NCBI GenBank assembly: GCA_004335835.1 | Contig: RWJK01001453.1 | Location: 24,333 to 88,332, forward strand | From: Scenedesmus sp. ARA3 | Lineage: Eukaryota > Chlorophyta > Chlorophyceae > Sphaeropleales > Scenedesmaceae | DNA length: 64,000 nucleotides | Direction of reading: 5' to 3' | Made by a program: the position numbers and the translations under genes | The notes under the pieces: generated by a model | Databases searched by the model: none | The model's input: only the letters and a program-made list of their open reading frames with translations | Told to the model about the DNA's origin: nothing | Shown: positions 1 to 64,000 of the stretch, piece after piece | How positions within the stretch are numbered: position 1 is the stretch's first letter | Layout of the letters: every line of letters starts with the position of its first letter

Positions 1-2930
1 GTGCTTGTTCAGCTTGAACGACACGTTGCGCTTGGCGGGACGGTGGTGGCCCGACCTGCCGCTTGATGCAGCTGCAAAGCCTGTCGGCGGTGACACAGTG
101 CTGTCGCCGCGTGCTGAGGGGCCTGCAGAAGCACTGCCAGCACCACCTGCTGCTGCTGCTGCTGCATCGCTAGGAACACCTGTTGAGCCCTGCCTTGCCA
201 TGCCGAGGGCGCTGCGTGCCTTCATTGCCATGTTTGGCTGCTCATCAGGCGCCTGCGCTGCTTGCTGCTGCTGCTGCTCAGCAGCTGCAGCGTCGGCGGC
301 AGCCGCATGCTCCTGCTGCCCAGCCGGCAGCGACCTCGCAGAGCCAGCCGAGTAGCTGGAGATGTTGCTCGGGTGCTTCAGCAGCGTGCCAGGCGCACCC
401 GCTGCTGCTGCCGCTGCGCCATGCCCGGCCGGCCTGCCAGGCAGCTCTGCCTGCAAGCTGCCTGCTGGCGACAGCGAGCCATACTGCTGTGCGCTGCTGG
501 TGCCGCGCAGCTGCTGCTGCGTCGGCAGCTGCATGCTGGCTGGCAGCTGCGCTGACTGTGCACGCGCAAAGCCTTGGCCGCCAGATCCGGGCAGCGCAGC
601 GCTGAACGAGCTTTGCAAGGGCTCGAGGTTTGCCTGCGCCATCATATACTCCTGCTGCTGCTGCTGCTGCGGGTGCCAGGCGCCAGCCTGCTGCTGAGCC
701 AGCAGCATCTGCTGCTGCAGCGCCTCGAAGCGCGCCCGCAGGTCGGCTTCATCCTCGGCACTGCTCACATTGTACTCGCACGCTGCAGCCGCCGCTGCTG
801 CTGCTGCTGCCATGGGGTGTGTCGGGCCGTATGATGCATCCCAGGAGTCCCTCCGCCGCCGCCCGCGCGGCTGCCCAGGCTGCCAGCCTTGCTGCCTGGC
901 GTAACCTGGCAGCTGCTGCTGCAGGCTCAGCATGATGTCCTCCTCGCTGAACGCTGCATCTGGGCCAAACTGCTGCCGCAGCTGCCGCACATGGCCCGAG
1001 AGCTCCGCAGCACTCATCGTGCTCGCGCCACGGCCCTGCGGGAAGCGCCGCATCTGCTGCTGCTGCTGCTGCTGCTGCGAGTTCATCCAGCCCTGCTCGG
1101 CCCGCAGCCGCGCAATCACCTCCTCAGATTCGGCCTGCGCGATCTGCTGGTACATCAAGTCTGCTGCCGCTGCTGCCGCCGCCTCCTCCTCTTCCTCATT
1201 AATCGTGCCATCCTGGCCCGGCCAGCCGGTTCCCCAGGGCATCTCAGGCAAGCTGTGCTGCATGTACTGCGCGGCCCGCAGCTGCTGGTCAAGCGCCGGC
1301 ACGCTGTGCAGCATCCTGTTGCTGCCCTGGCCTGCTTTCTGCGCTGCGCCCTGCGGTTGCGCCAGCTGGCTCGCCTGCAGCGCGCGCAGCTCCGCTGAAT
1401 TCAGCGCCAGCTGCTGCAACGCGCCGGATGATAGCTCCTGCACTGACGCCAGGCCCAGAGCATCGCCAGCAGCACCTTGCTGGCCCTGGCCTAGGAAGCT
1501 GTAGTGCCGCGCCGGCGGCCGCCGCTGCTGTCCGTCCGCGCGGCTCCCCGCTGCTGCGCCGCGCGCGATCTGCTGGCCCAGCTCCTCGCCGTGGCTGCCA
1601 GTCCTGCCGGGCGGCGCTGCTGCTGCTGCGGATGCGCTGCCGCTGCCGCTGAACGCCCCGGCCGCGATTGCGCTACGTGCAGCCTGCCAGCCGCCGCCTG
1701 CCACATCCTTGTCATCAGCTTTGCTCAGCCTGCTGAGCTGCCAGCCGTGCTCGCGCAGGAACTGCCGCAGCTGATCAATATCACCCACACCAGCCTGGTG
1801 GAGCTTCGCCAGCTTATCATCCTCCTCTGCCATTGCAACAGCCTCCAGCTCTGCTGCCACATCCTCCGCAACAGCCTGCCGCCCAAGCATGCCGCTAACG
1901 CTGCCCGAGCTATCCCTATCCCTCATCGCCGCCCCGCGCGCCGCAGCAGGCGCTGCTGCTGCCGCCGGCGGTTCCGGCACGACTGGCGGCGCCAGCACCA
2001 CCCCGACAGACTCGTCTGCCGCTGCTGCTGCTACTGCTGCTGCGTCTGAGTTTGCCGTCACGAGCGTATCCCTCGCGCCATCATGCGAGCCGAGAGAGGT
2101 CCTGCGAGTAAGCTCATGCAGCACCTTGGTGTATGCTCGCTGGCCCGCATCAGCATCATCCACGCCTGTAGCCGCAAGCGGCGCCGTCTGGCCAAACTGC
2201 CGCCCCAGCTCCCATTCCGAGGGGTCTGCCGGCGCTGCTGCATCGCCAGACGCCATGCTGCTGTCTGCGCGCGCAAGCTGCTGCCCGTTGCTGTCATCCT
2301 GCGCGGCCGCAGCTGCTGCCGGCGCTGCATGCGGCTGCAGCACAACCTCCTCTGCATCCTCCTTCACAGGAGCTACAGGGCTTGCATCCATGCTCATGTA
2401 GCCGCCATACGCGCTGCCAGCTGCTGCGGCGCCGCCAGCAGCAGCAGCAAAGTTGTTGATCTTTGACGCGATGCTGATGTTGGCAGGCTGGCTCAAGCTG
2501 CGGTGCGACGGCGATGCCGCGCCAGAGGCTGCTGCCGCAGCGCCGCCTGCAAATGCTGCAGCAGTAACCTCCACTGCTGCGCCAGCGCTGCTCAAGCCGC
2601 CTGCTGTAACCGCCTGGCCGTCAGCATCGTCAGCAGCAAGCTCAGTGCGGTCTGTCACTGGCACAGTGACGTCGCGCGCCTGCTGCTGCTGCTCCTCCGG
2701 CTGCTGCACCGCAACAGTGCCGAATGACGGCATCTCTGCCGTAGACCCGGTCTTGTCTGCTGCTGGAGCCGCTGCTGCTGCTGCTGGCGCCGCCGGCGCA
2801 GCTGCCTGCCTGCTCTCCACGCCCTGCAGCCTGCTGCTGCTGGCTTCGTGCAGCGCGCCTGACATGCGCATGCCGAGGCTCATGCTGCTTGCTGTGGATG
2901 TGCGTGGATTGGTGGCCTGCTTGAGCAGCG
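1..2930 (-). other. Low-complexity Gln/Ala-rich C-terminal tail of the NLR-like protein
   Basis: After the last TPR the reading frame stays open on the minus strand to the window edge (about 970 codons). It is built of Ala, Gln, Ser and Gly with short charged islands such as FSEEDIMLSLQQQL, SAEDEADLRARFEALQQQ and, near the edge, KRNVSFKLNKH. The frame was followed by hand in many places without meeting a stop, and the island composition (acidic, Arg-rich) supports real translation rather than chance. No known domain was recognised. Such tails are often disordered; a condensate or interaction role is speculation. Confidence 0.65.
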
Positions 2931-3050
2931 TGTGTGTGCGCTGCGTGGCTGGGTGGCTGCTGCCCAGCTGCCCGATGAATATCTGCACAGCTAGGGATAG
3001 CAGCGGCTCTGCCTCGTGGTGCTTGTCCTGCATCAGCAGCACCTCGGACA

Positions 3051-3086
<36 letters not shown>

Positions 3087-6000
3087 GGGCGGTGACCGCT
3101 TGTTAGCAGCAGGCTGGGCAGGATGTGGTAGAACACGGCATGCTTGAACATCCTAATAGGTAGGGCCATGCGATTAGATCCACTATTGCTCAAGCAACAC
3201 CACATTCTCTCATGCAACGCGTGAGAGACATCACGCATCTCTCCACGCACCTGTAAGGCTGTGCGCTAGGTCTGGGTGCTCGTTGTGCAGCACCTTCTGC
3301 CTGATGGACAGCGCCGCCTGGCCTGCCGCCAGCGCCTCCTCAACCTTGCCCATGTCCAGGTAGATCAGCGCCTGCAGCAGCAGCAGTAGCAACAGTAGGA
3401 ACAGCGTCAGCAGCAGCAGCAGCAGCAGCACCGTGTCAACATACGCTGCTGCGGCAGCTGTGCGGCTGCTACTCAACAGGGCATCGCTTGCCAAAGAAAC
3501 TCCTCGAACACTCGCACGCGTGGCACCCTTTGACAGAAAAACTGAACACCTTAGAACCAAATCATCCAAACATCGCAATACAATCGCACTACCCCAGCCA
3601 GCCTCTTCCTCACCTGCAGGTGCAGCGCTGCCGCCATCTGCAGGCCCTGCGGCTGCGAGGCCCTCAGCGCCTGGCAGCGCTGCGCCACCTCCAGCGCTGG
3701 CTCTAGCTGCTGCCGCATGCGCAGGATGTGGCCCAGCGTCTGCAGCGAGATGGCCACGATGGGGTGGCTGGCGCCCAGGTCCTGCGGCGACAGAATGCAA
3801 CAAGCACGGCATGCAGCAGCACGCGTCAGGCTAGTGTGGCATGCGCAGGATGTGGCCCAGCGTCTGCAGTGAGATGGCAACGATGCGGTGGCTGGCACCC
3901 AGGTCCTGCGGCCACAAGGCGCAGCAACAAGCCATCATGTTTAATGCAGCACAGGCGAAGCCCCCTAATCAGCGAAGTGTTTCAATGCCCATGTGCTCCT
4001 GTAGTGTTCATTGCTGCTCGAGCGCCGCCAGCACAGGCACAGCACCTTTAGAGCAGCGGACGGCTGGCATGTGGCCAATTGGTCAATAAATCATTGCATA
4101 GTGGCCTATTGGTCAACAGCCATCGCTGCATCATCGCCGCCACAACAAGCATCTTAAAGACAGCAGCCACAAGCCACACTGCCGCACCTTCTCGCGCATG
4201 GCCAGGCCCTCGCGTGCTGCTGCCTCAGCATCTGGCAGCCGCCCCATCTCACGCAGCACCTCCCCCAGGCAGTTGTGGCAGCTGGCCACAAAGCTGTTGC
4301 GCTCCGCAGCAGGCCCAGACATGTGCCGCGCTGCTTCCAGGCAATCCGTCGCAAGCTTCTCCGCCTCGTTTGCACGGCCTAATAGCACGAGCGCTAGGGC
4401 CTGCATGGTTGTCGCCACGATAACGGGCTTGCTGCTGGCGGGCTGGTTGAGCTGCTGGTACACCCACACGGCGCGGCTGCAGTGCGACTCTACCTCAGCA
4501 TACCTGCGCAGCAGCAGCAGCGCCAAGGACAAGAGCAGCGGGCAGCGGCTGAGTGCACTGCTATTGTGCACAGTATGTGCCGAATAACTGCGCCAAAAAC
4601 AAGAGCAGCGGGCAGCAGCTAAGTGCACTTCTGCCATGCACAGTGTGTGCCGAACAACTGCGGCAGGAACGTGCGGCTGTGCCGAGCGGCAGCGCGCGCG
4701 GTCCTTGCACAGCATCTGCTGCCATTCAGTCTTCGACTGCCGTTCTCCTGTGTCGTTGCACCGCTCACACGCATCTACATTTGCCAACACTTGATACATA
4801 TACTACATATACTCACTTGCCCAGGTCCAGCATGACGTCCGCCACCACTTGCATCGAGGCAGCAGTGTCTGGGTGCAGCTCCCCGAGGCTCTTCTTCTTG
4901 ACCGCCATGCAGCGCTGCGCCAGCGGCAGCGCATGTGCGGCCTTGCCCGCGCCGCGCAGCAGCGAAACTAGCGAAGTGAGGCAGTTGAAGGTGTCCGGGT
5001 GGTGCAGGCCGGACACAGACTGGTACACCTGCGGGCGGAAGCAGTGAATGAGGAGCCGCCGCAGCAGACAGCAGACGATGGTGGATGACTCAGCAACTCA
5101 GCAATGGACGGCTGGAGAGACTGACAGGAGGCAAAACACAAGCAACTGCAGATGCACACAACATCCCATGTCATGCATGCATTCTTTGCGGCCCACAATC
5201 ACGCCACCGTGCCAAAACACAGCTGAGCGGACTCAACATAACACGCCACCAGCCACCAGCAGCACACACCTGCAGCGCCTTGCGGTACGTCTGCTCCGCC
5301 GCCGCCTGCTTGCCCTGCTGCGCGGCCAGCTGCCCCAGCATCATCAGCTGCGCAGCCACGCGCGGGTGCTCGCTGCCCAGCTGGCCCTGCAGCAGCGCCA
5401 GCACCTCCTGCGCCAGGCTCTGCGCCTCGTCCAGCCGGCCTGCCTGGCGCACCACCTGCACAGAATGCACAAAATCAAACAACAAACATTCCTTGTGAGC
5501 ACGAACTGAGAATGCACAAAAGGTTGTATACAGTTTTCAGCATGCGGCTTCTACAACTGCAGACTTTGCGCCTCGTCCAGCCTGCCGCCTGGCGCACCAC
5601 CTGCACAACAAACCGTACACATTCACTGTGAGCATGAGCTGACCTGATGATGCACAACAGACTGCACAGGTTTTGCACAGTTTTTTTTGCACAGGTTTTG
5701 CACATAAATACATTCATTGTGAGCGTGAACTGGTTGAGCATGCACAGCAACGTGTATACATTTTGACCACGGATTGATGTCCAGCCTCCAACAGTCCAGC
5801 CGCCGCGCCTGGCGCGCCACCTACACAACAGGTACACAATTATCACGACCCACATATAACATGAGCATGTTGATCACACAGCCGCACGCTATGTGCAATC
5901 ACGGTTGTCAGTCAAGCCATAATTGACTTGCCTGAGTGTAACTGGCAGAGGCACCTGCTACAAGCAACTGGCGCAATTGAAGCCATGCGTGCCTATTACG

Positions 6001-9000
6001 CCACAGATGGCAGCCACAGTCCCCCACGGCCCCACGCACCTGCGCCAGCTGGTTCTTCCACACCGCGACCTGCACGTCGTTGGGGCCGTACGCGGCGCCG
6101 CAGATGCCCAGCGCGCGCGTGACCACGCCCTCAGCCTCCACATACTTGCGGCTGCGGCGCAGCAGCTCAACCTGCAGCTGCAGCACTGCCAGCAGCTCCG
6201 CGCTGGCGCCGCCATACAGCGTCTCCTGCAGGGGCAGCGACGCACCAGGTTGCATAACATTCTCAATACCTGTCAATTCACGTATAGCAACACAACACTT
6301 GTCTGATCCTGATGTGAACATAGAGAGCAAAAGGCGAGCGTTCGCATGCAGCGCCTACTGGGAGATAGCATGCTCTACGCAAGTCACCAGCCGCGACAGA
6401 CCACACCAAGCACCACACGAAGCATCCCGCATGCTGCTGCTGCCAGCTGCCACGCACCAGCATCTCCAGCCCCTGCGCCAAGTGCTTGCTCGCTTCCGAT
6501 GGCTTGCCGGCCTTGAGCATGAGCGCGCCCAGCTCCTGCAGGGCAGCAATGCAGACAGCAATTACAGGAGCGGTCAACCTTTGTCAACATTTATCATGTA
6601 TGATATTTGATATTTTCTGGCTGAAGACTGCCTGACCTCAGCATGCCATGCCGTGCTGCCAAGGGTTTGTCACACTTGCCAGTTGCACTAGGGCTGTCGG
6701 CAACTCTTCTCCACCCGTGCCACGCGAGCAAGCCGCGCCCCGCTGCACAGCATCACGCACCTTGTAGCAGCGCGCCACCGCCTGGTGTGGGCCCTTGAGC
6801 TCGCGCCAGAAGTACTCCAGCGCCTGGCGCAGCATTGCGTCCGCGCGCTTGAGTGCTGCTGACTCAGCCAGCAGGCCGCCCAGCACCATCATCAGCTCCG
6901 CACTGTCCAGCGTCATGTCCAGGAACTGCGCGCGCTCCAGCACCACCTGACAGAAGCCTGCAGCGGCAGCAGCAGCGCAGCAACAGCAGAGGGACAGGCG
7001 GTCCGTCAGACACACATGTCCAGGAACTGCGCGCGCTCGAGGGCCACTTGGCAGAAGCCTGCAGATGGCAGCAGCAGGGCAGTATCGCAGCAGCGCAGCC
7101 GAGAGAATGGCGAACATGAAGTCAGTCAGACTGGCACATCTAAGAACTGCGGCCGCTCCAGCACCACCTGGCAGAAGCCTTCGGCAGCAGCAGCGCATCG
7201 CCAGGACAATGCAGCGTGCTTATAGAATCTGGCACATGCCACCATCTGCAGCACAACTCACGCACTAAACAAATCGAGAGGCAAACAGCCCTCGCCTTTC
7301 CAGGCCAAACCCGTTACACCCCCCACACCACACCCCACGCACCCTGCAGCGTGTAGGAGCTGACGCTGCTGCTCAGCAGCGGCATGAGGTCCCACGCCAT
7401 GCTGACATACAGCGGCAGCATGTCCTCCCGCACTTCTGTGAAGGCCCAGTTCACCAGCTGCACCACGTGCACAGACAGCCGGCTCCATGCCAGCCGCGCA
7501 GACAGCATGCGGTTCTTGGCAATCAGCGGCAGCACTAGCCGCCGCGCTGAGGACACCAGCAGCTCAGCAAAGCGACGACGCGTCTCGTTGTACGGCAGGC
7601 CTGCACAGTGCAACACATAAACAACACATCCATTGAGTGAAGTTACACACAGTTGGACAAGCCACAGTGGTGCAGAGCAGTCATACGTGCATATAAGAGT
7701 GCATGTATGCCCTGAGTCGCGGCTACAGCGTCACATCTGCACATGTACAACCACTAGCAGAGCACAACATGTGCTTGCCCGTGGCTGCTACTTTGTACAA
7801 CGCTGCATCTTATGCCACAAAGCAGCCTGAAGCAGCAGCTGCACACGTTCTTGCGCTTCACCCACAAACACACGGACCAGCTGGACAGCCAGCCCCTCAA
7901 CCAAATGGTGCACCAGCAGCCATGCAGCGTCCCGGACCAGCTTGTGCATCTATAACAGCAGCTGCATGCCTTGCCTACAGCGCAGACAAACAAATATGCT
8001 GCCCATCGAGCCACGCTCCTCCTCCTCACCTAGGTTGTGCACCAGCACCCGCGCAGCGTCCCGCACAAGCTTGTGCATTGTAAATAACTGCAGCGACGCA
8101 TTGTAGCTCAGCAGGCCCAGGTTTACTAGCCGCCGCATGATTGCGCGCCGCTCGTTGTTGGTGAGCGGCAGCGCTAGCAGCGGAGCCGCCATCTCAAAGC
8201 TGAACGGCGCCGGCAGCAGCGACAGCACCAGCAGCCCTGTCACGAGATCATCTGGCAGCGCAATCGCAGCTGCAACCAGCACCCTGCAGCCATCACGGCG
8301 GCAGCAGCAGCAGCAACCAAGACTGTCAGGACTGCCGAAGTGTTGTAGCAGTCCTGCACACCACGCAAGCAGATGCGAACAGAGGCAGTGTGCAGAACTT
8401 TGCAGAAGACAGGTGTACTCTGGTGTCGAGAGACAGACAAGCTGCTGCTGCCTGCTAGAGCTTGCATGTTGGGCAACATACCTGAGCACCCGCTCGTGCG
8501 TCTGCCTGCTCTCAAATGGCAGGTAGCTGCTGGTGTTGCCGTCGCTGCCGCCATGATCAATCGGCAGCGCGCGGTCGCTGTAGATGCGCAGGAAGTCGGC
8601 CGCGCTGCAGTAGCCGCAGCGCATGAGCCCGCACACCACAGCCAGAGCCAGCGGAGTGCCCTGGCACGCCTCTACCACGCACTGCACGTGCTCCTGCAGG
8701 GCAGACACGCAGCAGATGCACATATGTGCACGTCAGCCACTGCTGCATTACTCATGCTGTTAGTAAGCAACATCAGGCAGAGCAAGGCAGCGTGCAAGTT
8801 GACCACGAAGCAGGCAAGACACATAAGCAAAGTGTGTGACCTCAGCACTTGAGCTTGGATCATGAGTTCAGCCTGAACTCACCTGCTTCACGTTGGCCTG
8901 CGCCTGCTGCACCATCTGCCCCGCCACCTCTGCTGACAGCGGCTCCACTTGCACTGCGCGCGCAAGGTACGTGATGCGCGACAGCGGCTCCTCACACACC

Positions 9001-12000
9001 ACCACCACCTGCAGCTTGTGTGAAGACTGCAGCAACAGCAGACAGGGCCGCAGGCAGAGCAGCAGGTTGCGGATGGAAACAGCATAGCACCACCTGGCAG
9101 GCCAACCAAGGTACCGTACATGGCATGTTATCATGCTTATGGCCACTGCCTGCTGCCACATTGAAGTGGCGAGATGTTCATGCTCAATACCAGCAGGATC
9201 ACACAAGCTTGCTGTTGGTTTCTTGGATGCGACAGGCAGGAATACATGCCAGTCACGCAACACGCGCGCATGCTATCCACACTGCAAACCCGCCGTCCCT
9301 CCAGCCAGCTTCAGAATGCCATCCAGCGGTCTGCTCTGATACTATACAGCAAGCATGCTAATGTGACTCACGTGCAAGATGTTATCCAGCAGGTCCAGGA
9401 AGCCCTGCTGCTCATCTCTGCAGCCAGCTTCACCCTGATCAACGCTGCTTTGGAACATGATCTTAAACATCCGCCAGAATGCCAAAGCCTCACACTCACA
9501 TGCAGTATGTTATCCAGCAGGTCCAGGAAGCCCTGTTGCTCCTCAGCCGGCGCGCTCAGCAGCTCCTGCACGTGGCTCAGCACGATGCCAAAGCGCTCCC
9601 GGGGACGGCCCTCCAGCCACGCCAGCAGCTGCTGCGTGTCTGGGACATCACTGGTCAGGCCCAGCCCAGTCATCAGCTGCTGGCCTGCAGGATAAAGTAC
9701 AGTGCAGTGTGCAGCAGTGTGTTGGAAGTGTGGATGCACAGCAAGCCAGCAGCTGCTGAGTGTTTGGCACATCGCTGGTCAGGCCCAGCCCAGTCATCAG
9801 CTGCTGGCCTGCAGGATAAAGTACAGTTGACATGCAGCAGTGGGTTGGGTGCAATGCACAGCAAGTTAGCAGCTGCTGAGTGTCTGGGACATCACTGGTC
9901 AGGCCCAGCCCAGTCATCAGCTGCTTGACTGCACGACAATACATTGCAGTAAGCAGCAGTGTGTTGGGTGCAATGCACAGCAAGTTAGCAGCTGCTGCGT
10001 GTCTGGCACATCGCTGGTCAGGCCCAGCCCTGTCATCAGCTGCTGGCCTGCAGGATGAAGTACAGCTGACATGCAGCAGTGTGTTACAATTGTGGATGCA
10101 CAGCAAATTAGCAGCTGCTGCGTGTCTGGCACACGCTGGTCAGGCCCAGCCCAGTCATCAGCTGCTGGCCTGCACGATAAAGTACAGTCGGCATGCAGCA
10201 GTGTCTCGAGTGTGGATGCACATGCACAGCCGGCCTGCAGAGCCTCCTTCAGTAGCCATGACGTGCGCACAAGCTGAATGCTTTGCTACTGCTGATTACC
10301 AAAACTACTAGCTGCACCAGCACGGCCATGCGGGTTCAAATCAGAACGCGCAACAATCAGCAAGCAAGCACTGCTGCCCTGCTGGCCACATCGCCTCGCA
10401 CGCTCGCAGCCTCGCGGCCCCGCACCTGCCAGCACCACATTGCTCACGCCCTGCAGGTCAATCCAGTACGCATCTGTCCAGTGGTGAGATACCACCAGCT
10501 CCTGTGCCATGCTGGCTGCCAGCATGCTGCGGCCCACCCCATGGGACCCGGTCAGCATGACCAGGTTGGTGCTGACGTCAGCCATGCCCAGCACCAGCTC
10601 AGCAACCTCCTCCTCACGAGGCACGTGGTACACAGGGAACTGCAGCAGCAGACATGTGGAAGCAGCAGCGCAGCACAGCAGCGCAGCACAGTAGCACAAC
10701 AGGCAGGAGGTTGGGACACGCCTGCACGCAGTCACGCGGTCCAAGCGCAGCTGCGGAAACAGATAAAGCAGCACAGCAGAGCAGCTGAGCAGCCAACCAG
10801 TGAGGCGCGCCATCAACTGCCACTGCTTCGTCTCGCAGCTTGCACCGGGCAGCAGTGCACACGCCGATCGAACCACCCAGCCTCAAGCCTAGCCTCAGCC
10901 CCAGCCCTGCCTGCACCTCTGGAATGAGCTGTGATTGAAGGTCACATTTCAATCAAATGTCAGCGCTAGCTAGCCGCACCTCTGGGAAGTTGTGCAGCCT
11001 CGGAATCGGCTCCTGCAGCACCCGCAGGTCCCGCAGCCAGCCAGCCGCCCCCTGCGGCCGCTTTGCCGACAAGTTGCCTGCGCTGGATCCGAATGTGGGC
11101 AGCGCGCTGCCTGTGGTACTGTGCTCCTTGAGCTTCGCCTGGATGACCATAGCCGGGCTAGAGTTTGGCGGGAACGCAAAGTCCAGCTCAGCTATTGTTA
11201 GCAGGCCGTGGCTGCCGCACTGCAGGTGCTGCTGCACGTAGTCTGTCGTGAACTTGTCCAGCTGCTGGTCCAGGCCCCAGATGTGCGCCTGCGGCGCGAT
11301 GGACACAACAGCAGGCAGCCGCAGTAAAGCATCAGGCAGTGTCAGCACACGCCCCTGAACCATCCCAAGCTGCTGCTGCAACATCACATCAACAGCCAAA
11401 TTCAAACAATTTGCCCGCATGCATGCCATGCCAATGCCACTAGAGCAGCAGCCAACAGCACACTGCAGGCCTGCTGCACCCAGCCCACCTGCGGCTGCAC
11501 CAGCTTGTACCAAAACTCCCGCCACGTCACGCGCTCCCGCCCGCCAAACGCGCCGCGCCACTCGCTGCGCACTGTGTCATTGCGCAGCACCATGAACGGC
11601 TCAACCACAGACAGCGTGGCCGGCCGCCGGCCAGGCCCCAACGACCTCTGCCGCCGCAGCATGCCGCCACCACTGCCGCCGCCGCTGCCTGCGCGCCCGA
11701 CGCCGCCGCTGCCGCTGCCGCTGGCGGTGCTGGACACGTAGAAGCTGCTCTCCCTGCTGCCTGGCCTGCTGTCGCTGTCGCTGAACCACAGCTGGCTGGA
11801 CAGGTAGTGGTCGATCTCCTGCTGCAGCAGCGTGTCGATGTTCGAGCCAGACGGCAGGTGGTGCAGCAGCGACTGCAACCGAATTGTGGCTGACAGCGGG
11901 TCGCGCAGCAGCTTGGTGATGCCGCCCAAATGCTTTAGCGCAGCCTCCAGCTGCTGCTGCTGCGGCGCGTACGTGTGCGGCCTGCGCAGGTCTGCAATGG

Positions 12001-14280
12001 GCTGCTCTGATGTGTCAGCGCCTGCAGCCTCCATCGCATTCACCAGCAGCTGGTCTAGCCTGTTAAAGTCGTCCTGGTCACGCACGCTGTTCAGCAGCCG
12101 CAGCAGCCAGCCACTGCAGGGCGCAGACACGAGACCGCACACAAAGAGACATGTTTGATTGGCGACACAGGCTTCACACTGCTCCTGCAAGAGCTGCGCA
12201 AGTGCTGTACGCCCAGAACTTCAAGATATGATAAGCCAAGCCAGCAACTACAAGTCATGACGCCGCTGTCACAGCAGCAAACTATTGCAATTGCTCACCG
12301 CTCGGAAAACTGGCTGAACACGTCGTACGCATCCTGCACCAGCAGCGACAGCTGTGACAGCATCACCGTCTGCCGCTGCAGCGCTGCATGCGGCAGCGCC
12401 AGCAGGTAGTCCTGCACCAGCACGCAGCGCTGCAGCAGCTGGTGGCAGTTGTCGTAGTGGTAGTGCGCGCCGCGCCGCAGGTCATGCAGCAGGCACAGCG
12501 CCTGGCAGTAGGGCACCAGCGACATCGGCACCGGCCTGCTGTGCCTGCGCAGCAACGAAACATGCGGAACGGGCGAAACAGGCAGAACACAAAGGCGGGT
12601 CACACTTCAATCCTCATGTGCAGTACCATGTGCGGTAGCACGCAAGCATCAGAATGGCTGGCAGCAGCTGCAGCCTATTTGCTGGAGGGTGTGACTTGCA
12701 CTGTTGAGGCATGTCACGCTGCTGCTGTGGTTGGGCAAGCGAGGCCTCTCTGCCAACACTGCCGAACAAGCAGCAGCAGCAACTGCAGCGGACACGGCCA
12801 CTGTTGCACAGCATCACAAATGCTTCCACGGCCACTGCAGGTGTATGCTCTGCACCAGCACTCAAGCTGTTGCTGCAGGCATTCGATGTTTGCTCTGTTG
12901 CTATTTATAAAACTTCTGCTCCCTTCTGCATGTACGCCTGCTCATCATCTGTGCTGCTGGCCAGCTGCGCACCTGAACAGCCGCCCGTTTGCTGTGATGC
13001 GCAGCACCTGCATCCCCTTCATCTCCTCGAGAATCACGTTGCTATCAGCAGCTGCCTCCGGCGCAGCCGCATCATCGTCCAGCGGCTGATGCATGCCAGC
13101 AAACGACACACCCAGCTGCAGCGGACCTGACAAGTCGCCTGAGCGGCTGCCCTGCCGTGGCGTGACAGTCGCATACCTACACAGCACCGCAGCATCAGAG
13201 GAGCAGAGAGGGCGCACATGCCATCAGCAAGCAGTCAAGTGCACGCGCCTGGACACACGTGATGGTGCTGGCTGTGATGAGCTTGCAGGAATGTTTGGCT
13301 GGCCGCAAGCCAACCTGCCTGCTGCTGCTTATTTGAGCTCAAGACTCATCAGTTGCTGGCAGCAGCAGGCATGCTGCACGCTGCTGAGCTCCCATGCGCG
13401 ACATCCCATAGCTGCTGCACCTGTTCAAGAAAGCACAACTGCTTGCAGGACAGCTGCAGGACATATGCGCATGCTGCAGGCACAAGCTCAAATCACTTGC
13501 GCGCACAAGCACTGGTGCAGCCAACTGCATCTTGCGAGTAATGCCAGCGGAGGCCGCTGCTGCAGCTACGTACGCTGCTGCATCCGCATACGCACCGGCT
13601 GAGAGTGTTAGCACTGGGCGTGTCGGGTTGAGCATCAACAGTCAGCCCTGCTTCCTCTGGCCTGCTGCCAGCACCCGCCCATGGCAGCGCCCCAGATGAC
13701 GAGCGCTCAGTGATGGTAGGCATGCTGCTCTTGGTAGCTGCCTGTGTGCTGCTGCTCGGCTGCTGCGCAGCTGGCACCGTATCAGGCGCATGCTCCTGCT
13801 GCAGCTGTGTCCTGGTGGCCAGCAGAGCATGGCGCTCTGCTGCATCCAGCACGCCCAGCTGCAGCAGCCTGTGATCACTCAACTGCAGCAGCTGCTGGCC
13901 TGTAACCCCCTGCAGGACAGGTTGCAGCAGCAGCAGGTGCGATGAGGGCGCAGGCACTGCATCACAGGCCCATCAGCAGTGGCATAAGGACAGCAGCAGG
14001 TGACCTGTAGAAGTTCAGCTGGCTACAGCAGACACAGGAGCCTACGCCTTGCAGCAGAAAGTGGTAATACGTAGGCGTCTTGATATCCTTGACCCGGCTT
14101 GCCTACCTGCAGTGCGGTGAGGGATGCCTTCGGAAGCCCAAGCGTGGCAGCCCAGCTGGAGACATCCCCAGGCGCCCATGATGCAATGTCTGCCGGAAGC
14201 TCCGGGCTCACTTGGTCCCTTTCAACTGCGGGTGCAGCCTTTGCCGGTGCAGCAGGCTCTGTGGCAGAGAGTGGCACGCT
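1..14280 (-). CDS. SAM / helical / NB-ARC / TPR STAND protein (NLR-like), 3' end beyond window
   Basis: One minus-strand gene of about 2,580 codons within the window. Phase-compatible exons (5' to 3' of the gene): 14107-14280, 13596-13909, 12973-13176, 12299-12544, 11489-12113, 10980-11375, 10426-10639, 9500-9684, 8883-9026, 8482-8693, 8030-8283, 7343-7600, 6761-6957, 6458-6535, 6040-6225, 5270-5455, 4817-5028, 4188-4503, 3614-3781, 3251-3371 and 1-3053 (open at the window edge). The first listed exon is preceded by an acceptor (ACTCAG), so the true start lies further upstream. Domain order is SAM, alpha-helical region, P-loop NB-ARC with winged helix, TPR, then a Gln/Ala-rich tail. Known STAND/NLR proteins sense ligands through the repeats and signal through the N-terminal domain; a role in immunity or programmed cell death is inference. 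Several nucleotide-binding residues are replaced. Joining of all exons into one transcript is inferred from phase. Confidence 0.75.
2930..7600 (-). other. Kinesin-light-chain-like TPR array of the NLR-like protein
   Basis: At least seven exons encode 42-residue-type TPRs of the KLC/TPR_12 class, recognised by the H-P-x(2)-A turn and the paired helices: for example LHHPDTFNCLTSLVSLLRGA, LGASHPIVAISLQTLGHILR, SEHPRVAAQLMMLGQLAAQQ and LGSSHPATQRTHTLLKQA. The exons 6040-6225 and 5270-5455 are each exactly 62 codons and phase 0, suggesting that TPR units multiplied by exon duplication. In NB-ARC-TPR proteins the TPRs take the ligand-sensing or autoinhibitory place that LRRs hold in land-plant NLRs. 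The first exon (7343-7600) is helical but not clearly TPR. Confidence 0.85.
4500..4675 (-). repeat. Intronic tandem duplication, about 67 bp x 2
   Basis: Two adjacent copies of a segment beginning CAAGAGCAGCGGGCAGC and ending in a TGTGCCGAA.AACTGCG block lie in the intron directly upstream of the TPR exon 4188-4503. They differ at a few positions. No coding role is visible. Confidence 0.7.
8030..11375 (-). other. NB-ARC module with degenerate Walker A, Walker B and MHD motifs
   Basis: In order: a lead-in VYHVPREEEVAELVLGMAD; a P-loop GSHGVGRS (10526-10549) with Arg (codon 10529-10531) where the catalytic Lys is expected; a Walker B segment IVLSHVQELL with Ser-His (codons 9572-9577) where Asp-Asp is expected; an RNBS-B-like strand LQVVVVCEEPLSRI; a GLPLA-type motif GTPLALAV (about 8640-8660); and a winged helix ending FTMHKLVRDAARVL, in which the MHD Asp is Lys (codon 8070-8072). 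The order and spacing are those of NB-ARC proteins, so the family call is firm. The three substitutions predict weak or no nucleotide hydrolysis and possibly altered ADP locking, which is inference. The Walker B exon 9500-9684 is flanked on both sides by echoes of its own ends. Confidence 0.85.
9500..10175 (-). repeat. About 121-bp tandem array of exon-edge copies around the NB-ARC Walker B exon
   Basis: The 5' edge of exon 9500-9684, with its acceptor and adjacent intron, occurs four more times upstream in the intron, with the splice boundary at about 9806, 9926, 10047 and 10170. Each copy repeats about 60 bp of exon encoding GQQLMTGLGLTSDVPDTQQL and still has a CAG acceptor or near-acceptor. 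The other edge of the same exon is copied once at about 9370-9412 together with its donor. Only the 9684 acceptor leads into the full exon. Confidence 0.85.
11489..12544 (-). other. Helical N-terminal region (HeLo/MLKL-NTD-like?) with W..FG..VtW..FW box
   Basis: Two exons (12299-12544 and 11489-12113) encode a run of amphipathic helices with conserved-looking Cys/Leu spacing (a Tyr-Cys-x-Ala-Leu-Cys-Leu-Leu helix, then helices ending VFSQFSER). After a Ser/Gly-rich linker comes a box reading EWRGAFGGRERVTWREFW, just before the NB-ARC. Position and helix content resemble the four-helix adaptor or death-type domains (HeLo/RPW8/MLKL N-terminal class) found at this place in plant and fungal STAND proteins. 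That assignment is inference from pattern and position and needs structure prediction. A death-fold or EF-hand-like box are alternatives for the W..FG..V.W..FW segment. Confidence 0.45.
13596..14280 (-). other. SAM domain of the NLR-like protein, split by an intron
   Basis: The exon 14107-14280 ends with a Trp-x(2)-Gly-Asp-Val-Ser-Ser-Trp start of a SAM domain (residues WAPGDVSSWAATLGLPKASL). The exon 13596-13909 continues it in phase 0 with VTGQQLLQLSDHRLLQLGVL followed by an Arg-containing helix (ERHALLATRTQLQQE). This matches the SAM consensus of W..edV..WL...GL, G..LL.L....L..LGV...G.R..L. SAM domains oligomerise or recruit partners; a scaffold role at the N-terminus of a STAND protein is inference. 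The remainder of the second exon is Ser/Ala/Pro-rich linker. Confidence 0.75.
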
Positions 14281-14472
14281 CTGAGTCGGTGAAGGCGACC
14301 ACCAAGCACATCAGCAGGTCTCCTCATCACACGTCTAGACACGCACCTGCTCTTTCGACGCGCAATGATGCGCTGTTGACCTTTTTCCCCTGAGCAAAGC
14401 TCGGCTGATCAGCTGCTGCTGCTGCTGCACCATCGGGCCCTTTGCTCAGGCAGGCTCCCATGGCTGCTTTAC

Positions 14473-15405
14473 GGAGCCTCCCCTGTCCATGAGCTTGCTG
14501 TACACATCATTCGCCGTTGCTTGCACAGCGATCAGCGGCACAGTCACCACGTTCCTGTCTGTAAAGCATTCATGTGAACAACATTTCAATTATATTACAC
14601 ATTCTTAATGCGGTGCATGCTGCACTGGCAAAAAAAACCTGGATGCACTTGAAGTGCACTGGAGCAGAACCACGAAGTGTGGCATCGCCAACAATTTCAC
14701 AGCTGGTGTTGATGCCTGTGTTCGGGATGCTAGAAAACTTTGATAGGAGGCAAACCAGATAGTATTGCTGTACAGCAGCAGATGCACTTCGCTGTTAGGG
14801 ATATGGCAGCAGTGCTGCCGCAGCACACAGACGACATGAGGGCTCCAAGGAGCGCATGTCACGTACTTCGGTGGTAAAGAGGCTCATCTCGTCCATGAAG
14901 AATGTGTTACAGATTGTCGGCAGGCAGGGAGCAGCAAGCTGAGATACAGAAAGCAGAGTAGGGTATGGCCTGATGCCAGGCTGGCACTACTAGTGCAGGT
15001 GCTGGAAGCAGTGACATGACATGCCATTCTTGTGTACACCAACGAGCTCCCTGAAGAGCTTCACCCAGATGATAATTGATACATTCCGTGATAGAAATTG
15101 CAGCTTGTTGTGTGACATGAACAGAAGAAAGAGGTTGTGCGTCACGCAGTGCAAGCAGCTACACCAAAGTAGGTGGCTCTGAAACAGGAAGCCGCAAGCT
15201 GCCTCACAGTGCATGACAGTGCTTTGCTTTCTTCCTTCTAATTTGTTGTTACCTGCGTTGCTGCCAGCTTGGGGCAGACCAGTTTGAAAAGGCTGCGAAG
15301 CATGGATCTGAAACAGGCAACGAACTGGCTGCCGGGATAGGCATGCGGCCGCGCAGTTACTGCCTGATAGTACTGCCGCCACATGAAGAAAGGGCTTCAT
15401 GCACC
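14473..15405 (-). CDS. Candidate upstream exons, unrecognised
   Basis: Four stretches on the minus strand look coding and carry plausible splice sites: 15253-15405 (donor CAG|GTAACA; includes YPGSQFVACFRSMLRSLFKL), about 15050-15178 (hydrophobic, HNLFLLFMSHNKLQFL), 14867-14940 (CNTFFMDEMSLFTTE, donor GTACGT) and 14473-14558 (VVTVPLIAVQATANDVYSKL, donor GTAAAG). The last ends in phase 0 and could splice to the SAM exon at 14280, making these the true N-terminus of the NLR-like gene. However the phase between 14867 and 14558 does not join cleanly, so a separate gene or a missed exon is possible. No family was recognised. Confidence 0.35.
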
Positions 15406-15799
15406 AGCAACACAAGCAGTCACGTGAGAGCTCAAGCGGCTTCACGTTTTAAGGTTGTAAGCATACGTGTTACACGACGGGAACACAGCCCGTGTCTCAC
15501 TGCAGCGCAAGATAACACCGTCCTTTCCACACACCAAAAGGCACGAGAACCAGTCAGCAATGCTGGCCCCCTTCTGTCTAGCCATGCATGTACGACGCCG
15601 CACTGCGTACCTGCAAATGCATGTGGCATCCCCACCTGCCAATGCATACCAACTGCCAATGTGAACCACCTGCCAATGCAGACCATCCAGGTTGGTGTCC
15701 TCGGAGGTTGGTAAGACATAGTACAACATGAAGCAGCTGATGGCACGATCCACATGACCACGTGCCACAGCACACACAGACCTGCAATAGATCATCCAT

Positions 15800-18700
15800 C
15801 ACAATGCATCAACTGCACATCAACCAAAATAATATGTATGTAATGCGGCAACGTTGTGCAGCCCAAATAACACAATATTCAACTTCCATGTCTGCAGGAA
15901 AGCACACAGAACCCAACACCTGCCATCCACCTGACCTGCTCCCGCTAGCCAGGAATGTGCTCAACACTGCCCTGCTGGCAACACAGCAACCCGCTGGCAT
16001 CCGTTGTACCTTGCAATGCGAGGTAATGTCTAAATCCTGCCCATTATGCAACACTCGCACAAACGTGCAAACTAATGCTGCCAAAATGGCAACAACAGGC
16101 CCGCCCACTGGCACGACTGAGCAGTGTGCCTAGTGAAGGGTGCCGGTTGCTGCATGTGCACTATGCATGGCAAAGAAGTCCCTGCAGGATCAGCCACCAT
16201 CGCCTCACCACTGGCACACAGCAAGTAGGCTCAACACAGCATCATTGGTGAGCTCAGCACAGCATATCCAAAGCTCGCCATTAGCCCAGCACAGCATATC
16301 CAAAGCAATAACCCCAGTCTGCTTGCGGCCCTGGTGCAAACAGCACGACGCTCCCAAGCAACAGGCTCTGCAGCGGAAGCACAACAACTAGCGGCAGCTG
16401 CAGAGCAGCATCATGTGCATGCAAGCACCCGACAGTGCGTTTGGGCCGTAGCAGCAATGCAACGAGGGCCAAGAACATTCAAACATGTGCAACTGCAGTC
16501 CAGCAACAGCACAGAAAGGGTAGTAGTGACTGTGGAAAGAACCCATGGAAAAGCAGCTACTGTCAGGCATGGAGTCAGTATCTGACGTTGCTGCTCAAAG
16601 CACACAGTAACTCGGGCAAGCAGAGTGCAGCAGCAGCTCGTGCGGATGCCGCTGTGGTCTCTAGCAGTTCCTTCATGTGCGCTAGCTGTTGCAACTGGCC
16701 TTTTCTTCTGGCCAGCTGCGCTGTAATGCACGTGCCCAGAGGCTGGGGCTGCATGCGCCTGTAGAAATCGTGTTGCGAGGACACTCCGCAATGATCAATG
16801 CGTGGCCTACCACTGCAAAGCAGCGGCAGGGAAACTGTGTGCAGCTGAGGCAGCACGACCCCACACACTGCGTGTCTCAACAAACCTGGCAAGCCAGAGC
16901 TGCCTGGGATCAACCAAGCGCTGCGGCCCAGCAGCCACAAGGCGAAAGCGCATATGCTGCATGTTAAATACACAAAGTACAATGCTCCTGTGATGCGACG
17001 CAGAATGCGTAACCCACATTTGAGATAGGGAGGGCGCAAGGTAGCCCTCCCACGCCACGAGGAAACAGCCTGTGGCCAGCTGACTGCATGCAAACAACGG
17101 CGGAGGGCGGGTTGAAGTGCAACCACAGCCCGCGATGCAATCCCAACCCAATGTCAAGCACCCATGTGACCTCATGTCTCCTGTGTGCCTCATACATACG
17201 AGAAAAGCTAGACTTTCAGCCGCGGAAGCTCAAAAACTCAGCGCACAAGCAAGACATGCATTCAAACAGCCCCATGCTCTGCCACTCTCAAACCCGCACA
17301 AAGCATCTGCTGATAAGAAACTGCAAGGAGCTGGCCGACATGCTGCCAGCTGTTGACTGGTGTCACCCCACGAATCATGGGGGCTCACTCGCGCACCAGC
17401 ACAAACGCACATGTGCCCCGGTCCCCGGTTGCAGCAAAATCATCGCTAGCACAGCACACTTGCCCTGGCGAGCCACAATGCATATGCCAGAGGCCGGCAC
17501 AGCATGGGGTGAAATGCACCACCTGTTCTGACAAGCACGAAAGCTTCCAAACACCCTAATAAGCCATGGCGCGGGTCTCCTGAACCTCTGACCGTGACTG
17601 AAACACTGAAACTGCAGGGATGCACGACGGACGATGGTGAAAGGCTAGGAAGCCGCTTGAAAGCTGGCGGGCAGTGCACAGTAAAAGCAGATAGCAGTGT
17701 GCAAGCATGAGTGCGCTGCTGGACTCCACAGCACCCAACAGGGGTGACGCGTAACAGGAACCGCAGCTCAACTCCAGCCTAACACATCAGATAATGCAAG
17801 TGTTCGCAGGTGCTGCACAAACAAGCAACACTCCCCGCATGGATTGTGCAACCCGCGACAGCATGGTCAAGCAAAATAATACGCACGGAACAGCCGCATG
17901 CGCCTCGCGGCTGTGCCACATCACAACCTGCATTACTGCATGGCACTGCATTGCTATGTTTGCTCCTGCCACAATACCCCAAAGGATGTTGACGTGCACT
18001 CCGCCGCCTTGGCAGCTGGCACAAGAAGAGGAGGGTGGATGGTGGATGGGAAGCATGCCTGCTTGGGGCCAGGATCAAACGATTAGGCGGGCCTGCATGC
18101 TCAAGCAAGCTGCACTCAAAATGGATGCGGTGAACGCCGCTGTAGCAGCCCCCAATAGGGCACCACAGCAACGAAATCCTGGCACGCTCCTCGTCAGCAG
18201 GAAGCTGGCACTGGTTGCACAGCTGTTGCTACAGCATATGCGGCTGTAGCGGGCCGAAGCAGCGTGAGCAGGAGGAAGGATGGAAGATCAGTGCAAGGTG
18301 TGCTAGACGGCAGACATGCGTGCCAACAAATACTTGTGCACTGCCGCGGCAAGCAAGCACGCAGTGCACATACATTCACAGGACTACTACTGCCGTACAA
18401 GACAAGACAAGTGCACGCAACGAGCGCTCTCAGCCAAAAATGCATGCACACATGACACACGCATGTCCGGTCATACTACCAAAGTGCCACGGCCGGAAAT
18501 TGCCGTGCTAAAATGCATCACCCACAAATGTACTACCGCGTTGTGTGGCGCACGCTCTGTTGTGCTGGCGTATCCCTGCACAGCAGAGGCTGACAGCGCA
18601 ACCGTGTGCCACAGCATGTGCGAATCATGCGCAAACTGCCACACAACAGCATGAGCCACCCAATGCGCCGTGCATGATAGTAGGAGTGAAGAGGGAAGCA

Positions 18701-20362
18701 GTGGAGTACTGTACTAACAAGTGCAGGAAAGCACGCCACTGATGGACAGCTGAGGCCATCACGACAGCAGCAGGAAGAAGCAGCAAAGCACAAGCCGCGG
18801 AAAGATGACGCAGGAAAGCACACAGGCTGCTGTGCTTGCATCACCAGAAAGCCCATCCACAATGCATCAGCTAGCAACCGCTCAGTGACCTCTAAAGAAG
18901 TAGATGTACGTACACACAGCGCAGCCCACACGCCGCCGTTGAGAACAGCGTGTGCGCACACATATGTGGGTGTTGGTTGCAACTGATGCAGAACTGAAAC
19001 CCACATGTGTGTGTGCACTGCATCAAGCTGTTGCTGCAGCTGACGGCGCAGCGCTCAGCATGCAGCAGCAGCCGGCACCCACACACCCATACAACATTAC
19101 TACAGTCCCCGCCTCCAAAGCATAGCAGCGAAACCAAAATGCTTGGCTTGCATGCAGGCCCAAGCACCCCAACATTCTGACCGTCCACAACTGCAGATTC
19201 CCAACGTCCCAACGCCGCTAATTTCTTTCATTCCTTTCATTCCTTACGGGTATACCCTAAGCCCGCCTCGTGCAATATATACACCAAAGTAAGTGCCCCA
19301 GGGACGATTTATGACCCGCGGCGCTGCACAATGTGTTGCGCAGCATCTGGCACGTGCACACCAGCCTAAACACCAAATTAAAGTGACGATTGGAGCTTCA
19401 CAGAACCTTTGCTCAAAGGGAAGCCAATGCGGGCATCCTCATGTAGCATGAACGCAACCATGCGTGGCGCAAACCCATGCGTGGCGCAAATCCTGCACCA
19501 CGCCACAAGCATACTAGGCCATGCAACGAGCAAAGATGAAAGGGCATGGCGCCACACACAACGCTGGACTCGGTGGTACATGCACACACAGAATGGCAGT
19601 GCAGCATACTGTCGCTGCTAGCGTCCCACTGTATGACGCGATTACTCCCAACGGCAGTTGTTGCACATGAAACCTGATCCATTTCTATCCAAGTTCTCCC
19701 TGCCTGCCAATCAATCAGGCGTAGCTCAGCGCAGCAGGGGCTGAGGCTGGTCATCCCTTGCATCTGAAAATAGGTGCATTCAAGGGAAAGGAGCGTGCAC
19801 GTGCCGCGAGGACAGCACCTTGCAAGCCCGCCTGAGTACCCCTGCGCAGCCCCGGACCACAAAACCAAGACGAGGCAAATCCTGCTGTCAAGGAACATCC
19901 TGCTGAGGAACATCCCTTGCGCTTCAGCTGCGCACCAGCCTGCCATCGATTGCACAGGCATGAACGCACCTCAGCTTGATGTACCACCACACTGAACAAG
20001 CCGCCTTGCATCCATACGGTCAAACACAAAGTCAAACATGCGGTCAATGTAACGCACACAGGTCCGCCACGCATGGGGGCCGCACCCAAAGCTGCCATGC
20101 TCCACCAAAGCAGCCCCCAGCTCCTTCCACAATCCTATACACAAATTACTTTGCACCGGTCACTGACCAGCCCATGCAACGAACATAATAACATGCAGCA
20201 TCTCAGCGTCACAACAGCTCTTTGCATGCCAAGCAAGCGCTCGACATGCAACCTCCCCACTCCCATGCCTGCAAACTCAATGAAACCGGATTACGAAGCG
20301 TCCTGCAAGCCCACATCAAACCGTCCTGCAAACACGCCTTGCAGGACACATTTCCTGCAAGC
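15800..20362. other. 4.5 kb without a recognisable gene
   Basis: No open frame in this stretch resembles a known family and none shows consistent codon character with splice sites. On the minus strand 16620-16830 one frame (including DFYRRMQPQPLGTCITAQL) looks mildly coding and could be an isolated exon. Short direct repeats are present: CAGCACAGCATATCCAAAG twice near 16255-16302, a 17-bp unit CATGCGTGGCGCAAACC twice at about 19458-19492, and a TATA-like AATATATACA near 19276. The stretch may contain the long 3' UTR of the zinc-finger gene (minus) and upstream sequence of the NLR-like gene, or a non-coding transcript. Confidence 0.5.
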
Positions 20363-23261
20363 TCAGGCCGCCAGCTGCTGGTGCTGCAGCTGCTGCATCA
20401 GCAGCCCAATCACTCCAGTCAGCACCTGGCTGCCACACTCTCCAAGCTCCCCGCGGTTCACAGAGTCCACGAGGTCAGCCACATCACCGAGGTTTAGCTG
20501 GTCACCCAAACCCTGCTGCTGCGCGTTCTGCTGCTGCTGCTGCTGCGCCTGCATCATCTGCTGCTGCGCAGCATACTGCGGGGACGCGCACATGCCCATG
20601 CTGCCTGCAGGCGGCGCGTAGCCGCCATGCACTGCCATCATGGCCTGCGCACGCGCCTGCGGCGAGTAGCGCAGCATCTCCGCCTGCTGCAGCTGCTTTG
20701 AGCGCATCGCAGCAACCTCGGCAGCCGAGCCAGGCATAGCTGATGCAGCCGCAGCGGCAGCAGATACACCGGAATCCAGGCTCTGGTACCTGAAAGCTGG
20801 CGACTGCGCATTGCATTGAGCTGCCTGCGGGCTGTAGCTTGTAAAGCCAGACAGCGTCCTCGGCAGCGGCCGGCGCTGCCAGCTCATGCTGCTGCCACCT
20901 GCATAGGGTGACACATAGCTGCAGGAGGATGAGCCGTAGGAGGTGTAACCGCCCATGCTGCTGTTGGCGTCATCCGGGCCCACCGATGACAGCAAGCTCG
21001 CAGAGTCGGGTGACAGCGGTGGGCTCGCAGATGACATCACACTGCCATACTCGCTGCTGAAGCCTGCTGCAGCCGCTGCATTGGCTGCAGCGCCGTAGCC
21101 CGCCCATGCGGCGGCGGCCTGCTGCTGCTTGATCTGCTGCTGCTGCTGCTGCAGCATGAGCAGCTGCTGCAGGTTCATGTTGTGCTCGTACATCGCCTGT
21201 GCAGCTGCTGCAGTGATGGACGCCTCGGCCAGGTGCTGCTGCTGCTGCTGCTCGCGCAGCGCGAGCATCTGCTGCTGCTGCTGGGCTGTTGCCATTGCTG
21301 CAGCGCGCTGCGGGGAAGGCAGCGGCTCAGGGACCTCAGGGTCACCTGGCATGGCGCAACTGAACATGCCGCCAGCAGCAGCAGCCTCGCTGCCGCTGCC
21401 AAAGCCTCCAGAGGCCATGCGAGCCAGTGTGCTGCTGCTGCCGCCAGCATTGCCGTTGCGCACACCCACATCAACAGACAGGCTGCGGCACAGCACCTGG
21501 TGCTCTGCGCATGGCACAGGCAGCGAGGGGTGGCGGCTCAGGCTGCCAGTCCCTGCAGCGTGCACTGGGGAGCCAGCGGCATGCCAGTCTTTGGCAGCAG
21601 CAGGCGCCTTGCCAGCGCTGCTCTTGCCGCCGCGGCGGTCCTTGTGTGCCTTGTGGCTGGGGCTGCTGCTGCCGCTGGCCGGTGCTGCTGCTGCTGCTGC
21701 TGTGGCGGTCTTGGGGCTGCTGCCGCCGCTGCTCTGCTGCTTCAGCTCATCAGGGATGTTGAGGTGGCTGTGGTCCGGCACGCGCAGCTCGTCAATGCTG
21801 CAGGAAAGGAAGAAACCAAACCGAATTGTGTGCAAAGCAGGTGGTGAGGAAGCAGGTGAGCACATCACACAGCAGCAGATGCATTGGATGGCGCAGCACG
21901 CAGCAAACAAGATGAGAGATGCACAAGGCTTGCCACAAGTTGCAAAGGTGAAGCAGCAGAGCGCCCAGGACGGATGTAACATGTTACTATGGAAGCCTCT
22001 TGAAGTGCCAGTCCACAGCAGCTGTGGCCCCGGCGGCTGCTCACCTGTGTGCGAAGAAGCAGATCTGCCGCTTGCAGTGGCTGCCGTCATTGTTGCGGCA
22101 CAGCTGCGTGCGGTAGCGGCTGGGGTGCAGCCAGTACTCAAACAGGCTGCAGGAAAGTAAGCACAGGCAGGCGACAGTGCAATTGTCAGTGGCAGAAGGA
22201 TCATGTAGGCAGGAACAGATGCAGAGCAACTGCGGGAGCACCGTTGCAGGTGCTAACCGCGCACTTGCTGGCAGCTGTAGATCAGGCGAGCACAATGCAG
22301 CCATCACACGTTGTGCCGGCACAGCTACGACAGATGTGCTCATGCATGCGACCGCTGCATGCTAAGGTTGCTGCATTCAGGTGCGACAGCCTCGGGGAGC
22401 ATTGGCTGGGGCGCAGTTGCTGGCTCGCCGTCCAAGTATGTGAAAGAAGGCTGTGCTGGCGTGCTGTGATTCACCAACCTGTGGCAGTTGGGGCAGTCAT
22501 CCCCTCGGGGGCACTCCTTGCCCTGCAGGCGCACGCAAAGTGTGAAGGTCATGACTGCCTCGGGGACAACAGCACCGGCCCGTGACGGCAGCTTCCGAAA
22601 ACAGCAACCTCTGGCTAAGCAGGCAGGAAACTGCAAAAATTGCAATGTGTAGTCGTAATAACTATAGCAGAAAAGTAAAAGCGTAGGGTAGAGAGCTGCA
22701 CGTATCGAGAGTGTCCATCGCAGCCGTGGCTCTCACCTCCTTTGTGTCTGGGCACGGGATGGCCAGGTAGGAATACACACGAGGGTCCCTGCGACGAGCC
22801 TTTTCTCCTGTAAACAAGAACGCGGCAGTCGGGCGTGAGCAGGCACGATGCCAGCTACAGACTCCTGCATATACGACAGTGCTGAGCGCCTGGCCGCTCA
22901 CCTGGGTGTGCCCAAGGACAGGTTGTCCATTCATGTGCAGCACGCTTAGCGCAGGGCAGCACCTTGTAGCAGTACCTGGATGCAAGCAAGACGAAAAAGT
23001 GTTGAGACTTCGACATGCAGTAAGGTTTGGAGTGCTCACAGCTAATGATACTCACATCCTGAACTCATCGCTGTCGAAAAGCGCTGCCTGATCGTCCAGA
23101 GCATCTTGTGCCGTAGCTGCAGACGCCTGCAGACACGATGGTGTTGAAAGTCAGTTCAGCACGCCAATTACTGGATGCCCGCGCCGCAGCTGCGTGTCAC
23201 GCACCATCACTAAGTTCTTTTGCTCCAATCCAGGCCTAGGCGCCTCTGCCAGCGATACCAT
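20363..23261 (-). CDS. Arginine-rich tandem CCCH zinc-finger protein (plant RR-TZF type)
   Basis: Seven exons join in phase to 617 residues: 23205-23261, 23056-23126, 22902-22975, 22737-22807, 22479-22522, 22045-22146 and 20363-21797. The start is the ATG at 23261. The core is the plant RR-TZF layout: C-X5-H-X4-C-X3-H ([16 protein letters not shown]), an RRRDPR arginine stretch, then C-X8-C-X5-C-X3-H, then the TZF pair partner C-X7-C-X4-C-X3-H ([18 protein letters not shown]), followed by ELRVPD. Known family members bind AU-rich or U-rich mRNA, shuttle to P-bodies and stress granules and promote deadenylation or translational control. The single long last exon encodes about 475 residues of Ala/Gln/Ser-rich sequence with a TSYG/SYSP-type middle, probably disordered. 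No exon-edge echoes were seen in its introns, unlike its neighbours. Family call firm; target RNAs unknown. Confidence 0.9.
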
Positions 23262-23326
23262 GCTGCGAGATGGCCTAAGAATGCTTGAAACTATCACGGC
23301 AACTCAATCCCAAACGATCTCTCTTG

Positions 23327-23332
23327 TTTATA
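23327..23332 (-). promoter_or_regulatory. Candidate TATA box of the zinc-finger gene
   Basis: TATAAA on the minus strand lies 66 bp upstream of the ATG at 23261, a reasonable place for a core promoter with a short 5' leader. Position only; no other core element was identified. Confidence 0.35.
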
Positions 23333-24239
23333 GATGATGAACGTTTCTGAATATCGAATCCCACTCTCCCTCAATGAAGAGAGGCCTTGCTGGTTGCCGC
23401 TATAAAGTGGGGCCTCGTCACCACTGCAGGGTGCAAGTCTGTTGGGTTTTTTCAGAAACTCTTTTCGGACAAGGTGCGCATCAATGATGTTGTTTGTGAA
23501 TCGAAATTAATGGACTGTGCTACGAGACCTGCTGGACCACGTGGCCTGCCTTTACGTCTGTTTAAAAGGCAGTCCTCGCCAGCATCACCTGGTGCGTTGC
23601 TGCGGCTGCACAGTTAGATCTCAGGCAGGAGGAAAACGATGTATAAACTGTCTATAAAGCCTCAGTAGCTTTCGTTCAAGTCACACCACAACCCCATCAA
23701 TCGGCATGCCAAGTTGTGCCGTACAACCGCCTTCGCAACGGAAGTACAGCCCCAGCTTAGCTCATACTCTGGTGACGAGAACCCTTCTCGCTTATCAAGC
23801 AACCACAAAAAAAACGCACAGACGTGCCAGGAGCCATAGGCTGCATCTCAAGCTCAGTCTGACAGCTGATCCATGAAGCAATCATTACATGGGGGCCCCA
23901 GCAAGGCTGGACAGATTCTTCCCCCGTTCTGTGCTGGAACAGACAACTGACAGTGTGATTTGTGCTGCTCTATCCCCCAAACTAGCATCAATAAGCGCAA
24001 CCTGCACAATCGTATCGGATTCCTTGAAGCAATACAGGCAATGGCCAATTGGCTTGCAAGCGGCCCAGTGCAGTAAAACATGGGGAGCATAAGCTGCATC
24101 AGAGTGCAGCAACACCATGACAGCTGCTGCCCTGACTTTGAGTGCATGGCTGCTGTTGTTACTGCTGCTGCTGCTGCTGTTGGCTGCCTTTTGCTGTTGC
24201 ACCTGTTGTTGTAAGCTGCAGCAGCACAGGCATGCAGAA
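23333..24239. other. Spacer between the zinc-finger and KHE-like genes
   Basis: This holds the upstream region of the zinc-finger gene and the 3' end of the KHE-like gene, both transcribed leftwards. A terminal exon of the latter may reach to about 24240-23850, but its frame could not be fixed. Nothing else was recognised. Confidence 0.4.
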
Positions 24240-24429
24240 TGAGGCGGCGTTGCTCTGGATGTAAAGTAGGCATGTCGCATGTCGTTGGAACACCACGTGA
24301 TGCTACAACACACGCAGGAACACGACCAGTACTGTGGCAAGTGCTGCCCTGTTATACACAGCACTGCTGCAGTCACATCAAGTGCTGCATATTGTATCGC
24401 AGCAGCATCTACAGCAGCAGCAGGCTCAC

Positions 24430-26611
24430 CTGTCAGCCTCTGCTGCCAGATGCTCCGCCCAGCTGCCCCGCTGCAGCTGCACGCCCTGCTGCTGCAGCTG
24501 CCGCAGCTGCTGCGCCAGCTTCAGCCGCTGTGCATCGCTGGCCAGCTCAAGCGCAGCGGCAAGCGAAGCAGCACCTGCATGCAATGCAGCACCAATTTGC
24601 ACAGATGGCAGCTGAAGAGGAATGGCATGCATTGCATGCAGATAGTAGCAGCAAAACGTCACTTGGCAGCTGAAGAGGAATGGCATGCATTGCAACACAG
24701 CCCATGCTGCCCATTACTTCTGCAGCAGCAGCGCAGGCAGCTTGCCATTACATGCGGCTGCCCACGTGTGAACACGCCACCAGAAACCAACACCTCAGCA
24801 ATATAGACAGCATAAGGCATACAGAGCACCCGGGCATTGGCGTGCACTGGCCGCACGCCGCACCTCTGCCTGCCGATCTGTTGGATGCGATGCGCCAGAT
24901 GGTGTAATATATCGTCACATTCGGCAGCGGCAGCGGGATCAGAGGGATCTGCGGCAGCAGGATGGCGATCCACATCCGAAACCTGCTGGCATGGAACGGC
25001 TGCGCCTTGGCAGCCAGCAGCCGCAGCCGCCGCCGCACCAACCGCTCTGGTAAGCTGGCCTGCGTAGCACGCCACAGCGACACGGGTGGCGCAAGAGTGT
25101 TGCAGGAGGTTGGGAGGCAAGCGAGCAGGCATGCATTGCGGGTGAGAAAGGGTGCTCTGCTCTGGTTAGCTGGCTTGCACAGCACGCCATGGCACTGTAT
25201 ACAATGGTGTGCTCAAACACTCAAGCAGCAGCTGCATCATTTGTGCCCCGCAGGCGCTATCAGGCTGTCCAAAAACATTCTCCCTTGTGCTTCCAATCAC
25301 TGTGCTCACCGGGTACAGGATGTCCAGGCTGTCGGCCTGCTGCGGCAGCGCCTTGAGTATGCATCCATCACAAGGACGCCTCAGGCATGTTTCCACTATG
25401 CTGCAAGAGACGCTAACTTAGTGGAACTGGCACTTTCATGCTTGCCCGCCCAGCTGGTGCCACTTATCAGTAGTAAGAACCACACAATCAAGAACCAGCT
25501 GCCTTAAGCCATGCCTTTCATGCCTTACAGCTGCTGTTAGGCTGGCCAAACGCCTTATCTCCCCTTAGCAACTCACCGGGTACAGTATGTCCAGGCTGTC
25601 GGCCTGCTGCGGCAGCGCCTTGAGGAAGCTCTCCGAGGGGTCAACCTTGGACAGCACATACTGGCCAAACCTGCGGCGTGCAAAAGGATCCAAAATTGGT
25701 CTTGGATGGGCTGGCGTTGAACACAAGCAGCAGGGCACTGTTGGCTAGTGCTGATGAACGTGGCAGCTGGTGGGAGGGCAGCAGCTGTATTGCCACTGGC
25801 AATCTGGCAGATAGCCGTGCGAAGTTCAGTGCCACTGGCAGCTGCCACTACATGCTCCTTATGTACTACCGTTGTGCTATGCCCTGTGTATCTCAACAGT
25901 CAAGATGAAAAGCAGTGCATTTCGCTGCTCTTGCAGGCAGCAGCAGCCAGTTCTAGTCACCATCCGTTTAGCTGTCTCGCTTGAAGAGCCTGTGGCTGCT
26001 GACGCGAAGCAATGAAAAGCAATGGTTGTGAACTGCTCTCGCAAGCAGCAGCATCCAGTTCTAGTCACCATCAGTCTGTCTGTCTTACTTGAAGAGCCGG
26101 TGGTTCAGTGTGCCCTGTGGCGCTGCCTCCAGCTTGGTCCACTGGCTCTGGAAGCTGGCTACCACCTGCCATGACACGTCAGCAGCAGCACAGCCAGCCC
26201 AGCACGTGGTGACCTTTGGTGCCCTTACCGTTTGCTACTGCTGCTGCTGCCGCCGCTGCTACTGGAGTGTGTCTATAGAGCTTGTGCAAGCTGCTGCGGT
26301 TGCCACACATGTACAGCTTGCTGTTTTCTGCAGCGTATGGCTGGCTGGAATGCTTTACTGTCTCCTCTCCTGCAAGCACATGGACAGACTGGTGCTCCAA
26401 CTGACAGCAGGACTCCAGCCATTATGACAGCAACCTGGGCCCAAGGTTTGCTGCAGTGCAGCATGTGACCTGGCAGTACCTTTGACTGCACCGTGTCCCT
26501 CCAGCTTGGTTTGACGCCTGGAGGCTGTGGTGGCACCTCTTTCCACGCATGGAACAGCCAGTAGCGCCGCAGCACTGGCAGCACCAGCACTTTGACTTGT
26601 GGTGATGCCAT
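24430..26611 (-). CDS. Mitochondrial K+/H+ exchange-related protein (Mit_KHE1 family)
   Basis: Exons 26480-26611, 26089-26165, 25577-25670, 24864-25059 and 24430-24574 join in phase to 214 residues; a further 3' exon must follow (donor at 24430). The start is the ATG at 26611, giving MASPQVKVLVLPVLRRYWLF. Family signatures are the N-terminal VKVLVLP...W.FHAW, the middle FGQYVLSKVDPSESFLKALP, and a hydrophobic double segment FRMWIAILLPQIPLIPLPLP ending in a PNV.IYY..WR motif. The yeast and plant relatives are inner-mitochondrial-membrane proteins implicated in K+/H+ homeostasis; transport activity itself is not proven for the family. The C-terminus is a Gln/Leu-rich helix. Introns downstream of exons 2 and 3 carry echoes of the exon 3' edges (about 25925-26000 and 25308-25365). 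It is divergent from the dehydratase gene. Confidence 0.8.
24605..24693. repeat. Direct repeat of about 31 bp, two copies 58 bp apart
   Basis: The block TGGCAGCTGAAGAGGAATGG plus GCATGCATTGCA occurs at about 24605-24636 and again at 24663-24694, inside the intron upstream of the KHE-like exon 24430-24574. Another small tandem duplication in an intron. Confidence 0.7.
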
Positions 26612-27030
26612 AGGCGTGTTGTGCTCAGCTCCTGCTGCTGCTGTCGCTGCTGGCTTCGCTAGTGGTGCTGCTGTGGAGCTGGTGAGCGTGGTTTATAGCA
26701 CGTCTCTAGATGAACGAGGCGTGAGGAGCAGCTCCAGGTTCCGGGTACCAGAATCAAGAAGTTGGATTCCTGGCAGGACGTGTGCAGTGCTACACATCAC
26801 GTGGCATAGGCGGTTTGCGGGAACCTGAAGTTGTTGACGAAGTTAAGCAGGTGCACCTACCCTCAGTAGGCGGACGAGGCAAGCGTGTGTCATATGACAG
26901 GCCGATGCGCAGGGGTAAAACGCAGTACGAGTGTTGCTGCCAGCTGTGTGCTTTCTTTTGTATGCGTTGATCACCGTTTTCCGCTCCTCACTTACGTTGT
27001 TGTAAGCATTGAAATTCAATTATCGACAAA
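26612..27030. promoter_or_regulatory. Shared upstream region of the divergent KHE-like and dehydratase genes
   Basis: The two start codons face away from each other across 419 bp, so both promoters must lie here. No clear TATA box was seen. The pair may be co-regulated, but the sequence alone does not show it. Confidence 0.5.
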
Positions 27031-29269
27031 ATGACGAAGCATCGAGACCACAACAATGCCCATCCTGCCATCAGGGGCTACCTGGTGCTGTACAATGCAG
27101 TGCAAGGCATTGGGTGGTCCCTGTGCCTAGCAGCTTGCCTGTCAGCTGCACAGAAGGGGCCAGACCGCCAGTCTATCTTCCTGGCAGGCAGCGTGTATGC
27201 CAGTGAGTGGATTGCTGCAGCAGTTGCTGCTGCTGACGCTGCTGCCAACTGCATACAGACAGGGTCAGGCTGAAAGGCGAGAGAAAGTGGCAGAACATGA
27301 AAGCTCTTGTTGAACATGCAGGGTGGCTTCAGTTTGCAGCTTTTGCAGAGATCCTGCATGCAGGCACAGGTGAGGTTTAGCAGCAGCCACACCCTGCTGA
27401 TAGCAGCAGCACTGGCAATGCAGTGCTTGCTTGAATGGCACCCCAGCACGCCAACTTGAGGATGTTACCTGTTACTGTCATTTGGCATATCATTATCCCA
27501 GTCATTAGCCCTGCCTCTGCCAGCACTCGTCGGCAATCATTTCAGCGTTTGCAGCTAAACGCGTTGCGCTGCATCTCAGATGGGGTTGGTGGAAGCTGCC
27601 CTGCCCTACAGACAAGACCCAACCACGGCCCATACCGGCTGTCCCAAACACTCTCAAGCATCAGACCTTTGCTTTGCTAACATTTGCCACCCTATGATTA
27701 AATCCATCCACCCCATGCAGGCATCGTGCCTAGCAGCCCTGTCACAAATTTTCTGCAGTGGCTGGGGCGTGCTAATGCACTGTTCATGTTCGCGGTCGGC
27801 ATCCCTGAGGTGTGCTTTTGCCAGGCAGCAGCGGCGGCGGCAGCAGCAGCGGCGGCAGCAGCAGCGGCAGCAGCAGCAGCAGCGAGGAAGCGGCAGCAGA
27901 GGAGCCAGGACGAACTCCAGCAGCATCAGGCAGCAATAGACGAGACGAGTTTGTTCGACAAATTGTGAGCTAGCTACACCTGACACACATGTTGCATACA
28001 CAGCTGCAATCCCGGATCTTTCAACACGCCTGTTTGCGATCAAGCAAGGCTTGTTGCCGCAGCTGCTCACACCGCCTGTTGCTGGCGTGCCCTGCAGCTG
28101 CAGCACCTGTCATGCGCACCGCTGATGCTCATCGTCTGGTCCCTTGGGGAGGTGCGTATCTACAGGCAGTAAACACCACGAGTTGTGCTGCAGCGCCCAA
28201 TCTGTTCTCCGTACGTATACGCATCCCATACTGGTGCAGCAGCAGCCAGCAGCAGCAACTCATGCCAGGTATAGGCCCTGCACGCTGAGTCAAAGGCTGG
28301 CATGGCTGGTCAACGCGCACTGGAGATTCAGAAATTAAATCACAGACCTGCAGTGACACCAGGTGCTGCTGTTGTACACGTCCTTGTAGACATCGCAAGA
28401 CATCACCACACAGTCGTCACATATGGCTGGCAATGCAGCAGCTCTTGTTTGCTCCTGCACTCAACCAGCTGTAGCTGATGGCTGCGCTCGGCTGTGGTGA
28501 ACCCTGGCTGCTGCTGCTGCTGCTGCTGAACCCTGCCGGGCCTGCAGATGATCCGCTACCCTTGGTATGGCCTGCAGCTGCTGCACGCCTGCCCAGCCTG
28601 GCTGACATGGCTCAGGTGAGCACACATGTCATTGTCATTGTTACAATCTGGTGTGCCATTGTCCGCCCTAGTTTAATAACAGGCATTGTATTAGCTTAAT
28701 GCGGTTTGGCATCAGGTCATGCTGCAGTGCACCCTTGTCACACCCAAGCACTCCTGTCTACGCTCCCAACACACCGCCAAAGCGGCGCATCCATCAAGGC
28801 CAGTATCCCAAACCTGCTTAGCCTGCTGCATGCCTTCTTGCAGGTAGAACGCGTTCCTGCTGCCGTACCCCACCAGTGTGGTCAGCGTGATATCACACTA
28901 TCGATGCTGCTGCCGTATCACAATGTGTGCTTGCTGTTGCCCTCCTGCCTTGCTGTTGGTGTCACTCCTCAAGGTACAATGCATTCCTGCTGCTGTACCC
29001 AACTGGCGTGGTCAGTGAGATGCTGCTGCTGTGGAAGGGCCTGCCTTACCTGCGCAGCCGCGACCTGTACAGCATCCACATGCCCAACAAGTACAACTTT
29101 GCTTGGGACTACGCCATATTTATTCAGGTGAGGCGATTCACCCAAATATAAAGAACAAGCTCTCGCTCACTTAAAAATAGAGTTTGGGGCGAGTATGCAG
29201 TGTGCTGTACAGCATTCGCCGTTACCTCTGAGCTGGCTTGTGCTGCTGCTGACAATGACCCTGCTGTTG

Positions 29270-29309
<40 letters not shown>

Positions 29310-29443
29310 AGATCATGCTGGTGCTGTACCCCTACCTGTGGTGGGGCAACTTCAGCAGCCTGCTGCGCCAGCGCAGCAAGAAGCTGAAGGCACCAGTGGC
29401 AGCAGGCGGCCAGCGGGCGGCAGCAGCAGGCAAGGAGGACTGA
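27031..29443 (+). CDS. PAS2: 3-hydroxyacyl-CoA dehydratase (PAS2/PHS1/HACD family)
   Basis: Seven exons join to 238 residues: 27031-27202, 27322-27369, 27721-27809, 28098-28151, 28548-28615, 28974-29127 and 29312-29443. The protein is a multi-pass ER membrane enzyme; the family removes water from 3-hydroxyacyl-CoA in the third step of very-long-chain fatty-acid elongation. Visible signatures are YLVLYNAVQGIGWS near the N-terminus, AEILHAGTGIVPSSP, the WSLGEMIRYPWY box, and the catalytic stretch LLYPTGVVSEM with Tyr152 and Glu159 at the same seven-residue spacing as the catalytic Tyr/Glu of yeast Phs1. NKYNFAWDY and LYPYLWWGNF close the fold, followed by a basic tail. The exon-4 junctions are supported by phase and motif continuity. 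A degenerate echo of the exon-6 start sits at 28847-28893, and the last intron ends in a long CTG run. Confidence 0.92.
29269..29309 (+). repeat. CTG run forming the acceptor tract of the last dehydratase intron
   Basis: An almost pure CTG run ends in CTGCAG, the acceptor of exon 29312-29443. The repeat itself serves as the polypyrimidine-like tract. Confidence 0.85.
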
Positions 29444-31146
29444 GCAGCAGCAACAGCAGCAGCAGCAGCAGCAGCACCAAGCTGCCATAGCGCAGCAGTT
29501 GCTGATTGGCAGCTCCAGCAGCAATAACGAGGAGGCAGCCATGGCAGCATGTAGTGTAGCTCAACAGCTGCGGCGGTAGCGCTCCATGAGACGAGTGAGA
29601 ATAGCAGCAGGCGATGGAGCTTCGGAAGCATGCACACAGGCTGCTCAGGATGAGTCAGATGCAGCTGCCTGCGTGCACACAGCCTAAGCTGCGCCAGCGC
29701 GGCTGTGGTGCCTGAAACTCTTATGTGCGCGATGCATGACCTGCAACTCGAGGTCAGCGGGCCAGGTGTTGACAGAGAGTTGTGTTGCTGGCTGCGGACA
29801 TGAGGTGCATGGAGGTTGTGCAAAGCGGTGTAACATGAACACCCTCAGTCAGTCATGCATACACTCAGTGAATGCAGCTGCAGTGCAGTGTGACCATACT
29901 GCTTCTAGGCCAGCTGGTTACAAGCACTCGGTGCAGTTGTAAAGGGAGAGTTTGTTGTGGGCACTTGAAGATCTGGAAAGATCACGATGACCAGTACTAC
30001 TCAGCCAGGCTGGCTGAGATCAACAACAGGTTGTACCAGTTTGTTACCCGAAGCAACGCACAAAACGCGTGCTCAAACAGATGATGTGGCAGACCTAGCA
30101 GGGACTGGATCCTGGCACGCTCCAATGTTCCGCCAAGCGCAGGTCACAGAAGTGCACACGCGGCGCGGCGGCCGTGTGCTGCTGCTTGACCAGCGTGCCG
30201 CCACAACAACTTGATGAATGGGCCTCGATTGAGGTCGCAACCTCATGCAAGCAACCCAGACGAGTCCTTCAAGGCGCCGCAAACCTGAGCAAACAGGCTG
30301 GTGTTGTGGCACCAGGCAGCCTCAGGCGCAGTGTCACACCGTAGTTCAGAACAACTATTTGTAGTGCGCATCATCTTTCTCGATGATCAAATTCAGAGTT
30401 CCTTTCTGCTGACGCGCGCACACAATCAGCGAAGCTATTGTACACACTGGACGCGCCCCAGACACAACTTCACACAGCACATGCTGGGTGCGCTTCAATG
30501 CACAACCCCAGCACCGGCTGTGCAACTTGCTGCACAAAAGGAACCCCAAGCATTGAGCAGAGCCTTGCAGTACCCTGAACAGAGCATATCTGTCTGAAAC
30601 CAAACTACCTCAGCCGCCTTAAGGCGGTGCCACCAGCAGACCACAACAGACATAAGATGGTTGGAGACTGCTTTTGGAATGGAAACGCATCGACCTCTGG
30701 CCTATCAAGCGAGGCACAGCGCGGAGGCTTGCCCTGCTGCCAACAACCCGCAGCAGCGCCTGCCCAGAAAACTCAGCGCTATTGCAGAACAACAAAAGCT
30801 GTTGTGCACAGCTGATGCGCTGGCATCGCTTGAGCCCGTGCGCGCTTGCTGCTGACGGTCATGGCATCTTGCTGCAACGCGCACAGCACAGCAGCTGCCT
30901 GCGGCATTGCAGAGAGCCTCCGCTGTACAAGCAACACCACAAGAGGATCTGCTGGCACAACCAGAGTGGACCACCCTCCTGTGCTACGCGGCCGCTGCCG
31001 CCACAGCTGCTGCTGCCGCAGCAATCGCGTTCGTTGTAGCTGGTTCTACGGCATTCCGCGTCGCATGTGCGCTGCCAAACCCATACACCAAACCCCTCTC
31101 AATCCTCACAACGCCGACAATACTCAAACACCATCATATCATTACT
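29444..31146. other. Convergent 3' spacer between dehydratase and DapA genes
   Basis: The genes on both sides end here, so this 1.7 kb should hold two 3' UTRs. Frames inside it are short, or run in antisense across DapA exons, and resemble no family. Confidence 0.5.
29829..29833 (+). terminator. Candidate TGTAA polyadenylation signal of the dehydratase gene
   Basis: TGTAA, the usual chlorophyte polyadenylation hexamer core, occurs 386 bp after the stop codon; a second copy is at 29938-29942. Either could define the 3' end. Motif match only. Confidence 0.4.
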
Positions 31147-34100
31147 CTACTTGTGTGCGCTGCCCACCAGCAGAAACTCGTCATCCTCCATCACCCGCAC
31201 CTCGCTGCAGCCGGGTATGTGCTCCTGCACCGCCCGCAGCAGCTTCGCTCCCTTCTCCCGCTCTTCCCGGCTCAGCGGCACATACGGCAGCCGGAACACG
31301 GGCCGCACGAGGCCGCACATCATGAGCGCGGTATTGAGCGGGATGGGGTTGGGCTCGCAGAAGAGCCAGCCGATGAGGTCCTGCAGCTTGGCGTTGAGCT
31401 CGGGGTCTGGCGAGCCATGCATCATCTTGGCAAACAGGCCTGCAGGGTGGCAGCCAAGCACAGAGGTATGTCAGATTTACAGCACGGTTGTGGAGATGGT
31501 GAGGGGTACTGCTGCCTTGAGCTCGGGGTCCTGTGTACCATGCATCATCTTGGCAAACAAGCCTGCAAGGAATAGAGACACACGTGCACAGGTGCTATTC
31601 AGTTTTATCGCTGGGTTGTAGGGATCGTGTGGGCTGCCATTTCTGTACTGAGCTCGGGGTCTGGTGAGCCGTGTGTCATCTTGGCAAACAGGCATGCAGA
31701 GACGAACCAAGCACGCACGCACAGCAGCAAACAGGTCTACTGCTGCAGTGTTGCACGTTGTGTGCTAGGCTGCGCAACCACAAGCGTGCGCGTGGGCGCA
31801 CTGCAGCACTACAAGCAAGCCTTTGACTGCTGCTGCTGCCTGCTGGAATTCCTACACCTCCACGTGCCGCCAGACCACGCACCAGGGATGACGTTGGCTG
31901 TCACGGAGATTACGCCCGCGCTGCCAAACTGGTGGCGGCCATCATGCGCCTCATCATCATTGCCGCTCCAGCAGTTGATGCCCTGTTGGGAGGCAGTGAG
32001 TAAGCGGCAGGCGGCACAGCGATGCCTGATGACTGCTGCTGAAGCTGGTTGTTTGGCAGCCCTACCACACCACTGTGAACATGTCTGATGCCAGGCCCCT
32101 CATCTGCCACTGCCGCTGCAAAAACATCAGACAACCTCCCTGCCACACACATCAGCACAAATCCAAAGTTCCCTGTCACCCAATCCATCGCACACACCCC
32201 TCCGCCTGCTGCGTGCTCAAAGTGTTCGACAGCCACACCACGCACCTGCTGTGTGTAGTTGCCGGTGCGCTTGTTGCCTGTGCACTCCTTCATGCCCAGG
32301 AAGTTACAGTTCCCTGCTGCTACAGCTTAATGATGTTAGACAACCACATCACAATTACAACACACACCTGCTGCGTGTGGTCGCCGATGCGCTTGTTGCC
32401 TGTGCACTCCTTCATGCCCAGGCAGTTAAGTCGCCCTGCTGCTACAGCTCAAGAGCCTGCTGCTACAGCTGATTGATGTTCGACAGCCACACCACGCACC
32501 TGCTGCGTGTAGTTGCCGATGCGCTTGTTTCCTGTGCACTCCTTCATGCCCAGAAGCTTAGGATTCCCTGCTGCTGCTAAAGCTTTCCAAGTTAATATAA
32601 CCACACCACGCACCTGCTGTGTGTAGTTGCCAATGCGCTTGTTGCCTGTGCACTCCTTCATGCCCAGGAAGTTGGGGTGGCCAGCCATCTCCTGCACCAG
32701 CGCATCCGGGATGTCCTGGCCGGTGCGGCCCGGCACGTTGTAGATGATGGCTGGACCTTCCTTGAGCAGTGCCTGGAAGTGTGCACGCAGGCCGCTCATG
32801 CTGGTCTTGCCATAGTACGGGTTGATCTGCGGGTTGGCAAGCATATTGAGACATACTCGTTGAGAAGTGTATGTGTTGCAGGCCGCTCATGCTGGTTTTG
32901 CCATAGTAGGGGTTAATATGCGGGGTGGGAAGTAGAAAGGTGAAGCAGGTGTTGTCTTTGGCAGCGCTCTCGGTTGACAAGCATGTGTGCCATTGAGGTG
33001 GCAGCCAAAGCTGGTCTTGCTGTGGTAAGGGTGTAAGGCTTGTTGAGGATCAATGCATTGTCGACGTTGGCAGCGTGCGCGAGAGCAAGTGAGGCGGATG
33101 ATGGCGGGGCCCTCCTTGAGCAATTACTCTGCAGCCAAAACTAGCTGGCTTACTCTGCAGCCAAAACTGTGCTAAACTGGCTTGAAAGCTCTTGATTCAT
33201 ATGTGTGCCAGCCGCCAGCTACCACTGCTGCTGCTGCTGCTGACGCACCTGCAGTGCTGCGTGCATGCCCACAGCAAAGCCCTGCTCCGTTGCGTGCAGC
33301 GCCTCTCCCGTTGAGTTGGAGCCTGTGTTGCCAATCACTTTGAGCTTGTCGCCGTACGCGTTGACCGTGTGTGCAATGAGCATGATGTGCTCATCCCAGG
33401 ACATGAGGTGGCCCTCGCCTGCAATTTGAAAATTTGGAATTGATTTGGGGTTTGAAATGGAATGCAAAGGATATAGGCATGTGCATTGCGTTTCAACTAT
33501 GCAGCAGACCCCTGCAACCAGCAACAGACAGCTGCTACTGTACTAGCATATAAGCCGAGGCACGCGCGGCTCGGCGCCTGGCATTGCCGCCACAATTTGC
33601 TGCGGCACTGGTGACGCGCTGCTGCAATGTACAATGCAAGCTGCCGCGCCGCAAGCAAGCTCAAATGCAAGCTGTGCTTGTGTTGCTACGGGTGCTGCTG
33701 GTGCGTGTTTAAGCACACGAGACTGCTGCTTCTGCGCTGCTGCTGCCGCTGCTGTTGCCTTTTTAAAATGCTGCTGCACACACCTGTTGTGCCGCCAACA
33801 ATGACGCCATCCACGCCGTTGGCTATCTGCAGCTCAATCAGCCTGTCATATGCACGCAGGTCAAACTTGCCATTGGGCAGGTACCTGCATATGAGTCAGC
33901 AACAGTAGATGTTTATAAAACAATGAGGGCGGGAGCTCAGATGGTAGCAGTGGTGTCACCCATCAGCATGGCGGGAGTGTGGCAGCCATATGCATGCAGG
34001 GTGACATGCAAAGCACCTGAGGACTACATGCAGGGTGCAACTGGCCTAAGCAGGCTGGATCAGATAGAACAATCAGCTGCAGATGCACATGCACTACGAG

Positions 34101-34440
34101 CCAGCACAGTCTGCTGCAACTGGCTCAACAGCTGCCAGCTGGGGTTATTTCTGAAGTGAGGCCTCAGCAGGCCGTAAAAGAGTGCACAAAACATTAAGAT
34201 GATGATAGTGAGACAAGCAGCGCCAAAGGCAAAGACGGCAGTGTGATCAAGTGCTCACGGAGTCTTGACAGCAGTGATTAGTGCCGCCTTCTTCAGCGCC
34301 TCCACTCCCTGCTGCTTTTGTGTTTCGGGCAGAGGTGTTGCTAGAACAGCATTCACCCGCAGAGGGCGCCTGCTGCTACACTGCCGCGCGGGTGCTGGGC
34401 GCTGTGTGATTTGCAGCTGCATTTTGCTCAGGCGGCTCAA
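31147..34440 (-). CDS. dapA: 4-hydroxy-tetrahydrodipicolinate synthase, plastid
   Basis: Six exons join in phase to 352 residues: 34259-34440, 33784-33884, 33249-33418, 32614-32826, 31883-31982 and 31147-31439. The enzyme condenses pyruvate with aspartate semialdehyde, the first committed step of lysine synthesis. Visible: a Ser/Arg/Gln-rich N-terminus of about 40 residues fitting a chloroplast transit peptide; the GGTTGEGH active-site loop (Thr93-Thr94); [22 protein letters not shown] with Tyr180 and Arg185; the Schiff-base Lys208 in GMKECTGNK; and [12 protein letters not shown]. All expected catalytic residues are present. The start is the ATG at 34440. Introns 3 to 5 hold seven or more echoes of flanking exon edges. 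The gene is divergent from PDAT across 305 bp. Very sure of the family; plastid location is inferred from the leader. Confidence 0.96.
31519..31700 (-). repeat. Two echoes of the 5' edge of the last DapA exon
   Basis: Copies of the acceptor and first exon bases (encoding LFAKMMHG and then an ELKA-like stretch) lie at about 31519-31572 and 31648-31700, upstream of the real exon edge at 31439. The boundary-to-boundary spacing is about 121 and 133 bp. Confidence 0.85.
32247..32555 (-). repeat. Three echoes of the 3' edge and donor of DapA exon 4
   Basis: Segments repeating the exon end ([10 protein letters not shown], then IGNYTQQ) plus the GTGCGTGG donor lie at about 32247-32305, 32367-32425 and 32498-32555, spaced 113-131 bp, downstream of the real edge at 32614. 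All three keep an intact donor. Confidence 0.9.
32878..33120 (-). repeat. Echoes of the 5' half of DapA exon 4
   Basis: A clear copy of the [18 protein letters not shown] edge lies at 32878-32925, a decayed one at 32998-33045 and a fragment of the KEGPAII-coding segment at 33090-33120. All lie in the intron upstream of the real exon (32614-32826). Confidence 0.75.
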
Positions 34441-34745
34441 ACTCCCGAAAGATTGGAAGTGTGCAAATCAAGTTGATCGAAGTATCCACACACCATGTAT
34501 GTGTTCAAACTGCATGGTTGTCATAACCGGTCTGGCTGGGGTTGTGTGAAAGCTTGAAAGCCACGAGCTGCTGGAAATTCCATTCCAGCAGGAAAGGAAG
34601 CATTTCACTGGGTTGGCGAAGCTGTCCGTTCGATCGCAGTTGAGCCGTTGACGCAACAGTCCAAGGGTGCGACTGCACAGCTACTACTGCTGGTGCTCAG
34701 CAATAAGCACAGCATCGGCTCTTTGAGGAGCCCAGGTGACGTGCT
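34441..34745. promoter_or_regulatory. Shared upstream region of the divergent DapA and PDAT genes
   Basis: Only 305 bp separate the two start codons (34440 minus, 34746 plus), so the promoters overlap or abut. No clear core element was recognised. Confidence 0.5.
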
Positions 34746-37700
34746 ATGACAGCAGTTGAGGCACCAGCAGCACCTGTGGAGGCCAAAGCCAGCGCCGCAG
34801 GGAGAACAAAGCACAAGAACAACCATCAGCGCCCGCAGGAGCAGGAGAAGCGGCAGCAAGAGCACCAGGAAGCTAAGCAGCAGCATGCACATCCTGCAGA
34901 CTCCGTCTTCAGTCAAGCTGCAGAGGACGATGAGGCGAGGACTGCAGAACAGCGTCCTGCAAGCAAGCCGGCCGCAGGAAAGAAACACAAGCAGCACAAG
35001 CAGAAGCAGGACAAGCAGCAGCAGCTGCACCAGAAGCAGGAAAAGCCACGCAAGGGCAGGAAGCGGCGAGTGTTTGGCGTTACGCTGCTGGTGTTTGCTG
35101 TGGTGGCAGTGACCCTTGGGTTTGGGGTCCCAAAGGCTGCGCAGGTGAGGCTGTTGACTTGTGACTTTGGCACCTACTGAAGCACAAGGCAGCTGCTTGG
35201 TTCAGCAGCAGTTGGCAGCCGGGATGCCGCCGTATCTCTTAGTAGAATGCAGCCGGACAGCAGGTGAACCGTGCGCATGCTAGCGTGCGTCCTGCAAGCA
35301 AAGTTGATTGGCAGCCCAGCAGCGAAGTACTTCCTGCAGTGCCGCTGTACACAGTACACACGGTGGTCTGCCGGTGATGGTGCGCCTGGAGTCTGACATG
35401 CATGCTTGTTGTGTGCTTGGGCTGGGGTTGAGTACGACGCTTTCCACCTCTCACCAGCTGTGCATGCACACACAGCAACATGCCCTGTTGTTTAGCTGCA
35501 TGCTTGCGGTGTAAATTGCGTGCTCTGACGCATGCCTGCCCAATGTTACGCTGCTGCTCCTGCAGGATGAGCGGGTACGTGCGGCAGTCAACGACAGCGT
35601 CTCGCGGCTTAACACCACACTGGTAGGTCTGCTGAGCAGGCTTCTTATTTGCTAACAAGGCTTGCCCGCTACAAGCAGCGGCATGCAGTGTAGCAGCAGC
35701 CTTCTGCGCTGGCTCCACTCTGCGTGCTGCGTTCCACAGCAGTGCCAGCTGCTAGGTTACATGCAACAGGCTTCGACCAGCAGCAGCAGCAGCAGCAGCA
35801 GCCACCCAAAGAGCAGGCTCCCCGCTGGCTGGCGTCCTGACTAGGGAATTGAAACTTGTTAGAGTGCAGGGCTGAACGTAACAGGACACCGCACGAGCCC
35901 GACTGGATAGCAGCCGTCAATCGTTGACGTATCTGGTGACTGATGTCCTTGCAGAGTGATGACAGCAGTGTTGAGTGCAATGATATGCTCATCGCCTGTG
36001 CCTTGCAGGTGGAGCAGTTTGACGTGAGCCTGGACGGCTTTCTTGAAAAGTTGGCCAACCTGAGTGACACAGTCAGCAGCATCATTGGGGACGACGGCCC
36101 GCGGCCGGGGCAGATGGCAGCGAAGCAGGGCCTCAAGGCACACCACCCTGTTGTTATTGTGCCAGGTGTGTGTCAGTCTCTGCAACGCATAGATTCAAAC
36201 AGGCTGCCACTCGCAGACTGATGCTGCGGTTTGCTTGGATGTTGCTGTTTGCCTCACATGGTTGCTTGGCGTGACCAGCAAGGGTGTGCATGCACAGCAC
36301 CATTGCAGGCAGCCAGCCACCAGCCCGCAGGTAACAGGTAAGGGGAGAAACCTAGAGACACCGAGAGTCAGGGCCCGACACAACCAATGTGAGTGATCAA
36401 GACCCTGGTTATCCATCCTGCGTGCTGTCCTTGATCTGCTGCTACTGTACCGCAGGCTTTGTCACCTCTGGGCTGGAGCTGTGGCAGGGCGAGGAGAGCG
36501 CATGCATGACGCAGTTTCAGCCCCATCAGGCCCCATCATGGCAACCTGCTGCTGCTGCTGTGCTGCAGGCTTTGTCACTGGAAGAACGCAGGGATGCATG
36601 AGGCAGAAACCCTGAAACCATGCTGCGCACATAACCCATTTCCTGCTGTGCCGCAGGCTTTGTCACCTCTGGGCTGGAGCTGTGGCAGGGCGAGGAGTGT
36701 GCGCAGAGCTACTTCCGTCAGCGGCTGTGGGGCACGCTGAGCATGGCGCAGACGCTGCTGGCGGACCGCGGCTGCTGGATGCGGCACATGAAGCTGGACC
36801 CAGTCACAGGTGGGCACAGGTGTCTGAAACGCGCACGTGGCGCATGATCATTTGTCATTTGTCAAATTTGCCGTCCATGCTGGCTAGTAGCGGCTGCTGG
36901 ATGCGGCACATGAAGCTGGACCCAGTCACAGGTGGGCACAGGTGTCTGAAACGCGCACGTGGCGCATGATCATTTGTCATTTGTCAAATTTGCCGTCCAT
37001 GCTGGCTAGTAGCGGCTGCTGGATGCGGCACATGAAGCTGGACCCAGTCACAGGTGGGCACAGGTGTCTGAAATGCACACGTGGCGCATGATCACACGTT
37101 GCATGATGTGCTGTCCATGCTGGCTTGTAGCGGCTGCTGGATGCGGCACATGAAGCTGTACCCGGTCACAGGTGGGCACATACTGTGGTTGAATGCACAC
37201 ATGCCTCAGGCTTTTGGTTTCTGGATGTATTGCGTGTGGGAGGGCAGGTGCTTAATGTGCTGCTGGCGGACCGCGGCTGCTGGATGCGGCACATGAAGCT
37301 GGACCCAGTCACAGGTGTGGTGATCACCACAGCACAGCACAGCACATACATGATGCATTGTTGGTTACTTTAGTTGATTGTTGGCGGTTCATAATAAAAA
37401 AATTGCAAGATGCAGCACTGCAGGATACATGCACGGCACACCAGCTGTGTCTTCTTTGCATCCAAGCACACTGGCTGTATGGCTGCTTCCTTGCCTCAGG
37501 TTCTGACCCCCCTGGCATCAAGCTGCGCGCCGCCAAGGCGCTGGAGGCGGTGGACTACTTTGTGCCGGGCTACTGGGTGTTCAGCAAGCTGGTGCAGTCG
37601 CTGGCTGACATCGGCTACGACAACAACAATCTGGTGGGTTGGGGGGGGCTGATGGTGATGCAACACAGCATCTTTTGAAGAAGTTGTTTGAGAAGATTTT

Positions 37701-39875
37701 GATCATACAGTGCCACAGTGTGTTTGAACTTTGTCGGTTACATGCATGGCTGCCGGTGCAATCCCGCCTTGCGGTTCCCTTCCGTCATCATGCAGCAGCA
37801 GCCGCGCCAGGTTGACGACAGCTTGACAGTTTGATTTTATTGATGAAAAATACATAAAAACATCGACGTTAATTGATAAAGTTGTTGGTGCAAAGGCCCT
37901 GGTCAGCCATTGCTTGTGGCTGTGCTCAGGGCAGCAGCCAGAGGCATGTCGCTGAAGCACGTTTCTCTGTGATCACTGTGCATGCTGCGTCTCCATCAAG
38001 TGTGCAGGTCGCAGTGCCGTACGACCGGCGCCTGCCCATCCCCATGATGTGCGTGCAACCATCTGCGATGCTAAAGTCTGACCTCAGCCGTCACAAACAT
38101 GTGTATCTGGTGCTGATGCTGCGCTTCCTGCATGTGTGCAGGTGGCTGTGCCGTACGACTGGCGCCTGCCCATCCCCGTGATGTGCGTGCAAACATCTAC
38201 AATCCCTAGCGCTGACCACAATAACTACACATTTTGTTATGGTGCTGATGCTGCGTCTCCTGCATCTGTGCAGGTGGCTGTGCCGTACGACTGGCGCCTG
38301 CCCATCCCAGTTGTGTGCGTGCAAACATCTGCGATCCCTGATGCTGACTTCAACAGTCTTCAACATCTGTATCTGGTGCTGATGCTGCACCTTCTGCCTT
38401 GTGCAGGTGGCTGTGCCGTACGACTGGCGCCTGCCCATCCCTGTGATGTGTGTGCACATCTGCAATCCCTAATGGTGACTTCAACAGTTTCCAACAATTG
38501 TATGTGATGCTGGTGCTGCACCTTCTGCCTTGTGCAGGTTGCTGTGCCGTACGACTGGCGCCTGCCCATCCCCGTGATGTGCGTGCAAACACCTGTGACT
38601 CCTAACGCTGCCTTCAGTGGTCACAAATATGTTGTATGATGCTGGTGCTGCACCTTCTGCCTGCACGCAGGTGGCTGTGCCGTACGACTGGCGCCTGCCC
38701 ATCCCCGTGATGCAAACACGCGACGGCTACTTCACGCGCCTCAAAACCGAAGTCGAGATGCAACTGCAGCAGCAGCGCATCAAGCCGGTGCTCGTGTCGC
38801 ACTCGTACGGCGCACTGGTCACGATGGCATTCATGAATTGGGTGGAGGGACAGCAGCCAGGCTGGGTGGACAAGCATCTGCACGGCTATTTGAATCTAGC
38901 AGGGCCGCTGCTGGGCTTACCAAAAGCTGTGTCGCCGCTGCTGTCTGGTGAGCAGAGCTGCTGCTTGTGCATGCATGCATACCTGGCTCACATACTATGT
39001 GCCACAGTGTTTTGTATGCGCAAGTGATGTATGTGGCAACCATCCCAAACAGGCATGCATGTTGATCAACCTCACTCCAAACGCTCCCACCTGTTCACCA
39101 CCCCTGCTCATCTTGAGCCTGTCAGTTGCGTTGCGTCATCTCATCTGACACCTGCCGCACCCCTGCAGGCGAGACGCGTGAGACTGTGGACATGATGGCA
39201 GGCCTGGCTGTGCTGGTGGAGCAGTACCTGGGCAAGCAGAGCAGGGCAGCGGTGAGCGTCTGTGTGTTATGTTAGGTTGAAAGACAGGCAGTACATCTTG
39301 TATACTGTTGCGAGACTGCTGTGCAGTGATCGGCAGGGTTGGCAGATGGACAAGGGTGTGTGCACTTCCAAGACCGTTCCTCAGTATGCTATGGGGATTG
39401 CTGCTGTCAATTTCTCTGTGCCGGCAGTGGCTTACTAGCTTGCTTGCTGCTGCTGCTGCTGCTGCCCGCCGCCAGATGTTCCGCACGTGGGGCTCAGTGC
39501 TGGCGATGCTGCCTGTGGGTGGCCCACAGGTGTGGGGCAACGCCACGCATGCGCCAGATGACGATGAGAAGGTCACTGCGGCTGGCAGGTCGTACGGGTG
39601 AGCTGAGCTGTGCAGCAAGTGGCAGTTAAAGCTGCATGCAGAAGAGGTGATGGGTTTTTGCATTTGCACAGCGCGTGGAGCTGCTGAAATGCACCGTGTT
39701 GTGCTGCTGACAGTACTGTGCTTGCAACTTCTGAGCGCCTTGAGTTTGGCCATCCGTTGGGCTACTGTCTTGCGCTGCTGCTCTGTGCGTGCCGCCGCCA
39801 CTGACTAGTCAGTACTGCTGTATCTTAGTTCAGGTTCATTGTGAACATGCAACGTCAAATATGCTAAGGTTGCTG

Positions 39876-39913
<38 letters not shown>

Positions 39914-40661
39914 CGTGTGCCGCTGCTGCAGTGGCTTGATTGCGCTGGTGCGCTCAGTCGACAGCAAGCTGCGTGACGCAGTCACAAAAAACGACTCCAG
40001 CCTCATCTCCTCGGACAGCCTGCAGCTGCTGACAAAGACGCTGAATGACTGGGGCAACATGATCAAGAGCTTTGGCAGCATCAGCATCAGCGACAGCGAC
40101 GATGATGATGACGATGGTGATGAGGAAAGGAGGAGTGGCGCCGCTGCAGGCAAACCCAAAGCAGGGGAAGCAGGAGGCACAGCAGGCGCCACATCAGATG
40201 CAGGGGATGGCTCGGCTGAATCAGCAAAGGAAGCTTGGACTTCAGGGAAGGAGAAAGAGGCTGGCAATGGCGAGGGCGGCAGCCCGAAAGATGAGCAGGC
40301 GGATGTAGCAGGGGGCAGGAGGCTGGGTGGTGACAGCAGTGAGGAGCGGCAGCAGCAAGCTACTGAAGAGGCGGAGGGAGGCGAGCAGGTGAGAGGTGAT
40401 ACAGTCGCAGTACAACCTGCTGGCGGTGTTGATGCTGGTGGTCTTGCAGCTAGCTGACGTGGTGCAGCTGTGTGCACTGCTCAGCTAGCCAAGCCAGTGC
40501 AATGTATGTGGCTGACGGCTGCTTACCTGTGCCGTGTGCCTTGCCACCCTTGGCATGTGTCAGCTCGGTGGTACGCCAGCAGCACTACTGCCGGTCAGGA
40601 TTGGCTGTTTATGCTCACACGCTGAATGCTCTGTGTTGTTTTCTCTTACCGCTATGCGTTG

Positions 40662-40716
<55 letters not shown>

Positions 40717-43604
40717 AGCCTGTGCGCTTCCTGGACGTGCACAGCGCGCTGCTCTCCCTGGCAGCCACAGCAGGCCAGCAGCTCACCACCAACATGCAGC
40801 GCTGGGCCCCTGCAGCACACCAGCTAGACCTCACACAGGTGCTAGCCCACCACCGCAAGACAGCGCTGCAGCACGCAGCGCAGCAGCAGAAGGCCAGCTG
40901 TGCTGTGGATCCGGATCAGCCCGGGGACTACCAAGGGACCTGCAAGTGTGCTGACTCAGGATCAGGGGCGGACTGTAGCGCGTGCGACAGCAGCAGCAGC
41001 AGCAGCAGCAGCGGCAGCTGCAAGGGTGAGGTGGATGTGTCAAGTGAGAAGATGCGGAAGATGGAGCAGCTGGCAGGGGTTGAAAGCAGTACTGCTAGTG
41101 GCGGTGAGGAGACGCATGACACGGAAGGCAGCACAGGTGGCAAGGATGAGGTGGGTGGGTTGCTTGGTGTATGTAGGTTCATGGCTAGCTTGTGTGCGTG
41201 GAGAACTTCTCCTTGAAGAAGAGGGGAAGGGGGAGTTCTGCATGTAGTTCTACAAGTTTCGTTTGCCACACATGCAGGGAGAGAGATGCTTCATCTGTAC
41301 CGGGATCGTCTTTCAGGTAGCTGCGCATGTGCCTCTCCGCTTCCAGACACACTGTTCCTTGTGCTCTTACCTCGCCGCAGGTGCTGCCCATCAACCCGGT
41401 GAAGCCGCCGCTGCCGCATGCCCCCCCATTTCAAGCTGTACTGCATGTATGGCGTGGGCACACCCATCACTCACCCCGCTGAAACTACCCCCACTGCCAC
41501 CAGAACTTCTATCCCGCAGTTCGCCTTCACTGCTGACTGACATGCAATTGATCCCTGCATCGTGCTGCCTCCTGTCACAACCTTCTTAACCCTTTCTTGG
41601 CTGTACTGCATGTTTGTGGGCGTCTTTACAGAGTTGACGGGCAACACCTGCGGTGGCAGAGAGATATGGCACATCTCCCTGACACAGCAGGTGTTGCCCA
41701 TCAACCGCCTCTCTCTTTATCAACCGTGTCAAGATGCCGCTGCCGCACGGCCCTCACTTCAAGCTGTACTGCATGTAGGGCGTGGGCACGCCCACCACTC
41801 ACACCGCTGAAACTACTTCCACCGCCTTCAATTGTCGATGCAGCGCGCACCCCACTGCTGACTGACATGCAGTCAATCCCTGCATCGTGCTGCATCCAAC
41901 CACGTCCTTCTCTGCAAACCTTTCTGGGCACGTCTCCCTGCTGCCACAGGTGCTGCCCATCAACCCTGTCAAGACGCCGCTGCCACACGCACCTCACTTC
42001 AAGCTGTACTGCATGTATGGCGTGGGCACGCCCACAGAGCGCGGCTACCACTACCTGAAGAGCCGCAGGGGCGGCGCCACTGAGTGGAGCATCAATGGCA
42101 TGGTCAATGACCCCGCGTCGGGCCTGGTGAGCTTCCGAAGCTTCCAAAGGTGTTTGCCTAAGCTCCATCATCTGCATCGTGCACAACAGCAGCGGCAGCG
42201 ACGCTTGCGCCAAGTGTGGTTGCGAATTTCAAAGGTGGCTTGTTTGCCATGATCACAGACAGCTGCCGCCGCAACTTCGGCCGCTGAATGTGCTGCATTG
42301 CTACAGTTTACTCCATCGGCGTCTGCTCACCGCCTTTGGTCCCACGCAGCCTGCTTACCTCTGCTGACAACCCAGTGTGCTGCACGTGGCATGTCTTTTT
42401 ATATGCACGCGTTCCTTTCACCCTGCTTGCAGGAGTCTGGCGCACAGCTGATCAATCTCAAGCACCTATTTCCAGTAATGTACAAGTATACCAGTAATGT
42501 ACAAGTATACCAGTAATGTACAAGTATACCAGTAATGTACAAGTATGAACACTCGTTTGCGCCTGCCACCCTGCAGGAGTCTGGCGTGCAGCTGTCTCCT
42601 GATGGCGACGGCACGGTGCCGCTGCTGTCTCTGGGCGCGTTGTGTGCCGGCGGCTGGCGCACACGGAGGCTCAACCCAGCAGGGCTGCAGGTGGTGCTGC
42701 GGGAGTACCCTAATAAGCCGGGACCAGTGCTGAAAGACACGCGGTGAGTGCAGTTGAAGCATTTTCTTGGTGAATTATTATGCGGTTGGGCTGCATTGTG
42801 GTTGCAGCTGCAGGTGGTGCTGCAGGAGTACCCAAACAAGCCGGGGCTGGTGCTGAAGGACACACGGTGAAACTCGGATATTTGATGCATTGGCTGGCTT
42901 GATCATCATGAGGTTGGGTGGTATGTGTTGCGGGGGATGTATTGCATTGTGGTTGTCAGCTGCAGGTGGTGTTGCGGGAGTACTCAAATAAGCCGGGGCC
43001 AGTGCTGAAGGACACGCGGTGAGGCACAGATGTTTTAGGCATTGGCTTGCCTGATCAACGTGCGGTTGGGTTGTTTGTGTTGCAATGTGGTGGGCAGCTG
43101 CACGTGGTGCTGCGAGTACCCGAACCAGGCGGGGCCGGGGCTGAAGGACACGCGGTGAGGCACGATTGTTTCCTGCACTGGCGCGGTTGATAAACATGAG
43201 GCTGGGTTGTTGTGTTGCGGAATGTATTTGCACTTGTGTCAGGCACAGGTTGTGAAAGCAGTGCACACCAGCAGGTGGGAGATGAGTGTGGCTGCGGCAG
43301 CAGGGCAGTGCTTGTGTTGGCTGCTGTTGCTCTGTATGGCTGTCGGCGTGTGTGTGCCGTACTGCTGGTTGGTATGCTGTGCACAAAAGTGAAACTAAGC
43401 TGTGCCGCTGACTCTCCACCTGCCTTGTTGTTGTGCTGTTGCAGGGGCGGCCCGGGTGCCTCAACGCATGTGGAGATCCTTGGTAATGATGGCATGCTGA
43501 ACGACCTGCTGCGCATCGTGTCGGGCAACGGCGAAGGCATGGCCGACTCCACCACCACCACCATCCACAGCATTGCTGCAAGGATACCCTGGGATGAGCT
43601 GTGA
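34746..43604 (+). CDS. PDAT1: Phospholipid:diacylglycerol acyltransferase (LCAT family)
   Basis: Thirteen exons join in phase to 924 residues: 34746-35144, 35566-35622, 36009-36165, 36657-36809, 37500-37633, 38671-38947, 39169-39251, 39476-39597, 39932-40388, 40719-41150, 41950-42126, 42577-42743 and 43445-43604. PDAT moves an acyl chain from phospholipid to diacylglycerol, making triacylglycerol at the ER. Visible: a basic, Gln/Lys-rich cytosolic N-terminus, one membrane anchor (about residues 108-128), HHPVVIVPGFVTSGLELW, the lid-region Cys and Trp, the nucleophile Ser345 in VLVSHSYGA, Asp825/827 in PDGDGTVPLLS, and His880 in ASTHVEILGN. The triad is complete. Residues of exons 9-10 form a roughly 296-residue acidic, Ser/Gly/Gln-rich insert inside the enzyme fold. 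At least seven exon edges have intronic echoes. Confidence 0.95.
36454..36582 (+). repeat. Two echoes of the 5' edge of PDAT exon 4
   Basis: A full copy of the acceptor and the GFVTSGLELWQGEE-coding edge is at 36454-36500 and a short one at about 36565-36582, upstream of the real edge at 36657. Confidence 0.85.
36830..37319 (+). repeat. Four tandem echoes of the 3' edge and donor of PDAT exon 4
   Basis: The exon end coding GCWMRHMKLDPVTG plus its GTGGGC donor recurs at about 36888-36945, 37010-37068, 37128-37175 and 37265-37319. The first two intervals are near-identical 122-bp units including intron sequence, so this expansion looks recent. Confidence 0.92.
38004..38585 (+). repeat. Five tandem echoes of the 5' edge of PDAT exon 6, about 131-bp period
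   Basis: Copies of the acceptor plus the VAVPYDWRLPIPVM-coding edge begin near 38006, 38137, 38267, 38401 and 38533; the real exon starts at 38671. Each echo is followed by GTGCGTGC or a close variant, a possible donor, so each could act as a 44-bp micro-exon. Confidence 0.93.
39878..39911 (+). repeat. CTG run before PDAT exon 9
   Basis: CTG microsatellite just upstream of the exon-9 acceptor (39931|39932). Confidence 0.85.
40665..40717 (+). repeat. CTG run forming the acceptor tract of PDAT exon 10
   Basis: About seventeen CTG units run directly into the CTGCAG acceptor of the exon starting at 40719. Confidence 0.9.
41386..41800 (+). repeat. Echoes of the 5' edge of PDAT exon 11, one with a stop
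   Basis: A long copy of the VLPINPVK-to-YGVGTP coding edge is at 41386-41465. A second, with an internal insertion and an in-frame TAG, is at 41690-41800. A fragment lies near 41602-41625. The real exon starts at 41950. Confidence 0.85.
42472..42545 (+). repeat. 19-bp minisatellite, about four copies
   Basis: Unit CCAGTAATGTACAAGTATA repeated about four times with almost no divergence, inside the intron before PDAT exon 12. Confidence 0.95.
42808..43158 (+). repeat. Three echoes of the 3' edge and donor of PDAT exon 12
   Basis: The exon end coding LQVVLREYPNKPGPVLKDTR plus its GTGA donor recurs at about 42808-42871, 42960-43023 and 43097-43158. The real edge is at 42743. The last copy has lost several codons. 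Confidence 0.9.
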
Positions 43605-46600
43605 GCTCCTCGCAGTCGGTGTGCTATGGCACCGTGAATGCAGGAAGCCTGTCTGGTGCAGTGTGTGGCGTGTGTCAAGCTGCGTTGTGGTCGTCTGCTT
43701 GGCAGCATTGCTTTTGTAGCCAGGTTGTGCAGCAGGCTGAGCATGTGGCACCGTGAATGCAGGAAGGACTGCACTGGCTGCAGCAGGCCACCACAGCAGG
43801 CACTGCTACTACTGGCATGTGCATGATCACAAGGTAGCATGGCTAGTTGAGTGCAGGCTGGCGTTACTCGGCCATGGGGTGAGTGAGCTTGTCACTGTGA
43901 CACTGGCTCAACGTGTCACTGGCGTTGCAGTGTGCTAAGCAACATCAGACGCTCCAGTGCACTTTTGGTTGTTGAATGAATGCGTATGGCTGCTGCAGCT
44001 TGTCACATCGTCAGCAGAGTTGCTGCTGTGCCAAATTGTTGGTTGGGGGAAGGGGTATTGACTGTACTATTGAGTCGAAGCCTTGCCTTGGGCGTGTTGC
44101 AGCTATTGCAGTAAATTGTGGGAAAGCACTCGCCGGCTGTTGTTTGAGCTGCCAGGTGCATCAACTGCTGAGTCTACATCAGTGTACGGTGCTGAAGGAA
44201 AGCCAAGGGCTGGGCAGCAACCTGCACTTGCACGGTGTGGTAATATGAGGCGCAGCGTTTCATGTGGGGTTGCAACTGGGCAGGTGCCAGGACACCACGA
44301 CCCAATGCATGAACAACATGAACTGCACAGTGTCTCCAGGCATTTCACGGCAGGCTGCAGTTCTTTGTGGCAGCTGCACAGATGAGTTGTGGCAGTTGTG
44401 CAAGCTCAGTATCATTCGCAGGTTTCTGTGCTCCAGGCTGGTGTACAGCATGAAGTGTCCTGCAGGAGAGCTGTGTCGAGGGTCAGTCGAGAGGTTGCCA
44501 CAAATTCGCAGTATGCATCAGTTGCAGGATGCTCGCATCAGGTTCTCTGGTGTTGCAATTGTGTGCTGCGTGCTGCGTGCTGCGTTGCTGCTAGTAAACC
44601 ACAGGCAAAGGGTGGTGCATGTGATGTTTGCGTTCTTTCCCTGATTGTCTCTGCATGAGTGGGGCGATTGCAATCGCTGGCCGGGAGAGTCTGTGGCAGC
44701 AGGTTGCATGCGGGTGCCTGCTCTGTCACCATATTAAACAAGAATGGTCCTTGCAGCCGCTGCAGGTCTTGCTGCAGTCTGCTTGTTTATGTTGTTGTTG
44801 CGGGTGTGCATGGCATGCTGCGAGAGCCGGCCATACCACAACATGCCAGCTCTGACTGTGCATTGATGCCTAGCAGGTGTGCAGCACCGTGTGCCATAAT
44901 GCAGCTCATTTAGTAGTGCGTATAGCTAGGCACGGTGTTGCTCTTTCATGCATACAGCTGCCCTTTGTCTGAAGAGCCTGTCATTGATTTTTGCTCCCCG
45001 CCCGGCCGAGGTTCACAGTAGCTTGTGACAACATTGCTTGGAAGCAGCCCACCTGCTGACGTTACTGGCAGGCTGGTAGCCACTTCGTGCTGTAGCTGCA
45101 GCGACTGTAGCGGCACTGCACACGGCAGACGTATGTCTGGTCATGTACCTGGTGCTGTTGGTGCTACGGATGGGTTGGTGGATGCAGTGGCTCAAGAGCC
45201 TGCCATTGCCTCCATACCGGGCTGTGCTCCAGTCGTGTAACACAAAAGTTTCGATTGGTAAAATTGCTGATGACGAGGCCTGTGCTTGCTGCTGCCAGCA
45301 GGCTGTTATGCTGAGGCTGTTGTGGCAGGCCCGGCCTGTGGCAGGGGCCCTGCCCAGGGTTTTGTCGTCAGCTCCCAGCTAAAGCTCAGCGGCCTGGTGA
45401 CAACGGTGCCAGCATAACTGTGCGCCACTCACTGCCTTGAGACGGTGATTGTACACGTGGTTAGGTGCATTGCAGGCTTGATTGAGTGTGGGTGCTGCAA
45501 CCCAACTGGGGCAGGGCAGCAGCAGCAGAGCAGTCACTGCAGCACAGTATGCAAGTGTAGTTCCTTCATAGCCAGCATTGCAGGGTTGAATTGCAGCCTT
45601 TGAGCTGTCAACATCCGTTTCCGCCCACGTTGCTCGTAAATGAGGCGGATCCGGCCTTCCCTCTCGAAAACCCTATGCAGTAACAGAAGTCCTTTGATGT
45701 CACCGCCACCCAAAGACGAGTCACTCACTGCTTTCAGGATCGGTTGCATAAGGTTATTGACGGATGGCTTGACCCTGCAAGCAACTTCGACAGTGTGTTG
45801 GCAGCAGGAGCAGCCTGCAAGTGTATGCACCGACGTCTGCTCAGCAGACCCTTTCGCACTATAATCGTATCGTCCAGCAGATTGCTGCTACCAACTGGGT
45901 CTAGCTTTGCCTGGGGCGCCCACCATCTCTCATCTCCCAACATCTGGTCTGTCCTCCCAGGCAAGCTGCAGGGGCTCAGCTGATTTTGTTACAGCGGATT
46001 TATCCATGTTACATCGCCGTTAGCGCCGGACGGTGACCGTAGTGGACTGGGGCTTGAGGCTAGAGCCCTACTTCCAGAGCACGGCGAAGCGGGCCAGTGA
46101 CAGGCCTTTTAGTACATAGCAAGCAGAATTGCTTTGGTTTTCAGGCGCGTATCAGCCCTGCGGCGCTGCCGTGAACTGCTCTGGCGAGGACCTAGCCAAC
46201 AGCAGCCGCTTCAAAGTCACGCCTCTGGCCACAGCAGCCCAGTCATCATCGCAAAAAAGCTTTAGGTTGCTGTAGATGGCCGCTCATTGCTGGGTATCCG
46301 GCATACCGCGCCGGGCGGTGGGGGTCCCCAACCACCAGCTTACTTCCAGCAGTGACTAGGCAACCTGACTGTCTCTGTGCTGCTCTGTCATCGCAGGTTG
46401 CAGCCACTGCTGGTGGCATAGCAACAGTTCTTCCCCATGGGGAAGCAAGGCAGCAGGTAATTTGAGCTTCTGCAAGGCGTGCGGGCTTGCATACTAGCTG
46501 CTGCTCCTGCTGTCAGCAGTGGCTGCCTGCTTTGTTGAGCCTGTCGAGCAGCACAGAAGGGCACAAGCAATAGCAATGTGTCTAAATCACATGCAGCTGC

Positions 46601-46650
46601 TGTAATCTTTATTAGTTTTTCTTTCTGTGTGTGCTCTGCCGTGCTTGCAG
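43605..46650. other. 3 kb spacer between PDAT and the MYB-PHD gene
   Basis: Contains the PDAT 3' UTR, including a direct repeat TGGCACCGTGAATGCAGGAA at about 43627 and 43747, a decayed reading frame at 45.5-46.0 kb (separate entry) and probably the undetected 5' exons of the MYB-PHD gene. One small frame at 46397-46456 has good splice sites (TCGCAG|GTTGCA and CAGCAG|GTAATT), but its phase does not fit the next MYB exon. Confidence 0.45.
45534..45964 (-). pseudogene. Unrecognised coding-like frame with an apparent frameshift
   Basis: Two overlapping minus-strand frames look protein-like in succession: 45734-45964 (with LLDDTIIVRKGLLSRRR) and then 45534-45800 (with DSSLGGGDIKGLLLLHRVFE and RIRLIYEQRGRKRMLTAQRL, stop at 45534). 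Their composition lacks the Ala/Gln bias of neighbouring genes. The switch between frames suggests one broken reading frame, perhaps a mobile-element remnant or a retired gene. No family was recognised, and an intron instead of a frameshift is possible. Confidence 0.3.
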
Positions 46651-49600
46651 CCGAGAATACCGAGTGTGGGACGCAGCAGAGGAAAACGCGCTGAAAGCTG
46701 GAGTCAAGAAGCATGGCCTTGGCGCGTGGGAGCGCATCAGGACAGATCCAGAGTTCATGATTCTGCTGTGAGTGCACTGGCAGCAGCAGCTGTGACACAG
46801 CCAGGCAGCGTGGCAGCAGCAGTCGGAGCTGCTTCCTGCAAAGCAACACAGCAGCAGTAGCAATGGCTGAGCTCAGGATGCAGCAGCCCTGCTGCAGCTG
46901 ACCAAAACATATGACTCCAGCTTCCTGATGGCTCCCTGCAGCAATTGAGGTTGATTCAGCTATGTCTGCTGTGTTAGGGTTTGTGTAGGGTAAGGCAGCA
47001 GCATCGTTGCACACAGCCCCAATGCTTGACAACCACCCGCAGCTGTTGCGGTCTGTGCAAGCAACCTGCATGCACACCCATAGGCTTCATTCATTGCTTG
47101 AATTTCAAGTTGAAGGTTCGCGGCCTCATTGTCTGGTAGCCTGCGGCTACTGTTGGCACTCATGTGCTGAGCCTCTCACTGTCTGCTGCGCCTCTGCGTC
47201 TGCCTGCCATGTTTCCTTTCCTTGTCCTGCAGCCACCGCACTGGTGTGCAGCTCAAGGACAAGTGGCGCAACCTTGTCAAGTTCAGGCACATCACGCCAG
47301 ATGAGACGCTGGAGCTGCAGCCTAAAACCTCGGGGCCCTGGCACAAAAAGTACACCGCCACAGCAGTGGCAGCAGCAGCAGCCACCCAGCGGTGCGTTGG
47401 TGCTGCTGTGTTGTAGCATACGGCCGTCAGTATGTTGTGTGTTGCGCCTCGTTTATTCCTTAGCCTGGTGCCTTGCAGGAGAGTGCATGCTTTTGGCTGC
47501 CAGGCTGGCACATGTCTGCCAGAAATGCACGACCCTGAACCAAACTGCGGCAGCCTACGCTGGCTCAAACTCACATGCATGGCTAGGACTCCCTCCAGAC
47601 GGCCACATGGCGCTCAAGTAGCACGTACTGGCTGGTGCTTGTGGTGATTTTTCAAACTGACAATGCACTGACGATGTGCTGATGTTGTGATGATGCTTGC
47701 TGCTGTGCTGCAGCATGGCGCGGGAGGGTGGCCCGCTACCGCCTGATGCGGGCGGGGCCCTTGCAGGAGGCGGCAGGCGCAGGCAGCGGGAGGACGACGA
47801 TGAGCCGGACACAGAAGAGGTGCGCACAGCGCAGCAGCAACAGCAGCAGCAACAGCAGCAGCAGCAGCAGCAGCGCAGGACGATGATGCGCCAGATAAAG
47901 AAGAAGTGTGCGCACAGCGCAGCAGCAGCAGCAGCGGCGGCGGTGGCGCAGGAGGGTGCAGACTGTATTAGGCTGGGATCGTGCTGTGGCGATGAAATGG
48001 ATGGCAGCAGCGCAGCAGCTTGGAAGCGAGCAGTTCTGGCAGCTGGCTGTGCAGCTGCAGCAGTGCGGTGTGTAATATGACCTTGCTACGCTGCCCTGTA
48101 TGTGCATGTGTGTCAGCACGCACTGCCTGCAGCGACTCATGCAGGCATTGAGGAATACATGCATGCTTGCCATCAGCAGCCTCCACTTGAAGGGTGCTAT
48201 GACAGCACTGCATACACCAGATGTGGGTTTCACACACCTGACAAGTCACCAGGGTTGACTTGTTTGTGGCTGCGCATGCTGTGTGTGCTGCTGCTGCAGG
48301 AGGAGGAGGAGGGTGATGCTGAGCTGGGTGATGATGAGGAGGCAGTAGCACGGCGCAAAGCAGCAAGGTGCGGCGGCTGGCCCATGTGCAGCAAATCGGC
48401 CGCTTTACGGCCGCAGTTCAGCGAGGCAAATTGGCAGGCAGTAGCGGATCTTTCGGATGCAACAGCCGCAGCAACAGCAGCGTCTAGCAGCTTGTGGCCA
48501 AAGTGCAGTGTATTGTTGTACCAGCAGCTGCTGCTAAAAAACAGTCCTGCAGCATGACCTTGCATGACCTCAAGCCCTTACACTTCTCAGTTAGAGGTAC
48601 CTCTGAGCTTGTACTCAAGCTGCATGCATGCTGCTGTTCTGCCGCCACCACAATAGGGCTGTCAAACGGCGCAACCTGACAGAAGGCGAGATGGGAGCAG
48701 CAGGGCCTGGCGATGACGATGACTCTTGGGAGATCGGCTGCGAAGGAGATATGCGAGCAGGCGCTGGCAGCGGCGGCCGCAAGCGGCGGCGCATGGCTGG
48801 CGGCGCTGCTGCTGCTGCTGCTGGCGTTGCTGCTGATGGCATGGGGCTGGTTGGCGGGTATGAAGGGCCCATCTCCGGCATCGTGGAGGACAGGCGCTTC
48901 GGTGAGTTTGACCGGCTGTTGGGGCACGTTCGACTCGGTCAAATTATGAGTAGGAATGGTCAAAGTAACGGCGGTGTGGAGATGTTTGGGGCTGGCTTGA
49001 GTCGCTAAGGAATCCTGCAAGTTCGCAACAATGCAACGCAGTACAAACTGCTGTCCCATGGATGTCACTCGGTAGGTGATCTTGCTACACTGCTCGGCCA
49101 AGTGCTGTCCTGCAATTGCTGCGCTCGCGTCGCAGGCATCTACGACCGGCGGCGATACCGGGGCGTCGCAGTCAACACCGACGCAGACGGCGTGCCCGCA
49201 CGCAGCCACCGGCAGCGTGGCGGCGGGCACGGGGAGTCCGGCGGTTCATCATCTGACAACACCGAGTTTGAAGACACGTATGTGGTGGAGTGTGCGTGCG
49301 GCACGCAGGTCGATGACGGGCACTTGATGATCGAGTGTGAGAGCTGCAAAGCGTGGGCGCACACGGCGTGCCTGCAAGCGCAGATGGTGAGCTGGCGCTG
49401 CAGTTGGCATCCTAGCATTGCAGCAGTTTTGTGTAACAGTTGGCATATCATTATCGTGTTCTTGTAGTAGGAGTGCATGGGGTGGTGCTGCGGGGGTGAA
49501 ATGAGGTTACAAGATGGTGCAGGAGCTGTGCTTTGATGCAGTGCCAGTACGCAGCTGTGGGAGCAGCACTTTGCTGCATTCAGCAGCTGGAAGTTACACG

Positions 49601-52600
49601 CTGGAGAATAGTTTGTATAAGCTGTCGCACCACCGCTGTGTGTTACTGTGTCCGCTACCCTGCGCCAGCGGCAATGCCGAGCATGTGCTGCGCTGAAGGC
49701 GCTTCCTAGCAGTCGTGCCAGGAAGCTCCTCCAGCGCAGCACATCCTCGGCATTGCCGCTGGCGCAGGGTAGCGGGCAGCGCTGGCAGTGCGAGCAGTTT
49801 GCTGCATGCCACAGCTGTCGCAGTGCTCGACTGCAGTGGCTGGTCATGGAACACTGTTCCCAACTGAGTTTGCTTGCATTCTGCCTGCAGGAGAGGACCC
49901 TGTGCGCCACTGCTACAATAGCATGCACTATCTGCCTCAAGTGCCAGCTGCTAGTTGCACAACTGTCGCCAACTCGACGTGCTTGTGTTCTTTGGCCTGC
50001 AGGAGATGGACCCTGTGCGCCACTGCTACAATAGCATGCACTATCTGCCTCAAGTGCCAGCTGCTAGTTGCACAACTGTCGCCAACTCGACGTGCTTGTG
50101 TTGTTTGGCCTGCAGGAGATGGACCCTGTGCGCCACTGCTACGACTTCATGCATTACATCTGCCTCAAGTGCCAGCTAGGGCAGTACCAGCCGCCCAGCA
50201 GGGGCCGCAACAAAAAGGGCAAGGGCCGCAGCAACGCAGCAGGCCTGCAGCAGCAGCCCCTGCCCACGCCGTCTGCTGCCGCTGCGGCAGCAGCAGCCTC
50301 GGCAGCAGCAGCGCGCGCGGCAGCGGCAGCGGCGGCTGCGGCAGCAGTGCAAGGCGGCGCGGGGCCGGGTTCAGGGTTCCAGCTTGCAGGACTGCTGGAT
50401 ATGTTGGGTGAAGCAGCAGGGCCAGGGGCAGGCCTAGGAGTGCAGCAGCCGATCGGCAGCAGCGGCCGGCTCACGCCTGGCCTTGGTGTGCCGTATCCGC
50501 TGCTGCAGAGCCCTTGGCTGCTGCAGGATCCAGCAGCAGCAGCGGCAGCAGCAGCTGGCGGGCTGCTGGGAGATAGCCTGCAGCAGCAGCAGCTGCAGCT
50601 GCAGCAGTTCCAGCACTTGCAGCAGCTGCAGGCGGATGGTATGCTGGAGCCTGGTATGGACCCGGCCTTTGCAGCGGCTGCTGCAGCAGCAGCAGCGGCA
50701 GCGGCAACAGCAGCAGGTGGCAGCGAAGGGCAGGGCCTGCCAGTGCAGGCCTTGCCGCCAGCGCTGCGAGTGGGATCACTGGCAGCAGCAGCAGCGGCTG
50801 CTGCTGCAGCTGCCGCCGCCGCAGCTGGGGGTAAGGGCAGCTCGGCAGCTGAGGATGCTGCCGCAGCGGCAGCAGCAGCAGCAGCGCTAGGGGAGCAGCA
50901 GCAGCTCGGCGCTGCTGGGATGGCAGCAGGTGACGGCTTGCAATCAGGGGAGCCGAGCTTTTCTGAGATCGCTGCCGGGCTGGCAGCAGCAGCAGCGCTT
51001 GCAAACGGCCGCGTGACTCCTCCCTTCCCTGGAGGCCTGCACGGCGCCGACTTTGCAGCAGCTGGCAATGCAGCTGCAGCAGCAGCAGCAGTGTCAGTAG
51101 GCATGGGCGATGCTGACATGTATAGCCGCTGGGGTGCTGCAGGCGCAGCAGCAGCGGCTGCAGCAGCTGCTGCTGCTGCTGCTGCCAATGGTTTGATGCC
51201 GGGTGCCGGCAGGCCTGCTTCCGCAGGGGCAGCAGGCAGGACTAGCCCAAGCTTGCTCAGCAGCAGATTAGGGCTTGATCTGAGCCAAGGACTCCAGCAG
51301 CAGCAGCAGCAGCATGGTGGGGAGCAGGATGCAGCAGCAGCAGCAGCAGCAAATGGTCCTTCCAGCGGCAGCCGGGGAGGCAACGGCATGGTAGAGATTG
51401 ATCCGGTGCTGCTGCTGTATCTGCAGGGCTCTCTGCAGGTGAAGAAGCGGCAGCGAGCAGCAGCAGCGCCCCGGCGCGGCAAGGATGCCGCAAACTGGGG
51501 CAGTGGCTTTGTTGAGTGGCTCGAGCAGCAGCAGCAAGTGAAGCAAGAAGATGCAGAGCAGGCAGCAGCAGATGCAGCTGATGCAATGGATGTTGACGCG
51601 AAGGCAGATGCTGACGCAGCAGCAGCAGCTGGCACTATGCTGGGGCTTGGCCAAGGTCGGCACCACCCAGCAGCAGTACTGCCGGGCCACCCTAAGTGGG
51701 CAGCAGCAGACACAGCAGCAGCAGCAGCAGCAGATGCGGAGGCAGCAGAGGGCGTGGCTTCACCAGCAGGAGGTTCCCCTACTGCTCTTGTGATGCGCAC
51801 CGTGGCGCGCAAACACAGTGGAAGGCCTGTGTCAGCACCTGCCGGGACCTCAGCATCTGCAGGTGCTGCAGCTTCTGGCATTGGTAGCGGCTTCAGCAGT
51901 AGGCCATTGTCAGCGCACCTGCCATCCTCCTCGCAGCAGCAGCAGCAGCAGCCGCAGCTAGAGATCCCGGAGCTGTGGGTTGGCGGCTCAGGGCAGCAGA
52001 AGCAGGCCGGCAGCGGGCCAGGCAGCGGCGGCAGCAGGCTGCAGAACACGATGATGCACCGGGTGCTGATGCAGCACCAGCAGGAGCTGCAGGAGCTGCT
52101 GCATGGCGGCGGAAAAGGGGCCGAGGGCGGCGGCGGCAAGGCGGGGCAGCGGCAGCAGCAGCAGCAGCTGCAGCGCGCGCGCTCGGGCGGCAGGCAGCGG
52201 TCGCCGCCGGACGGCGCGGCTGCTGAGGACCCGCACAGGTGGGTGGGAGGGGCGGGGTGTTGCAGCAGCAGCAGCTTGCAGCAGTGGCGATGGCAGCACC
52301 CTTTATGATGCTATGTGTGCAGATTTGTTCAGCAAAGCTTTGCACTCCTCGTGTTGCAGCAGCCGTAGATGGCGTGCTGATGCACGTGCTGACCACTCGA
52401 CCAAAAGATCGCTTGCCTGCTGCAGCGTCCTTGCATGCTGTGTTGCCGCACGTGTCACAGGGCTGTGGCAGGCAGCACATGGTGACCGATGAAGCTGATC
52501 TGCTGCTGCTGCTGCTGCTGCTGCTGTGTCGTCTGTTCCTGCATGTCGCTGATGCTGTGCAGGGCTGTGGCAGGCAGCCCCAGCCCGCTGGTGCAGGCGG

Positions 52601-54389
52601 CTGGCGGGTCAGCAGCAGGCTCGCTGCTGGGGCCACTGGGGGCCTTCTACTCGCCCAGCCTCTTTGCAGGCCTCACCTCAGGTTGGTTCAGCTCACTGTT
52701 CAACACAGCACAACGTGGCACCTCACAGTTTGGCTAGTTTGAGCGATGTCATGTGGTGAAAGGGTGCACAGATGTTGCCCTCAAGGGATGCAGCAGCGGC
52801 AAAACAGCTAACAAGTGTAAGCGCCAGTCTGTTTCGCATTGTGGGGCCACCGGGGGCCTTCTACTCCCCCAGCCTGTTTGCAGGGCTGACCTCAGGTGGG
52901 CGCGGCGTAGCAGAGGGTTGAGCTAAGCGTGCTGAAGGGATGTTGAGAGATAAGCAGCGAGGCTGCTGTGGCTGTTGCAATTGGTTCAGCCCGGCCGCTG
53001 TTTGCATGCGTGCCGCACACGCATGCATCTGGCGGCGAACAAGTGTGTTTGTTTTTTGTTGCTTGTGCCCCACCACTCACGCCATGCAACACCCACCGCT
53101 TTTCTAATGCAGGCACGCCGCCACTGCCACCCGGCGCAGCAGCGGCAGCAGCAGCAGGCGGCAGCAAGGCGGCTGCCGGCAGCAGCAGCAGCAGCAGGCC
53201 TGGCAGCGCAGCGGATCAGCTGGGGCTGAACCCCGTGCTGGCTGCGGCGCTGCAGCTGCATGACACGCGGCCGCCGACACCGCTGGGTGTTGCAGACTAT
53301 GCAGCGATGTTCAGGGCTGCCACGCCTGAGGTGAGGCGCCTGCTGGGTGTGATGTATATGTAGCCTGCACAGCTGGGGAGAGTGCTGACACATGTTGACA
53401 CATGATCGCATCATTTGGTGATGTTCAGGACAGCCACACCCGATGCGAGGGCCCTGCCATGCATACAACCTTGCGTGCTCAGCAAGCCTCGCAGTGACAC
53501 ACAGCACCAGAGCATGGCATGGCATGCGACGCTGCAGCCAGTAGAGCTTTGAGGTTGTGTCAAAGCTGTTTGGGAGCATGCGACCCTGCAGCGAGTAGAG
53601 ACAGCAGTCGACTGCCAATGTGATCGCTTCTTTGTTTGTAATTGGGATTCAAGGTTGGGGTTGGTAGTGCCTGTGTGTGTGCTGACACGGCCGCCCTGTG
53701 CCCCTGCTTGTGTAATGCAGCGGCTCGGCAGTGCGCAGCTGGCTGCAGCACTGTCTGACTTCCACGCCGGCGGCAACTGGCTGCTGTCCCGCTCCCCTCC
53801 ACTGACCGAGCTCCTGCAAGCTAACGCTGAGGGCTCAGCGGCGGCGGCAGCAGCAGCTGCTGCAGCAGCAGTGGCAGCAGCAGCAGCAAGTGTGGGCGTG
53901 GGTGCGGATGGCAGCGGCGATGCAGCAGCAGCAGCAGCAGGCAGGTTGCCAGGCAGCGGTAGGAGCACGCCAAAGCCGACAAGCAGCGGCAGCGGCGGCC
54001 GGCGCACGCCGCTTCCTCCTGCAGAGCCAAACCCGCTTGTGGTTGCGGCAGCAGCAATGGCGATGGCGGCCGCTGCTGCTGCTGGCAACGGTGCTGCTGC
54101 TGCTGATGGTGGAGAGGCTGCCAGCCAGCAGGCAGCAGCAGCAGCAGGTGAGCTGGCCCTTCAGCAGCAGCAGCAGCAGCAGCAGGAACAGAAGGATGTG
54201 GATGTGGCTGTTGCCGCTGCTGTTGCTGCCACCAGCAGTGCTGCAGATGCTTTGCAGGCGCAGTCGCCTGCTGCAGCGGCAGCTGTAGTGAAGCGGGAAG
54301 CTTCTGGCGAGCTTTCCGGCAGAAAAGGCAGTGCAGAGGCAGCAGCGGTGGCAGCTGTTGTGGCTGCTGCTGCTGAGGCTGAGGCCGAA

Positions 54390-54426
<37 letters not shown>

Positions 54427-54551
54427 GGGATACTGAGGAGGAGCAGCACCAGCAGCAGCAGCACCATCACATGATGGGCCATGGTGGCGCCTTGGACCTG
54501 CTTGCTGCAGCGGGTGCTGTTGCTGCGCAAGGTGACAAGCACGACTGGTGA
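46651..54551 (+). CDS. Telobox-MYB and PHD-finger chromatin protein (N-terminal exons not found)
   Basis: Ten exons join in phase to about 1,410 codons: 46651-46767, 47233-47391, 47714-47819, 48300-48367, 48657-48901, 49136-49386, 50116-52238, 52563-52681, 53113-53330 and 53721-54551 (stop). The first starts mid-codon, so an upstream exon is missing. The first two encode a telobox-type MYB/SANT repeat (VWDAAEENALKAGVKKHGLG, then the signature VQLKDKWRNLVK), which in plants binds telomeric TTTAGGG or telo-box promoter DNA. An acidic and basic linker with GGRKRRRM follows. Then comes a C4HC3 PHD finger (CACGTQVDDGHLMIECESCK, WAHTAC, and YICLKC encoded after the next intron), a histone-tail reader fold. 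The remaining roughly 1,000 residues are poly-Ala/Gln/Gly, with islands such as LLGPLGAFYSPSLFAGLTS. DNA binding plus histone reading suggests a chromatin regulator; targets are unknown. Confidence 0.85.
47870..47920 (+). repeat. Decayed echo of the 3' edge of MYB-PHD exon 47714-47819
   Basis: Repeats the acidic exon end and the GTGCGCACAGCGCAGCAGC donor region about 75 bp downstream with several changes. Confidence 0.6.
49652..49775 (+). ncRNA. Intronic long hairpin (candidate miRNA/siRNA precursor)
   Basis: Left arm 49652-49707 and right arm 49720-49775 are reverse complements over 56 positions with about three mismatches, separated by a 12-nt loop (49708-49719). The first 30 pairs are perfect (arm begins CCGCTACCCTGCGCCAGCGG). 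It lies in the intron between the two halves of the PHD finger (49387-50115). Chlorophytes such as Chlamydomonas process intronic hairpins with long, nearly perfect arms through Dicer into 21-22-nt RNAs; a precursor role here is inference. Either transcript strand would fold equally. It might instead be a small inverted duplication of a coding segment. Confidence 0.5.
49889..50062 (+). repeat. Two echoes of the 5' edge of the MYB-PHD exon at 50116
   Basis: Copies of the acceptor and the EMDPVRHCY-coding edge of the PHD exon lie at about 49889-49952 and 50000-50062, spaced about 111 bp. In both, the Tyr-Asp-Phe codons differ from the real exon. Confidence 0.9.
52456..52897 (+). repeat. Echoes on both sides of the MYB-PHD exon 52563-52681
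   Basis: The exon start GGGCTGTGGCAGGCAGC is copied at about 52456-52477. The exon end (GPLGAFYSPSLFAGLTS plus donor) is copied at 52838-52897 with a stronger GTGGGC donor. Confidence 0.85.
54391..54425 (+). repeat. CAG run coding poly-Gln in the MYB-PHD last exon
   Basis: CAG microsatellite read as glutamine near the C-terminus, one of several Gln/Ala runs; a likely site of length variation. Confidence 0.85.
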
Positions 54552-55055
54552 AGCGCTGCGCACGTCTCCTGTCAACCTCTGTCAAGCCGCTTCAGCTGCT
54601 GTCTGATCCTGGTGTGAGCTCAAAGCAGAGCAGCGCCCGCAGAGCGGAGGCATGTGCAGCAGGTGCTGTTTGGTGGTGGCAGGTACACGGCGCAGCAGGT
54701 GCACCGGCTCCCGCCTCTTTGCAGCCGCAAGCAAGGGCGCAGCAGCAGTAGCCGGCTGAGCGCACGGCTGTGTCTGTGGCAGGTGGCTGAACAGCAGCAG
54801 CAGCAACTGAGGCCACATCAGGCATGGCTGCTGATGCTGAGCGGACTGCATCATGCGCTGAAGCAAGCGTTGCGGCAAGGTGGTTGTCGCAGGAGTGCCA
54901 CTGGCAGCAGGCGCTGCTGTTGGCGGCGCTGCAGCATTCTGCGGTGTGTTATCGTTGACGTGGCACATGCTGCGTTGGCAGGTGGAATGTGCAGGGACAA
55001 CCACTTGTGCATGTTGGCATGTGTGGTCATGATCGTGTGCGCTTATGTGCGTGTG

Positions 55056-55077
55056 GTGTGTGTGTGTGTGTGTGTGT
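55056..55077 (+). repeat. GT microsatellite in the 3' flank of the MYB-PHD gene
   Basis: Pure GT dinucleotide run about 0.5 kb after the stop codon. Confidence 0.85.
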
Positions 55078-55313
55078 TATTGCATGCGGCTGTGAATGCC
55101 GCCCTAGTGCTAGGCTCTGGGCATTCTTGGGTGCTAGTGGGGCGGTGTGCGTGTCAGAGCTTGCGTGGGGGTGGGGGGTTCATGAGTCAATCTGTGTGTG
55201 TTTGCAGTGATTCAGCCTGGCAAAAAGGCTGCTCTGATGTGTGTTTCTGCGCTGCTACTGCTGTCCACACCCGTGCATCGCTGGTGCGAGGCAGGGTGTT
55301 CTGCTGATTGGTG

Positions 55314-55318
55314 TGTAA
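55314..55318 (+). terminator. Candidate TGTAA polyadenylation signal of the MYB-PHD gene
   Basis: TGTAA 763 bp after the stop codon at 54551; a second is near 56049. Motif match only. Confidence 0.3.
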
Positions 55319-55399
55319 GCTGAGTGTTTGTGTGAGTTGATCATTTGTGTTTGTGTGGCGATTACCTGGGAAAGCGTGCAGGGCGTGTGCGGGGGGGGG

Positions 55400-58300
55400 T
55401 ATGGAGGCTGTACAGTGCATGGCGGGTGAAGGGGCGATGGCTGCATGTTGTCTCGGCCTGCATTTCTATTTTGGGTTGCATGCAGCCAACGCAATGGCAG
55501 CGGCTGTGCTCTGCCCGGGTTTTGAACAGGGCACCAGTGGCTCTGCAGCTGCTCCGTCTTCAGTTGCGTGTCGGCTGGAGTATGTTGGAGCAGCGCCAGT
55601 GCTGATTGTGGCTGCAGCTGCTTGTTAGCAATTGCAGGCATGTCCTGCTGAAGTTTTTTTCTGCTAGCAAGTGCAGGGCTGGGTGTTGCAGTATGTGCTG
55701 ACCAGACTCTGTTTCGGTGGAGTTGGTTTTCCCTGTTGGTTGGCAAGCGCAGGTTGTGCCTGGGATTTTCAAGTGCGGCACTCGGCGCCTCTCAGGCGTA
55801 ATTGAACATCATTGCTGCTGCTTGATGTTGGCTATAAAGCCGACAGCGGCAGCTGTGGGTAGCTATCCGGCTATATCTGCAGCCAGCAGCGTGCGCGTGG
55901 TCTGGGAGTGACGTACAGTGAGCACTAGTGCACTGCAGGCGGGCAATTCCCAGCCTACGTGCTTGGTGTCATTGCAGATTTGCTGTCGCTGGGCTGTTGT
56001 AGTGGAATGGGAAACAGGGGGTGCCAATCATCCTCGTTGATTGTAACGCTTCATCAATACAACCTAAGATTTTGCTTCATCATTGCATCTACTAGTATAG
56101 TTTATACGCAACCTTTCTGTGGGACTAAGACGGCCATACACAGCGACACCACGCTTAAGGTCATGCATACGTAATTATTGGGGGGTATGGTTTGGGCCCA
56201 CCTGCCACCCAGTTTGGGTGGACAGGGGCTGGGGTGGAAACACCAAGTCAAAAGACGCCCGTACAGCGGGCCCTAGGGTTTAGGGCAGCTGGTCTGTTAA
56301 ACCCCGGGGTTGGCTAGTTGGACCTATGGGGTGCTAGGATCTTAGGATCCCCACAGTAGAAATTTGAAAAAATTTGACAGCATGTGCAATTACCATGCCT
56401 GACCTGGCCGGGCTGGTCAAAACCAAAATTCCACAATTCTGCTGTTAGATATGCATGGTCAAACGTTGAATATGCTGTTTTGTTGACTTTTTCAGTTGGG
56501 GCCCACCTGCATCTCCTAATGTGGGATTGACCTGCCGCTGCATGGTCCCCACCAACTTTGGTAACTCTAGGGCTGGTCAGCTTTTCAGGGCCAACTGTCT
56601 GGCTGAATTTTGAGTATAACGAGTTTTGAGATGGCAGGTTGACTGCTGCTCATGCCTGGCAGGCCACGTTGAGTGGAAGCCCAGCTGGGTGGTGCAGCAG
56701 TACCTGGCAATGGGCATGCGGCCCAGTGGTGTGTATGGCACCACCTATCTTCTGGTCGCACTGCTTGCAATGATACTGTCGTGACGTAGGGCGCGGACCT
56801 GCCTCTCGTTTGCAAGGGGCTCGGTGGTAGTGACATGTTCGGCCTGTACACCTTCCAATCGCAACGTTTCAAAACAAATTCTTAAGCAACTTTGAACATC
56901 TAAATGGGGCTATATGGCCAGGTTGGACAAATGCAGCGAGTCACTGTGGGCTAGTCCCGCTGGCAACACCAGCAAACGCAAACAAGTGTATATCATCATC
57001 GCAACGCAATATATAGTATTGGTAAGACATGTTTGTGCACGTACGCGGCGTTGCAACCGTGTACAGCAACATGACACCTCCAAGCTGCCATGAAGCCATG
57101 AAGCCCGATCCGTGCCTTAACAACTATTATTAAGCTAAAGAATATTGTATAAGCAGAGATTTGACACTGCCTTGCTCTCTGGCGTCAACTCGGCTGTGAG
57201 CGGGCTTGTCGTGAGTGCAGGGCCACATACGTCGGTGCTGGTACGCTTGCTTGGCTTAAACAAGTTTTAATGAGAGCCTGGACTGTGTAACTGGTTGCAG
57301 CGTAGGGCAACAAAGCGTGTCTGGCAAGGTCACATCACCTCGTAAACCCCCCCTGTAATTACGTATGCATGACCTTAACAGAACGCAGCACAACAAATCC
57401 CTAAAATGCTACGCGCGTAGATGCTCTGGGCGACAGCCTCTGCTACCTGCAGGGCTTGCAGGCCGCCAGAGAGCCACAGGGCCTCCATGTGCAAAAGGTT
57501 GCAGGAAGCACACTTTGCGGCATCATGGCAGCAGGGCGGCTGCAGCTGCAGGTGCCTGTCCAACACCACCTCAGGAAACAAAGCAAAAAATGCATGCCTT
57601 ACCGCCCGTAGCCACATGAAAGCTCCTAATGCTGCCGCTGCTGTGGTACTATATATGCCACCAGATTAACCAAACGATTATATGGGGACTATATAGGTAC
57701 CACGGGAACATAGCTCTGCAGGAGGCACTGATGTACCCCAACTGTCAGGCCAGCACCACCTGCGACGCAGTCGTTAATGGGAAGGTAGGGGCTGCGAGAC
57801 GCCTCTGGAGTTTTCTTTGGTGGCATCTTGTGGCTTGCTATCGAGTTCATACGATATGTGAGCTGAAAGTAGGGCGAGTGACTCACTCTCGGGTGATAGC
57901 TTGCCTTCTCCTGTAACAAGCCTCTCCGGCAGTCACTGCTGCCACGTCAGCGTATCCAGCAGCTTGACACTTGGTCGGCGTAGCTGTGACAGCCGATAAT
58001 GCAACAATGGTGTCTGCGGAGTAAGCTCTGAGCGCGGGCATACTGCCCAGTGCATTGGCGGGAAAATGCTCAAGCCCGCGAGCAACAGCACAGTCACGGC
58101 AGCATCGGCAGCCATCCCGCTGGCGGAACCGCGGCATCCTGATTCAAGTACATAGACAGACCCCATGAGATCTCTATGTGCGACTCCTAGTCTCTTTCAC
58201 GGCGTTTGCTGTACAGCACACTCAACGTTGAGGTGAGTGTTGTCTGTAGACACGCCTAGCTAAATTTGCCAAATGAGATGCTCATTTGTGAAACATTTGA

Positions 58301-58443
58301 ATCGTATTGGCTGGAGCTCTACCGGATCCAGTCGAGTACAGGTGTATTCACAACACAGACCACACCAACTATGAGATGAATGTTACGGTAAGTTTAACTG
58401 GTAACAACTGATACACACAGTAAATTGTCAGTAACGTCAACAC
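55400..58443. other. 3 kb gene-poor stretch with an atypical composition island
   Basis: From about 56,170 to 57,350 the CAG/CTG bias of the rest of the window vanishes. The sequence becomes richer in A/T and G-runs, with two copies of GGGCCCACCTGC (about 56189 and 56500) and a telomere-like CCCTAGGGTTTAGGG at about 56270. At 57,690-57,790 a short plus-strand frame (RYHGNIALQEALMYPNCQAS) looks faintly coding. No transposase, reverse transcriptase, terminal inverted repeat or target duplication was recognised. It may be a decayed mobile element or simply intergenic DNA. Confidence 0.35.
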
Positions 58444-58842
58444 CTATGAAAGTGCTAGCGAGAAAATGCCAAAGTCACCGCATGCATCAAGAGGTGTGAT
58501 ATCATTTCTACCTGTCCAGCATGTGATGTACTTGACCACATTCCTGGTCCAGCCACTGGGCTCAAACAGCGCTGCAGCTGCTGCCGCATCCATGTCCCCA
58601 AGCGCCCTGCCCCACACCTCCAGCCACGCATCACCATTGCCAGCATGCTCCACATGCACATAGAACTCAGCCGTGCCGTCAAACAACGCCACAGGCACAG
58701 CAGACACGCTGCAACGCCCGCCGCCCGCTACCCGCACAGAGAATGCTGCAGGCATGCCGTAGCCAACCGGCGGCGCGTGCGCAGCCGGCTGCATGGAGTA
58801 ATGAAGGATGATCTGCACTCTGCTGTAGTGCGCTGGCATCAC
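58444..58842 (-). CDS. Orphan coding-like exon, unrecognised
   Basis: A minus-strand frame with coding character (GYGMPAAFSVRVAGGGRCSV, then DGTAEFYVHVEHAGNGDAWL and FEPSGWTRNVVKYI) follows a possible acceptor (CCATGCAG near 58790) and runs to a stop at 58444. It could be the last exon of a gene whose other exons were not found, or a relic. The beta-rich pattern suggests a globular domain, but no family was recognised. Confidence 0.4.
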   Translation of the reverse strand: MMPAHYSRVQIILHYSMQPAAHAPPVGYGMPAAFSVRVAGGGRCSVSAVPVALFDGTAEFYVHVEHAGNGDAWLEVWGRALGDMDAAAAAALFEPSGWTRNVVKYITCWTGRNDITPLDACGDFGIFSLALS

Positions 58843-58982
58843 TCAACCTCTGCAAAACCATCATGGTTTGCATGCTGCAACTGTTGTCTAACCAGATCAC
58901 CTTTCACATGAAGCATCGTCCAGACAATTTAACACACTTTCGTACATACAATCTGCAGCAAGCTGGGACACCAACCATCCAT

Positions 58983-59135
58983 TCACCCCTCGCACGAAGC
59001 CTCATCCAGGAACTCCAGCACACTTGTCATGCGGAATAACGGTACACTGTCATTCTCCTCCTCGCTGCCTTCCTCAAGCCACCCCGGAGGAAGCACCACT
59101 TTCTGCGCTGCACCACCGCAAACCTGCCCAACTCC
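58983..59135 (-). repeat. Second copy of the last Dus coding segment including the stop
   Basis: A diverged duplicate of the Dus C-terminus (KVVLPPGWLEEGS, a changed acidic stretch, then FLDEASCEG and stop) lies about 260 bp downstream of the real one (59251-59390). It is an echo of a coding end rather than of a splice edge. Confidence 0.8.
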
Positions 59136-59250
59136 CTTCCGCCTCGCTGTGCAAAACGCCAAGAAGCTCTGTCGTACACTCTGCTGCAGTGCTCTAACAC
59201 TCCCCAAATGCAACCACTCTGCAGCAAGCACTGCAACATTGGCTATTTCT

Positions 59251-62200
59251 TCACCCCTCGCACGAAGCCTCGTCAAGGCACTCCAGCAAACTGTCATCAT
59301 CCTCATCACTGCCCTCCTCCAGCCATCCAGGCGGCAGCACAACTTTCTGTGCAGCACCACCACGCACTAACCCTGCCCCTTTCAGCCTCGCTACACGCAG
59401 CGCCTGCACAGGGTAGGGCTCAGAGGGGTCAAAGCCGCAGGCTTCTGGGTCTGCTGCTGCTGCGTGCCAGTCGGCCAGGGATGTTGCGGCAAAGAGGCGG
59501 CGCTGCAGCTGCCGGGCCGAGGAGAAGCCTGCCAGGTAGCAGGGGATGAGCTTGCGCATCTTCAGCGCAGCACCGCTGGCGGTGTTGAGTTGGATGTAAA
59601 GCCACCAGCAGCAGCAGCAGCAGCAGCAGCAGTAGCAGCAAGTTAGCCACTACTGCAATGAAGCAACCTGGCAGGGTGGTGGCGTTCCCGAAACAGCTCC
59701 ATCAGGCGTGGTGACCACAAGCCAAGCATGCGCAGCAAGCCACGCACCAACAGGCAGCCACCACAGCCGCGCCACCACCACCACCACCGCAGCATCGCTG
59801 TACATCCACGACTGCAGAGCACAGCTCATACAGACACTTACATATACACTATGACCACACATCACCACACCAGCAAGAGCTATGAATGCGAGGTTCCAGC
59901 GCCACTCACAGCTCATCTTGCTCCCAATCCGCCCATGCAGTGACATGCTGCAGCGCCATGCGCAGCACATGCCCAAGGTTTGGCGGCGGCCCGCCCGGCC
60001 ACTGGCCAGCCAGCATGGCAGCTGCCTCCTCAAACAGCCATGGACGGCCCAGCGCAGCGCGTCCTATCATGACACCTGCACGCACGGGTTTGAGCACAGC
60101 AGATTGTCAACAGTTTGGCGGCAGTTAGTTGGCAGGAGGATGAACTGTGGGCGGGTTGTTGCAAGCATGGCTACAGTTGCACTTGCGGAAGGGCCGGAAC
60201 TGCCCTGCCTGATGTGACTGTAGGCATGCTGTGTTACTCATAGGCATGCTGTGTTACTCAACTGCTTGTACATGTTGTTTTGTCACCAGGGAGAGGACAG
60301 AATCCTTCTGGCTCGTCACCACCGCCACAGTTGAGCGAGCCCAATTATGGTGGACGGCAATTGTACATCCCCTCACCATGGCAGCCTGTCTGCCGCATCA
60401 GCTGCACAGCATCCGCTGCTTCGAACACGTCGCCATTGCCAATTACGGGAAGCCCAGGCACCGCTTGCACCAGCTGCTGTACTGCCTCCCAGTGGGCTGG
60501 GGGACTGTACTGCTGATCAGCAGTACGGGCATGCAGTACAAGGCCTGCTGCCCCTGCATCCGCTGCAGCAACGCCCGCCTGCATGTGGGGTGCAGCTGGC
60601 AGCAACAGGCGTCAGCTGGACGCATGCCCTGCACGCTGTGTTTGCTGTGCCGCGGTATGTGCAGCAGCACATGCAGGCACCAAGGAGCTGTAACAGGCAG
60701 CAGCTGCTGTTCCCACAGCCAGCACCTGGCCTTCTGGCATGCTACGCTGCGGCAGCCGTGTAGCTGCAAACCGTCTGCCCCGCACATGCCGCGAGGACAC
60801 TGGCGCTGAAACACATAATCAACATCATAAGGTGCATGCTTAACTCTCACCTGCAGAAATGTAATCAGCCCCACCCTCCGCTTCACTGTGACTTGCACCT
60901 TCCACATGCAGATGCCAGGGACTTGGACAGGCAGCAGCTGCTGTTCCAATAGCCAGGTTCAGCAACTGGACAGTCCAAACAGTCGTTTCAAAGAGTCACA
61001 CTTAGCCTGCACATGCTGACAGGGCCACAAACACATCATAACACATATGAAGTAGTGTCCAAGCCCCACCTGCAGGAATGTAATCAGCTCCGGCCCCAGC
61101 CCCATCCTCAGCTTCACTGTGACTGGCACCTCAGGCCCCGCGGCAGCAGCAGCAGCAGCCACCAGCCGCCGGAACAGCCTGGGGCGCAGCGGCAGCGCAC
61201 TGCCGCCGCCTTTTGCTGTTACTTTGCGCACGGGGCAGACGAAGTTGAGGTCTATATGGTGCACACCACACTCTTGGACAAGGTGCCTGCGTGTGCACGA
61301 GCGAGATATTCAAGGTTAAATGTAGGTTCAATGAACTGATGTGGCACATAAAGGCTGTGGTGTATTATGTTACTGCTGCTGCTAGGACCAGCATCTGGTC
61401 GATATGGTGCACGCCGAACGTCTGCATCAGATGCCTGCGCGTGGGCAAGCCAGATACAACAGTGGATGTGGTGGTTGCTGTGCACCTTCCAGGCTGATCC
61501 TCTTCGCTCCCAGGCGAATGCTTCGCTCCCTATCCTTACCCCAAGCTGCTGCTGTAAGCTGCGCGAGGGCAAGCTGATCTTGTTGGGTGGACCACGTAGG
61601 TTGGTTCATATGCATTGCTGAACACACGTTGTCCAGCAACTCTGCTACAACCTTTCACAGGCCTGAAACCATGCGAGTACCACCATGGATATGATGCAGC
61701 AGTTGCCGCTACAGCTTACTTGACAGCCCAGACCAGCGTCTGCGGCCGAACCCCGTACAGCTGCACACTGCGCACGCTGTAGATCATGATAAAGCAAGTA
61801 GAGACATGATGCCCCCCACCCAAAGCGCTGCACGCGCTCACTTCACGGCCCAGTCCAGCGTCTGCGGCCGAACCCCGTACAGCTGTACACTGCGGATGCC
61901 CTCCTGCGGGTGCCAGCTGGCCAGGTGCCTGCTGGCGGCGTTGCCGGCCTGCAGCGTGGCTGCAATCACCATCTCACTCACAGCCATGGACGCGCCAGCC
62001 TGCACAGGGTCAATTGCAAACTTTCATGAATCGTACATGATAATGAAAACATGATGCTGAGGTGTGCTGTGATGTGGTTGCAGTGCACAAGAAAGCGGAT
62101 GCATCTGCAGCTGCGCTGCACGTTGACTGCGTGCCCTGCATCAAGGTGTGCTGTACATGTGTCCAGAGCAGTCACTAGATGTAGCTGTGCGCTGCGCCAC

Positions 62201-62366
62201 CAGCTGTCCCTGCCGCAGTGCTGCCTCCCCTGCTGCTGCTGCTGCTGTTGCTGCTGCTGTTGGGACAGCTGTCACTCTTCCGCACCTGGGTGTACATGAG
62301 GCGCAGGGGAGCAGCTGTGATGCCTGCCATAGGCGCAGCAATCAGCGGCACCTGCAGAGCACGCAT
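59251..62366 (-). CDS. tRNA-dihydrouridine synthase (Dus family)
   Basis: Exons 62286-62366, 61842-61999, 61070-61286, 60377-60578, 59910-60075, 59668-59811 and 59251-59575 join in phase to 430 residues if the ATG at 62366 is the start. Dus enzymes are FMN/NADPH-dependent and reduce specific uridines in tRNA. Signatures: VPLIAAPMAGITAAPLRLMY; AGASMAVSEM; VQLYGVRPQTL; the active-site segment VHHIDLNFVCPVRKVTAKGG with the catalytic Cys kept; VPVTVKLRMG; LHARTADQQY; GLPVIGNGDVF; and GVMIGRAALGRPWLF. The usual Gly before the catalytic Cys is Val. Exon 59668-59811 contains a five-Trp run from a TGG repeat, so an alternative acceptor is possible. An organelle-targeting exon may lie upstream, because the frame stays open with a poly-Ser run to about 62510. 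Echoes occur in at least three introns. Confidence 0.92.
60215..60262. repeat. 21-bp tandem duplication in a Dus intron
   Basis: TAGGCATGCTGTGTTACTCA occurs twice back to back. Confidence 0.9.
60850..60905 (-). repeat. Echo of the 3' edge and donor of Dus exon 61070-61286
   Basis: Decayed copy of the VTVKLRMG-to-ITFLQ coding end and its donor, about 215 bp downstream of the real one. Confidence 0.75.
61397..61766 (-). repeat. Two echoes of Dus exon edges
   Basis: At 61397-61450 lies a copy of the 5' edge of exon 61070-61286 (HLMQTFGVHHID). At 61718-61766 lies a copy of the 3' edge of exon 61842-61999 (VQLYGVRPQTLVWAVK) with a weakened donor. Spacing is about 148 and 122 bp. Confidence 0.85.
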
Positions 62367-62430
62367 ACGCAGTCCAGGACATGACACAGTTATGGCTAGT
62401 GGACTGGTCCTGCTGCTGCTGCTGCTGACG

Positions 62431-62433
<3 letters not shown>

Positions 62434-62481
<48 letters not shown>
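62434..62481. repeat. CTG microsatellite upstream of the Dus start
   Basis: About sixteen CTG units (CAG on the gene strand), in the 5' leader or an unrecognised first exon of the Dus gene, where they would read as poly-Ser. Confidence 0.9.
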
Positions 62482-62482
<1 letters not shown>

Positions 62483-62509
62483 GGCAACGATGCTGGCGCA
62501 CTGCTGCAC

Positions 62510-64000
62510 ACTACACGTGTCGGTACATCCAGGCCCTTGCGCATGCCTGCAGAAGAAGGGGTTGGTGTGGTTGCTGTGCTGTGATGCTGCTGTCGTGGTT
62601 CACATCCACAGCTGAAAAGAGCACCCAAATAGATTCTGCACAAAACAAACTAAGAGCAGTTCAAGCAGTAGCGTCGTCGGCTGCTGCAGCATGCTGGCCT
62701 GCTGGCTGTTCACCTGCAGCTCCAAAGTGCGTCCCAGCCTAAGAGGCTGCACCTCTCCAGCAGCAGCAGGCGCTACATGCGTGTTCTGCTGTGACACTAG
62801 GTATCCTGCAGGTGGCTGCTTGTGATGGCATGGCAGCAGCAGCTGCTGCTGTGGCTGCTGCTGCTGCTGCTTTGTGCAAGCAGCCTGATGCTGACCAATC
62901 AGCCTGGTGGCTGCAGCCATGGCTGATGACTACGCTAAGTCAAGCCAGCTCGCACGCATCGCAGAATCAAACTCGATGTGACGTGCTTGACAAAATAAAC
63001 GGGAAACTTTGCATGTGGTGTGGGATGGCTGATGCTTTGAAGCAGCAGTAAGGTGGCAGCAACAGCTGTAGCAGCATGTTCGTGCTCGTCCTGCTGTAGC
63101 AGTTCCATAATCCAAGCAATCATCCCCCACATCATGCCATGAGCGTATTTATGTCGCACACAGCATGACACAGCTGGTGTGGCGAACCACAAGGTGTATC
63201 TGGGGAACAACAGCACCTCGCTGCCGTGCGCATTCGTGACGCTTGATGGTTATTCACCTTATCGGTTGTTCATATTCATTTCTTTCAAGTACTGCTTAGG
63301 CTTGCACTACTGTTTCGTAGGATCCGGTGTCGGAGACCACACACAATGCTTGCAAGCAGAACATGCCGTTTGAACACAACACGTAGCACCGCTAGTAAGT
63401 AATTCCTTCAAGCTCCAGGCGCAGTGGGACACCGTCGGCTCACTAGTGCTGATCACTACTGGTGGTTGGCAGGTGCAGGTGCCAGGGCAATTTGCCCGCT
63501 CAGGAGCCCAGCACTGCAGCAACGACGATGTGTAGCAGCTAGGGGACTTGGAAAAGATGGTGAGAGCTCGCTTGGCACGATCAGCATATGGCAGCAGCAG
63601 TGACAGCTCAGCAGTTGATGGCATGCAGCTTGCACCATCAGCGGTGCTGACAGACATTGATCTAAAGGACATGCAGCAGCATGTCTTCCCTCTTGATGAG
63701 TTTGTGCCGTCAACATAAGCAGTTGTACAGCACAGCTGCTGCACCGACTTGTTTCCCAACTCAGCTCCAATGGTTTCGCGCGCAGCAGCAGCTGCTGCCT
63801 CATCATGATAAACACTCCTGCTGCCGCTGCAGCTGCTGCACATGCTGCCGCGTCGCTGTCACCTTGCCCCAACATGCTTGTATGCTGCGGCAGCCGTTGA
63901 GGGCAGGCTGGACCTGGCAGGGCTGGTGGCGTCACACTAGCAGCTGCTGTCTCACAGGTTGTGTTGTAAAAACAACTGCTGCTGCTGCTGCTGCTGCTGC
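62510..64000. other. Right-edge stretch without an assigned gene
   Basis: Holds the upstream region of the Dus gene. On the minus strand between 63,450 and 63,930 short frames look weakly coding (for example DEAAAAAARETIGAELGNK near 63,770) and could be an exon of a gene continuing past the edge. The window ends in a GCT run (63,976-64,000). Confidence 0.4.

Follow-up and report, generated by a model that had tools for sequence, protein, structure and literature searches.

What process leaves copies of exon edges inside the introns that adjoin them? A sequence-only reading of a 64,000-nucleotide stretch of the Scenedesmus sp. ARA3 genome (the window, within which positions are numbered here) had described such copies, each with its splice site and flanking intron, in almost every gene, and had proposed that they reflect intron gain by tandem duplication across AG|GT junctions. 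We found that introns of this alga, a close match to Tetradesmus obliquus, do contain additional copies of the edge of the exon next to them, here called echoes; the interpretation given to them is, overall, partly supported. Within the terms that we searched, by title and start of abstract, we found no description of exon-edge echo arrays in the open-access literature.

Results

The gene set consisted of nine spliced gene models with 82 introns, five of them for chaperonin CCT genes outside the window and four for genes inside it (PDAT, DHDPS, Mit_KHE1, and Dus). The PDAT model was aligned to a protein of Scenedesmus sp. NREL 46B-D3 with 583 of 716 residues identical, and the corresponding figure for KHE was 242 of 303. 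Counts cover KHE through exon 5 of 9 and PDAT through exon 11 of 14 (alignment is weak past these points), CCT-beta up to its last three predicted exons, and echoes with an exon part of at least 20 nt. On this basis, echoes are present at 28 of 82 donor edges and 37 of 82 acceptor edges, for a total of 132 copies, and at least one is found in 47 of the 82 introns and in each of the nine modelled genes. Two slightly different searches returned 132 and 133 echoes, the difference being one copy in Dus.

Within the window, we detected 45 near direct-repeat pairs in 24 clusters, compared to none in two first-order Markov resamplings; the earlier view that the copies are far beyond chance holds. The spliced models place 23 copies on edges in four of the seven genes for which echoes had been claimed, with 12 in PDAT, 7 in DHDPS (DapA), 3 in Dus, and 1 in Mit_KHE1, and one more lies at the Dus stop codon. 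The reported total of more than 30 copies is plausible once arrays outside the gene models are added. The five CCT genes show that echoes also occur elsewhere in the genome. In contrast, "almost every gene" is too strong, since 35 of the modelled introns lack an echo, the CCT-zeta locus (L045) is repeat-free over 6 kb in a self-comparison, and repeats are absent from 5 of 12 further 9-kb stretches of the genome. CCT-gamma (L044) and CCT-zeta were analyzed by self-comparison only and stand outside the modelled set, and four other PF00118 loci (C1530, C1552, C1260, and C1192) lie outside the gene-region sample.

In PDAT (LCAT domain, plus strand), the spliced model and direct repeats define an acceptor-side array in intron 5 (38005 to 38712). 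It holds five copies of the exon head and acceptor (38005-38049, 38139-38183, 38271-38311, 38404-38448, and 38535-38579) in addition to the real edge (38668-38712; exon 38671-38947). A donor-side array in intron 4 (36754 to 37317) contains four copies of the exon tail and donor (36890-36934, 37012-37056, 37130-37174, and 37259-37317), the last of which is identical over 59 bp to the exon edge at 36754-36812 and has just 3 nt of intron in common with it. On the acceptor side, intron 3 (36453 to 36697) has one copy (36453-36496, of edge 36654-36697), and intron 10 (41378 to 42034) has two (41378-41466 and 41719-41795, of edge 41947-42034).

The other three modelled genes are on the minus strand. 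DHDPS has three donor-side copies in intron 4 (32243 to 32673; 32497-32553, 32365-32427, and 32243-32305, of edge 32611-32673) and two acceptor-side copies each in intron 3 (32787 to 33122; 32878-32920 and 33097-33122, of edge 32787-32829) and intron 5 (31395 to 31696; 31514-31565 and 31649-31696, of edge 31395-31442). Single donor-side copies are present in Mit_KHE1 intron 3 (25307 to 25624; 25307-25357, of edge 25574-25624), Dus intron 3 (61718 to 61894; 61718-61772, of edge 61840-61894), and Dus intron 4 (60848 to 61131; 60848-60900, of edge 61067-61131). There is also a weak similarity in Dus intron 1 (62442 to 62871), between 62442-62480 and 62833-62871, which we rejected as a proper edge echo because its source is within the exon, with some 119 nt separating it from the junction. 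At the Dus stop-codon edge (58949 to 59392), the end of the last coding exon and its TGA are repeated 3' of the stop.

Direct repeats outside the gene models, with no strand assigned, form clusters in and beyond a region with TPR matches (3715 to 10242: 3715-3916, 4520-4665, 5414-5607, 6914-7197, 7895-8078, 9366-9544, and 9618-10242), an array of about three copies spaced 123 to 152 bp apart (42684 to 43238), and a 2.6-copy array with a period of 113 (49853 to 50177). Repeats are present in the TPR/NLR-like and dehydratase (PTPLA) regions. The MYB-like gene has its HTH domain at 46.66 kb, and the nearest arrays, at 49.85 to 52.90 kb, may or may not belong to it. Neither GC3 nor long open reading frames separated the coding strands, and the Pfam scan covered the window apart from plus frames 2 and 3 of 1-15000 and the third plus frame of 58-64 kb.

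Echoes are local and specific to their own edge. For the CCT genes, 23/57 and 28/57 edges recur within the intron that they adjoin, compared to 1/684 and 2/684 when other genes' introns were searched, 0/42 and 1/41 for far edges, and 0/57 and 0/57 in antisense. Among the local repeat clusters in the modelled genes, 63 of 68 are on exon edges and only 4 are confined to introns; of the 64 that could be placed randomly, 60 are on edges, where 18.2 were expected. Local, recurrent duplication across splice junctions, as the sequence-only reading had it, is borne out. A simple minisatellite array was rejected on this edge placement and on the unrelated outermost flanks described below. Introners resemble echoes in affecting introns genome-wide, but they arise when copies of one element insert at many loci; the one spacer that we searched, of 108 nt, is single-copy in the genome. 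In a whole-genome search, four exons matched only themselves and their neighboring echoes, plus one 65-nt match (83%) to another CCT-like locus, and on this one spacer and these four exons we rejected a mobile spacer or introner.

An echo mostly comprises 28 to 86 nt of exon and ends at a strong splice site, with 118 of 133 copies extending exactly to the junction. Only the outermost copy had been said to open into the complete exon, which is correct if the outermost is taken as the copy attached to the exon. Spacing between successive copies in the five CCT genes is narrow (85 of 109 within 95 to 155 bp; median, 124) but not constant, where the original description had it as near-constant and mostly 110 to 150 bp. 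Spacers are mostly 45 to 100 nt (median, 75; interquartile range, 61 to 93 nt), and their length is uncorrelated with that of the exon part when measured under a 70-nt flank limit, which makes a peak at exactly 70 nt an artefact. Donor-side spacers have a sharp lower limit near 50 nt, without obvious reason. Echoes go with longer introns, at about 116 nt of added length per copy, and distances to the nearest copies are uneven modulo 3 (20/33/11).

The flanking intron that was said to accompany the copies is present in about half of them: at least 10 nt are common to 67 of 132, whereas the other 65 share at most 9 nt, mostly just splice consensus. The flank is unrelated for the outermost copy in 28 of 35 arrays and for 49 of 102 inner copies, while spacers within several arrays appear related when alignments are inspected by eye. 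Of the 17 arrays that have three or more echoes, 6 show four-gamete violations, a sign either that copies have exchanged sequence or that mutation has recurred. An age gradient with distance from the exon is not clear, the nearest copy being less diverged in 17 arrays and more diverged in 12. Reciprocal-nearest echo pairs numbered only 5, too few for any power.

Echoes also supply the spare splice sites that had been claimed for them, with 56 of 60 echo donors and 50 of 61 echo acceptors scoring in the range of real sites. In flank-unrelated echoes, the agreement of these sites with the real site is about that seen between real sites that are unrelated, with an excess at +4 and -5; because "spaced" and "tandem" copies were defined by shared-flank length, the dissimilarity of spaced copies past +9 is partly by construction. 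The strong sites, together with modestly raised raw dinucleotide counts at the inner ends (on the acceptor side, GT at 5, 7, 9, and 8 for offsets 1 to 4 just beyond the echo, compared to about 3; on the donor side, AG at 13, compared to 4 to 6), made a cassette mini-exon or recursive-splicing ratchet attractive. We set this aside because scored inner-end sites are not in significant excess, either for donors (8% versus 8% in the control; 61 echoes) or for acceptors (28% versus 20%; P = 0.15; 60 echoes). Read-through from the donor side meets a stop in 54 of 60 cases.

The divergence between exon and echo has a codon pattern that was unexpected. Mismatches over the 132 echoes amount to 4.9, 4.5, and 16.4% at codon positions 1, 2, and 3 (4.7, 4.5, and 16.4% with one echo per edge), and on either side, as in each bin of divergence, the third position has the highest rate. 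The differences comprise 303 synonymous, 191 replacement, and 4 stop changes, and for every 100 substitutions the exon part has 3.7 indels, compared to 14.2 in the flank. The skew is less extreme among polarised changes found in a single echo, which fall 52/53/110 on the three codon positions, with 101 synonymous, 109 replacement, and 5 stop changes. At third positions, G/C in the exon with A/T in the echo occurs 159 times and the reverse 125 times; this is nearly balanced even though 84% of such exon sites are G/C, as when two coding sequences are compared. Composition or CpG was rejected as the source of the pattern, given intron-part mismatches of 13.7% at GC, 15.9% at AT, and 19.6% at CpG. 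Thus, the exon parts of echo and exon differ nearly as two coding alleles do. In copies with an unrelated flank, third positions differ by 17%, and exon identity reaches 100% in a few copies whose flanks are unrelated.

Discussion

Ordinary tandem duplication, by slippage or unequal exchange across junctions, could produce echoes if copies within exons were lethal and those in introns decayed unseen, with neutral decay and gene conversion by the exon setting their divergence. The intron flank common to 67 copies, the related spacers, and the four-gamete violations all fit such a process. However, neutral echoes simulated with one-way or two-way conversion gave a ratio of third-position to first- and second-position mismatch of at most 2.01 under limited settings, compared to about 3.5 observed, and within those settings we rejected the idea that concerted evolution anchored on the exon could by itself account for the codon pattern. 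In addition, a flank with about 15% mismatch is detectable, yet intron-only clusters are rare, and many outermost and inner copies have unrelated flanks. We regard tandem duplication as a rather unlikely, though serious, contender. The tandem duplication of AG|GT exon segments put forward originally (the Rogers model) also involves duplications that span exon edges, and a single potato case that duplicates intron-exon structure lends it a precedent in the material cited here (PMC4974935). It requires an upstream-exon copy at the acceptor and a downstream-exon copy at the donor, a geometry seen in 0/67 and 0/66 echoes within 5 nt, and introns that already exist are longer the more echoes they have, which makes this origin very unlikely for these genes.

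Selection for decoy or alternative splice sites, or for alternative exon ends, would be consistent with the strong sites, the protein-level conservation, and the raw GT and AG excess. Echo-derived peptides also occur in three T. obliquus protein records (P0001, P0064, and P0212), which a spliced aligner places on echoes here, with bounds set by construction since it permits only GT/GC..AG introns. Nevertheless, the absence of a significant excess of scored inner-end sites, distances that are not multiples of three, the frequent stops in read-through, and a Dus echo that sits behind a stop codon make a functional role improbable on these sequence grounds. A splicing-coupled process, in which recursive splicing intermediates or reverse splicing, reverse transcription, and insertion copy exon ends exactly to the junction, would fit the exact ends of 118 copies and splice sites that conform to the consensus and differ at free positions. 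The same inner-end scores, the intron flank on about half of the copies, and the single case of the Dus stop-codon echo, which has no splice site at all, argue against it, and we consider it less probable still. An assembly artefact is the least credible explanation: the assembly is fragmented (1567 contigs), but the copies differ among themselves, and echo-derived peptides recur in independent T. obliquus records, of which P0212 comes from a 4.4-Mb contig and P0001 has an insert one residue off the echo translated at L043 8266 and two off the aligner-assigned echo at 8374-8418.

We infer, tentatively and as the best of the explanations considered, that echoes could have been left by failed repair synthesis of the SDSA type, templated by a diverged homolog, that overran the exon edge and was end-joined. 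A double-strand break would occur in the exon close to its edge, and the broken end would invade a diverged homologous gene copy, where coding sequence still pairs well. Synthesis would then copy the remaining exon, the splice site, and some 45 to 100 nt of the homolog's intron. For want of matching intron, the new strand would be unable to pair with the opposite end of the break and would be end-joined to it instead. The gene would then carry an intact exon edge of homolog origin, next to it a short stretch of the homolog's intron as spacer, and beyond that its own former edge, displaced but still bearing a splice site; this former edge is the echo. Such a product would be viable because the displaced edge falls in an intron or behind a stop codon, and arrays would be built by later exchange between copies and tandem duplication of whole units.

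Such repair predicts allele-like divergence, which is what we observed overall and also in the Dus echo behind the stop codon, which is untranslatable and yet has 1/2/15 mismatches by codon position, with 13 synonymous, 4 replacement, and 0 stop codon differences. The repair model is also favored by the concentration of clusters on edges, the strictly local matches of the four searched exons, the low share of indels in the exon part, the near balance of G/C and A/T at third positions, and the splice sites of flank-unrelated echoes. A second allele of the four searched exons was not found in the assembly, so the supposed template is unseen, although a haploid assembly would not hold it. It counts against the repair model that intron homology is lost in half of the copies while third positions differ by only 17%. 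To accommodate these copies, and the few with identical exon parts and unrelated flanks, the model also needs repeated events or subsequent conversion. Further points against it are the less extreme skew of the polarised changes, the sharp lower limit of donor-side spacers, the four-gamete violations, the raw GT and AG excess at inner ends (where scored sites are not in significant excess), and the uneven distances modulo 3.

Repair of a comparable kind has been described elsewhere. Failed SDSA joined by polymerase theta is reported to give tandem duplications in helq-1 mutants of Caenorhabditis elegans, where a segment is likewise copied in repair synthesis and then end-joined, with sizes from about 100 bp; the template given there is the sister homologue and the median is about 1 kb, whereas the algal events crowd exon edges and the copies resemble diverged coding alleles (PMC8654963). 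Vertebrate duplications ascribed to SDSA are also short and local and can include exons and splice sites, but the 824 proximal human cases have a mean separation of 1.2 kb, the portions of that report used here give no exon-edge rule, and Ka/Ks did not differ from 1 for the two duplicated exons that were tested in it (PMC2671141). The intron gain reported in potato RdRp shares a tandem duplication involving an intron-exon boundary, but its newborn-intron geometry is absent in the alga (PMC4974935). Tandem repeats in the green algae Chlamydomonas and Volvox are described as enriched near intron-exon junctions, yet the motifs that are named as abundant in those introns are dinucleotides rather than exon-derived units of about 124 bp (PMC3887541).

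By extension, and slightly more loosely held than the repair model, each echo may be a fossil of a displaced allele. Homologs would be so diverged that mainly coding sequence primes repair; repair would thus overrun exon edges and leave the old edge behind, and introns would grow as they record past exchanges between diverged lineages. The mean intron of T. obliquus is listed as 462 bp, compared to 230 to 302 bp in the four further green algae tabulated with it (PMC5966456), and echoes offer a concrete route, and one that can be dated, by which introns may lengthen in such a species. They also carry a warning for annotation, since the three T. obliquus database proteins contain echo-derived peptide duplications. 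If the repair model is true, records of homolog-templated repair and displaced alleles could be read in very large numbers from one genome, and if echoes are indeed displaced alleles, past exchanges between diverged lineages would be readable from one haploid genome.

Exon-edge copies are local and exceed chance

The assembly containing the window comprises 1567 contigs (87.27 Mb), and the window has a GC content of 58%. We modelled nine genes with 82 introns: five chaperonin CCT genes elsewhere in the genome, and PDAT, DHDPS, Mit_KHE1, and Dus in the window. In spliced alignments, Tetradesmus obliquus proteins were identical to CCT epsilon, theta, eta, and alpha at 531/531, 538/539, 555/556, and 474/475 residues, respectively, and to CCT beta at 502/519, while the window genes gave 343/343 for DHDPS and 435/442 for Dus. 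These near letter-for-letter matches suggest that the alga is T. obliquus or a very near relative. For CCT epsilon and theta, a duplicated peptide was taken out of the database records beforehand; the unedited records also align, and the one additional exon is then an echo, that is, an intronic copy of the neighbouring exon's edge with its splice site. The T. obliquus records P0001, P0064, and P0212 also carry short peptides repeated within the protein, and these map to echo copies of this genome. P0212 shares one locus name with P0130, which lacks the insert, and the pair may reflect real alternative splicing.

The sequence-only reading had held that such exon-edge copies are far beyond chance, and this was borne out: self-comparison of the window returned 45 near direct-repeat pairs, often spaced about 120 to 135 bp, compared to none in two Markov resamplings. 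Tandem Repeats Finder reported fewer and more regular arrays in the window than did self-comparison. A repeat unlike the echoes, a 19-bp tandem repeat (3.9 copies, 100% matches), lies at 42472 to 42546, a little 3' of the last retained PDAT exon.

Self-alignment of introns against their flanking exons, the check which that reading had proposed, likewise supported it in the five CCT genes (57 introns; match score of at least 36). Donor edges (the exon tail preceding an intron) matched their own intron in 23/57 cases and acceptor edges (the exon head following it) in 28/57, compared to 1/684 and 2/684 for the same edges against the introns of other genes, 1/41 and 0/42 for the opposite edges of those exons, and 0/57 and 0/57 on the antisense strand. 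Counting only copies with an exon part of at least 20 nt, we found 132 echoes in 47 introns of the nine genes, at 28/82 donor and 37/82 acceptor edges. When four exons (from CCT alpha, CCT epsilon, and DHDPS and the last of Dus) were searched against the whole genome, the best matches listed were the exons themselves and their adjoining echoes, the sole exception being a 65-nt hit (83%) at a different CCT-like locus.

Echoes accompany long introns and are unevenly spread

The modelled genes contain 68 clusters of local repeats, of which 63 touched an exon edge, 4 were intronic, and 1 was exon internal; in a random-placement test of the 64 placeable clusters, 60 lay on edges, compared to 18.2 expected. 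Echoed edges were present in 4/29 introns shorter than 350 nt and in 26/26 introns of at least 600 nt, and intron length was fitted by 334 nt plus 116 nt for each copy (r = 0.80). One published table gives a mean intron of 462 bp for T. obliquus and 230 to 302 bp for four other algae (PMC5966456).

The phenomenon is common yet uneven across the genome. Within the CCT family, alpha (locus L040) holds 36 copies, eta (L041) holds 5, and zeta (L045) has no repeat. Twelve 9-kb stretches (L046 to L057), a biased sample with six from contigs of 156 to 434 kb and six from contigs of 17 to 90 kb, held 18 clusters in 7 stretches and none in five, at repeat-pair distances of 78 to 1046 bp (many 90 to 141); these are repeats counted without gene models, so an edge position is not implied. 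The large contigs contributed 6 of these clusters and the small ones 12. Five repeat-rich CCT loci lie on 43- to 68-kb contigs and the repeat-free zeta on a 138-kb contig. Arrays of echoes perhaps break the assembly, which could account for fewer clusters on large contigs.

Copies end at the splice junction and differ in their flanks

In the 133-copy set used for anatomy, 118 copies reach the splice junction exactly, and the inner ends of the copies lie 28 to 86 nt into the exon (5th to 95th percentile). Spacers between successive copies have a median of 75 nt, with 106/133 within 45 to 100 nt and one shorter than 45; the lower limit near 50 nt also holds on the donor side. Nearest-copy distances modulo 3 are uneven (20/33/11). 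Splice-site scores fall inside the range of real sites for 56/60 echo donors and 50/61 acceptors. At the inner ends, there was no significant excess of scored splice sites, and raw GT and AG counts were somewhat elevated.

At least 10 nt of adjoining intron (flank) is held in common with the real edge in 67/132 copies, and the remaining half mostly have only the splice consensus in common with it. In these low-flank copies, echo and real site agree about as often as two unrelated real sites do, except that matches at +4 and -5 are in excess. Outermost copies have a flank unrelated to the others in 28/35 arrays, as do 49/102 inner copies, and in ten aligned arrays the spacers often appear related yet are much more diverged than the exon parts. 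Four-gamete violations in 6/17 arrays show exchange between copies or recurrent mutation. Since some copies have an identical exon part and almost no common flank, recurrent events or conversion are needed.

The modelled introns (42.7 kb), for example those of CCT alpha, contain 17 telomere heptamers of the plant type (TTTAGGG/CCCTAAA), compared to about 1.3 expected, and 13 kb of exons contain none; the window has no excess (2 versus 1.4 expected). Similar motifs are visible in some echo spacers.

Echoes diverge from exons much as coding sequences do

Exons and echoes differ at 4.9, 4.5, and 16.4% of codon positions 1, 2, and 3 (132 echoes), or 4.7, 4.5, and 16.4% when a single echo represents each edge. 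The third position is the most divergent on donor and acceptor sides, with and without common flank, and in every divergence bin. Taken gene by gene, CCT beta and eta show a weak skew. Among codon changes, 303 are synonymous, 191 are replacement, and 4 are stop, compared to 27/71/3% expected for unconstrained change in the copy alone, and indels number 3.7 per 100 substitutions in the exon part versus 14.2 in the flank. For echoes that were copied from the exon and then decayed neutrally, the divergence expected at third positions is no more than roughly double that at positions 1 and 2; in simulations that included conversion in one or both directions, the highest ratio was 2.01. Third-position differences between G/C and A/T are near balance (159 versus 125), yet in the exons G/C makes up 84% of these sites, and this balance resembles that of differences separating two coding sequences. 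A polarised count at multi-echo edges was less extreme, with 52/53/110 single-echo changes at codon positions 1/2/3, of which 101 were synonymous, 109 were replacement, and 5 were stop.

The end of Dus bears on whether present function shapes this pattern. In this region (58949 to 59392), a repeat of the last exon's terminal part, together with its TGA, follows the stop codon, with 1, 2, and 15 mismatches by codon position (13 synonymous and 4 replacement codons). It contains large indels and is not translatable as part of Dus, so coding-like divergence need not stem from present function; it also lacks a splice junction, so the process need not involve splicing, both points coming from one gene end.

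A proposed repair model for exon-edge echoes

We infer that a diverged homolog served as template. Repair synthesis would begin within an exon on a diverged homologous gene copy, continue beyond the exon into sequence without a match, and be end-joined to the opposite side of the break. The edge attached to the exon and the displaced one would then represent two alleles that had both been coding during their divergence, and each would carry its own genuine splice site. Because diverged homologs would offer poor priming for such repair outside their coding sequence, echoes would be restricted to exon edges. A search of this assembly for a second allele of the four exons found none among the best matches listed; this does not shift the odds of the model, since a haploid assembly is not expected to contain one. 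There is a documented process of a related kind: in Caenorhabditis elegans helq-1 mutants, polymerase theta joins extended ends when annealing fails, and tandem duplications result (PMC8654963).
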